Origin: Leptasterias polaris
Lineage: Eukaryota > Echinodermata > Asteroidea > Forcipulatida > Asteriidae
DNA: 64,000 bases
Direction of reading: 5' to 3'
NCBI GenBank assembly: GCA_037783415.1
Contig: JAZGTN010000164.1
Location: 1,116,001-1,180,000, forward strand
The notes under the pieces were generated by a model that did no database searches, was not told where the DNA came from, and saw only the letters and a list, made by a program, of their open reading frames with translations. Positions 1-64,000 of this stretch are shown here, one piece after another. The position numbers and the translations under genes were made by a program. The stretch's first letter is position 1; each line of letters opens with the position of its first letter.

Positions 1-260
1 AGAAGAGATGGTGATCCTTGTGGAAGATCTTGCTGTCCGCGGGCTGGCCAGGCCACGAGATCCCAATCCCTCATCGTCCGAACTCCGATGGTTATTGCCG
101 GCAATATGACAACATTTGAGGAAATACCCATTAATTACATTATCCCCAAATTATATACAAACAAGATTACACTATTTTTAAATGGCATCTACAGCATACA
201 ATCAGAATAGGTATACATAAATACACAATAAACTTTCAAAAATACATCACCTTTTACAAA
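1..260 (-). other. 3' flank of the Gypsy element, possible LTR start
   Basis: This lies just downstream of the integrase stop codon, reading the minus strand. No coding sequence is visible. A minus-strand TGTCATATTGCC near 100-111 could be the start of an LTR, but the partner LTR is not in the window, so the boundary is a guess. Confidence 0.3.
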
Positions 261-2198
261 TTATAATTTTCCTGTGATTCTTACTGAATTGTTTTTCAAA
301 TACTCTAAAGCCGCCTCGTTTAGGTTTGTTTCTGGTTCCCATGTATCTTCGTTATCAGAAAATCCTTTCCATTTAATCAAGTATTCAAGACGTTTATTCT
401 TGTATCTACCCCGCAGTATACACGCTATTTCATATTCCTTAGTTTGTTCTACTGGAATGGTAGGTATTCCAGGTACAATAGAAGCTGGGGAAGCTTGCTG
501 ACTCAACTCCTGTTTGGACTTAAGTGGAACAAAAATATCTTCTGGACAGTCTTCGTCAGACAATATTGGCAAAGAAATATTCTGTTCTAGGTCACTTGGT
601 GTGATATCATTACCTGGACGTACAAATCTATTGTAAGCAAATTTCATACGATTAACGTGAACCGGTGTCGAAAGTAGCTTATTATTTTCCAGATTTCTAA
701 CTCGAAAATTTACAGGGCCCGTCTGCTCTACTAAGAGATAAGGTCCAGCCCAAAACTTTGCCAATTTGCGAGAAAGTCCCTTTTGTACCACCGGGATATA
801 AATCCAAACAGTATCACCAACTTGATACTCTACGTCTTGAGTTGCTTTGTCAAAATAGGTCTTCATTTTGATTTGATTCATTTCAGCACATTTTTTAGAT
901 ACACCACGAAAAATCTCTAGTTGTGAAATTAGCTGATGAAGGTGATCTCTGACAGATTTGTCAGGGTGATTATACTGGGATAGTGTTACCTCCAAAGGCA
1001 ACCTAGCCTCTCTCCCGTACAACAGAAAAAACGGGCTATATCCCACTGAGTTTTCAGCAGGAGTAGTTCTATAAGCAAATTGAACTACTCCAAGATACTC
1101 ATCCCAATTATTGTGAAACTCATTCACATAATGGGAGATAGTGTCTAAAATGACCAAATTGAATCTCTCCTGAATAGCGTTACATGCAGGGTGATAGGCA
1201 CTAGTGTTCAGTTTTTGAGTTTGCATTATACGACAAACTTCCATAACAATTTTGCTAAGAAAGTTCGTTCCTCTGTCACTGAGCAGAGTTTTCGGACAAC
1301 CATGTTCACATATTACCTTATCGAAAAACATACGGGCAACAGTCGATGCCTCCATATTAGAAAGTGCAGTAAGAATGGGCCACCTAGTGCAATGGTCTGA
1401 AAAACACAAAACATAGCGATTACCTTTAGTCGTTATAGGTAATGGACCTAAGATATCAACACTTACACGTTCGAATGGTTCTGGAATTTTCATGATCATT
1501 AACGGTGCCAGTACCTTATGTCTGTTCGTCTTTCTCTGGGCACAAGAGATGCAACTTCGAACCCAATTGTCGATATCTCGGTACATTCCCTTCCAGAAGA
1601 AACGCTGACGTACCCTTGCGTAAGTTCTGTGAAAGCCAAAATGAGCTGCAAGAACATTGTCATGACAATTACCCAATACAATGTCTACAAATGACAGAGG
1701 AACATACAATTGGTACACGGGTCTTTCGGGGGCACCACGACTAGATGGAATAATCCAAATATGATACAATGACCCATTTCTGACAAAATACTGGTCAGCC
1801 TCTAAGATTACTTTCCTTGCAGCTTTATCGTTAACAGGTAAACAATCCGTTTCTAAAAATGTAATCATATTACCAGCAAATGTATCTGAAAGTAGAGCCT
1901 TTTTGAACCTATCCATACTAATTTCAGCTGGGAACAAAGGAATATTCTCGACATTTCGTTCATCTTTTATCCGTTTTCCATACTGAAACCGTACGTTTTT
2001 TATAACATTAATTTCAGTTCCCGACTGTTCAAGTAAGGCTCGTGAAATATCTGGTTCATGGGTTTTTGTTTCTACCCAAGTCGTGGTTATTGGATGTTGA
2101 ACTGTATTGTTTGTTTCAAGACACTTACTACATGCAGTAACTCTACAGTTTTTAACAGAGTAATTGCTGGAGATTACGATTCCGAAAGTTCTCCACAA
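261..2198 (-). CDS. Ty3/Gypsy retrotransposon Pol fragment: integrase with chromodomain
   Basis: Open frame of 645 codons. In order it shows a zinc-binding HHCC module (about residues 179-219, ending CISC), an RNase H-fold integrase core with D248 (SVDILGPLP), D308 (LSDRGTNF) and E344 (QERFN), then a C-terminal chromodomain near 585-625 (EYLIKWKGF...DTWEP). Such chromodomains are known in Ty3/Gypsy 'chromovirus' elements, where they steer integration to marked chromatin. Gag, protease, reverse transcriptase and RNase H are absent: upstream of 2198 no pol frame continues, so the copy is 5'-truncated or broken there. The first codon at 2198 is not an ATG-supported start; the frame is simply open. 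The long intact frame suggests a fairly recent copy. It lies downstream of the last visible DNPEP exon, possibly in an intron. Confidence 0.9.
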   Translation of the reverse strand: MWRTFGIVISSNYSVKNCRVTACSKCLETNNTVQHPITTTWVETKTHEPDISRALLEQSGTEINVIKNVRFQYGKRIKDERNVENIPLFPAEISMDRFKKALLSDTFAGNMITFLETDCLPVNDKAARKVILEADQYFVRNGSLYHIWIIPSSRGAPERPVYQLYVPLSFVDIVLGNCHDNVLAAHFGFHRTYARVRQRFFWKGMYRDIDNWVRSCISCAQRKTNRHKVLAPLMIMKIPEPFERVSVDILGPLPITTKGNRYVLCFSDHCTRWPILTALSNMEASTVARMFFDKVICEHGCPKTLLSDRGTNFLSKIVMEVCRIMQTQKLNTSAYHPACNAIQERFNLVILDTISHYVNEFHNNWDEYLGVVQFAYRTTPAENSVGYSPFFLLYGREARLPLEVTLSQYNHPDKSVRDHLHQLISQLEIFRGVSKKCAEMNQIKMKTYFDKATQDVEYQVGDTVWIYIPVVQKGLSRKLAKFWAGPYLLVEQTGPVNFRVRNLENNKLLSTPVHVNRMKFAYNRFVRPGNDITPSDLEQNISLPILSDEDCPEDIFVPLKSKQELSQQASPASIVPGIPTIPVEQTKEYEIACILRGRYKNKRLEYLIKWKGFSDNEDTWEPETNLNEAALEYLKNNSVRITGKL

Positions 2199-3000
2199 AA
2201 ACGCCAGTCAAATTTGAGAAATTATCGACCAAACATTGCACTAGATAATCGACAGCGATCGAACACTGTTTACGGTTGTGATACGTCGGCTCGTTACATT
2301 TTATTTGAAATACCTGCGCACAGACACCATGTGATCTAAATTCGCCAATCACATCCTAGGTCACACGTCATGTGACACCCCCAAACAAACATGGCGGCGC
2401 CCATGCCTCGCTCGGGTGAGAAAGACTCCGTGATAAATCCGAAGTGTTTTGTTCACCTAAAATCTGTCAAAACTGAGAAAGCACAATATATTTTCAGGGA
2501 AGATTAAAATTATGCATGAGGCCGTGTTCAAGCGCGTCGTCATGAGATGAGATCATGTGTGTGAGATCACGAAAAACACAGCATCTTTTGATAGTAGGCC
2601 CCGTACTCGATATAGGCCTATACAGCATACAGTGCATATAGGCCTAGCGCCTAAGGACCTCATGCGCTAATTTTTATTAGAGAACAAGGACATGCACAGA
2701 AAATAGGACCGAAACGCAGTTAAAATGTTCAATGTAAATAAATGTTAAATAAATAATAAATGTTTGTAAATTATTAAAAATGTAGCTTCTCCCCGTGTCG
2801 AGAGTGAGAATCATGTATTAAGGCAAGCTTGAAGAAATGAGGCGTCATCATAGGGCCTATAGTTTTTGTTTGGGTTTTTTGAGGGCACCATTTTTTTACA
2901 TTTTGTGTGGACTTTTTCTTCCTTTTTTGATCTTGGTGGGTTTTTTAATTATTTATTTATGCCTTTTTATTGATGCTTTTTTATTTATTTATTAATTTTT
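2199..3000. other. Non-coding, no gene seen
   Basis: No exon or conserved protein match was recognised. The sequence becomes AT-rich after 2700 with T-runs, and the word TAGGCCTATA recurs here and to about 4170. Confidence 0.4.
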
Positions 3001-3007
3001 TTATCAA

Positions 3008-3302
3008 ATGATAAACCATAAGGGAAACTGACTGGGTAAATTTTAAACGAGTTTGGGTTGAACAAAACAAATGTACTAGCTAGAGTGGAATTTGAACCAA
3101 CGACCTCCGGATTAACGTACCGGCGCTCTACCAACTAAGCTATCTAGACCTATGTTGGCGGTCTCCCTATTTTTGTCAATAATTATCCTTGTTGGGGGGA
3201 TTACCAGTCAGAAGCTATTCAAAAAGTGTAGCCAGGGATCACATCCAAGTACGATACAACCTGGGAAGCCGCAGCCAGATATTGAATTCACCACAAGGGA
3301 AT
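3008..3302 (-). repeat. SINE with a tRNA-derived module (family T1)
   Basis: On the minus strand, 3086-3158 reads like a tRNA: A-box-like TAGCTTAGTTGGTAGAG and B-box-like GGTTCAAATTCC. Flanking sequence (GGGAAACTGACTGGGTAAAT on the left, GCAGCCAG and CACAAGGG on the right) is shared with 43548-43845. Acceptor-stem pairing is not evident, so this is a SINE and not a functional tRNA gene. Confidence 0.75.
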
Positions 3303-3362
3303 TTGACTGGGTAAATTTTAAATGATTTTGGGATGAACAAAGAAAATTATACTATGAGCGGG
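3296..3362 (-). repeat. Truncated second T1 SINE copy
   Basis: Immediately abutting the first copy, the left-end sequence GACTGGGTAAATTTTAAATG is repeated and then stops, giving a tandem composite. Confidence 0.6.
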
Positions 3363-4565
3363 CTCACGCCCTATAGTTACGGGCCTGGTAAGGGAAAATC
3401 CACAAGAAAGGGGTGTGTGTGGGAGGGGGGCGGAAAGGAGGGAGGATCATGAGAAAAGAAGGAGACGGTGTGCCTATAGGCACTTTCCTGCCCATTAATC
3501 TTTTAACGAATTAGCGAGTGTTCCGGCGAGAGACATCGACAGAAAAATGATCAGAAAAGCGTTGAAAACCATCCTATGGATGTTGTTTTCAGTGGGAGAC
3601 AATGGTCTCCCTCGAAAAGTCAAAAGGCGATAGTTAAACATACTTTTTCTTTGATGTTTGCATGCACCCTCACAGAAAAGGGGGTTATAAGTGGTAAAGG
3701 GGAATGTTTTAACTTAATAAAACAAACATTTTCCCCTTTTTAATTTTTTTTGTTATTTAAATTTTTTATAGTTTACCTTAGGCCTTATGATATTTTTTTT
3801 GCAATAACAGTGATAGGTGTTTTAGGGGAAAAGTATCCTATTAATTAGAAATCAAAGGACAAAAGAATAAGACAAAAAATTGTCAGTTCCTTAATTTTGT
3901 TGACAATAATTGGAGCGACTCATCATTCCCTCCTTGTTGTTCAATGACTAGCCTAGGGCCTATACATTTTTTTAAACTAAGCTCTTTATTCTTGGCACAA
4001 AACTTTGATGGCTAACCATTCAGTGATTTTGAAAAGACACGATAGTCTAGTTTTTGAGAAATAGGCCTACAGTTTTAAACATGGTCTAAACCACACAATT
4101 GATGGTTGGACGCGACGCAATTTTTTTATTTTTTTATTTTTTTAAAATAAAGGATATAGGCCTATAATGTTTTATGGCCCACACACCAACGGGGGGAATC
4201 GATACGGCGCGCTGCCCATGGTCAATACCGTGTCTCAGCCGCGCAATTTGATTTGTGTGTGTCGGAAGAGTTCAGTTCGCACATTGCGCGCGCGCATTTT
4301 CACAGATTGCGCCCAACAACGTTTTTAGCAAACTTTGTATGTTTTTGCAAATTTGACTGGATATTTTTTGAAGAACTTTTAGTATAGTGTTTAGTATGTC
4401 TACAACTCACAAAATATACCTTCAAAAAGTAGACCCACGGGGGTCGGAACGGAAATCATTTTTCAGGCATCTTTTCGTTTACACCGTACGGTCTAGATGC
4501 CATGATTAAAAAAATGTTGTACTACTTTTTACTAGTGACGTGACCAAACTTGACGTCGTGTTTGT
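3363..4565. other. Non-coding, no gene seen
   Basis: AT-rich DNA with homopolymer runs. The words AGATTGCGCCCAACA (about 4305) and the GCGCAA-rich stretch around it recur near 57670, suggesting an old dispersed repeat. Confidence 0.35.
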
Positions 4566-4957
4566 GTGTCGACCATGTGTAGAAACTGGTGCAAACAACA
4601 CACAGCCATCACAGTGCAATATGCAGGCTGTGTTTTACAGGTACCAGACATGCCATTTCCCCGGCATCAAGCACAAGCAGTGGCTATGGTGTTAACGTTG
4701 ACAGAATACCAGCATAATACTGCTGGTGTCGTGCATCCCAGTGTTAATATGCGTACTGAACATACGAATCGAACATACACGCGCTGTACTTAGATGGCCA
4801 TCCACACAATAATCACGAACACTATTACTTGCAACACCATACGACAGTACATATTTATTGTGCTAGACGTTAACTCTATGACATGTGCACTCCGGGAATG
4901 ATGATTGGATCGTCGGAATTGTTTTTAATATTTAAAAAAGGTATTGTTTGTAAAAAA

Positions 4958-5106
4958 TACGTGACTCGAGTCACGAGTCCTCGGGGACAAGTCCGAGTCA
5001 TGATAGTCGAGTCCGAGTCCGAGTCCGAGTCTTTTGCAGACGTGACTCGAGTCAAGTCCGAGTCACCAAAATTGTGACTCGAGTCCGAGTCCTGGACTCG
5101 AGTCAT
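4958..5106. repeat. GAGTCC/GACTCG simple repeat
   Basis: Degenerate hexamer array built from CGAGTC and its self-complementary form GACTCGAGTC, about 150 bp. It can fold on itself; no coding role is visible. Confidence 0.8.
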
Positions 5107-5129
5107 ACAACACTGCAAAGTACTCAGTA

Positions 5130-5455
5130 TATTTGTTTCCTGCAAGGTATGCTGAGCTAAGTTTTGAAGTATAAGACCTATTCCTTTACATAGCACCATG
5201 TAATGGTTTACAAGGTGCTGTGGCGCAATATGCTGCTGATCAAACCAGGAACACCAGGGCGAACCCCTTCGCTTCATGATAAGTGTACTGGGTCCTTTCA
5301 TGTGCATTACACAACACACAGGACCTACTGCCTAACATCCCATCCAAATAACAAAACAATTATACTTGATTGTCTTGCTCAAGGACACAAGGTGTCATGA
5401 CCGAGAACCGAATCCACACTCTGATGCCAGATCTTGAGTTTGGCGCAAAACGGCC
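5130..5455 (-). repeat. SINE with tRNA-Ser/Leu-like head (family T2), partial
   Basis: Shares long stretches with 17147-17563, for example GGTTTACAAGGTGCTGTGGC and ATTACACAACACAC. Orientation follows the tRNA head at the high-coordinate end; the head is decayed and the poly-repeat tail is missing. Confidence 0.7.
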
Positions 5456-5623
5456 ACAAAACTCCATGTAATTTCATTAACAAAAAGAAAAATCCATAGC
5501 AACTGCCTAGCAAGGACACCAACATTGGTAACGCTTCAGACAGAAGAGTCTCTGCCGTGCAAAGCAGTGCATAGCACCTCTGGGATAGTTTTGATCAACA
5601 CGATGAGGAAATAACCTTCTTAC

Positions 5624-8600
5624 GAGTAGTTAGGGTGGACAGCATGTGCTTGGTCTGCACTGATCATGAAGGATTTAGGGATTGCTTCTTCAAAGGCCGT
5701 TGAACTTCCACCAGCAGCGAGTCTTCTCATGATCCATTCAGTCAATGAAGAGTTGGCTCCGTGAGCACTTGATGATCCCACCTACAAAACCACAATGTAG
5801 TACATGTAAGCCTTTTGTTAAGTAATTATGAACGTTCAAATATTTCAACACTATGGATTTGCACAATGTATTCACATGAAAAATTAACTTCTTTGCAGAT
5901 GATCATGTCCTGTAAACAACCACAAAGTTGTTCTTTTATCTGTGTTTCTTGGCAATGTGGAGTGTTGTGACCAAGCATTCTAATGCACCAGGCTCATGTT
6001 CTGGTGTTGTGGTGTTGTCGGGAAAACTGGGTTCGTGTCCCGGTCATGGCAGTCCTTGAACAAGACACTTAACCATAACTGCTTCGCCCTTTGAATGGGA
6101 TGTAGGTCCCATGTGTGTTTTTGTAGTGCATGGAAAAGAACCGAGTACACTTATCGTAAAGAGAAGAGGCTTGCCACAGTGTTTCTGGAATGGTATGGCA
6201 GCAATATGCGCCAACTCAACTTGTATCCCTTTCAATGTGTTATACACTGGATGCTTCGTCCCATAAAATCATTCTTAACCCTATAGAGACCATAGCAGCC
6301 GGAAACAGCTTGTACCCAAATGCCCATAGCGGCTGCAAACGGCTGGAAAATCTGACCTACTTCCAATCAACCAAAAAGGTCAAAGTAAAGGCATGTCTTG
6401 AATTGACATTTTGGAATGCTAGACATGTTTACATGGTATCTATGTATCTAAAACAAAATCAGATTTATGTTTTATATTAATTTTTGAAACAAAATTTAAA
6501 ACAACAACTTGGGACAATGATGCTTTTTTCTTCAGAAACCCCTTCTTTTGCAAATCACGCCCGAATTTGTGCAACCATACAGATAATATAAAGAACATCA
6601 GTTGGGCAAAATTCTTAATTAATTACAAGTAACCGGAAATGGAGGGCAAGTCTTATTATCTGGTTGTCTTTGTTGAACTATCAAAGTTTTGTTTCCTTTC
6701 ACATATTTCATCACTAAATTTTACTTTCCCGACAATATAATATAAGTTTTATAGCCACAGACTATGTCAAACGAAAGTATTTGAAAAACAGAATTGGCAC
6801 GCGTAAAACTCAATAGAGTTGGAACCAACTTGGTTGGAAGTTTGAATACGCCCATGACTTGCACAGTCTATGAAAGTCACATGCTATATAAAGCAACATT
6901 GACTCCTCCCATTGTTTTTGCTTAGCATCCTGTTATGCAGCATTTTCTGCTTAGCAGATTAATACAATTAGATCGAGGTAAATAGAGTGGCCTCACCTCC
7001 TCATGGTCATAGAGCAACATCATACGGATATTGGGATCATTCTCCAGACTCTCATCAGACTCACAGGAACCAATCAAGCCCTTAACATCAATGAGAAGGA
7101 TAAGGTAAGCAAATCAAAATCGCTAAGTACAAACACTGGAGTCCAAGTTGAACAATGAACAAATTTGTGGGATCCATTGTTCCACTGAGTTTAAAGACCC
7201 CCATTTAAGACCCCTCCCATAAGCCCACACTACTGTGTTTGTATGAACACGCACACACACCAAATGCACGCACACCACTTATAGATATGATCAGCGTCAT
7301 CGCTCTGGAAGTTGTGCATCCTTGCTTGATAATTATGTCTATTCAATAAAACCATTAGGTTTGTAAGACCAGTGCCTGTCTTAATCCTAAGAAGATAAAG
7401 ACAGGGGGCCAGTCTACCTTCTTTTGAGGACGCCTTACTCCAGTGATGTCATGTGCATCAAGGTCTTCCTACATATTTGTTACATGATGCAGCTCGGGAA
7501 GAATTCAAACACATAACCTTCCACATTCTGGAGCCAGTCTGGAGCAAGTTCAAATTATATCATTCTTCATTTTGAATTGTTTGTGGTATCCACTACTAAT
7601 TATAGGATTGGAAATGGCTTTTTGTCCTGGGGCAAGCTCGGTAAGAGGTCAGGGGCTGACTTTATAAAGAGCTGAGATTGATCTTAACTGTGTATGAATC
7701 TTAATTGCTAAGCAAAGTGTAATGTCACAATACAAATCACTATGGTAATATTGACAGTTCATTTTAAGATGGTAATAATAACAACTAAGTCTTGTAAAGC
7801 GCACATATCCACCAAAGGTTGTCAAGGCACTAAGATGAATCTTAGTCTTTGTGAAATCGAGCCCAGGTCTAGAAAGGTTGTGGGTTCAACTTCCATCAAA
7901 AGCCCAGGTCTAGAAAGGTTGTGGGTTCAACTTCCATCAAAAGCCCAGGTCTAGAAAGGTTGTGGGTTCAACTTCCATCAAAAGCCCAGGTCTAGAAAGG
8001 TTGTGGGTTCAACTTCCATCAAAAGCCCAGGTCTAGAAAGGTTGTGGGTTCAACTTCCATCAAAAGCCCAGGTCTAGAAAGGTTGTGGGTTCAACTTCCA
8101 TCAAAAGCCCAGGTCTAGAAAGGTTGTGGGTTCAACTTCCATCAAAAGCCCAGGTCTAGAAAGGTTGTGGGTTCAACTTCCATCAAAAGCCCAGGTCTAG
8201 AAAGGTTGTGGGTTCAACTTCCATCAAAAGCCCAGGTCTAGAAAGGTTGTGGGTTCAACTTCCATCAAAAGCCCAGGTCTAGAAAGGTTGTGGGTTCAAC
8301 TTCCATCAAAGGCCCAGGTCTAGAAAGGTTGTGGGTTCAACTTCCATCAAAAGCCCAGGTCTAGAAAAGTTGTGGGTTCAACTTCCATCAAAAGCCCAGG
8401 TCTAGAAAGGTTGTGGGTTCAACTTCCATCAAAAGCCCAGGTCTAGAAAGGTTGTGGGTTCAACTTCCATCAAAGGTGTCTGTGTTTTTTTTTTGTAGGC
8501 CTCAGAAAGCATCCATATTGCTCAAAAGGTAAACAAAAAATTATTTGTGCTGTAAAAATGCCTCTAAAGAGAGAAAGCTCAATGGTAGATAACAACAACT

Positions 8601-11600
8601 TTTCAAGTAAAATGCACTTATCAAATACCTTGAGAGATGCAAAACAGTTCATTTGGTTGTCCAATCGAGGAGCAAAGATAAACTCATTCAGGGCACCTCC
8701 AATCGTCTGCAAGTTAATTAAAGAAATAACGAAAAATTCAATTATGTTGGTTAGTTGGTTGGTCATTAAGCACAGATCGGCTGCACGAGACACAATTTTT
8801 GTTACTGCCGGTGTGGCAGGAGATTCTTTCTACCTGGAAATTTTGTCCCCCAAACGGCAAATTTGAAATAGAAATTTTGTCAGATAGCACCCTCTTTTGA
8901 CTCAACTCCCTTCAGCCCATGCAATTGAGGACACAAACACCGGGCAGACAAAAATCCCGTACGACACCAGCTCCAAAGCTGATTATTCTCATGTGTAAAT
9001 TGACCATAAATCACTCATTTCATCATTCAAAGAAAATTGTTATTAACAAAACTGAAATAATTCTGACAGGATATTGAGTACTTGAAGGGCATATCTGAGA
9101 GAAAGATCAAAAAATTATTTTTTCCATAAATCCCTCAAGAAAAACTAGCACAAAGCATTCTTATGGGCATCTGGTAATCACTGATGCCAGTTTGTTGTGG
9201 AACCAGTTTGTGTGAAGTGGGCGTGGCTTACAGTGGAATTCTATCTCACTAACCAATAGGACAGACCCTTATGATGATCTCACAATCTTTGCTTAGATAT
9301 CGGGAGTCGTGATCTAAATAGACTGTGCAAGTCTCGTGTGTATTTAAACTTCTGGGACTAAGCTGGTCCCAACTGTAAAACAGTTGTACGTGTGTGTGAT
9401 TCTGTTTCTTCGAATATTTTAGTTTATGGCTTCAAAAATTATATCATATTATTAGAAAAGTAAAATGTTGTCATAAATATAGGAAAATATAATAAACTCA
9501 ACAAAGAAACCCTGAAAGTAAGACTTGACCTCGGTTTCCGGTTATTTGACATATTAAGAATGTTGCCCAACTGTTATCATTAAACCTAATGGCCACACAC
9601 ATTTAGGTGTGATTGGCAACATTCCAAGTTTTAATTTTTGTTTCAATGTTAATTTTAACAAACCATTTGTATTATATAAAAATGTTGATTATATTTATCA
9701 CAAATTGCCATGAGTGTTTTTATTTTCAAGAATTTTGTATCATGGAAAAATACAGTCTTCATCGGAGTTGTTTTCTTGTTTTTGATACAAGCGAGACTTG
9801 CACAGTCCACACACAAAAAGGGAACTATATCTGTTTTCCTACCAGCCTCAGTTTGAGTTATACTTACAGCAGGCTGGGTATCCGCTAAACACAGCTCAAA
9901 GTCCAGTATCTGGGCTGGTTGAATGTCAAGCTCTTGACACAGTATGTTGATTAGAATAGGATGATGCTTAGCATTGGCCTGTAAGACAAATTTAACAATA
10001 AATAAATAACTTGAAGAAAGTTGAAAAGGTTTTGCCTTCCATTTTTTTTCAACATTTATACAAAAGTACAGAGAGTACACTTTATGACCCATCTTCTGTT
10101 CCCCAAATGATCACATAACCATGTTCATCCCCCCATAACAATAATAATATCTTTATCACACTCAAGAGCATCTCAAAGCGCTAATAATTGTTTCTAGAAG
10201 GTATACAGAGCCATATTTGAAATATAAGTCCCATTTATTTACACAGCACCATGTAACAAAGGGGCTGTAGCTTAATCTGCAGCCAACCATACCAGAAAAC
10301 TCTGGGGCGAACCCCTTCTCTTTACGATAAGTGCACTGGGTTCTTTTACATGCATTACACAACACACGGGACCAACGGCTTTACGTCCCATCTGAAGGAC
10401 GAAGTAATAATGTTCAAGTGTCTCGCTTAAGGACAAAAGTGTCAATCAAGACCTACTGCTATTTAAACCACTCAATGAAGATGACTTGCATACACATTCC
10501 ATTACAGCCATATATTACAGACCAGTGTCCTTTTATGTTCCGCAGTTGGAGCAATAAAATGCCCCCAACATTCTGTGTGATTCTTGACTTGATAACACAA
10601 CCATAATGACTTATAAAAACATTCTGTTTTTCAAGGGTACAAGAGTTCAATTACCACCATATGTGACCCACTCCGGAAAAAGGTGACATAAGTCGCCAAT
10701 AATATATTTTGAGTTTTATATACGGTTGGAAAGCCCACAATATAAGCTTTAATTTGGTGTATAGTGGAGCTCCGTAGCCCCTTCCATTCTGGAGATATGT
10801 CAAATTTGCATATTAATTATTTCCTTGGAGCTTGATTTCAATAACTGAGAAAACTTGCTTTATAATACCTGGCTCTGTGTGGGAAATAGGCTTTAATGTC
10901 TTGCTTTCAAAAACCCTAGCAACAAACATGTTCCTTATAATGTTTCTGTAAATAAAATCTGAAACTTTAGATATTAAAGATGTCATAGTGACAATAAAAA
11001 AATTATAATAATTTGTTAGATTTTTTCACCCTCTCTACGTGGAGCGGCTTTTTACACGTTAAAGCATAGCGCGACTTATGTCACCTTTTTCCGGAGTGGG
11101 TCACATATATTACAGTGTCCTTTTATGTTACGAGTGATAAAACCCCCCGAACAATCTGTGTGGTATGAGTGAAACAGAAGTTGACTTGATAACACAAAGA
11201 CAATTTGTTATGTAGCGTGCTTGATGCATGCACTCACTCTCTGACAGGTCCCCGACAAATTTTGCTAAGCATCTAATTGGTTGAACAACGATTTCTGCTC
11301 AGCAGTTGATTAAATTTAGTTGTAGACTGGAAGATTACCAATACACACAAATCAATCCATAGCTACTACTATTTTGTATTCACTAAGTTGTCACAGTTTA
11401 GGAAAGGCCATGGCATATTTTTAAGCTTGGTACATCTCGGAGTTGTCTTTAATATTTCTGTTATTTACAGACCTCACAATCTCCTTGTTCGTTGGTTACT
11501 GGTGCCTCAATCTGTTGCTGGATGGAAGTTGCCAAAACTGGAACTCTGCAAAATAAAAATTGAGGAAAAAAACTTTGTTTAAACTTGTTCACATATGCAT

Positions 11601-14600
11601 TTATGGCCATTACATAAATGTGTATCCACTGAATCTGAGACAGATGTGTCTGAAAGTTTTGTTTTTTTTCTTCTCAGAAAAAAAGATGCACGATTGATCG
11701 TTAATTAATATTTAAAAACTTGATGTTGGAGTCTGTGTAAACATGCACAGATTTCCCGTACAACCTATGTTAATGAATTAGCCATTATAGATGATTCTCT
11801 GAGCTTCTGCCTGTCATTTATCTTTATTAGATAGAGTGCAGAAGCATATTGTGAAGGGTTGGGATCAATGTCATAATCTCTTTCCCACCAGGTTTGTAGG
11901 TTTGTAGCCAGCCTCTGTCTTTTCTACAGATATTTTCATGGTAAATGTGCCACCAGTGTTTTCCACCTGGTTCCTCCTATCAGGATGTTTGAGCGTGAAA
12001 ACAGGCTTTCTGCTTCTTCTCACCTATACACTCTTAATTTGCCGAGATGTAGAACAAAGAGGCATTCCAACAGCTTTATTCCACGTACTGCATCTCCTTG
12101 GAGAACTTGCCTGGTGTATTTTTCCTCCATCCTACAATCTAGACTGTTTTAAGAGGAATTCATTTCCTACCTTCAGCTTTCAGCTCCCATGAGTTATTTT
12201 GATCTTAAATGTTTTCTTCTTGTAGCCCCTCACTTAGAGTGGCTTTCAGCCTTGTTTGGGGAGAATCTTTACGGCCATCTTTACAGGACACTTGGGTTTT
12301 GTCATTGAGCTGTGTCAAGCGTTATAACACCTGGTACAGACAGGCGCTCTAGAATCACACTGAACCAAATTATTGAATTAAGGACATGAAAGTTCGACGA
12401 CTGAAACAGTTAGGAGCGACTGGATGCGCTGGAAGTCGAAAGATCTACTGCTGCAGTCAATCACTGTGGAGCGTCTTGGTTTCAGACGGCAATCTTGTCA
12501 TGAGCTGAACCTAATGTAAATGTTATGTTAAGTCTGAAACCAAAATTTATTTCGGTTGACCTAGAGTCGCTCCTAATCTATTTGGTTCGGCGGGACTCTG
12601 GAGCGCCTGTCCGAACCGGGTGTTATTTTTCTAAGCAGCCAAGTGGATCACCGAACTATCTTATGGACAATCCCCCCGGGATTGATGCCTTCGTATCAAT
12701 AATAGTGGCTACCAATAAACGTTTGAAAGAAGTGGGTTACTTAAGACTCACATTTCAGTTTCTTTGTTGGGTCCAAAGCTGTCATTCATTGATCGGTTGA
12801 GATGGATACAGAGATGTGGAACTCTTAAGATTGGTCTCTGTACGAAGACAAGACGATGGTTGACTCTGGAATCCTCCTAACAAAAGCAATTAAAACAATC
12901 AAGGAAAAAATATCTAAATGTTCTTGTATTTTACTCTGGACTCCTCCTAGAAAAAGCACTATCAAAACAATCAAGGGAAATTAATGCAGTTATTCTTGTA
13001 TTTTACAAAACAATCTAATTGCCAACAAAAGGGCTCTTATCTCCCACTATCTCACATAGTTTACTTCTTAAATTGTTTTTCAGCAATCCTTTTTTCCAGT
13101 ACATTTAATTCTAGTTATCTCAAAAAGTTTCTGTGTTTTGGTTCTGTCTTGGTTCAACTCTGTCTGTCCATGTGTTATTGTTCTTGTTCCTGTTCTGTGT
13201 TCGTCTTTCCATCAGGCATCTCACCACAAGCCTCGGCTAAGGCCTCCACACCTAATGCTCTAAGAATGTTTTCAAGTTTTGTTCCGTCTTAATCCGAACT
13301 GTCTGTCTATGTGTTCTTGTTCTTGTTCCTGTTCTGTGTTCGTCTTTCCATCAGGCATCTCACCACAAGCCTCGGCTGAGGCCTCCACACCTAATGCTCT
13401 AAGAATGTTTTCAAGTTTTGTTCCGTCTTAATCCGAACTGTCTGTCTATGTGTTCTTGTTCTTGTTCCTGTTCTGTGTTCGTCTTTCCATCAGGCATCTC
13501 ACCACAAGCCTCGGCTGAGGCCTCCACACCTAATGCTCTAAGAATGTTTTAAAGTTTTCGGTCCGTCTTAATCCGAACTATCTGTCTATGTGTTCTTTTT
13601 CTCGTTCCTGTTCGTCCTACCATCGGGCATCTCACCACAAGCCTCGGCTTCAAGAAGAGGCCTCCACACCTATTTTTGCATCTAATATACAAATAATGAA
13701 TGTTTATAACTGCAATGCTTTGAGATTGTTTTCAAGTTTTGTTTCTGTCTTGATCCAAACTGTGTGTCTATGTGTTCTTGTTCTCGTTCCTGTTCTGTGT
13801 TCGTCTTTCCATCAGGCATCTCACCACAAGCCTCGGCTTCAAGAAGAGGCCTCCACACATATTTCACATTGTACTCTTTTGGATGATTTCCTTGTTTTTT
13901 AATGAATATTATCTTTTCTTGCAATATTTATTGTTCTTCATTTAATAAGGAAATAAATGTGAATACCTACCTGAACCACTACGCGACCAGCCACTGTCAA
14001 GTCCCGATCAAACCATGTGTTCCAGATGCCTCCCCCATAGCATTCCACGCCCACACTTAGGTAACCACACTTTCCCTTCTTGGAGCTTGGTTTGACCTTT
14101 GAAGGTAATGTACAAAACATATTTGTCATGGAGTTCGACAAAAAAATGACAAAATTTCAGTGTCTCCCTTGTTACAAAGGAACACAGAAAAACAGTAACA
14201 AAACAAGGTAAGTTCAAAACTTTCTAAAAGAGTTGCTTTCTGGTGTGGCAGGAGTTTCTGTCCACCCTCCCCCATTGTGTAGAAACTTCTTTTGAATCAA
14301 CTTCCATCCTGGGGAGTACACAGCACCAAGCTTTTTCAAACACTACATCAACTACTACCCTTGCAGGTACCCATTTATACTCAAGGGTGAAGAGAAGCAG
14401 TTATTGCAAAGCATCTTGCTCTAGGACACAAGCGTCATGACCAGGATTCAAACCCACGCCCCGATGACTTAACCACCAGAACTTGAGCTGCACGACACTG
14501 CTTGGCCATGACACACAACAAATATATCAATTTTTAAATTAGAGTCAAAGTCGAAAGGAATACTGTTCAAGAAATGTACAATGTTACTCACTCGTAAGCA

Positions 14601-17600
14601 TGGACTGTCAGTATGTGCACCTATCATACTGAAGCCATTACCAGGCTTATATTGGCCACCAACAGCAAAGGCGATGATTGTTGACTGATTCCGCGTCACA
14701 AAACACTAACAAATAAAAATTGTAAATCATTAGGAATGGCTCTAATATTAAACGAGGCGGACAACATTACAAATTGTCAAAGACCAGTATCCGCACTTTA
14801 TGTGACCCAACATATGAATAAAAATAATAACACAACCGTGAAAGTTTAAGCTCTGTCTTCGGAGTCACAAGAAAATAGAGAAAATTTATTTTGACGATTT
14901 AACTGTCTTCAAACATTGGGTATTAGACTAGAGATCAAAACTAATTGTTAGAATAATCCTAATCACCCAAGACCCATCAAACTCTACCAGCATGTTTTAT
15001 TTGATTCTGTTGGACTGAGGACTGCACTAGTGAACTAATTATGCTTTACAATAGATTAAGCATTCAACTATATACAGTTCGGGCGGTGAGTTACTGTATG
15101 TGGGTGTTGGGGTTTGTCAGATGAAGAATCCTAGTAAATAACCCCATGGGTTAAGGGTTAATGGTGAATGTTTCACAGCAGTGGTCCGCCATTTTCTAAA
15201 GGAAGATAGCCATTGTTTGTCTTCAAGGTCTACATACGCAGTGTCGACCTCATAACAAAAGAGGTCCACATAATAAAGGGACTTGAAACACTATGTGGAC
15301 TTACACACGTCCACACAGTGTCTCTACAGTGTTGAGGAATAGGATTTTTCCTTAAGTGTACAGAACAAAGGAATGCCCACAGAGTGACTGCAACACAGAG
15401 CTGTGTGAGCCAACTAGTATTAGGTAGTGTGTCTGTTAGTCAAGATACCCTTTGATACTCCCAGAGATTGCAAAAAAAAGATATACAGTAAAAAATATGG
15501 AGGCAACATAAGAAAACAACACAACGTTGAGTAAAGTATGGTTACCTTTTGCAGTGGTTTGACATTCCATGGCTCTCTCTCCTTGAGTTCACTGAAACCA
15601 GCCGCAAGAAGTCTCTTACGAGTCTCATCAACAACTGAAACCAGGAAGATGGAAGGAACAAGAAGATGTACAAGTTAGAAAATAACAGCAGTGCTGCTGA
15701 AGCCCCTGAGGCCTTATACATTCTATCTAGCTATAAAACCAAACATATCATCAAACCATGTTCCTATACCTGAGCAATATGACATTAACATTTGATCTGT
15801 TGAATTGAACTCACCACCATGTTCTACACCTTTGACCTTTTCAACCCCCCAAACAAACCTAACTTTCCATTTCCCAAGGCCAACCACCCACCAAAGTTAC
15901 AAGTCCAAATGCCACAAGCTGTGGTCCGGGCGGAATAGACACAATCGGCGACTGCAGCACGTGACTCATAGTGGGTATACAAAGTAAACAAACCAAGCAA
16001 GTAATGCACAGTGAGTATGGAAAAGCATGTCTGCTTGCCGCTTTACGACAGTAGCACTCGGAAGCAGCCATGCCTTTCCCATTCACACTGCGCGTTGCTT
16101 GCTTGGTTTGTTTACATTGTATACCCACTATGGGTCACGTGCTGCAGTCGCCGATTGTGTCTATTGAAAGTACCTAGCCAGATGAACAGATGGGTATTCC
16201 CCATCAGCCTAGTGGGCTACATAATATGTTTTGTAACAAATAGTAGCTCAGAAAGCCTCAACTTAAGAATACTCCAATTGACCATATATCGTCACCGTTT
16301 TCACGAAGAGCCACTTATGTCCAAACACTTGATTGAGATTTACATTTTACGCTATGCTTGGCTTGAAACTGCAAAATCTGCAATACTGAAGCCACGGTTG
16401 CAGTTAAAGACCTCTCATAATGATTCTGTATAAGTTTAACCTCGCCATTGACTAACTAATTTCTCTAGAAATACTTGCTAATTGCCATAGTAATTAGTAA
16501 AAGATATGTGTTTCTTCGTGAAACCTAAAAAGTGAGATGACCTACTTAAACGCCCAACTGGATAACATATTTTTACATAGGAAAGGGGCGCACATGTCAG
16601 GTGATCACGCGCACACCGACATAAGTGGCTCTTCGTGAAACCTGAAAAAGGATTTTACCTACAATTTACGCTCTTCTGTTGCACTGTATTACAATGCATT
16701 TTCGGGGCCTGTGGCTCTTCGTGAAAACGCAAAATGCATTTATTGAGATAGAGGCCCCTTCCTGAAATAGTCAACAATTTGTCATTTTATGATATGTGGC
16801 TCTTCGTGAAAATGGTGACAATATGACCATATGAGGGCGCTTTCAACAGCAAATTTTCTTGCATCACAATTATAGACCATGTTATTTTGACTGCCTGCAT
16901 GTTGACTTCTGGTTTAATCGGAGAAATACATTTATTTTTCATGCATCTGTGAATTTGGTTCATTTACGCCCTCACGCCGTCAAAAATACATTGAATTTGT
17001 ATTATATAATGTACCAAGTAAGGCCATGTCCGAATCGATGGCTACGACTGTGACTTTGAAGCATAGGATACCCATAGCAATCACCCATAGCAACAGCCAT
17101 AGCCGCAGCTGTAACCACCAATTCGGACACAACCTCAGGCTACACATAATAATAATAATACTCGGTTCTTATATAGCGCTTTATCACACCCCTAGGGGCG
17201 TATCAAAGTGCTCAGTTTGTTGTCCTGCAAGGGATGTGGAGCTACGGTTTTGAAGTATGAGACCTTTTTCCTTTATATCACCATGTAATGGTTTACAAGG
17301 TGCTGTGGCGCAATATGCTGCCGATCAAACCAGGAAAACCAGGAAAACCCCTTCTCTTTACGATAAGTGCACTGGGTTCTTTTACGTGCATTACACAACA
17401 CACGGGACCAACAGCTTTACGTCCCATCCGAAGGACGCAGCAATAATGGTTAAGCGTCTTGCTTCAGGACACAAGTGTCACGACCGGGAGTCGAACCCAC
17501 ACTCTGCTGATCTGAAACACCAGAGCTTGTGTCTGGTGTTCTTATCGGCTCGGCCATGACACGCCAACTACACAATAATCATTGTTTTTTATGAAATAAA

Positions 17601-17694
17601 TCTAGTTACCGTGAAATGGTGACGGTGCTCTATTGATGAAGGTAATCAACTCCTCTGCCAAGGTTTTGACAGGAAGGGATGCAATGCTTGCAAC
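5624..17694 (-). CDS. DNPEP: Aspartyl aminopeptidase (M18 metallopeptidase), partial gene
   Basis: Cytosolic zinc peptidase that removes N-terminal Asp/Glu. Nine exons with clean GT/AG sites and compatible phases: 17610-17694, 15546-15634, 14592-14705, 13971-14096, 11473-11545, 9868-9978, 8629-8706, 6997-7080, 5624-5781. Diagnostic motifs are [10 protein letters not shown] (zinc His), [39 protein letters not shown] (zinc Asp), [15 protein letters not shown] (zinc/catalytic Glu pair) and [16 protein letters not shown] (zinc Asp). Not found: the initiator exon upstream of 17694, an internal exon expected between 13971 and 11545 (roughly the ERPILRIPHLAIHL-type segment), and everything after HPNY (about 110-130 residues, including the last zinc His). 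The final exon ends in phase 2 at a GTAAG donor, so the gene continues left, probably beyond position 1, past SINEs and the Gypsy copy. Identity is very secure; completeness is not. Confidence 0.95.
5960..6260 (+). repeat. T2-family SINE, partial
   Basis: Plus-strand copy: a B-box-like GGGTTCGTGTCCCGGTCATG at about 6028, then AAGACACTTAACCATAACTG and ACTTATCGTAAAGAGAAG as in the other T2 copies. It lies in the DNPEP intron between exons 5624-5781 and 6997-7080. Confidence 0.65.
6570..6905 (-). repeat. Dispersed repeat family R1, inverted copy
   Basis: Reverse-complement relative of 9290-9625. Shared features are GTTGGGCAAAATTCTTAAT, AACCGGAAAT, a central AT-rich core around TATAATATAAG, and GACTTGCACAGTCTAT. 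No protein is encoded. Confidence 0.6.
7861..8475. repeat. 41-bp tandem satellite, 15 copies
   Basis: Starts every 41 bases from 7861 to 8435. Units are almost identical; I see only single-base differences, such as A to G at about 8311 and one AGAAAAG variant near 8370. Each unit contains GTGGGTTCAACTTCC. As 41 is not a multiple of three, it does not encode a repeat protein. It ends about 150 bp from DNPEP exon 8629-8706, followed by a T-run and TAGGCCTCAG. Confidence 0.98.
8809..8969. mobile_element. Short MITE (GGTGTGGC family)
   Basis: About 160 bp with imperfect inverted ends: GGTGTGGCAGGAGATT at the left and, read in reverse complement, GGTGTCGTACGGGATTTTTG at the right. The interior (AGCACCCTCTTTT, CCTTCAGCCCATG) is shared with 30484-30635. 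Confidence 0.6.
9290..9625 (+). repeat. Dispersed repeat family R1
   Basis: Contains GACTGTGCAAGTCTCGTG, TAGTTTATGGCTTCAAAAAT and CAACTGTTATCATTAAAC, which recur in 35255-35570 and, inverted, in 6570-6905. Confidence 0.6.
10147..10447 (-). repeat. T2-family SINE, partial, within DNPEP intron
   Basis: Shares CTCTTTACGATAAGTGCACT and ACGTCCCATCTGAAGGAC with 17147-17563. The tail at the low-coordinate end shows ATAATAATATC; the tRNA head is missing. Confidence 0.7.
10509..11199. repeat. About 95-bp direct repeat flanking a MITE
   Basis: 10509-10603 and 11104-11199 share ATATTACAG, GTCCTTTTATGTT, CTGTGTG and CTTGACTTGATAACACAA in the same order. The MITE at 10659-11108 lies between the two arms. 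Confidence 0.65.
10659..11108. mobile_element. MITE with perfect 38-bp terminal inverted repeats
   Basis: Both ends begin ATATGTGACCCACTCCGG and continue identically for 38 bases. The length is about 450 bp and there is no open frame. The perfect ends suggest recent activity. It lies in the DNPEP intron between exons 9868-9978 and 11473-11545. Confidence 0.9.
11546..12323. other. DNPEP intron, nothing recognised
   Basis: I searched here for the missing DNPEP exon on the minus strand and did not find it. No other feature stands out. Confidence 0.4.
12324..12626. mobile_element. Foldback (palindromic) element
   Basis: Left arm ATAACACCTGGTACAGACAG and the reverse complement of the right arm ATAACACCCGGTTCGGACAG match imperfectly. 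The pairing continues inward through GGCGCTC, TTAGGAGCGACT and TGGTTTCAGAC, so nearly the whole 300 bp folds back. Confidence 0.75.
13130..13870. repeat. 139-bp minisatellite, about five copies
   Basis: The anchor TCGTCTTTCCATCAGG starts at 13201, 13340 and 13479 (period 139). Diverged copies have their anchors at about 13612 and 13801. Units contain GGCATCTCACCACAAGCCTC. The array ends about 100 bp from DNPEP exon 13971-14096. Open frames through it are chance by-products. Confidence 0.9.
14256..14512 (-). repeat. tRNA-head SINE fragment (related to 39205-39540)
   Basis: Shares TTTGAATCAACTTCCAT-type sequence, TACCCATTTATACTC and CAAGCGTCATGACCAGGATT with the opposite-strand copy at 39205. 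The high-coordinate end is the decayed tRNA head, ending GGCCATGACAC. Confidence 0.6.
15934..16165. mobile_element. Palindromic MITE, arms about 105 bp
   Basis: Both ends read AATAGACACAATCGGCGACT and pair inward through CACGTGAC, ATAGTGGGTATACAA and AAACAAACCAAGCAAG with roughly ten mismatches, leaving only a short unpaired centre. The length is 232 bp and it is non-coding. Confidence 0.9.
16278..16832. mobile_element. Non-autonomous DNA element with repeated GTGGCTCTTCGTGAAA
   Basis: The ends are imperfect inverted repeats (ACCATATATCGTCACC against GTCATATTGTCACC). The 16-mer GTGGCTCTTCGTGAAA occurs inverted at 298-314 of the 16-kb line (16299-16314) and direct at 16625-16640, 16711-16726 and 16796-16811, with a degenerate copy near 16510. 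Such subterminal repeats are typical of transposase-binding sites. No transposase is present. Confidence 0.7.
17147..17563 (-). repeat. Near-complete T2 SINE (tRNA-Ser/Leu-like head, ATT tail)
   Basis: Read on the minus strand it starts GTGTCATGGCCGAG (A-box region of a type-II tRNA), has a long variable arm, then a B-box-like GGGTTCGACTCCCGG, a shared body (CAGTGCACTTATCGTAAAG), a 3' end AAAGCGCTATATAAG and an ATT microsatellite. This is the best reference copy of the family in the window. Confidence 0.85.
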
Positions 17695-18132
17695 CTGAAG
17701 GGAAACAAGAAGATTGGTTTAATGTTAGGAAATCATTCAATTCAGAAAAACCCATACCAAAATACCACGTATCAGCCAAATATTACGTAGTCAGCAAATC
17801 AGCAAAACATTATGTAGTCAGCCGAATATTACGTGATGGCCAAATATTGCGTAAAAGCAAAATGTTACATAGTCAGCCAAATATTACGCAGGCAGCCAAA
17901 AATTCTTAAAAACTACAGCGAATATGTTTAGTTCACTGTTTTGAAAATGCTTTAAAAAGTCCGCAGAGTCTTTTGGTACAACCTTCTTCAATAAAACAAT
18001 GTAAACGATGAATGAAGACAATACTCCATTGTTTATCTTGATTGACAAGTCCACATGTACCTACAATGTACATGTACTCAAGTAGTACATGTACAAACAA
18101 TTACAAACACATGCAGCCAAATTAGCCATTAA

Positions 18133-18340
18133 CCCTCTTGCTGTCTGACCATTCAATACCATTCACTGTGGTTTTGAATGATAGATAAGCTATGCCAGCC
18201 TTGCAATATGATACCATGAGGGAATGCATGTACACAGTACACAGTTAGTTCTGTGCACAGTTGTGCCACCATACACAACTTTGGCAGTTTCAAATGGTTG
18301 TTGGTCAACTCACTTGAAAATGTTACGAACAGTAGGAGGG
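18133..18340. mobile_element. piggyBac-like MITE with TTAA target duplication
   Basis: 208 bp flanked by TTAA on both sides (18129-18132 and 18341-18344). Termini are CCCTCTTGCTGT and, in reverse complement, CCCTCCTACTGT. TTAA duplications and CCC ends are established piggyBac hallmarks. A second copy is at 56032-56225. Confidence 0.85.
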
Positions 18341-18344
18341 TTAA

Positions 18345-19519
18345 AACATTTAAAAGGGTGTGTACAACATTGGTAATTGCCAAAGACCTGAATCCACACC
18401 TGATGTGACCTAGCATACAGTACATGAAACAACAAACCTGTGAAAGTTTGAGCTCAATCGGTCTTCGGAGTCATGAGAAAACAGTGAAAAACCCCATTAT
18501 ATGTTTTAACTTTTATCAAACATTGGATTTTATCCTGCATGATAAAGACTATTGTTTTACTCATTTCCTAAAAAAAATGAGCATTTCAAGTCAAACTATT
18601 TCAAGGGAAGTTTTCCACCATGACCATCTTTATACCATGTAAGTTATCTGCAAATCTGTTAATGGACCAAGCGAAGGGCGAGGTCCATGTACAGCGGCTA
18701 GCCAACAAAAGGTCATAACCACTCAGTGAAGACTGGCTCCTCACACTATTATTGCCATTAAATACCTTTAATAACATAAATCATCAGAATTTGTGATTTT
18801 CCTTTCGCCGACATTTTTAGAAATGTTCTACTAATGTTCAATTTTTTGCATGGGACCTAATTTCTTACACATATTTCACTGTATGCATGTTTTCAAGAAC
18901 CAGACTATAAGCTTTGAAACAGCACCATCTTTGGTTGGTGTTTGACTTCATGCTTTGCATTATGTTGGTTTCATGAGCGTACCAGCTACCTTAAATTGAT
19001 ACAATGTCTGCGTACGTGTAGTATGTGCTTGCATGCTTCACCATCTATTCTTGCCAAACACACAAAAACAATACGCAAAGAAAAAAACAATGCGCAAAGA
19101 AAACAGTTGATTTGTAAGCTCTCGCACAAGCACCTTGTATACAGAACTTTTACACAACAATAGGCTTATCTAGTTAACACAACCCCGCTAGACAAGTCTT
19201 CAACAACCAATCAGAATGCATAAACTCTCTCAGATGTTTATTAATTAACTATAATCTTCAGCTGCTAGGAAAAAGCCACAGTAATTGGGCAAACTGAATA
19301 ATGAAGACACAACATCTGGATGCATGTGGTTGCCTCAAGTTGGCAAATGGACTTGCTCTTGTCTCAGACATCCATACAAGTGTGCCACAGTCTTACTGAT
19401 TGGAAGAAAGAGAGGACAGCAAAATCTGGATAGTTGCACAAACTTTTATCACATTGTTGGTTATGAGGAGTCATACAATGCAAAAAAGCAAAACACAAGA
19501 GGAAAAAATAGCTTCTTAC
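18345..19519. other. Non-coding, no gene seen
   Basis: Includes 18370-18550, which resembles a widespread repeat with GTGAAAGTTTGAGCTCAATCGGTCTTCGG-like sequence, also seen near 14840 and 45825 in diverged form. The DNPEP initiator exon might lie here, but I could not identify it. Confidence 0.35.
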
Positions 19520-20224
19520 ACTCATAGAAGGCAAGATATTCATATTTGAAGGCAACGCATGTCGTAAATTAATCTGCGGAGCATGGTCATGATGGTGTTG
19601 AAATTGTACATTTGAGTTGAGACTTGCAGTAAATGGAGGCTGCATAAAAGTAGTAACATTACTTCCTGATGGTTGATTTGTAAGAGCTTCTTGACGCTGA
19701 AGTTGTTCTGGTCGATACTCAATGTGTTTATCAGCCACAGGTGGCTCCAGGCCAACATTCATGACCAACCGTCGACAGTAATTATGCTTCTTGCTGTTGT
19801 TATGAGTCACAACTGCCTCTTTCTTGAAACGTGAAATCCCTTGTATAAAGCCTGTCTTCCCCGCCTTAGCAACCCCTGCTTGCCGACAATAGTCACAGTA
19901 CATAACTTGTTTGTCATTGTCAAAACGAAGCCACTTGAACTGAATTGTCCACCGTTTCTTGAAATACCTCCTGGCTTCTTTCCTCTTGACAAGTCTTATC
20001 GGGACTGGATACTCTCTGAGCTGGGATGACATCAACCCTGGTCTCAGAAGCCGTCTTTGGTGTTCTTCTTGTTCAAGGACAGCCCTGGGTTCTTGAAGTA
20101 TATCTGATGACATCCTGTAACCATACTCAAGGTCTTGATGATAAACGGGCACCGTCGACGCTGCTTGAGCTGCTTCCGACTCTTCATACTCCAAAGGAAA
20201 CTCCTCCAGCTTGACCACATCATT
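19520..20224 (-). CDS. Zinc-finger exon A (TTF/BED-like C2H2-type module)
   Basis: Open on the minus strand from a likely acceptor (CTCTCCAG at 20225-20232) to a strong donor GTAAGA at 19514-19519; 235 codons, phase 0 at both ends. The core reads FKWLRFDNDKQVMYCDYC, then GISRFKKE, then H-N-N-S-K-K-H: a CxxC...H...H arrangement like the TTF-type fingers of transposon-derived host proteins such as ZNF862/ZMYM relatives. The N-terminal part is acidic (LEEFPLEYEESEA); the C-terminal part is Q/N/H-rich (FQHHHDHAP). No transposase or dimerisation domain is visible in the window. The precise family is not recognised; a nucleic-acid-binding role is inference. A paralogous exon lies at 22769-23314. 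Confidence 0.65.
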
Positions 20225-20344
20225 CTGGAGAGGTTGGGAAAACAGAAACAGTTTTTTTGAGTTCTCTGAAACTGGTGGTTGGTAGATGCAGTTAGCTGTG
20301 GGAGAGGGTCTGGATTCCAATGTGACAAGCATTATTTGCACCAT

Positions 20345-21690
20345 CTCAGCGAATCACATGCAAGCCTTCAAAATCAAAAGTCACATGCTTCGTTCAAAAA
20401 AATTAAGTGACTCCAGAAAGTACACAGAAGAAGGGAAGATTTTCCATAAAAGCACAAAGGTGTTATTCAAACCATACACTGAACTGTTGTACCATCAAGT
20501 CTATTATTACCACAAACAAGAAAAGAAAATGTAAATTCACAAAAAAATGCTTTGTAGAGAGCTATCTTTAGCCCGTTTGTCTTTACATAAGAATCTACGT
20601 TTAGAACCCTGTGCCTGGCTAACCCAAACATTTGCAAACTTCACGACACTACATTGTTGTTGAAATACCCATAGTTTTGTATTAACTCTGCTCGAAATGT
20701 TTTTAAAAAAATAATAGTAGAAAGTTGATGGATCTTATTACCCTGAGCAGAGGTTATTCAAAAAGGTTTGTTGTAGTCGATGGGGAATTAGTTGTATTGT
20801 GTTGCATTCAGCAGGGTGCCAGTGAAAAACTGTATAGACTAAGGCATCGTTAATCTTTACAAGCAAGGCTACAAATATCCACTGGTGCACTGGCCTGATG
20901 AGTCGAGTGACATTAACATTGAGCCAGTGCCCTCTCACCTAAACATGTCCAACGCTTTTAACCAGTAGACTCCGGATAACGTGTTACTCGCCAATTTTTC
21001 CCAAATGCATGCCGGGTGCATGTTTTTTGGTATTTTTCTGTACCACTGGAGTGAAGGTCGACCTTACTTACCACTACAGACTGTGCATAGAGCATGCACT
21101 CACTATGAAATGCTTCATTTAACCAACACGAAGAGATCAAAGGCGGTCAAAAATAATGCTAAATTCTCCTTTTTTTGCAGAGGTTATTTTGTGTAATCCC
21201 TGAAAACAGGCTTTCATCCTTTTGTTGTCAGAAGAGGATTATGTGGCATCGAGAGGATTCCACCATTATATTGTATTTCTGCTCAATGGAGGGAAGTCCG
21301 AGCGAACTGAGATTCAAGCCTTGGTTCCGACCATACATGTAGGCCCAATTGGCAAACGTATCCCAAGGTGATTCACTGTGCAGGAATATGACATTTTCTT
21401 GAAAAAGAAAAAACAAAATCTTTGTTCTCTTGGCTTTGTACAGTCTGGGTTTCTTTGTGCCAACGACACTCTCAGTTCTGAGAAAATAAACCCATCTTGG
21501 TAAAAGTTTTCAAAAATGGAAGATCCCCGGCGCTAACTGGCTAATAGTAGTGGTTTTTCTCCTATTGGTTAGATTTTCAAGTCTACATCTCCACTCAAAA
21601 GTTCAGCAAACCTTGTACCACTGTTCTAGTTCAGATTTTCTACAAAGTTGAGCTCTGAAGTGATCAGATGGTCACATCATCATTCATTCA
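20345..21690. other. Non-coding, no gene seen
   Basis: No exon recognised. The stretch contains short AT-rich segments and the tetranucleotide run CATTCATT near 21680. Confidence 0.4.
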
Positions 21691-21695
21691 TTCAT

Positions 21696-22260
21696 CTTGT
21701 GACAGTTGTTTTGGTCGTTGGGGTGGCATGATAGATGCATCCACTGTCATGGATCGCCACAGCTCTCTGTCCTCTGTCAGAGGTGTGAGGGCAGCAATAT
21801 TTCAGCCAGTCCAATCTTGAATGTTGTCAGACCAGGACTTCCTGGGCCGGCTTCTCTGTCGCTTGCCCTCGACTGTTCTTTAGAGGATGGTTTTGGACAG
21901 GGAGTTATGACGGGACACGTGACTGTATCAGGACACATGACGGGTACCAGGCAAGCTTGCAGCATTTTACTATTGCAAGAAGTGGTTCCTGAATGCCTGC
22001 ATAGGTGTTGAGTTGACTTGCTGCCTGATAGTCATTTGTCTTGTGCTCTCTGTTTGAGGTGTAAAGGATCTTTCTGTAGCACTTATGCTCGAACATCTGA
22101 ATTCATTGTTCCGTGTCGTTTGCTCTCACAGCCATACAGGAGAATGGAAACCACTAGGGATTTGTACAATTTAACCTTCGTAGGAAGGCTGGTGAAGCTG
22201 CTTTTCCATGTGACATTCAGCTTTGTCCTGGCAGATGATACAATGACCAAAAATCCCACA
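21696..22260 (-). pseudogene. Non-LTR retrotransposon fragment: reverse-transcriptase C-terminal tail
   Basis: In broken minus-strand frames it gives KVKLYKSLVVSILLYGCE, then an EHKTND...AGIQEPLLAIVKCCKLAW run, which is typical of the region after the RT domain in several non-LTR retrotransposon clades. Multiple stops and frame changes are present. The catalytic part is absent. Confidence 0.7.
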
Positions 22261-22768
22261 CCCCAAGATCCAGAAGAGTCTTGTACATTATAATATAAGT
22301 TTGATATACTGTACTACTGACCTGGCAACAAAAGAAAAACAAGGTAGGCACAGTTTAGTTCACTCTACATGGCTTTTCCAGGGGTGAGGTAGCTGAGAAA
22401 GAACATACATGTACTCTAGTTAAAAAGTACATGCACTGTACATTTACTGTCATGTTCAGTGAATGTACAGTACTGTATACAACTGTACATGTTACAGTAA
22501 TGTGTACAAATGCTGCGCAGCTGTGGAGAAAATGAATTTAAGTATCAAATCAACTCAAAATTCAAATGAAAATATAATGGACTATCTCCATTAAACACCT
22601 TCTATTGGCTGCCACCATTGATGTCAAATAATGCAAACGCTCTCACACAATTCTCGGCAAATGAGGTCTCCCTTTGACCTCAATGAAGGCCCTGTTTGTG
22701 CTACTGAGGTCATGGGGGGGCGGGTATAAAATTTAGAAGGTAAAGGTGGGGATTCAGAGTTGACTCAC

Positions 22769-23314
22769 ACATTGTGACATCCTCCTGTGTATGAATTGTT
22801 TCCTTTTCGGGTGTAGACATTTTTGCTTTTTGCTCATGATGGCTGGTGACATTTGAACCTCTGTATCCTGACCATCACCAAGAACTAATCTCCTCGCGAG
22901 CAAATGTTTCTTACTCAAACCATGAAGACTGATGGTCTCTTTCTTAAATCTTGTTGTCCCTTCACCAAACTGACTCCTTGTGAACAGTGACCCTCCAGAC
23001 AGTTGACAGAAGACACAGTACATGACATGCCTGCTCGAGTCAAATCGTAGCCACTTGAATTCCTGCAGCCAGTGCACTTGGAAGTTACGAGTCTCTTTGT
23101 TTATCTTGTGGTGAGTACTGCTGACTTTGACAAGTCCTGTCGGGACAGGTATGTTCCCCTCACCTGAAACGGTGGTAAATGAGAAGCCTTCATTTGTAGA
23201 TGCATCCTCCCATTGTTGTTGTAAGAAATGAGGAGAATCATCTTGGCTGGCGCAGGATTCATTTGAGGCAAGACTCTGTTGCATTTCCATCTTAACGAAC
23301 GTCATCGTTTCTTG
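22769..23314 (-). CDS. Zinc-finger exon B, paralogue of exon A
   Basis: Runs from a likely acceptor (CCCCAG at 23315-23320) to a GTGAGT donor at 22763-22768; 182 codons, again phase 0 at both ends. The core EFKWLRFDSSRHVMYC.FC, the TTRFKKE block and the H...SKKH end align with exon A, and the segment after the finger (ARRLVLGDG) matches the CRRLVMNVG of exon A. The N-terminal part is different but also Ser/Gln/acidic-rich. An in-frame ATG is at 23303-23305; whether it is the start is unknown. It could be a second exon of the same gene as A or a tandem gene copy. Confidence 0.65.
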
Positions 23315-23881
23315 CTGGGGCTGAACTGGCTCACACCTCTCCTTGATGCTCTGATGAGGAAGGGAAACACAGGGAACAAAAATCAGTCTGGTTTCAGGAC
23401 GTTTCCCTGTAAAGACAACACAATACTAGTCCAGGCTGTACACTTTGTCCTCATCTCAATCTGCCATTGTGAAGGAGTCATACCAGTATTAACACTACAG
23501 CGATACCTACACTACAGTGCTGTAGAATAGGAGGTACAGAACACTGCACATTCAAAACTCTTGCATTCACTCCATGGTACATGTACAGTAGACCTACATG
23601 TAATACAACTGCCTTTCAGAAAGCAAAGTCAAGATCTTCAAAGACTCCGCTAGCCACTTCAACAAGTTTCAATGATGGAACCAAAGGATCTTCACCTCCT
23701 ACAGGGGGTTAATGCAATTTGTAAACATATTAACCGAAACAGTACATCATTACCAAGTCAAACATGTCAAGTGGCAACATCCAATACTGACTTAATATTG
23801 TAAAGCGCTTTGAGATTGTTGATACGATGGAAAGCGCTATATAAGCACCACAATTATATTATATTACTTAGTGACACTATA

Positions 23882-24103
23882 GATAGTTCCCAGTAGACGC
23901 CATCTTTACGGGCAAATCGCATTTTGGCTTGCAGGCACGTCAAGCGCTCAAATTATTAACGCAGCCGCGTCATTCACTAACCAATCATGCAATGAGTTTT
24001 GTGAAATGTGCGCGTGCTGCACGCCGTTCTCACGCGAAACGCATGACTGTGTGTTCCAAACTGCCCATAAAGATGGCCGATTTACGTCATACTGCAACCT
24101 ATC
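23882..24103. mobile_element. MITE with CCATCTTTA inverted ends
   Basis: The ends are GATAGTTCCCAGTAGACG and, in reverse complement, GATAGGTTGCAGTATGACG, each followed by CCATCTTTA and GGGCA. An opposite-orientation copy lies at 60858-61079. The interior is GC-rich (CAGCCGCGTCATTCACTAAC). Confidence 0.85.
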
Positions 24104-24114
24104 TATTGTCATAG

Positions 24115-24457
24115 CCTTGCATTTGTATACTAATAGGCCTATTACTTATCTTTATTTCCCAAGACAGTCGTCCTAAGTTTGAATCGTTGAAAACAAACGG
24201 TTTTTAAACATCTTAAAGATAGACTCCAGAACCCATTAACATTATGAGTGAAGGGTTGTAAGCAAAGTGGCACCCTCCTGTTTTGTCTTCATTCTGTTCT
24301 GAGAATCTAAGGAATTCTTTATTGGTTTTTTTGTTTGTTTATTTGTTTTGGGGTGGGTTTTTGGGGACCAGAAGAACATTTAGGGAATTCTCTATGCCAT
24401 AATTTAGAGGGCTTGGTATAGCAATAAACGGCAAGGTTAAAATGCTGTATACAACAA
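24115..24457. other. Non-coding, no gene seen
   Basis: Only T- and G-rich low-complexity sequence (24320-24365) is visible. Confidence 0.4.
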
Positions 24458-24506
24458 GATCCAACCATGGAGGTAGAAATCTAATTTCTACCTCCATGAT
24501 CCAACC
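24458..24506. mobile_element. Hairpin insertion HP-C with 9-bp direct repeats
   Basis: GATCCAACC occurs at 24458-24466 and again at 24498-24506. Between them are perfect 14-bp inverted arms, ATGGAGGTAGAAAT at 24467-24480 and its complement at 24484-24497, with a 3-base loop CTA. The whole insert is 31 bp. Confidence 0.85.
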
Positions 24507-25269
24507 TACTTTTTTCACAAACATAATCTTCACCATCTTGCTCGTTTTACTGAATGGCCAAGAATGTTATATAAAAGTGGAGACCCGGACTAAGAGCACT
24601 ATTTTGCCCTACATTTTGAAGCCGTGTAGGTGCACCCATCTTTGTGTACAAATACAAACCTACATGTACAAGTAGGTATCAGCTTGAAATTTCGTACGAC
24701 TGCTGTACAGCTATGTGTATAAACACGTCAAAAAGAAAAAACGCACTTTGCATTTTTTTCTTTTTCTATGCATCATTGATTTGAATATATGCCGGGAATG
24801 TGAATCCCCAATCTGTTAATGATCCCCAGACTGCCAGCGCAATCCACTTATCTTTGTGAAACAAGCATCAATTACAGGCTACATTCACTCGTATGTCTGT
24901 GCCATGACATGGCGACTTTTTAATTAAATTCATTCATTGTCATCTTTTGATATGGATTTTGTTCTCAACTTGACACCTACTAGGCATTGAATTCTACATA
25001 TGATGTGCTCTAAAGCAATACATTCAATCATAATAATTCACTATTACAAACATGGAATCTGAATCAGAAACAAAACATCGCAGATAAGATTTATCTTGGG
25101 TGAAGTTGCAAGTGAGAAGTCCCGTACAAGGCGCACAATATGCCTAAAATGCAAAATTCTCGCTATCGAATCAAGCTCTTCACATCAAAATGATTTCCGA
25201 GTCACTAACATGTTTACGAGAAACATTTCTGTGCCCAAGAGGTTTAAACAAATTAGTGAATGTCGTGGA

Positions 25270-25650
25270 TGGAGAGGAGGACAAACTGCTGGTTATTGGA
25301 TACAATCTAGGGAGAGAGTTGCTGCTGAGCAGAGAGAGTGCTGTGCAGACGATGCGTTTCTTTAGCAACTTTATGCACCGCGGAGGATTGGACAAGAAAA
25401 TAATCCAGGGGTCAGTTGAGGGAAAGAGAAGGAGCGGTCATCCAGCATCATGGATGAACAACATTTATAAAGCAGTGGACCAGCCTAGACCAAGTAACTG
25501 GGGTGCTGTACTCCTTTTTAAATAAAATTGACGGCCGCAGAATTTCTTTAAAAAGAGTACAGTGCCCCTAGGACCGGCGAGGGAATGGCAGCTGCAGCAA
25601 GATCAGGAGCTGATCAAGATTGTTGGCATTGGCTGGTGATGACTACCGCA
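25270..25650 (+). pseudogene. Non-LTR retrotransposon RT tail fragment
   Basis: The plus strand reads KKIIQGSVEGKRRSGHP, then SWMNNIYKAVDQ and, after frame changes, a WQLQQDQE-type end. This resembles the C-terminal tail after the RT domain in non-LTR elements, where the pattern VEGKRRRGRP...W is common. It is broken by frame changes. Confidence 0.6.
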
Positions 25651-26890
25651 GCGCATTTTGCACCATCAGACTATTAAGAGAGAGAAAGTGAATGTAACGG
25701 AATATTAGCGCTCTAGTTAAAACATACAGCTCTATGGATTCAACATCTTTCTTCAGAGCAAGGCCCCATGGCCTTGAGTAGGAACAGCTAAACAGTGTAA
25801 ATTGATTTTATTTGACAATTAAAACATGTTTCTTTTTTTGTCGTTTAATTATACGCCAATCTCAATAACTTAACAATTGAAATTATTTGGCCTGCCACAC
25901 ACCTTAGCCCATTTTGGGCTGTTTATTTTAAAGTGTTTAATACTGTAGTGTTGACTTTGATAGTGATATGGTTACTGTCTTTACAATTATTAACATTTGG
26001 GATTCATCGTAGGCACCATAATACACAGCCCAACAAGGTGGATATGTCCCACATTCTGCCGGTCACCCGAAAGTGAGAGTTCACATTACATTCCAGCTCA
26101 TCCATGATTCCATTTCAGTTTCAACAAAAACAATAAATATCATAAATATATCCTCCCCTGTCCGGTTTTCGATGTAGTATGCCTTTTTCTTTGAATTGAA
26201 AACAAATTAAAATATTCCATAATCAACTGATGCCCTAATTACCTTCTTTTGTTTATAAGAAATATGCAAACATATATTAAAACGTGATGGACATTGAAAC
26301 TTTCACACCACGCACCGATCTTCGATGACTTCAATAGCGTCCCATTTGATTTGAGTTTGACCTGTTTTCGATGCAAACAAGAAAGTATGGTGTCCGGGTG
26401 AAGCCATACGTGGAAGAAACATCTGCAGTGACTACAAGTGTTCTGTGAGACTTTAGTGTATGACTCTATAGCCAGCAGTTTTCTTCATTTTATTCAACAT
26501 TTTTTTTATTTAGTTTTAAAAATAACATGGTATTTTTCCAAAACTTAAAAAAATAAAAAATAAAAAAATGTAAATAATTCTTGGCTTTCAAATCTTATTT
26601 TTATTTAGTTTTGTGTCTTTTTATGTTTCTTAACATTTATAATAAAGCATATAAATAAACAGTGATAATCGAATCACAAAGCTGATGTTTAAATTTTAAT
26701 ATTAATAACAAAAATGATAGAGTGTTACTAAAAATAAATTATCCAGACTATTAGAAAATGATATAAGGCACGTGGCTTCTTTAAGCCTCTGTATTTTTTT
26801 CCCCAGAATGCTCAGCAGAATGTTCAGTCACATGATTTGATCATCGTGAATTGTGAATTGAAAAAGTGTTTGATGAAACTTTTTCGGGTG
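25650..26890. other. Non-coding, AT-rich
   Basis: No exon recognised. Long A/T runs lie at 26490-26720. Confidence 0.4.
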
Positions 26891-26892
26891 AT

Positions 26893-28471
26893 ACTATATA
26901 CCGGAAAACACCGGAAAACACCGAAAAATACCGGAAAACTACCGGAAAACACCGGAAAACTACCGGAAAACTACCGGAAAACTACCGGAAAACTACCGGA
27001 AAACACCCTATATACCGGAAAACACCCTATATACCGGAAAACACCGGAAAACACAAGAAATATTTTTTTCACGCCCTCCTTTGGCGCTGCACGTCGCACG
27101 ATCTCTGCACTGAGGATCTACAACGCTCCTGGTGATCCAACCAATAGACTGCTTTCATTGTACCACAGCTATTAGCGCTACGTGAGTTGTTTACAAACGC
27201 AGGCTAACTGACCGGCCATACACAGGCCGCGATTGAGTGCCCCGCAATTATGATACATTCCTTTCTAGTTTACCGCCACTAAAGGCAGCTTAGGCGCGAG
27301 ATCAATAATAAAGTTGCAGGAACTCGCAAGCCCCTGCTCGAGAACGCTCCTTTTGTTTACCCGATTTGCGGCCTGTTTGCGAGCACCCGATCTCCCTCCT
27401 TTGTGTCTGATAATGGTTGGCTTTATAAGCGCCGTTGTGCGTGAATTGTCCACGATCTTCTTGCGGCTTATATAATAACAAAGAATCTCAAAATACAAAA
27501 AAGACGACGCTGCGGCTTATCAAACGCGCGGCTTGTGGTCCGGAATTGTTAGTGGGCGGGGCTTAATGGATCGGTCTATTAATCTCAAAGGTTTAAATTA
27601 CAATTTAGGATGTAGTGTCGGTCAACTTCGCATTGTTCACGTAATAAAATTCCAGCGACAGGCAACATGGACACGCCATGTGTACCCCGCCCAGTACTCA
27701 CCGGAAAACACCCACAAGGATATGAAGCCAACGATATTTATGAAAAACAATTAAACCTATTTAAAAAAAAAATGTCAACACCCAAAAAGTGCCGAATAGT
27801 GAGGGTTGGGGTTGGGGGAATCAACACCTTTTAAAAAGTGTGGGGATGGGGGGGGGGGGGAGGGGGGTGGGTTGGGGGGTGAGGGCCCCCCCTCCCGTTT
27901 AATGTCCCGTGAATAGAACTGTGCTATGTATACAGCATCCAAAACCCTGCACATCGATCTCTTCGAGCAGTGCGCGTGCGGGGTGGCGACTCATCATACA
28001 ATTTGTGGACGAGATTTTGCAGTACTGTAGACGTTGACAAAAAATAAGAACTATATCCAGTGGGGGAAAAAAAAATACATTACAAATACAATCTTATCTA
28101 ATTTTGATCTCTTGCACAGCGTTTAGAGATTTTTAATGTAAAACGCTATATTAAGAATTATTATTATTATTAGTAGTAAGTCAAGTAAAGCATTATTCAC
28201 ACTGAAAGAAATGTTTGTTCTTTTAATTCAAAATAATTATTGTTGCTACCGTTGGCGAGTGGTACCTTCTTTATCCATGTGAAAAAAAGACAGGGAACCA
28301 GTGTAGAGATCGTGCGACGAGCGCCAAATGAGGGCGCGCTTCACTCAACAACGTGAACATTTGTTTTCATGTGTTTTCCGGTAGTTTTCATGTGTTTTCC
28401 GGTGTTTTCCGGTAGTTTTCCGGTGTTTTCCGGTGTTTTCCGGTGTTTTCCGGTGTTTTCCGGTATATAGT
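26893..28471. mobile_element. 1.58-kb non-autonomous DNA transposon with ACCGGAAAAC-rich ends
   Basis: The left end ACTATATACCGGAAAACACC is mirrored exactly at the right end (28452-28471). Both ends carry many ACCGGAAAAC units, and pairing resumes inward: CTTTGGCGCTGCACGTCGCA near 27080 against its complement near 28320. Inverted arms total roughly 170-225 bp. The right terminus is CACTATA if one more base is counted, recalling CACTA/Chapaev ends, but no 3-bp target duplication is clear. No transposase frame is seen. Confidence 0.85.
27849..27900. repeat. G-run inside the 1.58-kb transposon
   Basis: G-rich stretch of four or more G-tracts; possible quadruplex on the plus strand. Confidence 0.7.
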
Positions 28472-28828
28472 GCTACCGACTTTTTCGATGGGAATTTTTT
28501 TTTTTATGGCCCCGACAGTATGACATATTTTTGTACCTTGCAGAAATATCTAAAATACCACAACTTTTTGCATTTACAAGTGCAACTAACCAGTGGAGCC
28601 TTACATGTTTCTAAGTTTTGGTCAAATGAGAGGAGACTCTTTGCTTGGCAAGTCAAACCACAAAAATTGTATCTAGGGACTGTTTACATCGCGCGCAGAG
28701 AGGTAAAAGATTTGCCTCGATTTCAGGGACGCCCTGAATACAGGGCGTCCTACGATATAATCGTTGCAGTCCTTGCCAAGTTATTCATACGCATGTTCCA
28801 TATGGTAACTTAAATATGTGGTGTGGTG

Positions 28829-28866
28829 TGGTGGTGGTGGTGGTGGTGGTGGGGGGGGGGGGGGGG
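28829..28866. repeat. (GGT)n followed by a G-run
   Basis: A GTG/GGT microsatellite runs into about 17 G; strong quadruplex potential. Confidence 0.9.
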
Positions 28867-29499
28867 AGGGTGTGGCTTGGCTCCAGACTAAGAATCTCAC
28901 TGAATGAGTCTCTGTCTGAGACTCAGTGAGAGACTGAGGGGAGACGTCATAAAAAGTACAGTCTATGGTCACGGCACACCACCAGTCACTGTGCTCATAT
29001 GCACGCCTTGAGCTGTGCACAGTCTCGTTATCCTTACAAAATTGAAAGCTACTGTACCGACAATCCTTCGTGTAAAAGTAAACTGTGGGCCTACACTATA
29101 CTAATATTAATATAGCCTTACCGTTGACGCCATATCTTATTATATGTTGAGGCAGGTAGAATAATGAGATCAAAGGAAAACACCAAACCAACCCCAATTC
29201 TCGACCTCAAGCAAACTAAAACTTACAAAGAAAACAAAGAGAGCGTCAACAACAGCGGGCGCTCTTCACGAACGAATGTTATGGGCGGAAATGAGCACCA
29301 ATTTGAGCACGTTTTCGTCGTCTAACTTTAACCGTACACGACCGTCACCATCACTACGTCGGCAAAGATACTTTTAATCAGCCTGTACATTTGAAAAAAC
29401 ATACATACCAGATAATATCTTTAAACTGTAATGGGCAATGGTGAGAATATTTTCATGAGTTGAAAGTAGTGTACAAATACTGGATACTTTCTCTATTCT

Positions 29500-30475
29500 T
29501 AGACTGGCAAGGTCACTAGAGTGCACCCACCCCTTGCCAGCGAAGACGGGGTAGGGCCTAGGGAAATATAAACAGGACCTCTTCTGGTCACTCAGTCCCG
29601 AGGTTGGCGTGTGGGGCGGGGGTAGATGTGCGCCAGCGACCGAATTTTGCCAGTCCATGTGTTTTATAACACACCTCGGTCAAAAATACGAAATAAGAAG
29701 ACTCTTTTTAGAGTATTATAACTGAACTGTTTTAATTCAACTAAGTACTCATAAGTAATTCAACAATAAGCATTCCAACAAGTAAACGTAACTATTTTCA
29801 AGTTCCCTAGACTTCACTGAGTGTTACGATTAGCAATTTTGCTTGTGGGGGAGCTCAAACCACTGAGTCAAAAATGAACTAGCTTCCCGCAAAGTTATTC
29901 GCGACTGTCAAGCTTGGCGCTCGTCAGTTCACGGTGGTGCAAGTAACCCCACAGTGACCGTGTCTCTTAGCCAATCCGCGAACCAGCAAGAGATGTGTTT
30001 TAATATGCACATAATTGATTGGCAATGGGGTCACTAGAACACGCCTATCCCGCCTACCCCGGCCGACTAGTGACCAAAAGAAGGGACCCCCGCCCCCCCC
30101 CCCCCCCCCCCCCCCCCGGCCCCGAGGCCGAATACCGAGGGAAATATAGGTCCTATCATAAGCAATTCAACGTAGGAACGCTTTTGTTTTAGTTCCCCTG
30201 GATTCAGTTTTTATTTGCTAAAATGCACGTGTAGTAGTAGGGGGCATACGGATTTGAATGAATATCACGTGGCCAACAATCATCCAATCAAAATGAGAAG
30301 GACGTACTTCGGTGTTTTATACACGAGGACTGCAATTATGACACATGGACGTAGTCAGTCAACCCAAGGGGGACTGTCAGTAACTAGAAGGGGGTCATAT
30401 TTTCTGAGGCCGGCCTCGGGAGGACACTCTTCTGGTCACTAGTTCAGGCCTAAGGAAATATTGTATTTTCGCACT
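29500..30475. other. Non-coding stretch with recurring TCTGGTCACT / GGGAAATAT words
   Basis: CTTCTGGTCACT occurs near 29581 and 30429 and, inverted with mismatches, near 30070. Each is beside a CCGAGG...GGAAATAT motif. It may be a rearranged repetitive element; boundaries cannot be set. Confidence 0.35.
30093..30117. repeat. C homopolymer run
   Basis: About 25 C within a GC-rich segment; quadruplex potential on the minus strand and a likely sequencing-length uncertainty. Confidence 0.9.
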
Positions 30476-30483
30476 AAGGCCGG

Positions 30484-30635
30484 CTGGTGTGGCGGAAGAT
30501 TTTGTCCCCATACGGCTAACTGAGTGTACTAACTTCTTCTGATAGCGCCCTCTTTTTAATCAACCCCTTCAGCCCATGTTCCACCAATGGGAGACAGAAT
30601 CTGCGGGGGGACAGATTTTCATTGGACGGACACCG
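30484..30635. mobile_element. Second copy of the GGTGTGGC MITE
   Basis: Ends GGTGTGGCGGAAGATTTTG and, in reverse complement, CCCGGTGTCCGTCC; the interior AGCGCCCTCTTTTTA and CCCTTCAGCCCATG matches 8809-8969. Confidence 0.6.
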
Positions 30636-30639
30636 GGAA

Positions 30640-32797
30640 CATGTTGCGTGGTTGTACTGTAAGCCAAGCCCACCTCGCACAAACTTGGTCCAACGAGACT
30701 CTTTGTATGCTAAAATAAAATATACAAAAGTTTTTTGGACTTGCCTCTAGTATTTCTTTTGTAGAATATCAGGGTCAATTAACAGAATTATCAATTTTTG
30801 TCGTAAAAAAACACATTTGAAACGATGAAATTAGTGATTTTGGGGTAAAATTCTATCGCAAGCTTTGGAGACGGAATTAGAGCCAACCACCCAAATTTAT
30901 AGAGCTACTTAGGCTCAGCAATTTTCTGCAAGCAATGTCAAAGATTATGCATAATATCATGGCAATTTGGCTGCTAAGCTTGTTCTGGAAAGCATTATTT
31001 TATGTGCTTTATAGCTTCCTCTTGTGCTTAAGCAGCTCTATGATACTAAGGATAGTCCGAGACGGGAAAGGTGTTGAAATAGGAGGGGATGATAAACGAG
31101 AAGGAGAACTCTACCTGTCCCTATAGCTATAATAACATGAACAAAAGGCCCCGACCCTTGGCACTTGCAAGCATTTCAAAACAGTTTTCTGCGCAACCCC
31201 CTTCAAATATTAATAGTTATGTGAAACATTCCATTGTCGTTGTGTTCTTCTTCTTCTTGTTGCAAACTTTCAGTAGATCTGCATGCTGGTAAGTAGGGGG
31301 GTGACCTTTGGGCTCGACGGCCAATGGCTCGGGAAAACTCTTTCTCTTGCTTGAGCTGTGCCAAAGAAAAATCATGGTGCACCACAAACCCAGGGAAATT
31401 TCTATCTGATTGGATAGTTTTTATAATCTCTTCTCACCATCAATGCTCAATAATGTCTGCCAAAACATTTACATTGGTGTTATTTTAACACCCTGCGATG
31501 TTAATTTTGATGACAACAGCCATGGCGTCAATTTTAACACCCAGTTTTTGCAGTGTAGGTCTACAGACAAAACTAGGGAGGTCTGTTCCCCCACCCCTAC
31601 CTCCCCTAAAAGGAAAGGAAAAACTTGTTATTCTTTCTTCGGCAAACTTTGTAAGTATACCTAACTGTTTATACCATCTTGCGCTAGAGACCCATCATCC
31701 TCATTTTTGTGAGATAGTCGAGAAACCAGGGCTGCCAGCATTACGAAGATGCGACTGCTTCAAGAAGTGACAGACTATACTGGCTCATAAAGGGCCTATT
31801 TTCAGTATGAATTTTTAAAAGAGAAAAATTAAAATAATACCAAACTATGAATAATACATTCATCCAAATCATGATCTTTTTGCTGATGAAGAAGTGATTT
31901 TAATAGAGCCAGTCAACTTATAACAAAAATAGTTGTGTAACTATTATTTTTCCTAAAAATAGTTTCTCTATATTGCGCGCGTAATGTGCTATTTATCAGG
32001 TATGGTTGCACATAACATGTCTATGTCATATGAAACTTGTTCATTCGAAATTTTATTTCATACGGATTTTGCGCAATAGGCCCTATAACAAAAACTATTA
32101 TTTGTATTAATACTATCATCATTATTTATTGTATGATTAATCTATGAAATTATGACGCACTCGATCATAACGTTCTATCCATGGCTATTTATTTTGACTG
32201 TGGTTGCTTTATCCTAAACTTATAGCTTCCTGGGTCATTAAGTGGCCCAAAATCCTAGGTAGGGCCAAATACTTCATGCAGGTTGACTTCTTTCCATCAG
32301 AGTACTACATAAAAATTGATCTAAAATCATTCAAACCATACATTTAAAATCATTTTCGATTTAACATTTTGCATGAATGTGTTCCGCATTATGATAATTT
32401 GGGTTTTGTCTTTTGGATAAACCGCTTGTTACTGTTTAGACACCTGTATGTTGAATAGAACTTTCAATGATCAGATCTGATTGGTGTGACAGTTCATTAA
32501 ACAAAAAAATCAAAATCTCAAGATAAAAAAAAAAAAATTAGAAAAAGTGAACACTTTTCTGTACCTAATGTCCGGCGCCACGTTTGATCGTGGTGTAACA
32601 CTCAGTTCTTGATGACAAAACCTCAGATGTAAAACTGCATCCTGAAAACTCTTCTTTAAAAAAAAGTTAATTATGTCTGAAAAGCTGACATCCATCATTG
32701 TTATGACTAGGGCCTAATTATCAGTGTAGTCCACGAAAATCAAGTGTTCATCAAAGACAAAAGGATGCACAATACGCCTGACTGTTCTTGTCACTGA
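30640..32797. other. Non-coding, no gene seen
   Basis: AT-rich. Two AATTTTAACACCC-like words sit near 31490 and 31535. No exon recognised. Confidence 0.4.
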
Positions 32798-33268
32798 TTA
32801 TCTATCCATCTCGCAGAAGAATGGACGTCTGAGGGACGTACAGGGATGGTCATTCCAGCGTCGGGTGGTACGATAGACCTCAACGCAGTCCTCCGCTCCG
32901 TTGTTGTTCGGCTCGCGGGTATTCCAGAAACTGTATGCAGATACACTGCCGTCGTCCCACTCGAAAACACGCTGGTTGGTGTTGAAGTCATGCAGACCAA
33001 TCCAGTACGAGGTGTGCTTTTCAGCTCCGTTCTCCTCGAAGATTTTGTGGATGTGGTTGGACTCGATGTCCGAGTTAAGAGTCACTAGGTGAGACTTGCC
33101 CGGGCTGAGGTGGTAGCAATACTCCCGGGCTTCGAACCAGGTAGACGGTTTACCGACATAGCGGTAACATCTTGCACCCCTGAATTGGGACCAGAAGGGC
33201 GGGCAGCAGGCTTGGCTGATCCCGACGAAGCACAGCAGAAAAGCTGCAACTATTAGTGTGGTTTTCAT
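32798..33268 (-). CDS. Secreted C-type lectin 1 (EPN type)
   Basis: Intronless 156-codon frame with an ATG start. Residues 1-20 form a signal peptide (KTTLIVAAFLLCFVGISQA). The mature protein is one C-type lectin domain: Cys at 21, 22, 34, 51, 128, 143 and 152, WIGL at 89-92, an EPN tripeptide at 119-121 and WND at 138-140. In the family, EPN plus WND are calcium/sugar-contact residues usually associated with mannose-type ligands; the assignment here is inference. The double Cys after the signal peptide is shared with the neighbour and could give an extra disulphide or a dimer link. It is transcribed away from lectin 2, with 792 bp between the two start codons. Likely role: secreted immune or agglutinating lectin. 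Confidence 0.93.
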   Translation of the reverse strand: MKTTLIVAAFLLCFVGISQACCPPFWSQFRGARCYRYVGKPSTWFEAREYCYHLSPGKSHLVTLNSDIESNHIHKIFEENGAEKHTSYWIGLHDFNTNQRVFEWDDGSVSAYSFWNTREPNNNGAEDCVEVYRTTRRWNDHPCTSLRRPFFCEMDR

Positions 33269-34060
33269 TTTTTTAAAACTTCACCCGCGATCAATTTTGA
33301 GCAGTTTAGATCAGAGTCAAGTTTCTGTATCTGTTGAAATTCTCAGACTGATGAAGGATTTAGCCTCGATCAACTTGTTGATTTGCACTGGTTGTATAAA
33401 GGTGTGTTCAGGTGGCCTATTGCATATAGCCAGCACTCCTTGTATTTACACATTCTTGACATTTAATGTATACTCAAAAGTAACCGAAGAGATGACAATT
33501 TCTAGGTGAATCGATGGGCACTACACATTCTTCTAGAACCCAGCCTTTCTTTTGCAAACACTCGACAAATCCACTGTTCTCTATAGAGTCATAAAGGCCT
33601 TTGAAATGTTTAAAGGCGTGCTATGTTTGCACACATCAAATTCTTGTTTATTTGTTGGTACCTTTTTGGGTAGTTTCTACAACTTTATAAGTTCAATGTG
33701 GGCGCATATTTGCGTTTGAAGCCCGCGCGATTTGAAAAGGTGGTAACAGTCAAGTGCAATTGCACTCGATCAAAACATGTCTGATAATGCAGGTTACTTT
33801 TTAAACACGCACCCTTAGATAATACGACGTCTATTTATTTAAGTTTTGTCATGAAAAGAACCTGTAAGTATAATACGTCACTAATTTGCTTTTGCCTCAA
33901 GTGGAGCAGCCTGGTTTCATAAACTATATGACACATCTCTTGCGAGCCATAGGCACATAAGCGAAATATGTTTTAACTTGGGATCTTGCTTCGGTCAAGA
34001 GTTCCTCCACTCTACAAGTTAGTTTCCCCGAATCAAGGTGTGAAAAGAGGGGTCTCCATC
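33269..34060. promoter_or_regulatory. Shared intergenic region of the divergent lectin pair
   Basis: 792 bp between two outward-facing start codons, so it must hold both promoters and 5' UTRs unless distant 5' exons exist. A minus-direction TATAAAG-like word lies near 33681. I cannot assign factor sites. Confidence 0.5.
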
Positions 34061-34558
34061 ATGAAAGACATACTACAAATCGTTTTCATCACCTACTTGG
34101 CCGTGGGTCTTTCGCCAGTCCAAGCGGGTACTGCAGTCGCTAAACCATGCTGTCCAATGTTCTGGACCCTTCGCGGTAGTCGTTGCTACCGCTATATCGG
34201 AAAGTCCTTGAATTGGCACGACGCCCAGAACTACTGCAACGGCCTGGACCACAGGGCAAACCTGGTGTCTCTCGGTACCAAAGGGGAGGCTGAATTCATT
34301 CATCATTTATTCGCCGAGAAAAGTGGAGGGTTGTATAAGCACTACTGGATAGGTCTACACGATGTCGCGAAGGAGGGCGAATTCACTTGGGTTGGTATCA
34401 ACCGACCCATGACTTACAACAACTGGAACCCATCCCAACCCGATAACTCGGGAGATGAAGATTGCGTTGAAGTAGTCACGTTGTCCGGTTTCTGGAATGA
34501 CATCAGATGCCTGTACGATCGTCAGCCATTCATCTGTGAGAGGCCAAGACCTACTTAG
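34061..34558 (+). CDS. Secreted C-type lectin 2 (QPD type)
   Basis: Intronless, 165 codons from the ATG at 34061; the frame is open upstream but without ATG support. The N-terminal hydrophobic stretch (ILQIVFITYLAVGL) ending near residue 23 is a signal peptide. The C-type lectin domain has Cys at 30, 31, 42, 59, 135, 150 and 159, WIGL at 96-99, QPD at 126-128 and WND at 145-147. QPD is classically linked to galactose-type ligands. The shared RG(A/S)RCYRY(V/I)GK block, the CC start and head-to-head position show it is a paralogue of lectin 1. The different tripeptide suggests split sugar specificity. Very close to full length for single-domain secreted lectins. Confidence 0.93.
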   Translation: MKDILQIVFITYLAVGLSPVQAGTAVAKPCCPMFWTLRGSRCYRYIGKSLNWHDAQNYCNGLDHRANLVSLGTKGEAEFIHHLFAEKSGGLYKHYWIGLHDVAKEGEFTWVGINRPMTYNNWNPSQPDNSGDEDCVEVVTLSGFWNDIRCLYDRQPFICERPRPT

Positions 34559-35254
34559 TCATAATTTGTTCAGATTGAGTTTGGTGCATGTCCACTTCCT
34601 CCGAAGTAAGGGCCAGCATGATCAGAACTTTCTTAAAAGTAGTTAGTACCTTACCTGAGACTGAATTGACTCAGTGCAAATTAACATTAGAAACATTGTC
34701 TCCGAACACTCATGATTCTAAACGGATGATTATTTTCCTAAAGAGGACGGCCGGATCATCAGCGAAACGTAGAGTTGTTACATCATCGTTTGATGGGAAT
34801 CCAACTTATAACTTATCCGAGCGGGTGTTATTGTTTAAAAGTGCTTGTGTACAACTATTTATTGAATTTCAAATAGTTACCTCCAACTTTGACTCGAACC
34901 TCATCTTTTTGAAATTCAATACACGCAAGACAAACACAGCTTTGTCACCGTTTCAGGGTTTATCCAAAGCATTTGGATTGAAACAAATAAACTGCGGAAG
35001 GAGCCAGAAAGAAACTCTCTTCAGACGTTTTATTTCAAAAACACTTTACTTTTTCATTCGAAAAAAATATATATATATAAAAATAGGATCACAGGTATTT
35101 ACAAATATTTGACAATTATGAGGGTAGGCCTATATATAATAATAACAACTCTGAAATTTAATTTGATAGTAAAAATTTAATTTTCATTTTAATCATAAAC
35201 AATTTTTTTTTGTAGATATCCAAAATGTTTAGATTTTCTATCAAAGAACTGGTA
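34559..35254. other. Non-coding downstream of lectin 2
   Basis: Open frames here have no recognisable protein features. Poly(A)-signal-like AATAAA occurs at about 34986. Confidence 0.35.
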
Positions 35255-35570
35255 ATATACCGCGTGCAAGTCTTGCGAATTCAAAACACCATGTTGGTCC
35301 GTCCTAGCCATAATTGCGTTTTACGTGATACGTGAGACTGTTTTTTTTCAAATACTATAACAAGTGTTAGTTTATTGTAGTTTATGGCTATCAAAAATTA
35401 TTTTATATTGTTTGGAAAGTACAATCTATTTGTAAATTAAGAATTTTGCCGATCAACTGACGCTCATGTTATCATTAAACTAATAGTCGCACAAATTCAG
35501 GCATGATTTGAAAATGGGGTTATCGACTTTTCGCGTTGTCGATACGCGCGAGACTTGCGCAGCCTAAAAT
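35255..35570 (+). repeat. Dispersed repeat family R1, third copy
   Basis: GTTTATGGCTATCAAAAATTA, AACTGACGCTCATGTTATCATT-like sequence and GAGACTTGCGCAGCC parallel 9290-9625. Confidence 0.6.
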
Positions 35571-35714
35571 TATCATCCTTTTTCGTTTTCAGTAAATGTA
35601 GTGAACCACATTCTACAAAATGTTAACAGCTCTCGAGAAAGTAAAACATTAGCATATATAAAAGCATATATTAACGTTTCTTAATCAGTTTTATTTTTAA
35701 AAGACCGATAAGGG

Positions 35715-36020
35715 ATCGGAGTGTGAATCGAGAAGGTGCCGAGAAGAGGATAGGGAACGTGAAGGGGAGGGCCCACGAGAGGAGGGGCTGCAAAGAGGGG
35801 GAGGGCCTCAAAGAGGAGAGGGACCGAGAAGGGGGAGGGGGACCATGGAGAGGGGGACAAAGAAGGGAAGGGAACACGAGGGGAGGGAAAGCAAAGAGGA
35901 GGGGAACCTAGATGGGGAGGGGGCCTAGAAGGGGAGGGGCCACAGGGGGAGCTGCAACGAGGGGAGGGGCCGCAAAGAAGAGGAGGACCAAGAAGGAAGG
36001 GACCGAGAAGGGAACACGCT
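35715..36020. repeat. Purine-rich GGGGAGG tract
   Basis: About 300 bp almost free of pyrimidines on the plus strand, built from variations of GAGAAGGGGAGGG. It could adopt triplex or quadruplex structures. Confidence 0.85.
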
Positions 36021-36035
36021 ACTAAATACCATCAA

Positions 36036-36310
36036 CCCCCCCCCCCCCCCCCTGCCAGGCAAGCCATACCATTGCCAGCCTCCATCAGACAAGCCATACC
36101 AGCCTCCATGCAACTTACCCTCAAGGCAAGCCATACCCTGCCCCGAGCCAAGACATTCTGGCCTCCAGGAGAGACATACCAGCCTCCAGGCAACTTACCC
36201 TCAAGGCAAGCCATACCCTGCCCCGGGCCAAGCCATTCTGGCCTTCAGGAAAGCCATACCAGCCTCCAGGCAAGCCGTACCCGCTGCCAGATAAGCCTCC
36301 AGGCTCTAGA
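36036..36310. repeat. C-run and 80-bp pyrimidine/purine tandem repeat
   Basis: A run of 17 C is followed by repeats of CAAGCCATACC and GCCTCCAGGCAA. TCAAGGCAAG begins at 36121 and 36201, giving an 80-bp period for two good copies. Confidence 0.8.
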
Positions 36311-38450
36311 GATACTCGAACGGACTTGGGTCAGAATTGAGTCGAACCGGGGAAGCTATATAATCGAACGCACCCACTAATAAGTGAAGTAATTATTTTC
36401 ATAAAACACGCATTAAACTATATCGGCACGGTGTTTTCGATTCCACCAGGTCTTCTCGTCAAACACTTGACCAGGAACGGGTTAAGGGCAATGTGATGGG
36501 GTGGTGTGAGTTTTCATGACTTGATCGAGCACCCATATCCATGGTTTATAACTGTGCAACACAGACATGTTGTAAATAAAATAAAAGGTCTAAATATTAT
36601 AATGTTTTGATGAGGCACAAAGAATCCAAAAGAATCAATATTTTGTTCGAATCTTTCCAAAACTATTTAACCAGACGTGCTGTAAATACAAATAATTTTT
36701 TTTTTTAAAGGCAAACTGAATCTAAAAGAATAATTATTTTGAGAGTTTGGAAAAGAGTATCTAAAACAAAGATGGCGTCCTTTTAGTACCGGTAGAGCCA
36801 ATGTTACATATTCCTGGACCTATCCTGGAAAAAAAAAACACAGTTTGTTATGAACTATTTCATTTGATTGTATAAAGCATTTTGAGAAACATTTCACTTC
36901 GAAGAAATGTGGTTACGTATAAAAGATATAAGTTTTTATGACATTTTTTTCTCAGATTGTGTATTTGTATTGGGGATTATTCTTCCTGCGTGGACATATT
37001 CGCTCAGGATTTTCGGCAATATCTCAAAAACGAGACCACTATTAGAAATGAAATTTTCACAGGTTAGTTTAATTGTTTATATCTACATTTAATTTTTTTT
37101 TTTTTCAATTCAACGATAATGCAATGGACAACTCATTTATGTATAAACTCCAAATTAACAATATGGCAACTTTCTAAAGTCGTTTTACAAAACATTTATT
37201 ACAAAAACATCTTAAAATATGTTACTGGTAATTAAAATATGTTACAATACTGAATCAAGCATACCTTTATACATTAAAAAAACCCAATACAGTTTGTATT
37301 GGAATGTTTATCTATAACAAAATTTGTTCGTGAATTATTTACGATTTGACTTGACCTTAAACATGTTAAAACTTTTGTTTACAAAGATATGCATAAAATT
37401 CACCGCTGACTGTTAAATAAACTCAAAAGATGCTGACTGTTAAATAAACTCAAAACACACAGTATTTGTTTGATGTGAGAAAAATACAAGAAAATTTCTT
37501 GTAAAACAAAGTTTAAAAAAAACAAAAAACAAAACAAACTTAAAGGTGTAAGCATTGCTTTCTTATTTTCTTATTTAGATTTTTGTTTGGTCTATTCAAT
37601 ACCATTGATCAGCCTAGAGCTTATGGCAAAATACTGACATAATTAGTGAATGTCTTGAATAATTTGACCCCAAAGTAGGTCAAAGGTGAGAATCTGTTGC
37701 CACAAGTTGTTGATTAATAAGACTCATCAAGGTAGTACCAGGATGTGCACAGCATTGGTAAGAACAAATAAATAAATATTCACAGATTTGTACAGATGGT
37801 ATAAAGATGAGAAAACTTACCTTAATATGTTTTTGCCTGAAATGCTATAGTTTTTGAGAAATGAGTGCAACAGTTAGTTTTGATCGTGTGACTCCAAAAC
37901 CTGCTGTTTGAAAACAGTGAAAACATTATACGTTTTTTCCACAATTTTTGTGTGACTCTGATGACCGATTCTGCTTAAACTTTCAGAGGTTTATTGCATG
38001 TAGGGCCTACGGGTTGGATCACCATTTACCATTCTTGGCAATTACCATTCTTGTTTGCATACTTTTAGCCTATGTATTTCATCAAACTCATACACTCCAT
38101 GTACAACTATGGAATTATCTTCAATTTTGTTTTGGCATGACATCATGGCTGTATATATGTACAAACTCATTAAGCATAAAAACACTGTTACAGAAAGAAA
38201 ACAAATATATTATTAGTCTACCAGTCAAAATATCAATGAATATTGTTTCTGATAGAAGCCCTGCATATTCCTGCCTAGTGAGTCTGGGCGACAGACTTTT
38301 ATCCCATTTCCTTCCCTACAAACGGATGTGTGCTTAAACCAAACCTACAAAGGATTGATTAGACTGGCCCCATTTAAGTTTTGATTCTAAGCACAACGAT
38401 CCCCCTGGTATACTGGAAACCCAACAAAGATGGCTGCATTCATCTTTTGT
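36311..38450. other. Non-coding region 3' of POC5, old repeats only
   Basis: 36890-37090 resembles, in inverted form, 60205-60420 (GAAATTTTCACAGGTTAG and ATATCTCAAAAACG-type words). 37850-38010 resembles part of the 59702-60077 MITE (GATGACCGATTC). 37412-37455 contains a direct duplication of GCTGACTGTTAAATAAACTC. Confidence 0.45.
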
Positions 38451-41400
38451 CTATTGGACCACTTTTATTGTGTGGATGTTGGGAGTTGAAGACAGTGCCA
38501 CACGCCCACTCTGCCCTGCAATCTTTCTCTGGGTCACGCCTGATGGTTGCTGTCTAGGAACATGCTGGTGGGATTGGGTGTGGCCTTGGAGTGTCTGACG
38601 GGCGGAGTCCCTGCTCATAGATGACACTCCTGTTGTTATAGGGTATTGGGAGGCCATTGCATGGCCAATGGTTTGCTGAGGGATGAATAGATATGGTTCA
38701 AATTAAGCAGGTTTAACTTACAAGTGAACTTTCAAACAATATTTCAACAACAAAAACGATTGGGAGCTTACTCTGTATCAACATAGTACAAGCAACAATC
38801 ATTATCAGACAAAAAAGAAAGTATACATGCTGGAAGACATCAAGCTATACAGCAATGTGTGACTTGCCAACAAAATTATCAAAACATACATAACTCATCC
38901 CTCCCCCCAACAAACAATAACAAAAGAACATCAAAGTATCTTTCTCTAATTTGGAAGGAAAGGCAAACTGCAAAGCAGTTGGGTGTACTTATTTGTTCAA
39001 GCCATACAGACCTGTGTAACAGGATGGTGCCTCTCAACCATGACAGAACTCATAGGGGGAGCTAAGCTTGCTCCACTCGACTGCCCTGCCCTCCCAGTCT
39101 CTGGCCTTGTAGAGACTCTAGCTGTGATAGTTTTGGTTGGTTTGTAGCTGTGAGCTGATCTAGAAGCTGACGTCTACAATGAAAAAAGAAAATCATTTCA
39201 GAAAAGGTGTCATGGCCGAGTGGTTTAGATCATCGGATTCAAGTTCTGGTGGTTTAGTCATCGGGGTGTGGGTTCGACACTTGTGTCCTTGAGCAAGACA
39301 CTTTGCTATAATTGCTTCTCTTCACCCAGGGGTATAAATGGGTACCTGTGAGGGTAAAGGTTGATATTGTGTTTGAAAAAAGCCTTCTGAGCGCCACGAC
39401 AGTTCTGGGCTGTATACTCCCCAGGGAGCTGAGAAAGATTAAATGAATGTTATTGGCCCAATGACCAGGGCACTAATGTAAAGCGCATTGAGACCGTTAT
39501 TGTAAAATGCGCTAAAACTAGCTATTATTATTATTATTAAAAGACATCTTAAGCTCATGTATTATTATCCCTCACACAAATTAATTCTGAATATCAACTA
39601 ATAAACCACGAGGGAAACTTCCCAGGTTGTATCATAAACTTGGATGAGATTCCTGACTATACGGCAGTTAAAGAGGGCACAAAATGGTCAAAAAAAACAT
39701 TCACCATTTTGAGCATTACACATTTATTAGTACAAAAAACCCAAACATAGTGGTTTCATAATTTTTATTTACCCCGAAAAAAATTATTAAAAAGTGCTTC
39801 GCATGTGCCTGCGCGCAGCAGAAAATGAAGCAAAAGCCGTCGGGGACACTTTCCGAGAGTCTTTCAGGATGACGTAGCTGGACGTGTGAAACAACTAAAC
39901 GACTGTTTACTGCGCCGCGTCGTGTTGGTTGGGATACAAGAAAATAGCATGGGTGTAATGGGAGTGAAAGTCGTCACACAACCGACTTTTAGCAGCACAA
40001 AACAACAATAACTTTCCTAATTTTCATGTGAAATTTACTATACAAAAACTTACATTCAGTGAATGAAATCCTTGAGTGAATTTAACACAAGTTTCATGGT
40101 GTTCTAAAAAAGTGTGTCGTTAAAATTTAATACATTTCTGTGATATGGGGGAGAGTAAGGATTCGGAAATACGCTCTGATCCTCCTCATCATCGCACCGC
40201 GGAAATTCACAAGATTCCCGGCCGTACCTATAAATTCTCAGATAACTTTAGTTGTGATTATTTTCTTGCGTTACTTGTAGGGCTTATTTGGGGTTTTTTC
40301 CCCCAAATTGATGCCTTGAGGTTGAAAACAAAACAGATCAACACAAATTAAAAACATTGTTGTTTGGAACATAGAGCAAGGACAGACCTTGCTCTATGTT
40401 TGAAAGGACATGAAGGAAATGTTACGTTGCAAAAGTGATTTAAAATAATCACTACATACCTTTGGAATTGAAAAAAATGCCTCTGTTAACAACAGATGAA
40501 GTCTGTACCTAAAACTCTTGGTAAAATCCCTTCAAATTCTTATATTCCATATGTAAAAACACACACACGTTGATCGCGAAAAGCGGAACGTTGCCATTTT
40601 TACTGTGTGTACATTTCACGTGTGAGAGAATGGTGGTGGTCGTCAGGTGTATACAACTCACATGCGCGCACACACAGAACGTTGATGCGTTGGTGATATA
40701 ACTGCTGACCTTTCAACCTTTTGAGGTGCACAGCCATTGTGGGAACCATGTGTTATTTTAAGACTAATGTCGTCTTTAGATTGCGCTCTATCTACGACTG
40801 TTTGCTGTGTTTTAATCGCATGTGTAAAACTTAAAATATAACTTGTCAAACTTCCAGCGCGGTTGCAGGCAAGTAATAGTCGTGTTACTGGCTCACACGT
40901 CCAGCTACGTCACTATTTTGATCAATATGTTTGCTGCCACCATCGGTTACAGGCGTTTATGTTTCTGGACGGCTTTTCTGTGGAGTGTTTTTTCGCCGCG
41001 AATTTCGTGTTTTTTTTACAATACAAGAAAAGTTTTAAAATCCGGCATAAAGGTAATGTACTAATAAATACACGATGTTTAAAATGGAGAGGGGTGGTGG
41101 GGGGAATTTTGTTTGGTCTTTAAAGGTTGAAGGACTTCTAACATGCACTCCCAAAGAAAGATACTAACAAACTATAGGAAGACCGCCAACATAGGGCTAG
41201 ATAGCTCAGTTGGTAGAGTGCTGGTGCGTCGCAGGTACAAGTCCCGCTATACTCAATTTTTCTTTGTTTAGCCCCAAAACAAATTAGTTCTTCAAGTAGT
41301 TTTCTTGTGCCTTGGCAATACTAAGATTTTTTTGCAAATCTAGAAAAAGATGTTGTTAAATTGACTAACATTTTTTAAAATTCTTACAAGTAATACTTTG

Positions 41401-44400
41401 AAATTGAAAAAAATATATAAATACAGATACTCAAAGTGAAATTATTGATGTAACAATAGTTTTCATCAGTGATATACTCACCCCAATTTTGCTGACTGCT
41501 CCTGAACCACTCTGGGTGACAGTGCCTTTGGTGGTTGCACCCTGGCTTGTTACGGTACGAGACTGAGGTGCTGTAACGGTGTTGATAATTCCAGCCACTG
41601 GGTGGGAGGTGTGGGGTGCCCCTGTGGGAGTTGGCACCTGATGTTGGTGGGCATCACCAGATTGAGGTTGACTGTTCCCACCATTATCTTAAAGTTACAG
41701 AAAAACAAATATTACTCTGAGAGAAGTTTGAATGAGAAATGACAATACAGTTCATGCTTCTGAATTGTTACTTCGCCCGTCTTGTATTCAGCCATTAATG
41801 ATACTGTGGTTCGTTTCTTAAAGGGACATGTTGCCTTTGGGTTGGGCACTTTAGGCTCCTAGTAAGTATAATTTTGTTATGCTTTACTACCCTTGCGCTT
41901 AAGCAACTTTATGTAATTGGACTATGGTGAGCTGCAGAAATGTGTCTTTATAAGAAGTCAACATTGTTGAAATCTGATCGTAACCAAGTATGAATATTCA
42001 TGAAGGGGCTCTGTCTCACCTTCGTTCTCATGGAACATTGTCATGGCTTCCAGATTGAGGGCGCACACACCTCGCATGAACGCTTTCTTCATTGTTTCTT
42101 CATACATTTCTCTCTCAGCGTGGAGCCGTGTCACCTCAGTACGTGATGACTCAAGGGCTTCGTTCAACTATTCACAAATGCAACCAACAATTAAAGGGAT
42201 GAGGCGATGTTGTTTTAAAGCAAACTTCAATCCGATGCTCAGCTCTCTTCAAGATTGATATTTAAAAAATAAGGTGAACAAGCTTTTCTAGAAAATATCA
42301 AGAACATGTGTCTTTTGTTTCAAAAACTTCTGCTATTTGGTTTAATACTTGTTACTTTCCTAAACATGAAAAAAAACTTTGCAAGACAACAATTCTCAGG
42401 ATCGCGCAAACTACACTTTGGTTTTCTGAACAACAACTGAATAATTTGTATAGACAATGTAACTTTATGAAATATGTTTACAATAATGCAACACAGGTTC
42501 GACTAATTGCAGGCACAAAGTGTACACAGCTCTGTGGAAGACATTAAATCATTCCATAATTATGGAAGTGCACAATTTTTATATGAATATCTTAAAATGT
42601 ATACAATAATGTCACACAGGTTGGACTAACTGCAGGCACAAAGTGTACACAGTGGAACACAGCATGGCAGTGTACAATTTCTATGTGAACGTTTCAACAA
42701 TACTTCTTTTCATAATATGAAGACAATGATACAAATTGATGAGTTTCACAAATAAACAGCATATTATCTTGCCTGCCAGGAAACTTCCTGGACAAAGAGA
42801 CATGGTCTAAAATATTAAAATAAAGTACTGGTTGGATAGGTTTATCAAGATTCAATAAAGTGATTTCCAGTGCCAAGTCAAAGCTATGTACTCACTGAAG
42901 CAAGTCGTGTCTCGTAGTCATTGGTGAGTGACATACACACTTCTTGGGCCTTGGATTGGCAAGCGTTCTCAACACGCTGTTTCCACTTTGCCTCAATCAG
43001 ACTGTGCCAAGCACCCCATACTTTAGTCATCTGGCGCCGTTCTCGTTGCCTGACAGCGAGCTTGCTAGTGAAAGCCTGGCAGAGTCGAGATATAAGAGAT
43101 AAAATGAATGAAACATTATCTTCATTGATGACATTCTTGCATTTGGAAGGAAGGCAAGTTAAGACACCGTATTTGTTATCAAGTAACAAAACACAAGGGA
43201 AACAGAATGGGTGGTGGTTATATTTTAAATATTTCTCGGTTGAATTTTAAATAATATTGGCATTTTCCCTATTTTGTCAATATCTTTGTTAATGGTGCCA
43301 ATCAGAAGCATTTAAACCTGTAGCAATTAAACCTGTTTATGTTTCTAATCAACAGGGGGCATTTCAGACAAAACAATTTCGCAGGATGCGTACTATCAAT
43401 ACTGTTTTTAAAACAATGAAGCTTTTGCATAGAAATTACACAAGTTTTTATCTGGATCATTACCAAAGTATGACCGTATCTCTAAGTAGCAAATGTTTAC
43501 TACGATGTGAACATTTGTTGTTTGTCACACTCTTCATTTTCAAATAACAAACCACAAGGGAAACTGACTGGGTAAATTTTAAATGATTTTGGGTTGAACA
43601 AGGAAAAATTGACTAGAGCGGGATTTGAACCAACGACCTCCGGATTGACGTGCCGGCGCTCTACCAACTGAGCTATCTAGCCCTATGATGGCGGTCTCCC
43701 TATTTTGTCAATATCCTTGTTCGGTGGGTGCCAGTCAGAAGCCATTCAACCGTAAACTGCCGTGTAGCCAGGGATCACACCCAAGTATACGATACAACAT
43801 GGGAAGCGGCAGCCAGGGGATCACCATAAGGGGATGCGACTCTTCATTTTCATAAGAGCATAGGTGTGACAACTTCAAAAAAGGTAAAAGTGTGGAAAAA
43901 GTCAATTCATGTTCTTATCTGCACTGCCATTAAATAGTTTTAGCAATGTCCTCAATAATTTTTGTTACACTTGAGGATTGTAGAGATTATTTTAGCAAGC
44001 AGATTACTCCATTACTGACCTCCCTGCGATCCTCACTGTGCCTCAGTTTCCAAGCCTGAAACGTCCTTAGCATTTCAAATCGTTCTTTTTGTCTCTGCAG
44101 CGCCCTCGTAAGATTGGACACTACGCCATCCTTTCGCTCGATGGACACCTCGTACGTGTGCAGAAGCTCCTTTAGATTCCCTATTTCGTTCTGGAGATGG
44201 TCGATATCTCGACTGTGTCTGTACATTCATTACAAATAATCAATAATAAAAACAAATTAATTGTTACAGGGAAGGTAAGTAATACTACACAAACAAACTT
44301 CAGGGAATTAATATCTAAAGGCTAACAAATTTGTTTATTGCCTTTTTGTAAAATAATCCTAACAAAACACAATGAAATACTCAAATTGTCAATACAAAAC

Positions 44401-47400
44401 CAAACACAGAAACATGAAAATGGGCAATTCACAATACAGTGCACCCTCTATATTTTGCCCTAGAGGGGCTATTTTTGCAATGCGTTATGGGAATAGCTTG
44501 AGAAGTTTTAGTCATCTCGCGCCCCTGCAGCATGCTCCTTATTGTTTAATTGCAAAACAGCAAGGTTGTGTTTGTTTGTGTTTTGGGCACAAGATGGTAT
44601 TTTCTGTCAGGCTGGATGGTGAATACTTATCACATTCATGTCAGCCATTTGCTTGTGCCGACTGCTATTTGAAGAAATGATTTCTTCGGGTAGACTGTAG
44701 AGGGCGCACTATAATATTGTGAATGAACTCATTGTTTAGTGTTCTCTGAAAAAGCTGATCCCTCATCCAATGTGTAGTTTTGTTTCATGAATATTCTAGT
44801 ATAATTGTAGATATTATAAAAATATACATTATAAAAAATGTCACCATAATATTATGGTAAAAAAAACCGAAGCTTCCACGTTTGAATTATTTACCAATCA
44901 CTATGATTGCGCCTTTGATCATTTTGTATGTAAGGGGCGCAATATAAATTTTAAATATTATTATTATGAGAAGATTACAATGTCCAATTCACATTTGAAG
45001 AAAACATTGTTATTTGAAGTGCTAAGATTATCAGTTGTGATAAATAATATAGTAGTGACTCCTTAACAATATATTTTTCATGTTGTCATTGTATCTGTAC
45101 CTGTCTTTGATGACTCGTATCTCTTGTCGATGACGCTCAATCAGTGAGATCTTTGACTGGCTCATCTCAGCCTGAAACATGTCAAATACAAACATCTTAT
45201 AAGTCGATAAGTACTCAAAGAAATTGCTAACATAAATTAATCCGAGGCAAGGCTTGAATTGGGGGAGGGAATTCACAAGTCCGCAGGGCTTGTAGCTAAA
45301 AATGTTTACTGATCCAAAACATTTTATACAATACCAAAATCAAAAAGAGAAAACATTCTACATAGTTTAACATAAAAAACGTTTTTATTTAAACGAGCAC
45401 TAAACAAGATTAATCTGATTTGTCTTTCTCCCCTTGGGTAAGTATACTTTGGTACTCAACAGAATTGAAAGATATTTATCAGACTCAACGTCAACACTTG
45501 GGCATAATGAGGTATTATTATTCAATGGAAATACACAAGACTGCCAGACTTGTCCGATTGTGAGTTTACTAGCCCAGCGATAAAATCAGTGGCCTCAAGC
45601 CTGCAGTCTAGGGTAAACTCCAAGCCCTGGGAGGTACATGTAATCTGTTACCCAGTTTATTTAGGAACCTCTGTTCATGTTTACTACAAATATTCTGTGA
45701 AAAAAGTATGCTTTGAAATGATGTACTTTTTAAGAATTGTTTAATTTAAAGGTATTATACAGTAGAGCTGACAAATAGTCGCAGACAGTGTTCATGTTTG
45801 TGTGATATACATGAAAAAACAAACATCTGTGAATGTTTGGGCTTAATCCGTTGTGCAAGTCAGGAGAAAATGGTGAAAAACCAATTTTCAGCATGTAAAC
45901 ACACTGTCCTTAACTTTGGTTGTAACAACCAAAATCAGCTGTTATTGTTAACTTTTCTGCTGTTAAGTTTTCAGATACAGTTTTCTCGAATATGATGAAT
46001 TCACTTTAGAGGGAAATATTTCACGGAAAACAGGGTTCTAGTATGAACTTCATAATCGGTAACCTTTCTGACCAAAATTGAACAATGTTTTTATCCTTAC
46101 CAATCCTGTAATACCTTTGAAAGGAAATGCCCCGTTAATATCACTACAGAGTGCACCAAACACTGATGTAACTTGCATGGTTTAAATGCACTCCATCTTT
46201 ATGTGAGATGTTCTCTCTACTTACCAGAACATTGCGCTTCAAGTCCAGAGACCAGTTATCAAGATTTGCCTCCATCCTGGCCAAGTCCTGGTCAACAGAG
46301 GGTGACATTCCACTGCCTCTTGACAGGTCCGACTCTGATAATGTGGACGCATCAGAGTCTGGTGTCTCTGGGGTTGCTGTGGCAACCAGACCGCTTATGA
46401 AGGGTCGTACTGGGGTCATTTGATCTTTATAAAACAATAGTAAAGTCCCATTAGTAAGATTATTTGTCTTGAGTCAACTGATTTTCTAAAAAGTAACTTC
46501 TTTGGTTTTTCCTGATTCTGATTAATTCTGAACTTTGTTGCCAAAGCAACTTTACTCAGGGTAAGCCCACAGGAATTCTTTTTTAAAGTTACCAATTCTT
46601 AATGATCCTGATAGAGAAAATACCTAATAACTAAAATGTCATGAAAGTTACAGGACAGTTAAGGAGAGAATACATTATTGGTAATTGGTGTATTTTTCGA
46701 GAAAATGTGGATTTGTGGAGTAAGATTTATTGTGAAAAAATATTGATCCAACCACCAGTTTACATTTGTAAGTCTGTGACTGCCAAGAGAAATGAGAGCA
46801 AATTGTGCCGATTTTAAGCTGTCAGACAGTTCTTGCATTTATGACCTCACTTGCTCAAACTATGGTCAGCCGACCATATCTTCCAAATGATACACATTTG
46901 CACTTTTCTTTAATTAAAAAAACAAAAACCTGATACGATTTCACTAGATGCTTGGGAATCATTATATACTTCAGTCAAGTAAGTTATTTTGTTGTAACTT
47001 GGTAGTACATTTGTTTCATGTCTACAAATGATGTCATCTATCTTTAATCAATACCAACATAGAAAGTACAGACTTTCATGCCATGAAGGATTAAGGAGGA
47101 TTGGGGAGGGATGGCATCAAGTAACAGTGGAGGACCCTCTTGAGGTCAAAGGATACCTGGAATATTCCTCCTGGGGTCCCTCTCTCCTGTAGCCTGTGAC
47201 ATCCCATTGTCTGAGATGTCCTCATCAGTGGTGGAGCCTTGTACAGCCTGGATGCTTTCTTTACCTCTTAGAGCCTCCTCACTAGAGGTTGCCTCTGTTG
47301 TTGCCTCTGAACCTGACAATATACACGTACAAAGATTGACTTTGTACTTGTTCATCATTTTTGACTTTGTACTTGTTCATATTTTTGACTCTGTACTTGT

Positions 47401-48944
47401 TCATCTTTTTGACATGGATAACCTTTCAGTGCTACAGGTCCCAATGCATTTATTTATCCCTGCTCACCTGGACCCTTAAACTTATCTTCAAACTTTCTTG
47501 GCTCCCCTGGGACTACACAAACTGAAGTTACTGATGAGCACCAAGGGGTGGCAAACAATACAATATCTACACTCAAAGCACCCAGTTTATACATCTGGGT
47601 GACGAGAATCAAATTAAGGTACTGGGACCTTGTCAAAAATAGTCCAGGACTAACCAGCGGATAAGTAGCGTCCATTAAAAGGTTTGTTACCCTCTGTTAA
47701 TTCACCTTGTTTAAAATTGGGTGTAGGAGAAATCATGGGGGAAGTTCACAATGCCTGGGGTTAAATTCTTTTACAAACCGCTGAGACTTACATGTAGATT
47801 GACACTGCAAAACAAGCAGGGGGTCTCTATACACGTTTCAGTATAAAATCACACTACACATCTTAGTTGATACAATGACCTCCAAACCTTCCAGATCTCT
47901 CCAAATTCAACGAGTCAAACCACAGAGCGCTCAGCCAGGAAGCATTGGCACAGGGCCTATCTTTAGTGTATCAGAGAAACATGTCTTTCATAGAAATACA
48001 GTCCAACGGAAACCCAACAAAAACTTGTCATATGAGACTTGTTATCCGACTACCTGTCCTAGATTAATTTTGGCAAGACCCCTAAGTCTCAAGGAAACCT
48101 TGCATGATTGGCATGCCTGGGTTTCAAACTGATGACTAAGTCATAAGCTACTTGAAGATTACTCAAGTTTTCTAGACCACTCAACAATGACAAAAAAACC
48201 AACCAGTGGAATCTTCAAAGATGAGTTCGTCTTGTTGTTGTTGCCGTCCAGAAAAGGCATGTGCTGCTTGCGCGAGAGACTGAGGCAAGCTGGCAGGATC
48301 ATAGTGAGGGGTTATCACAGCATACTTCAGTAGCTCCTGGTACTCATCCTAAACAAAGAAGAAAACAAGTGTGACTAAGTTTTTTTGTATTTTATTTCTC
48401 TTGTAATTATTTTGTTTATCTCATTCTGACAGCGCAGGAGAACATTATTGATTATTTGACATGCATGTGCATTTTTAACAGTGTAAACTGCAAACCACTG
48501 GTGTATTTTAACAAAATTGCAACATACAATACATGTAGTACTTTATCATAAAAAGAGATTAAAAAATGGCTGCAATGTGTGTGTGTAGACCATGTTACCC
48601 ACTCACAGTTTTTCATGTTACTACATACCTCATAAATCAAGTACATACCTGTCAAAACAAAAATGTTTTGTTCTATACCATTTAAGATGCTCGAAACATG
48701 GATAACAAAGCAGAAAAGTAAATTCTATAAATATTGATTTACCTGATCAAGAAGGCCTAATAAACCAAAAGGGAAACTGACTGGGTAAATTTGACATACT
48801 TTTGGGTTGAACAGACCTCAACTTCCAGGGTCTTCTTTGTTCCACCCCAAATGATTGATTTACCTGTAATGTGGTTGAGACAGAGCTTCCTGGCGAGTCA
48901 GAGGGTAGGATTGGGATGCTGCTATCATCTTCAGTTGAAGACAT
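38451..48944 (-). CDS. POC5: POC5 centriolar protein, complete coding region
   Basis: Centrin-binding protein of the distal centriole, needed for full-length centrioles. Eleven exons join without a frame break to 590 codons plus stop: 48864-48944, 48204-48348, 47157-47312, 46225-46424, 45101-45171, 44020-44218, 42896-43075, 42020-42167, 41482-41687, 39012-39173, 38451-38675. The start MSSTEDDSSIPILPSDSPG, the EYQELLKYAVITP block, a helical centre with Trp-containing centrin-binding repeats (LRTFQAWKLRHSEDRRE; VWGAWHSLIEAKWKQRVE), the diagnostic KKAFMRGVCALNLEAMTMF, the ERHHPVTQ block and the C-terminus IHTIKVVQ all match the family, and the length is near the 575 residues of the human protein. 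All introns are GT-AG; the donor after exon 2 (GTTGGT) is weak. Any 5' non-coding exon upstream of 48944 was not located. Introns carry SINEs and small duplications. Confidence 0.97.
39205..39540 (+). repeat. SINE with type-II tRNA head and ATT tail
   Basis: Starts GTCATGGCCGAGTGGTTTAG (A-box region), then GGTGTGGGTTCGACAC (B-box region), a body with AAATGGGTACCTGTGAG, a 3' end AAAGCGCATTGAGACC and an ATT microsatellite. It sits in the POC5 intron between exons 39012-39173 and 41482-41687. Confidence 0.8.
39541..41170. other. POC5 intron, no other gene seen
   Basis: Contains a short hairpin at 40372-40404 (AACATAGAGCAAGG with its complement, loop ACAGA). Flanking 9-bp repeats are absent there. 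Confidence 0.4.
41180..41290 (+). repeat. T1 SINE fragment, plus orientation
   Basis: AGACCGCCAACATAGGGCTA precedes an A-box-like TAGCTCAGTTGGTAGAG; the B-box side is diverged (GCAGGTACAAGTCCCG). Confidence 0.7.
42473..42690. repeat. Two-copy tandem duplication in a POC5 intron
   Basis: CAGGCACAAAGTGTACACAG occurs twice, about 124 bp apart, each time preceded by ACACAGGTT.GACTAA and followed by a GTG.ACAATTT.TAT block. Confidence 0.85.
43185..43320 (-). repeat. T1 SINE remnant without the tRNA part
   Basis: CACAAGGGAAAC, CCCTATTTTGTCAATATC and GCCAATCAGAAGC occur in T1 order, but the central tRNA module is missing. Confidence 0.55.
43548..43845 (-). repeat. T1 SINE, near complete
   Basis: Same architecture as 3008-3302: GGGAAACTGACTGGGTAAAT, a tRNA-like centre whose minus strand has TAGCTCAGTTGGTAGAG and GGTTCAAATCCC, then CAGTCAGAAGCCATTC and AGCGGCAGCCAG. 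It lies in a POC5 intron. Confidence 0.85.
45748..46070. repeat. Old dispersed repeat in a POC5 intron
   Basis: GTGAATGTTTGGGCTTAATCCG and GAGAAAATGGTGAAAAACC-type words match diverged copies near 14840 and 18430. Confidence 0.45.
47336..47412. repeat. Three-copy short tandem repeat
   Basis: TTTGACT(T/C)TGTACTTGTTCAT is repeated three times with a period near 27 bp, in a POC5 intron next to exon 47157-47312. Confidence 0.85.
48763..48822 (-). repeat. T1 SINE end fragment
   Basis: AGGGAAACTGACTGGGTAAA and TTTTGGGTTGAACA, truncated before the tRNA module; about 40 bp from POC5 exon 48864-48944. Confidence 0.6.
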
Positions 48945-49194
48945 GATGCTGACCTCTGCTTTGTATGAATGGGAAGTTGACAAACAAAGAGTTTACACTT
49001 ATCAAATAAGTATTCTAAAATGCACTTAATAAACAATAGGCCTACATAAATTAAAACAGAATCCTTTCTGGCTTTAGTATATGTATCAGATTGAGAACAA
49101 CAGTCAACAAAGAGTTTAAAAAAAGAACTAAAGTCGGTCCCGAGCCAAAATGGCTCATCAGGCCGGTGTTTATATCCGCTTTCATTGGCATTAA

Positions 49195-49432
49195 ACGTCT
49201 GAGAATATTTCTATTCCCCCTGGACAGGATGCCAGTCCATCGCAGGTTACTCCCCAGCTTTCGCCGGTACCCATTTGCACTTCTGGATGGAGAGAAGCAT
49301 ATTATGATATTAAAGTGCCTTGCTCAAGGACACAAGTATTGTGACTGACCAGGTCAGGATTTGAGCCCACAATTTGTAAATTGCAGAACTTGAGTCCACT
49401 GCCCTAGACCGCGCAGCCACGAGATCCCTCCT
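49195..49432 (-). repeat. tRNA-headed SINE, minus orientation
   Basis: On the minus strand it starts GATCTCGTGGCTGCGCGGTC, with a B-box-like GTGGGCTCAAATCCTG, then AAGGCACTTTAATATC and GGTACCGGCGAAAGC. It is distinct from T1. Confidence 0.65.
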
Positions 49433-49527
49433 AACTATAAAGTTTAGGTTATTAAACTTCTATCACATTTTGGAGCATTTGCAGTTGCAATGATCATAAC
49501 CCTTCTACCCAACGAGGGTAATGAGGA

Positions 49528-49666
49528 AGTGTAGGCGACAAGGTCTTAAACGGCTGTTTAAAACCGGTACCTGGTAGGGACGAAGCCGAAGGCGAGGTCC
49601 TTTTATTTATTGCAATGCCATGACCCTGCAAGTGCAAGGTTTAAACAACCGGTTAAGACGAAGTCA
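49528..49666. repeat. Imperfect foldback sequence
   Basis: GGTCTTAAACGG.TGTTTAAA near 49540 pairs imperfectly with TTTAAACAACCGGTTAAGAC near 49640. Confidence 0.4.
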
Positions 49667-49844
49667 CTACTTACTCTTTTATTCCTATTCATAAATGCAA
49701 TATTTTGTTAAAAAGTGTAGTATAAGTGTTGGAAAACTGGTAAAACTTTTCTGTAAATCTTAAATTCTGTCTCGTTCTCAGGCTCAGCAGGCTTCGTTTC
49801 GCGAAGGGTCAAAATTGTATTGACGCAACAATGACGCTCAATAA

Positions 49845-50202
49845 TTAAAGGGACACGTTGCCTGAAATGTTTGTTATGAAATGATGGTTAGAATGATGTT
49901 TTAAAAGTAGCAATGATCCACACAAATATGCCTCGAAATTGCGTGGTTTTTCTTTTACATTGTGAACTAACACAGCCCGCCATTTTGTAGAGCAAAATTT
50001 TTGACTCCACAAAATGGCGTACCGTGTTAGTTCGCAACGTAAAAGGAAAACCACACAATTTCAAGGCATAGATATTTGTGTGGATTATTGTACTCTAGAT
50101 CTACTTTTAAAACATCTTTCTTTACCATGCATTTTATAACAAACGGTTTCAAACGCTTTTCATAGCCCAACTCGGCCAATCCAAGGCAACGTGTCCCTTT
50201 AA
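49845..50202. mobile_element. MITE with TTAAAGGGACACGTTGCC ends
   Basis: Terminal inverted repeats are identical over TTAAAGGGACACGTTGCCT. The interior is also largely palindromic (AATTGCGTGGTTTTTCTTTT against its complement). The length is 358 bp. A lone end fragment lies at about 41819. Confidence 0.9.
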
Positions 50203-51703
50203 TGCCAACGGTTGTGCATACGTTACGTGCCTGTCCTAAAAACAACAGATTTTAAATTGATTAAGAATGGACTCTATATAAACTGTCCAGTGTATTTAAA
50301 AACAAAAAATCCTATAGTGTAAATATGACGAACTGACAAAACAAGAAAGTAAAAATTACTAATAATAATATAATATTAAATATTAAATATTTGTCTCGAC
50401 TTGACTCGGACTTCTTCGAGGACATGGAGGAAGGAAGGTAGCCCCACTTCTGTGGCTATTAAGGCTTGCTGAATCCTTTTTGGCCACAGAACTTCTGTGC
50501 TAGGACTAGGTAGGAGTAGTAGTTGCGATAATCGTAACCACACAAAAAAACAAACTTTGAAACAAGTTGGTATAATAAAATAACACTCTAGTCTAGGCCA
50601 TTATTTAATATACTAAACACTATTTTAAAACTCAAAAGTCGCAAATACGCTCAGAACATGCATGGAGGTATGTCCGGAAACTAGGCAACAACAAAAATAA
50701 ACCAAAACAACATGGGCAAGTTACATATTGATGCTTTTCGTTAATACACATTTAAATCAAATTAACGCATACAAGATTTAGCATGAAACACAAACTGAAA
50801 CAAATAATAAAAATTTACCGTTTTTAGATGTTTCTCGCGTGACCATAAAGTTATTGTCAACTAAAAATTAAATGCCCGCTGTAATATTCAAACGAAAGCG
50901 TTAATTGGTTTATAATTTCATAAGCTTGTTCTCAATTGGTCAATTCTGTAGGTTAACTCACGACTGTTTTATCCTCCTTACTCTTTGTAAGATGTACGAT
51001 CACTTATTTGTAGTTATACACACAACAGTCGCAGAGGCGTTGTAAGTATAGCTACCTGTCGTCGTTTGATCCGTGCTTGTGTCCTTTATTGGTACCTGGC
51101 TGCTTGTGAATTGTCTGTTTTTATACTTCCGTGTAAAGGAGGTAGCGGAAAACCCGTGATAAATGTTGGAATTTAATACAGATCCGTAAGTTGTGGTAAC
51201 CAAAACAAGATTTATAGTCTGACTGGCTTAATGACGAAGTGTGAACTTTTTCTAACCTGAAAGTGAAACATAAAAAGTAAAAGGAAGTTTTGTTTACATG
51301 CTCATCTTTTTACAACCGGTTGTGAACGAAACCACATGTTGAATTGAATGTTTTACATGCAGTGCGCAGAAGGATGTGTGATTGAACCGATACCAGTGAC
51401 TGACCTGCATCGAGATTCAAAGCGGAGATATCTGGCTACATAAATACGAATAGTACATGTACACGTACATGTATGTTTGTAGTTTGTGCAAGACAAGATT
51501 ACCACATTGAGCAAAAGGAGACAAAATGACACGCTTTGTGGAACACTTTTGGGTAGGTTTGGTTTAATTAACAAATTTGTTCTGTTTCTTTTCACTTGAC
51601 TTTGTTTGTAATATTAGCCTTTCTTTGATGTGTTGTTGGTAAAGAAAAGACTAGTGTAAAAACTATAGGGCCACTTCTGGTTGGAGCTCATGGATGATGG
51701 AGC
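50203..51703. other. Intergenic between POC5 and the non-LTR element
   Basis: No exon recognised; a POC5 5' UTR exon may be hidden here. At 50520-50539 the 20-mer TAGTTGCGATAATCGTAACC equals the start of the HP-B hairpin arm, preceded by TAGGAGTAG like the end of HP-A. Confidence 0.4.
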
Positions 51704-51705
51704 TA

Positions 51706-51798
51706 GCCAGTGGGTACTCCTAGAATTATGAGGTTCGATCGCTATCGTCTGGAGACGATAGCGGAACGAACCTCATAGTTCTAGGAGTAGCCAGTGGG
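51706..51798. mobile_element. Hairpin insertion HP-A1 with 9-bp direct repeats
   Basis: GCCAGTGGG occurs at 51706-51714 and 51790-51798. The 75-bp insert at 51715-51789 starts TACTCCTAGAATTATGAGG, and its second half is the near-complement, ending TTCTAGGAGTA. There are a few mismatches and a 2-base loop at 51751-51752. Confidence 0.9.
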
Positions 51799-51947
51799 TT
51801 GATGGAGGTTACGTTTAAAAAGTAACTCTACCGTTTAATAACACCGTCAGTGAGTCACTGTATTGGTAGAAAATAACTTATAATTAACATAATAATAACA
51901 GGATTTCTATAGCGCCATTCCATCAAGATCATGGCGCTTAATAGCAA

Positions 51948-52039
51948 CAACAAGAGTAGTTGCGATAATCGTAACCCTCCTCCCGACGGGTTCAAGCCCG
52001 TCGGGAGGAGGGTTACGATTATCGCAACTACAACAAGAG
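51948..52039. mobile_element. Hairpin insertion HP-B with 9-bp direct repeats
   Basis: CAACAAGAG occurs at 51948-51956 and 52031-52039. The 74-bp insert has perfect 34-bp inverted arms (51957-51990 and 51997-52030) starting TAGTTGCGATAATCGTAACC, with loop TTCAAG. It is inserted into the 3' end of the non-LTR element, so it is younger than that copy. Confidence 0.95.
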
Positions 52040-52803
52040 GTAATGAAAAACAAATACATTTTAAAGGGCTACTGAGTACTGGAAACAGGTGAGTTTTTAA
52101 GTTGTTTTTGAATGACGAAACAGTGTCCAGTGATCTGATGTGAGAGGGTATATTGTTCCAAAGCTTAGGGCCAGCAGTTGTGAAGGCTTTGTCCGTGCAA
52201 GTGTTTTTTGACCTAGGTTCTGACAGCAGCGTACCATCACTGCATGATCGAAGACCGGATCAACCAGATACGTGGAGCTGGATACAGCGATCAAGGTATT
52301 GTGGAGCTGTGTGATGGAGACATTTGAAGATGAGGAGTGCGACCTTAAAGCGAATTCTTTGCCGGACAGGAAGCCAATGAAGTTTAGCAAGTAGCGAAGC
52401 CGTCGATTCACGCCTGTCAACTGCAAATAAAAGGCGTGCAGCACGGTTTTGTAGTCGCTGGAGTTTAACCAGATTGAATTCCGTAATACCAAAGAGTAGG
52501 GAGTTGCCATAATCCAGACGGGATAGAACTAGCGCACGAATTACTTGGTGACATGAATCAAAATCAAGGTATCTGCGAATTCGCAAAATGTTGCGAAGTT
52601 GAAAGTGGATGCTGCGGTTGAGGTTGAGAACATGTTTTGACATTGACATACTTGCATCAAAATAGATTCCCAGGTTGTGAACGGACAGCGATGGTGTTAT
52701 GACAGTGTCCCCTATTGTCAGAGTGACAGGAGGCAAGTTGCGAAGCGTGTGTGTTGAAGCGGCTATAAGAAATTCAGTTTTAGTGTCGTTCAGTTTGAGC
52801 ATA

Positions 52804-52855
52804 TTGTGGGTCATCCATAGCTTCACATCTTGTGGGTCATCCATAGCTTCACATC
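52804..52855. repeat. 26-bp tandem duplication inside the RT region
   Basis: TTGTGGGTCATCCATAGCTT plus CACATC is present twice in a row. Since 26 is not a multiple of three, it explains the frame change between the two RT-region frames that overlap here. Confidence 0.9.
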
Positions 52856-55285
52856 TTGGATGCATGAAGACAAATTGTTCAGTGCAGATTGCATCGATTC
52901 CGGATCCTTGGGGTTAAATGTGGAATAAATTTGAGTGTCATCATGGAAACGAAGACCGTGTTTGCGAATTATTTCACCGATTGGCTTTATATAGATGGTG
53001 AATAGCAATGGACCTAAAACAGAACCTTGTGGTACCCTGCAGTCAAGTGTTTTTGTGTGTGAAAACTCGCCATCAATACACACACTACATGTCCTATTGT
53101 AGAGGTAGCTATGAAACCAGCACAGTCCTTTCCTTGTCAGGCCAATAGACTCACTGAGCATCCGTAGAAGGATTTGGTGGTCCACAGTGTCGAAGACGGC
53201 ACTTAAATCTAGAAGAACTAGAAACACACCTTTGTTGTCACCAATCGCGAGCATTATATCATTTTTGATTGAAAGCAGTGCAGTTTCCGTGCTGTGTCCG
53301 GATCTGTAAGCGGATTCGTGAGATTCCCAAAGATCATGATCATCCATATGTGCTGTAATGCGGGAAGCTATTACCTTTTCAATGACTTTTGAAATGAAAG
53401 GTAGGTTTGACACTGGACGGTAGTTGGCAAGTTCATTGATGTCGGACGACGACTTTTTAAGAATCGGGGTGACAGTTGCGTGTTTAAGTGAGTCCGGAAA
53501 AATGCCTGTAGAAATCGATGCATTGACAATGTGGGTGATAATCGGGAGAAATGAGTTGGCAGCAGACTTTAATAACCATATTGGAATGAGGTCAAGACTG
53601 CACGTTTTGTTGGTTGAAGAGCTGATGATTTGACGAATCTCATCTTGGGGTGCAATCTCAAAGTCTAGAGCTGGTATCACCTCAGGATCGGCACTGCGTA
53701 AGATTGGGTCAATCCCACGCTCAAGGTTGTTGCGAATATTGGATATCTTGTCGATGAAGAAATTGACGAAGTCATTTGCTAGTGATTGACATGAATCGGA
53801 CAAAGGGCGGGGTTTGGTATTCGTGTTGAATAGTGTCCCAACTGTTTCAAAAATGCTTTTTGTGTCAGCATTTTTCAGTTGATTAGCGAAAATAGGCTCG
53901 TTTTGCAGTTTCAATGAGGCTGTTGACGTACTTTCGCTGATTCACAAAAAGTGCGAAGTGTGATTCTAGGCGACTTTTTTGCCACATCCTTTCATATCAA
54001 CGTCGCATTTTCCTGGCAGCATGAATATCAGTGTTGTACCACGGCTGACGCAATCTGACTTTACGGCGACGAGTCTGAAGGGGGGGCATGCCGATCGAGC
54101 ACTTCTGCGATAACCCTGTTGAATTCGGAGACTAAATCACTCGGGTTGGATACGTCGAAGCATGGTTGTATGGCAATGGCAAAATTTGTGGTTAACAAGG
54201 GCAGATCGATAGACCGGAAGTTCCGCAAAGTGTGAACAATATCAGGATACGTGGGCTTTGAAATTCGGAGTTTGCAACTTACAACGTGATGGTCTGATAA
54301 AAAGTTATCATAAACAACACAGGACTGAACGAGATTGTCGTCCTCACGACTACGGACCAGGTCTAAAATGTGACCACTCTTGTGCGTTGGACTCGTCACA
54401 AGTTGCTTGAAGCCGAACGCCGACACGGACGACATGAATTGAGAGACATCGGACCGCGACGGCACATCAATGTGTAGGTTAAAGTCACCGACGATCAGAA
54501 TCTTGTGTGAATTCAGGGCTATTATGCCGATAAATGTGTCGAAATTCCCTGAGGAACTGCAATGTAGTGAATCTGTTTGTCGGCGAGGGGGGTGGTCTGT
54601 AGATGACTACAACATTTATACATGTATCTCGCTTTCTATCGGTGAAATAGGCATGTTCAAAGGTGTTAGTTATGTAATCAAAATTATGGATGAACATGTC
54701 AAGTGGGGATTTATAAAGCAATCCACCCGCCATAGCTATGGGTTCGGTTGGAATCGGTAATGACCGGTCGAGGAACATTAAAAAACGAATAGCCTGGTGC
54801 GGTAATCTCACAAATGACAATAGAGCTTTCATTGTTGAGCCAAGTTTCAGTTACAGCCATTATGTCAATCTCATGTTCGAGGACATATTCCGAGAATGAA
54901 AGAATTTTGTTACGGAACGATCGGACATTCCAGAGGCAAACTTCAAGCTGACTAGGAGGAGGTGACGGGAGTACATTGATCGTACGAATTGATCGTACGA
55001 TTTGATCGACGCTTGGTCTTGCGGGATCCAGCACGGGTCCCTCTATGGGTTGGGGGCTTGGCTTGAATCCCAAGATTTCTGATGGTGGACCAAAAATGAC
55101 AAGGGATGGGTCGTCCAGAACAGGCAGTTCCGATGGTCAACAGTTGTGTTGTGGTGTATGTAAGATTCAATTGCCGAGAGCGATAGTCAGTTTGATCAGG
55201 ATGTTGGTTGTCTGTGCCTGGGTTTGGATCGACATCACCACAAGGTAATAATGTCACATTGAAGGTGGCCATGGAGTTATAATAA

Positions 55286-56320
55286 TAAGAATTGCGGGCC
55301 TTGCAAAAGCCCTTAGGCCTGTTGTGACGAGATTTTGAAGCTCCATTTTATTTTGACGTGGTTGCTATCAACAGCAACCCATTGTTGGTTGAGCAGGTTG
55401 AATGAACACAACAGTGTTACTAGGAGTAGGGTCTTAAACTCCGTTGCTCTGCTTCACTGTTTTCATTCACTGAAGTGATTGTTATGACTACGCACCGGTG
55501 ATCGGGGCTAGGGTAAGATGGCTGTCACGTCTTACTCAAGCACTATCCGTCACTATGGGCCTTGCGTGTGGATTTCTGTCAATCTAGCTTTAAAAACAAA
55601 ACCCTCTTTGGGCTACTTTAAGCGTGCTTATACAATGTAAGCTTGAACTTGTGCCAGTATTTCTTGTTTGCCATTTCGCCGTTTTTCTAAGTTTTCCTTG
55701 CTATGTCTTTTCACTTAGTTCTATTAGACACCGGTCTTCCTAATTTCCCATTAATAATTAATATGTACATTATTTCGTTTATTCTCACTTAAATATTTTC
55801 CTTCTTGGTCTTTTTTCTCTCTTTTTACCAACCCCTACTCTACACAATCATTTATTTATTTTTTGCTCATTTTTGTATTTTTGTTGTCCACTTGTTTGTC
55901 TGTCTTTCTGTCCTGTAAGGCATCCCTCCTCAAGCTCTGTTTTAGGGATTTGCCCCCATATCACCTCCTCTTTAAGTTCTTGTTTATTATATGGCCATTT
56001 TGTATGCCTCTTTTGTTAGTTTACTATATAACCCTCTTGCTGTCTGACCATTCAATACCATTCACTGTGGTTTTGAATGATAGATAAGCTATGCCAGCCT
56101 TGCAATATGATACCATGAGGGAATGCATACACAGTACACTGTGCACAGTTGTGCCACCATACACAACTTTGGCAGTTTAAAATGGTTGGTCAACTCACTT
56201 GAAAATGTTGCGAACAGTAGGAGGGATAATTGTCTATTTCATGCATGCACTTCTGTATTTTCGTCTTTCTGTGATATGGAAATAAATGTTATATGAATGA
56301 ATGAATGAATGAATGAGATC
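55286..56320 (+). repeat. Repeat-derived DNA ending in an ATGA microsatellite
   Basis: The right end ATGGAAATAAATGTTATATG followed by (AATG)n at about 56293-56318 looks like the 3' end of a non-LTR element on the plus strand. A piggyBac-like MITE has inserted at 56032-56225. No coding part is visible. Confidence 0.5.
56032..56225. mobile_element. piggyBac-like MITE, second copy, ATAA duplication
   Basis: Closely matches 18133-18340, with small deletions (for example the ACAGTTAGTTCT segment). Flanked by ATAA at 56028-56031 and 56226-56229, a variant of the usual TTAA. Confidence 0.85.
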
Positions 56321-56837
56321 GTTCATATCGAATCAGTACATGTAGATCAAGTGTGCAGAACTAACAAGTTTAGAATGGTGCATGAGACCAATCTGAAGAT
56401 CCCAGTATGCTCTCTGACGTTTTCACTACCATCTGTCAACGATCAAGGATGTAAGTCGATCGCAGCCTCAGTAAAAGATGAAATTTAGTGAGAGGTGTTG
56501 CATGACGTGGCAGCCTGCTAGGCGCACAACAACATGATTAATAATGAGAAGTTTTGCCCCAAAAATATGTGTTAGCTTAAGAAAATTAGAATTCTTGTAC
56601 CACTTAGAAAATAAAAGTATGAGCTGTGGTTTTGGCACATAATTTTACGAAATTTAACAGTAAAACAATAGAGAGTCACACCGACATTAAAAAAACACAA
56701 ATTTCAAACTATACGCCAAAAGTAATAATTAGTTTCAATTGACACTAATTATTAATATGGGCGTATCGGTCACAATTTGCGCATAATATCCACACGCAAT
56801 TTGCACATATCGGCCCTATATGTTAGCTTAGTGCATG

Positions 56838-56925
56838 GGGAGAACCTACTCCTAGAACTATGAGGTTAGATCCGCACGATAGCGGATCTAACCTCATACA
56901 TGTAGTTCTAGGAGTAGGGAGAACC
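56838..56925. mobile_element. Hairpin insertion HP-A2 with 9-bp direct repeats
   Basis: GGGAGAACC occurs at 56838-56846 and 56917-56925. The 70-bp insert begins TACTCCTAGAACTATGAGG (56847) and ends TTCTAGGAGTA (56916). The arms pair fully except for a 6-base ACATGT insert in the right arm; the loop is ACGATA. Homologous to HP-A1. Confidence 0.92.
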
Positions 56926-56929
56926 CTGA

Positions 56930-58711
56930 TAATAATGATAATACTAGTACTAATAATCTGCCTGCCACTTTTGGACTAATTGTATTGGTTGAGCGCAAAC
57001 TTTGATTTATTTTTTAATTTTTTTATTCACGCGGTGTGCCATTTTTGTTACGGCGCAAACTTTGTTTCCTCGGTTCTAAAATCTGCGCAGAATAGCTCGG
57101 GCGCAAACTTTAAACACCGTGTGATCTTTGTCACTCAACCACCACTTGTCGTAAAATACACGCTGTATGAAGGAACTTTACGTCCAAAGGTGAAAGGGGA
57201 TAAGTTCGAAGCAGCATTCTGCCGGATCTTAACTTCTGTCTGAAGTGATACTTTTGTTCAAAAACTTGGGAAAAATGTTGAGAAACGGGTCTGCTCACGA
57301 ACTCTAACTAAGTTCAGAATTTCTCGTGACATAACACAGGACATCGACAATCACGCTGGCAGATTCCCGTCTGATAAATAAACCCTGCTGCAACTTGTTG
57401 ATACTGATAAATTTTCTGTTACAATAGAAAAACATATTTGACAATTCGTTTGAAAGACAAATGCATCCCGTTTTTGTTTCTAGTCTGACGATGACAACAA
57501 CCGCCGCTGTTTCCCAAAGGGAATTATTCATTCAAAACGCAAAGTTTGTGTCAATTTCATGCCTCAGTCGTGGAATTTTTATTTGTGTTGGCAGACCTTA
57601 ATTCAAAAATTGCGAGCGCACACATTTTTTAATTGGCTTGCGCCAATTTCTAAAAAGGACAACTTCATAGATTGCGCCCAACATATTTGCAACAAAAAAC
57701 ACGTACCTATAATCTATTCGTAATGTAATTGTATCTCAGTTTTTGAGATACTATTTTTTGTCATATAATAATAAGTGAAAAATCTACGGTAGTCAGATTC
57801 ATCATCATTTCCAAAAATATTTCTTGTATTAAATTGCACAATGGGATGTCTTGATCAATAATTGATTTAGAAAAATGATTGCATAGTACATTTTTTTGTA
57901 GGGTAAACATTTTGTGTTAGAATCACGTGGGTAAATTACTAAAGTGACTTAAATCCCTTATTTCACCTACATGTACTAGGCAAGAGATTCATGGGAAAAC
58001 CCTTCGCAACAGTCGCCATTTCTCTTTACTGCCTACCAGAACTAAAAGTTTTTATAACAGCCCCATCCCATTTTTTACTAGAGTAGAATTTTAAACAAAT
58101 GATTCTGGTGTTTTGGGTTCTGGTACTTTTTAATGTTTTTATTGCCTTTGCTTCAAATTTCATGTTTTGTTTTTTATAATAATTATATTTTTTAATAATA
58201 ATTGTTATCATAATTATAATGTTTTTTGCAACTATGCATGTTTTTCTATTACTTGTTGTACCTTTTAAACATGTTTGGAAGAACGCATCCAATTTGGCCT
58301 GTGGGCTATGATTTGTGTTTGTTTTAAATAAAATATCAAATATCAAATGATGGTCAAGTTACAATTTAAAAGAAAAACTACATGTACCCTCGTATGTGTA
58401 ATTAAAATGAGTCTGAACATGCAGTGTAAACATGAACCAGCCATTTAAATTGTCAGGATTTGTTCATCCGTCTCTACCTTCATGTAGAAAATCACTTCAT
58501 TTAAGGACGTGAACTGTACATGAAGAAATACTTTGTACATACATGTACATTTTTTGCCAAACCTTTAGGTTATATTTGTTGTAGTGAAGAGAGTCTGTAA
58601 ATCCTCAGAAATGTAACATGCACGGAAGTTCAGTAGGTTTTCAGGAGGAGTTCAACCCTGTTTTTCAGGATTTTTAGTCAGTGAACATCACACCCTTGGG
58701 ATGCTGCCAGT
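56930..58711. other. Non-coding, old repeats
   Basis: GCGCAAACTTTG recurs near 56993, 57051 and 57100. The 58130-58345 stretch ends in ATCAAATATCAAATG and may be another element's 3' tail. No exon recognised. Confidence 0.4.
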
Positions 58712-59253
58712 GGGTGCGTTCGATTAGCTTCCCCGGGTCGACCCCGGTCTGCTCATCCGGGTGAGCCCCTAACCATGAGCTAATCGAACGCCAACTTCCC
58801 CCAGCATTCACACCGATGCATCTTGGGACAGCCGACCGGAACTACTTCCATTTTGTGCCGTAATGTCCGATACTTTCCGTGGATTCACGAAAACATCGTA
58901 AAATAATTATTCTCAAGGTAAAACTGCAACATTAAACAATTTGTACAACCCCACAGTGATACAAAGGTACCCAGCTTCGAATAAAAAATACTTCTTGCTC
59001 ACAAAAACGCTGTTGTAATGGCGAAAATGTGTGTCAAACTTCCTAAAATGTCCCGCTGAATTACAAACAAAATGGTGGCCATTGAGAAAGTTTTTCGCCG
59101 TGACGTCATGAACCAGGGGCAGCCCCAAGTGACCCGCTCCACAAGCAGGGCACTTGGGGCTGACCCGGGTGAGCCCCGCGAATGACGTCAAAGCTATTCG
59201 AACGCACCGGGGGAAGACCTGGGTCGACCCGGGGAAGCTAATCGAACGCACCC
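58712..59253. mobile_element. MITE with GGGTGCGTTCGATTAGC ends
   Basis: Terminal inverted repeats are identical for about 33 bp starting GGGTGCGTTCGATTAGCTTC. A second, internal copy of the terminal word lies at the right end (GCTATTCGAACGCACC near 59192). The length is 542 bp and no transposase is present. Confidence 0.9.
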
Positions 59254-59701
59254 TATATTTGTTTTTGTTTTCTCACTTTCTGCCATAAGAAGTCATTAAG
59301 TTCAATCTTTATGATGTTGAGAATGTAGACTTTTCAACTAAGAATTTAAACAGTAGTTTTTGTAATTTCCTGTGCCCTGTAATTTAAGCCCTCCTTTACC
59401 CACAGAGGAAGGAAAAGTGTAATGTCTTTTGTCCATGTGTACATGTACATGTGTAAGTTTCAATTTAAAGGGTATTGTACAGACTTGTTCCAGATTTCAT
59501 TGTTACAAAGGTTAAAAGTTCTTATTAGATATTATTAGTCACATTTTAGATAAGAGTAATATTCTCAACTGTAAATAATTGTAATAACATGAACACACAC
59601 AAAAATGTGCATTCTTTTAATGTTTTTGATATGAACTGAAATGGGAGACTCATCATTTAAGGGATAAAAACTGTAAAACCGTCATTTTAGTTTCCTTGCT
59701 T

Positions 59702-60077
59702 TTAAAGGCACTGAACACGTTTGGTAAATACTCAAAATATATATTAGCATAAAAACTTACTTGGTAACCAGCAACGGAGAGCTGTTGATAGTATAAAACA
59801 TTGTGAGAAACCACTCCCTCTGAAGTAACGTAGTTTTTGAGAAAGAGGCAACTTCTCACTAAAATAATAAAAGACTTCATGCATGAAGCCTTTTATTAGC
59901 ATCTGAAAGCACACAAAATTGTGCAACAAGGTTGTTTTTTCTTTCTTTATTTTCTTGCAACTTCGATGACCGATTCAGCCCAAATTTTCACAGGTTTGCT
60001 ATTTTATGCATATGTTGGGATACACCGAGTGACAATACTGGTCTTTGATAATTACCAAACATGTTCAGTGCCTTTAA
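59702..60077. mobile_element. MITE with TTAAAGGCACTGAACA ends
   Basis: Ends TTAAAGGCACTGAACACGTT and, in reverse complement, TTAAAGGCACTGAACATGTT, 376 bp apart. The interior has GATGACCGATTCAGCCCAAA, which is seen diverged near 37965. Confidence 0.9.
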
Positions 60078-60857
60078 GCTGATAAACAACACTTAAAACC
60101 CTAGCATCCTGGTCAGAGATCCTCCTGATTCATCCAATATCCTGCACTCTGTGGTAACCTAAGGGAAAAGAATACCTTTGGTCTTTGGAACTGTTCAATT
60201 GTTTTAATTCTTTAAATTGTATAGGGATATACAATAAATCTAACCTGTGAAAATTTTATTGTAAAAGGTGGTAGTAAGTCTTTTTGAGATATTGCCGACA
60301 ATCTGGAGAAACCCGTCATGCAGATCATTTCTGAAATTAAAATGTGTTTGAATCCCCCTCTCTCTAAAATCACATTCCTTTGAAGTGAATTGTTTCTCAA
60401 AATGTTAATCAACAGCTGCCTTGCGCTAATACCAAGTAAGTTTTTGTGATCATTAATTTTTGGAGTAAACTACCAAAGGTATAACCCTGCCTTTAACACT
60501 GTCTTGTATAGACTTACAGTAAGATTGGTATGCCTGGCCCAGTGTGATAAGTTTGGGCATGTACATGTAGTCCCAAATCCCCCAATAAATTAAACAACTT
60601 CCCGAATAGGATTTTTGGAGGTTTAACAGAAAGATTTCTCCTTGAAGGACAATACTCTTTGTGAAAATAATGACTGAAGAAACTAATACACAAGTTGCCT
60701 GATCTTGAAGGTAACATCCATAGCTTTTAACGTTCACTTTACCCACCTGTACATTTATTTGTTTCAGTAGGCCTACAGGTTGTTGTTCTCTTAAAATCTG
60801 AACATCTCTAAAATCTAAGCACTTTGCTTCATGAGAGCTAGGCAATAAGAAGGAATA

Positions 60858-61079
60858 GATAGGTTGCAGTATGACGTAAGTCGGCCATCTTTACGGGCAA
60901 TTTGGAACACACAGTCATGCGTTACGCGTGAGAACGGCGTGCAGCACGCGCACATTTCACAAAACTCATTGCGTGATTGGTTAGTGAATGACGCGGCTGC
61001 GTTAATAATTTGAGCGCTTGACGCGCCTGCAAGCCAAAATGCGATTTGCCCGTAAAGATGGCGTCTACTGGGAACTATC
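60858..61079. mobile_element. MITE with CCATCTTTA ends, inverted relative to 23882-24103
   Basis: Nearly the exact reverse complement of the copy at 23882-24103, including ACGCGGCTGCGTTAATAATT and GAACGGCGTGCAGCACGCGC. Confidence 0.88.
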
Positions 61080-61835
61080 TATTGTGCTCTTCCCAAATGC
61101 TGCATTCTCCCTTTAAATACAGAATTGAACAGGATACATTGTTTTTAATAAAATTCACGTACATTTTCTCAACCTCAAACATCCACATTGTGACGTGATC
61201 GTTTTCATTATCTGTATCGATTCATGGCATAATGAATCCTTAGTTCTCTAAGTTGTTGGAGGGCAAGTGTGACAAGGATATTGTTGATTTCAAATAATTG
61301 CATCTTGGAGTTTTGTTTTTGTTCAATCTTTTCATTGAGATGTGAAAGTGCTATTGTATTAGACAATGGTATAAGGATAAACCAAATGAAAAAGAAATAC
61401 GGATTGTTGTTTTTGTTGGAAGTGAGCAGTTTTCATAACCATTAATAAAATCACAAACCATATCTTTTTTGCCCATGTTCATAACAAAGTTCTTCTGTTT
61501 TTCTTTTTACACATTACACGTATAAAAAATAGCAGATGAAGAAAGGCAGCACTTTTTTTAAGCATTTTTTAAAACTAGCAGGCATAGAATTTCATATTTG
61601 AAAGGGCAAGGCCATTTTTCTTTTTACAAAAGGCACTATAATTGGAAAATCTTAAAGATGGGACACTATTGAAGGGGCGTCAAGGCCAGCTACATTGTAC
61701 CAAGACGAGGGCAACAGAGGCCATGGCCGTTATGTAGTTAGCCTGTCAAGAAAGCTTTCCATGAATATAATCAAGAAATTCAACAAGATTGCATCAAACT
61801 TAAATTTTTGTTCTGGTTGTTTGTTCTCTTCACAG
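61080..61835. other. Upstream intron or 5' region of the F-BAR gene
   Basis: No exon recognised. The missing first coding exon (initiator plus a few residues) should lie here or further left. Confidence 0.4.
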
Positions 61836-63708
61836 GACACTGAGTTTAACAGCACAAACGGTTATGATGTGCTGCTCAAACGGATGAAAGAAGGGCGGGA
61901 AATGTGTAAAGATTATGAAGAATTCCTGAAACAGAGGTTAGTCAGGCTGTTCAATCCAAACATTCTAATCTTCCCAGCTATGATGGGAAAGGCCAAACTG
62001 AAGTGAACTGAGGTTGTGACAGACAAGGTTGTAATTTCAGACAATTTTCAGATAACTTCTGCTATGGATTCCGCTATGGCTTCTGCTAAGGTTGTTGCTA
62101 TGGCTTCTTTCTTTGGATTCCACTTTGGCTTCTGCTATGGCATTCTGCTATGGCATTCTGCTATGGCTTCTACAGTGGCTTTTTCTGTGGCTTCTACTCT
62201 GGCTTCTGCTATGGCTTCTGCTAAGGTTGTTGCTATGGCTTCTTTCTTTGGATTCCACTTTGGCTTCTGCTATGGCATTCTGCTATGGCATTCTGCTATG
62301 GCTTCTACAGTGGCTTTTTCTGTGGCTTCTGCTTTGGCTCCGCCATAGGCTCCGTCCAACAGTTCGAAGCCCTGTATTAAAAGTGCACTATTGCAATGTT
62401 TTTGACAGAGCCTATTATAATACGGAGCCAATGCTGAAGCTGTGTTTTTTTCGAAAATCACAACTTTGTCGATTGATAGAAGTGAGAGATACATGTAGCA
62501 CAATACAAAATGGGAGTAAATTGTTTGAATGGTCAAAATTTGTGAACTTTTGTGAGTTTGCATGCCTTCCAAGTGAAACATGCTGTACATATACAATGGA
62601 CTTTTCTGTGTGTATTTGTATCTTGTAGAGCAAAGGCAGAGGAAGTCTTTGGAAAAACACTTGTTAAAATTGCGAAGAGCTCAGACGGAAAAGATGAGAT
62701 AGGGTAAGTTTGGTTTTTACAATCTCACTAGGAGCATTCCAACCAACATCTAATTTAATTGTATACTATTTACTCTCTGGGACAATAATGGGTGAGGGTG
62801 GAGTTTAGGAGAATGTAGAAACAAAGTATTTGTATTTTTTTTTTTTTTCAAATTTTGTATTCCATATTTAACATAATACAGAATATTTACATCATTAGAT
62901 CATCCTGATACTGTGATTCTATTAAATAAAGAACGGCTCTTGCATTAATTGTAGCTTAACCACTTCATGTTGGTATTCCACACACAAATTTCGTAGCCAT
63001 TTGCAGAATTATTTTTTTGAATTTTTTTGAGCTTTTGGAGTACTCGTTTTCCTTTGAAAATGCTGTTGCCAAAATGAAACCTGACTTGAACCTGCGACCT
63101 TCGGATTAACGTGCTGGCGGTCTACCAAATGAGCTATCTATCCCCCAGTGTTGTCAATTTCTCTGTTTAGGGTGCCAAACAAGGATAGGCAAATTAAGTA
63201 GACCGCCAGAAACAGGGCTAGATAGCACAGTTGGTAGAGGGCCGGCACATTAACCTGGAGGTTGCTGAGTCAAATCCTGTTTTAGTCAGTTGCTCTTTGT
63301 TCACCCCAAATGTTCTTCATTTATTTGTGATCATCAGTGATGTGAGACTTCCACACAGACTCGAGGTGGCAGCAGACTTACCGAGTATTTTTCCTTGCGC
63401 ACATATTACAAAATCAATTGAGAGAAAAACAGTTGTTCTATTCCGTCAAACTGTTTTCATTACTAAACTGTAAAAAACTTTATTTTGGGGGGTGGGGTTG
63501 CAGAACCTTAAAAACATCCTGGGATGAAGTCGTCTCACAGACGGAGAATTGCGGCCAGTCCCACGTCAACATCTCAATAAGGCTGACAGAGGAGGCCAAA
63601 AAGGTGGAAGAATTCCGCGAAGCCCAGAAAGAGAAACGGAGGAAAGAAGAAGATGGCATCAAGAGATCAATTACCGCTAAGAGGGATCAGTACAACAAAG
63701 TCATGCAT
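61836..63708 (+). CDS. PSTPIP1/2-like: PSTPIP-like F-BAR protein, N-terminal exons (partial)
   Basis: F-BAR proteins of this family bind curved membranes, actin regulators and PEST-type phosphatases. Three exons with exact phase agreement: 61836-61936 (33 codons plus 2 bases), 62629-62703 and 63504-63708. They encode GYDVLLKRMKEGREMCKDYE, then KAEEVFGKTLVKIAKSS, then SWDEVVSQTENCGQSHVNIS and a charged helix (KKVEEFREAQKEKRRKEEDG). These match the start of the F-BAR domain (FCH region and first long helix) of PSTPIP1/PSTPIP2. The initiator exon is missing upstream; a GTAAGT donor at 63709 shows the gene continues past the window, so the rest of the F-BAR domain and any SH3 domain are unseen. 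Which paralogue it is cannot be decided. Confidence 0.88.
62041..62345. repeat. 135-bp minisatellite of GCTATGGCTTCT units, F-BAR intron
   Basis: GCTAAGGTTGTTGCTATGGC begins at 62085 and 62220. Within each unit the 12-mer GCTATGGCTTCT and GCTATGGCATTCT variants recur. Period 135 keeps frames open by chance; the location between exons shows it is intronic. Confidence 0.85.
62704..63074. other. F-BAR intron, nothing recognised
   Basis: AT-rich with a T-run at 62837; no other feature is visible. Confidence 0.5.
63075..63300. repeat. Two T1 tRNA-like modules in inverted orientation
   Basis: 63085-63150 is a minus-oriented module (GCTCATTTGGTAGACC-type A box on the minus strand). 63196-63290 is plus-oriented (TAGCACAGTTGGTAGAGG and GAGTCAAATCCTG). 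They lie head to head about 50 bp apart in an F-BAR intron. Confidence 0.7.
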
Positions 63709-64000
63709 GTAAGTTAATCCAATCAGGACTTTCAAATCTTCTATTAAAACAGATATCTGCTTTTTCATTGAATGTTGCAAATATTTGTTTCTGCCTTTTT
63801 TCTCAAAGACAATAAAACAAAAGGTGTAATTAAAAAAAAAAAAAATGTGTGTAGTGCAAACTGTGGATGCATATGGTAGTCTTTGTTTTATCTCGTAAGA
63901 ACCATCAAAAGATGATAGTGCATTATGTGATGACATAAGAGAATGCGATAAAATGGCTTGAGAATTAAGACTATCAAGAGTTTCAGGGCTCAGAGCTCCA
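63709..64000. other. F-BAR intron at the window edge
   Basis: Starts with GTAAGT and contains an A-run at 63833-63846; no exon is seen before the end. Confidence 0.6.

Follow-up and report, generated by a model that had tools for sequence, protein, structure and literature searches.

Mariner elements such as Hsmar1 duplicate a TA dinucleotide upon insertion; Merlin elements duplicate 8-9 bp, and their termini usually start with G. The human MADE1 family is described as an 80-bp near-perfect palindrome, built from two 37-bp terminal inverted repeats (TIRs) and a 6-bp spacer (PMC1784062). Among animal MULEs, Muta1 of Aedes aegypti is reported as active, with 8-9-bp duplications of no apparent sequence preference, TIRs that are 145 bp long and carry subterminal tandem repeats, and derivatives most of which have a variable interior; in a single mosquito genome, 14 families of MULEs were distinguished, and their non-autonomous derivatives often have truncated TIRs (PMC5225508). 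In the foldback/Phantom group, Tm1 of root-knot nematodes shows duplications of 8-10 bp, most commonly 9, in 45 of 53 complete elements, as well as composite TIRs with repeated motifs, and some MITE-like members (PMC3169594). Tetris of Drosophila virilis, whose report also cites a sea-urchin foldback, has composite TIRs of up to 1,735 bp (PMC4079207), and the elements of both kinds measure at least hundreds of base pairs. The plant MULE family MuTAnT is described with 9-nt duplications (PMC4486113). As for Merlin, the described copies encode a transposase and one, from a red alga, has 9-bp duplications; Echinodermata are represented by 8 sequences from 2 species (PMC8101967). Plant MITE duplications have been described as A-T rich (PMC12595863).

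Here we analyse a stretch of 64,000 nucleotides of the sea star Leptasterias polaris (contig JAZGTN010000164.1, positions 1,116,001 to 1,180,000), hereafter the window. The original prediction, made from the letters of this DNA, placed in it four tiny hairpins, each flanked by an exact 9-bp direct repeat.

Results

All four hairpins are present, and exact 9-bp direct repeats bound every one of them at the expected coordinates (Table 1). When folded against 200 shuffles each, every hairpin beats all of its shuffles (z = -8.4 for D, -11.7 for A1, -15.9 for B and -12.3 for C). Their description as near-perfect palindromes holds in full for B and D, whose arms are perfect. It fits less well for A1, which shows 6 mismatches and 2 gap openings over 76 columns when aligned to its own reverse complement, and for C, one arm of which carries a 6-nt bulge.

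Table 1 Coordinates of the hairpins, their flanking duplications and the partial relatives of hairpin B in the window.
Feature	Positions	Strand	Basis
D, left 9-bp target duplication GATCCAACC	24458..24466	+	repeat read directly
D, hairpin of 31 bp; two perfect 14-bp arms, 3-nt loop CTA	24467..24497	.	repeat reading, folding
D, right 9-bp target duplication GATCCAACC	24498..24506	+	repeat read directly
A1, left 9-bp target duplication GCCAGTGGG	51706..51714	+	repeat read directly
A1, hairpin of 75 bp; termini TACTCCTAG...CTAGGAGTA, arms of about 35 bp, 4-nt apex	51715..51789	.	alignment, folding
A1, right 9-bp target duplication GCCAGTGGG	51790..51798	+	repeat read directly
B, left 9-bp target duplication CAACAAGAG	51948..51956	+	repeat read directly
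B, hairpin of 74 bp; perfect 34-bp arms, 6-nt apex TTCAAG	51957..52030	.	repeat reading, folding
B, right 9-bp target duplication CAACAAGAG	52031..52039	+	repeat read directly
C, left 9-bp target duplication GGGAGAACC	56838..56846	+	repeat read directly
C, hairpin of 70 bp; second family A copy; compared with A1, 12 nt are missing at the apex and one arm has 6 nt inserted	56847..56916	.	alignment, folding
C, right 9-bp target duplication GGGAGAACC	56917..56925	+	repeat read directly
20-bp exact copy of the outer part of the B arm; no partner arm found	50520..50539	+	local alignment, arm search
Decayed relative of the B left arm, 32 bases; no recognisable second arm or duplication	49483..49514	+	alignment, read by eye

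Maximal direct repeats reach 12 bp at A1 and 10 bp at B, while those of C and D measure 9 bp. We take the surplus at A1 and B for fortuitous matches with the insert ends, and fix the duplication at 9 bp because the ends are symmetric and, in family A, the termini are common to two insertions. At their outermost bases the duplications of B and D are complementary by 1 bp and those of C by 2 bp, so these three palindromes could be extended by that much if the repeat were shortened to match; taking 9 bp makes use of the entire repeat.

Chance is ruled out as the origin of the 9-bp repeats by two comparisons. When the hairpin lengths were placed at random in the window, an exact 9-bp flanking repeat was found in 171 of 2,000,000 placements. 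A direct-repeat-first scan took maximal direct repeats of 6-20 bp around inserts of about 20-150 bp and required the enclosed sequence to be an end-to-end palindrome. This held for 4 of 3376 repeats in the window, which are exactly D, A1, B and C with maximal repeats of 9-12 bp, versus 3 of 93660 in 40 Markov-shuffled windows, where the repeats were only 6-7 bp long. The expectation that four coincidental 9-bp matches would be unlikely is thereby borne out. At four of four sites the inserts take the minimal, MADE1-like form of a MITE, with TIRs bounded by an exact target duplication. G and C make up 22 of the 36 duplicated bases, a larger share than in the window (binomial p 0.007), and occupy 8 of 8 duplication ends; as a post hoc observation on four duplications, this is consistent with the pattern that a target preference would give.

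Because they set rules for the arms, scans that start from inverted repeats recover fewer than four of the hairpins. Requiring perfect arms of 12 bp and spans of 28-120 bp, we found 14 distinct inverted repeats in the window: three (B, C and D) with the 9-bp repeat and 11 in which no repeat of 5-13 bp flanks the arms. The perfect outer arm of A1 is 11 bp long, which keeps this hairpin out of the set. Arms of at least 12 bp with up to 2 mismatches gave 15 hairpins, two of them (B and D) with the 9-bp repeat; A1 was missed and C was caught only by its inner part. When the maximal repeat had to abut the TIR, the 9-bp cases were C and D only, and just two other matches reached 7 bp or more: a 16-bp repeat that lies in a tandem array, and a 7-bp repeat whose insert is 14 bp long. 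By these scans, the window's other hairpins are mostly not inserts of this kind.

We also compared 15 other inverted-repeat intervals of the window, some of them nested, allowing their ends to move by 12 bp at most. Eleven give a flanking repeat of at most 6 bp and four give one of 7-10 bp. At 5075-5105 and 18067-18095 the 10-bp repeats are palindromic words from the intervals' own arms, at 59982-60256 the repeat AAATTTT sits at the arm ends, and at 59112-59170 the repeat is the palindromic TGACGTCA; there is no credible duplication outside the arms in any of these. We therefore reject an origin of the 9-bp signal in ordinary inverted-repeat elements of the window.

A1 and C align end to end, and what remains of the C apex is present in A1; their sites and duplications differ. 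This alignment upholds the predicted homology of two of the hairpins (presumably 51715-51789 and 56847-56916) and, as it spans the full length including the apex remnant, indicates that the entire hairpin of about 75 bp is the copied mobile unit. One arm position differs between the two copies on both arms together, C:G in A1 and A:T in C, a paired change that would rarely be expected from independent decay.

Hairpin B has two relatives, both partial and upstream of it, one at 50520 that matches exactly over 20 bp (score 40) and one at 49483 that scores 36, the maximum in 25 shuffled windows being 29. The former holds the outer 20 bp of B but not its interior. With C as the query, one local alignment at 5587 scored 36, barely more than the 34 reached at best by 25 shuffled windows, and may be due to chance. 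The best score in the window was 27 for A1, not above the maximum of 36 in 25 shuffles, and 24 for D, below the corresponding maximum of 33, so that D has no relative above noise there. Two full copies of A, one full copy of B with its two partial relatives and a single D were therefore counted in the window; their termini (TACTCC in A, TAGTTG in B, ATGGAG in D) are mutually unrelated. The inverted repeats, the exact duplications, the two insertions of one A sequence with part of its apex, and the partial B relatives are all directly observed. The observed/expected ratio of CpG is 1.58 in A1, 1.48 in B and 0.93 in C, versus 0.63 in the window, and these high values are consistent with a recent arrival.

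No longer element with A, B or D termini was found in the window. A longer B element starting at the solo arm at 50520 was rejected: no right arm adjoins its 9-mer within 3 mismatches, except around the known B and A hairpins. Eight of the 24 window ORFs of at least 110 aa were scanned against Pfam; no transposase was recognised among these eight, and no MULE domain. No tandem arrays were reported at the hairpins (score threshold 50). RNA family identity was set aside, the only matches in the window being two tRNAs, both away from the hairpins. In prokaryote genomes (257 billion bases) a type-A 19-mer gave one match without a palindrome, about two being expected by chance, and neither a 19-mer from A nor a 20-mer from B matched viral contigs exactly. 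At least one of four hairpin sequence words stands in 132 papers; among the 20 of these that were listed, the two longer words are absent, and, judged by title, one paper deals with the rice transposon Dart and none with such hairpins.

Discussion

The hairpins look like very small cut-and-paste transposons that consist of little beyond two mirror-image ends. We propose, with a probability of roughly 0.6, that they are minimal non-autonomous MITE insertions made by a transposase with a 9-bp stagger, most likely one of the Mutator/foldback/Phantom (MULE) type. The best reading is that they form at least two families, A (A1 and C) and B, with D perhaps a third. Each element would consist of two TIRs with just an apex of 3-6 nt between them. 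A cut-and-paste (DDE-type) transposase, supplied by an autonomous element at another genomic site, would bind both arms, excise the hairpin and insert it at a 9-bp staggered cut, whose repair would create the duplication.

The MITE reading is supported by the exact 9-bp duplications, which at four of four sites far exceed chance. We infer transposition itself, as well as the kind of transposase, the latter because MULE and foldback duplications are mostly 8-10 bp and often 9 bp long, the length found at all four sites. The suggested link to Mutator and foldback elements is thus retained, these being the best-fitting known class in view of the published 8-10-bp duplications. Many families per genome and non-autonomous derivatives with truncated TIRs are further likenesses to the described animal MULEs (PMC5225508), and fold-back inverted repeats to Tm1 and Tetris (PMC3169594, PMC4079207). 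MULE TIRs are typically long, exceeding 100 bp in the majority of families, or else composite with tandem motifs, whereas the arms measure 14-35 bp here, with almost no interior and, compared with Tm1, no repeated motifs seen. Long TIRs are usual rather than strict for MULEs, since 2 of the 14 mosquito families have TIRs shorter than 60 bp (PMC5225508).

It had been held that such inserts do not fit an ordinary MITE; we find no support for this. MADE1 as described shares with them the form of a near-perfect, TIR-only palindromic hairpin (PMC1784062) and, as an 80-bp transposon family, provides a precedent for TIR-only MITEs of 70-75 bp. It differs in deriving from the mariner Hsmar1, hence from another transposase, the duplication here being 9 bp. 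Unrelated termini are to be expected from separate families with different autonomous elements, so a transposase that recognises structure would be unnecessary.

Several observations count against the reading as MULE-driven MITEs. No transposase was recognised among the 8 of 24 longer ORFs scanned, no longer element with hairpin termini was found in the window, and the unrelated A, B and D termini are not linked to MULE termini. The paired arm change of A1 and C counts against it too, as do the A-T-rich duplications described for plant MITEs (PMC12595863), unlike the G+C-rich ones here, and the Merlin copy with a 9-bp duplication (PMC8101967). The arms of D are just 14 bp long, short for two transposase sites, and D has no relative in the window; this 31-bp hairpin is what an ordinary MITE reading explains least well.

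The same minimal MITE mechanism might be driven by a Merlin transposase or by another superfamily with a 9-bp stagger, a possible though rather unlikely mover. The hairpin termini point to no superfamily, and 9 bp falls within the Merlin range of 8-9 bp; yet every one of the four duplications measures 9 bp, and the initial G usual for Merlin is lacking from all three kinds of terminus. A 9-bp duplication is on record for the red-alga Merlin, but few copies are reported from echinoderms (PMC8101967). We consider it unlikely that each hairpin is the remnant of a longer foldback transposon whose insertion made a 9-bp duplication and whose middle was later lost, leaving arms that are not mobile themselves. 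Foldback elements with long inverted arms and 8-10-bp duplications are described (PMC3169594, PMC4079207), C lacks 12 apex nucleotides of A1, so that apex loss may occur, and 50520-50539 carries the outer 20 bp of B without its interior. However, the apex sequence common to A1 and C is not expected from two independent collapses, and the window yielded no longer element with the hairpin arms.

Recognition of the hairpin (cruciform) structure instead of terminal sequence, by a transposase moving unrelated palindromes of 30-75 bp alike with a 9-bp stagger, appears quite improbable; its signatures, if it were true, would be D, whose 31 bp leave hardly any space for two sequence-specific binding sites, and the in-step arm change in A. 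We find it very improbable that hairpin DNA from snap-back or template switching was captured at breaks with 9-nt staggered ends and no sequence-recognising transposase. D is very short and lacks a window relative above noise, and the A, B and D sequences are unrelated, as capture would allow; but a sequence of about 75 bp common to two insertions disfavours it for type A, as originally entertained, and B-related sequence lies at two further sites. Random breaks would also be expected to vary, whereas the stagger is a constant, transposase-like 9 bp at four of four sites. An assembly or library artefact is barely credible: palindromes are a known product of chimeric fold-back reads, but these should mirror the flank, which here is duplicated directly over 9 bp, and two differing copies of one hairpin sequence lie at separate places.

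If the hairpins are mobile as whole units, the size limit of a transposon would be very low, little beyond its ends, and as low as 31 bp if D is real. Two transposase sites would then lie on DNA shorter than the persistence length of about 150 bp, allowing a direct test of the end spacing needed for pairing. The hairpins could also be ready-made sources of hairpin RNA, as MADE1 is described to be for a human microRNA family (PMC1784062). Their small size may hide such hairpins from repeat annotation. The hairpin inserts also appear to be clustered.

Palindromes enclosed by exact 9-bp repeats

The four hairpins D, A1, B and C were confirmed, together with their flanking exact 9-mers, at the positions of the original prediction in 4/4 cases. 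A1 and C are homologous and form family A; B and D are separate kinds. Folded as single DNA strands, D, A1, B and C give z-scores of -8.4, -11.7, -15.9 and -12.3, respectively, and 0/200 shuffles fold as well as any of them.

Features of the window (positions in the window)
Feature	Position	Strand	Description
D hairpin	24467-24497		31 bp, identical 9-mer on either side
A1 hairpin	51715-51789		75 bp, identical 9-mer on either side
B hairpin	51957-52030		74 bp, identical 9-mer on either side
C hairpin	56847-56916		70 bp, identical 9-mer on either side
LINE remnant between B and C	52823-53914	minus	reverse transcriptase-domain ORF; further ORFs 52097 to 55073, minus
Nested inverted-repeat element	49844-50203		360 bp, perfect 20-bp outer arms ATTAAAGGGACACGTTGCCT
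Gypsy-like ORF	261-2198	minus	645 aa, integrase and chromo domains
tRNA Rfam matches	3077-3149, 43610-43682	minus	both within dispersed repeat
Inverted repeat pair	23875-24107, 60854-61086		233 bp, 97% identical, ~37 kb apart
Tandem array	7860-8474		41-bp unit, 15 copies, 99% matches
C17orf113-type zinc finger ORFs (PF25431)	19364-20344, 22754-23305	minus	

When the window was scanned for direct repeats (left-maximal, 6-20 bp, ~20-150 bp between copies), only 4 of 3376 enclosed a palindrome end to end (score of 0.55 or more, ends shiftable by up to 3 bp): D, A1, B and C. Over 40 first-order Markov windows the same scan gave 3/93660, with repeats of 6-7 bp. Conversely, the window has 14 distinct inverted repeats that span 28-120 bp and have perfect arms of 12 bp; at three of them (B, C and D) the flanks repeat 9 bp exactly, and the other 11 have no flanking repeat of 5-13 bp. 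A1 falls outside this set because the perfect part of its outer arm measures 11 bp. In 40 shuffled windows, 28 arm pairs of like kind arose, and repeats of 7-10 bp flank none of them; of 2,000,000 intervals placed at random in the real window, 171 have a 9-bp repeat. Two other scans, stricter or cruder, recovered two of the four each, owing to arm mismatches and repeat-length rules: one for hairpins (15 found) gave B and D alone, and one that required maximal repeats to abut the arms gave C and D alone.

Most remaining hairpins of the window are not of this insert type. One of them, at 40368-40400, has 14-bp perfect arms and a 5-nt loop, in the same size class as D; no direct repeat of 5-13 bp flanks its ends, making it a natural negative control.

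In the direct-repeat scan, the maximal repeats measure 9 bp at C and D, 10 bp at B and 12 bp at A1. We read the surplus bases at B and A1 as chance matches with the insert ends; with ends taken as symmetric, the length is 9 bp in 4/4. Complementarity also reaches the outermost bases of the duplications, over 1 bp in B and D and over 2 bp in C, and a mechanical scan scores a longer palindrome with a 7-bp repeat slightly higher for these three. Such a boundary, however, leaves part of the duplication unaccounted for. A second, independent line fixes the boundary in family A, namely the alignment of A1 with its homologue C.

Relatives of the hairpins

The alignment of A1 with C covers both hairpins in full. 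Relative to A1, C is missing 12 nt of the apex (the loop end) and has 6 nt extra in one arm; the rest of its apex sequence is present in A1. The two could be independent collapses of a longer element, but a common apex would be unexpected from two such events, and therefore the mobile unit was probably the whole hairpin. At position 22 from the end, both arms of A1 carry C and both arms of hairpin C carry A, the remaining substitutions of A1 and a 1-base gap being confined to one arm. This paired change, a single observation, may reflect arms kept alike via conversion or snap-back copying.

Local alignment of A1 against the window found no relative above noise. A segment at 5587-5631 aligns marginally with hairpin C, over the latter's apex and right arm (score 36 vs a shuffle maximum of 34), and is possibly an old relative or a chance match. 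The 9-mer TAGGAGTAG, the right end of A plus one base, occurs at 50511, 51782, 55421 and 56909. Two of these occurrences are at A1 and C, and the other two lie close to the cluster on the same strand; one extra occurrence directly precedes the solo B arm, and the additional ones may be due to chance.

That solo arm, at 50520-50539, is an exact recurrence of the outer 20 bp of B. A decayed 32-bp relative at 49483-49514 differs from B through substitutions (G/A and C/T) and a 1-base insertion. Their alignment scores are 40 and 36, respectively, vs 29 at most over 25 shuffled windows; neither has a recognisable second arm. With D as query, no relative above noise was found in the window. The termini of A, B and D are mutually unrelated.

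Proposed mechanism and class

A DDE transposase that cuts its target with a stagger yields exact duplications of one fixed length, here 9 bp, and cut-and-paste of minimal MITEs is therefore the simplest account of the hairpins. Elements made of their terminal inverted repeats (TIRs) would move, the transposase cleaving the two target strands 9 bp apart and so leaving a 9-bp duplication. We regard the hairpins as transposon-like insertions, best classed as TIR-only MITEs of probable MULE/foldback type. The same body plan, TIRs back to back, is found in MADE1, described in the cited passage as two 37-bp TIRs around 6 bp, a near-perfect palindrome of 80 bp in total (PMC1784062). In the cited parts of the sources, duplications are of 8-9 bp for the active MULE Muta1 (PMC5225508), 9 nt for MuTAnT (PMC4486113), 8-10 for the foldback Tetris (PMC4079207) and 8-10 bp, most commonly 9, in 45/53 complete elements of Tm1 foldback/Phantom (PMC3169594).

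The main other candidate for the mover is Merlin in place of a MULE (cited part of PMC8101967). Three features fit the proposed account poorly: D, with arms of 14 bp, offers scant space for two transposase sites; hairpin arms are much shorter than MULE TIRs, which exceed 100 bp in 12/14 families in the cited part of PMC5225508; and the duplications are G+C rich, whereas those of plant MITEs are described as A-T rich in PMC12595863 (section 5). A Pfam scan of 8 of the 24 window ORFs of at least 110 aa found no transposase of MULE/foldback type. Exact words of A and B were not found in viral contigs; prokaryote genomes gave a single match for A, without palindrome.

The interpretation in the original prediction was half right. 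Its transposon-like insertions of probable MULE/foldback type are retained; the structure-recognising transposase invoked for their unlike termini is not needed. As 14 MULE families coexist in Aedes aegypti (cited part of PMC5225508), several are possible per genome and unlike termini require no special mechanism. Recognition of structure instead of sequence keeps a small chance.

Targets, age and genomic surroundings

G+C makes up 22/36 bases of the four duplications (binomial p 0.007 vs the window value of 0.396), and their ends are G or C in 8/8 cases; with n=4 and post hoc choice, G+C-rich targets are no more than a hint. The observed/expected ratio of CpG is 1.58 in A1, 1.48 in B and 0.93 in C vs 0.63 in the window, and D contains zero CpG. 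The exact duplications and the high CpG of A1 and B fit recent insertion.

The interval 49.5-56.9 kb holds 3/4 inserts and both B relatives, around the LINE remnant. Directly upstream of the hairpin cluster lies the nested inverted-repeat element, MITE-like, with 85% complementary inner arms at 49927-50070; a clear duplication was not found at its ends.

Elsewhere, the repeat at 3001-3278 and 43537-43816 (84% identical) is probably a SINE of tRNA origin that has further partial copies, and the 233-bp pair probably represents two recent copies of one element. The PF25431 ORFs may belong to related genes or to a gene derived from a transposon. The window resembles animal DNA, likely that of a sea star or a close relative, and carries a C-type lectin ORF (33986-34558); among the 17 matches listed, its best named relative is from Acanthaster planci (63% identity), another relative reaches 75%, and the other named ones are fish lectins (30-38%).
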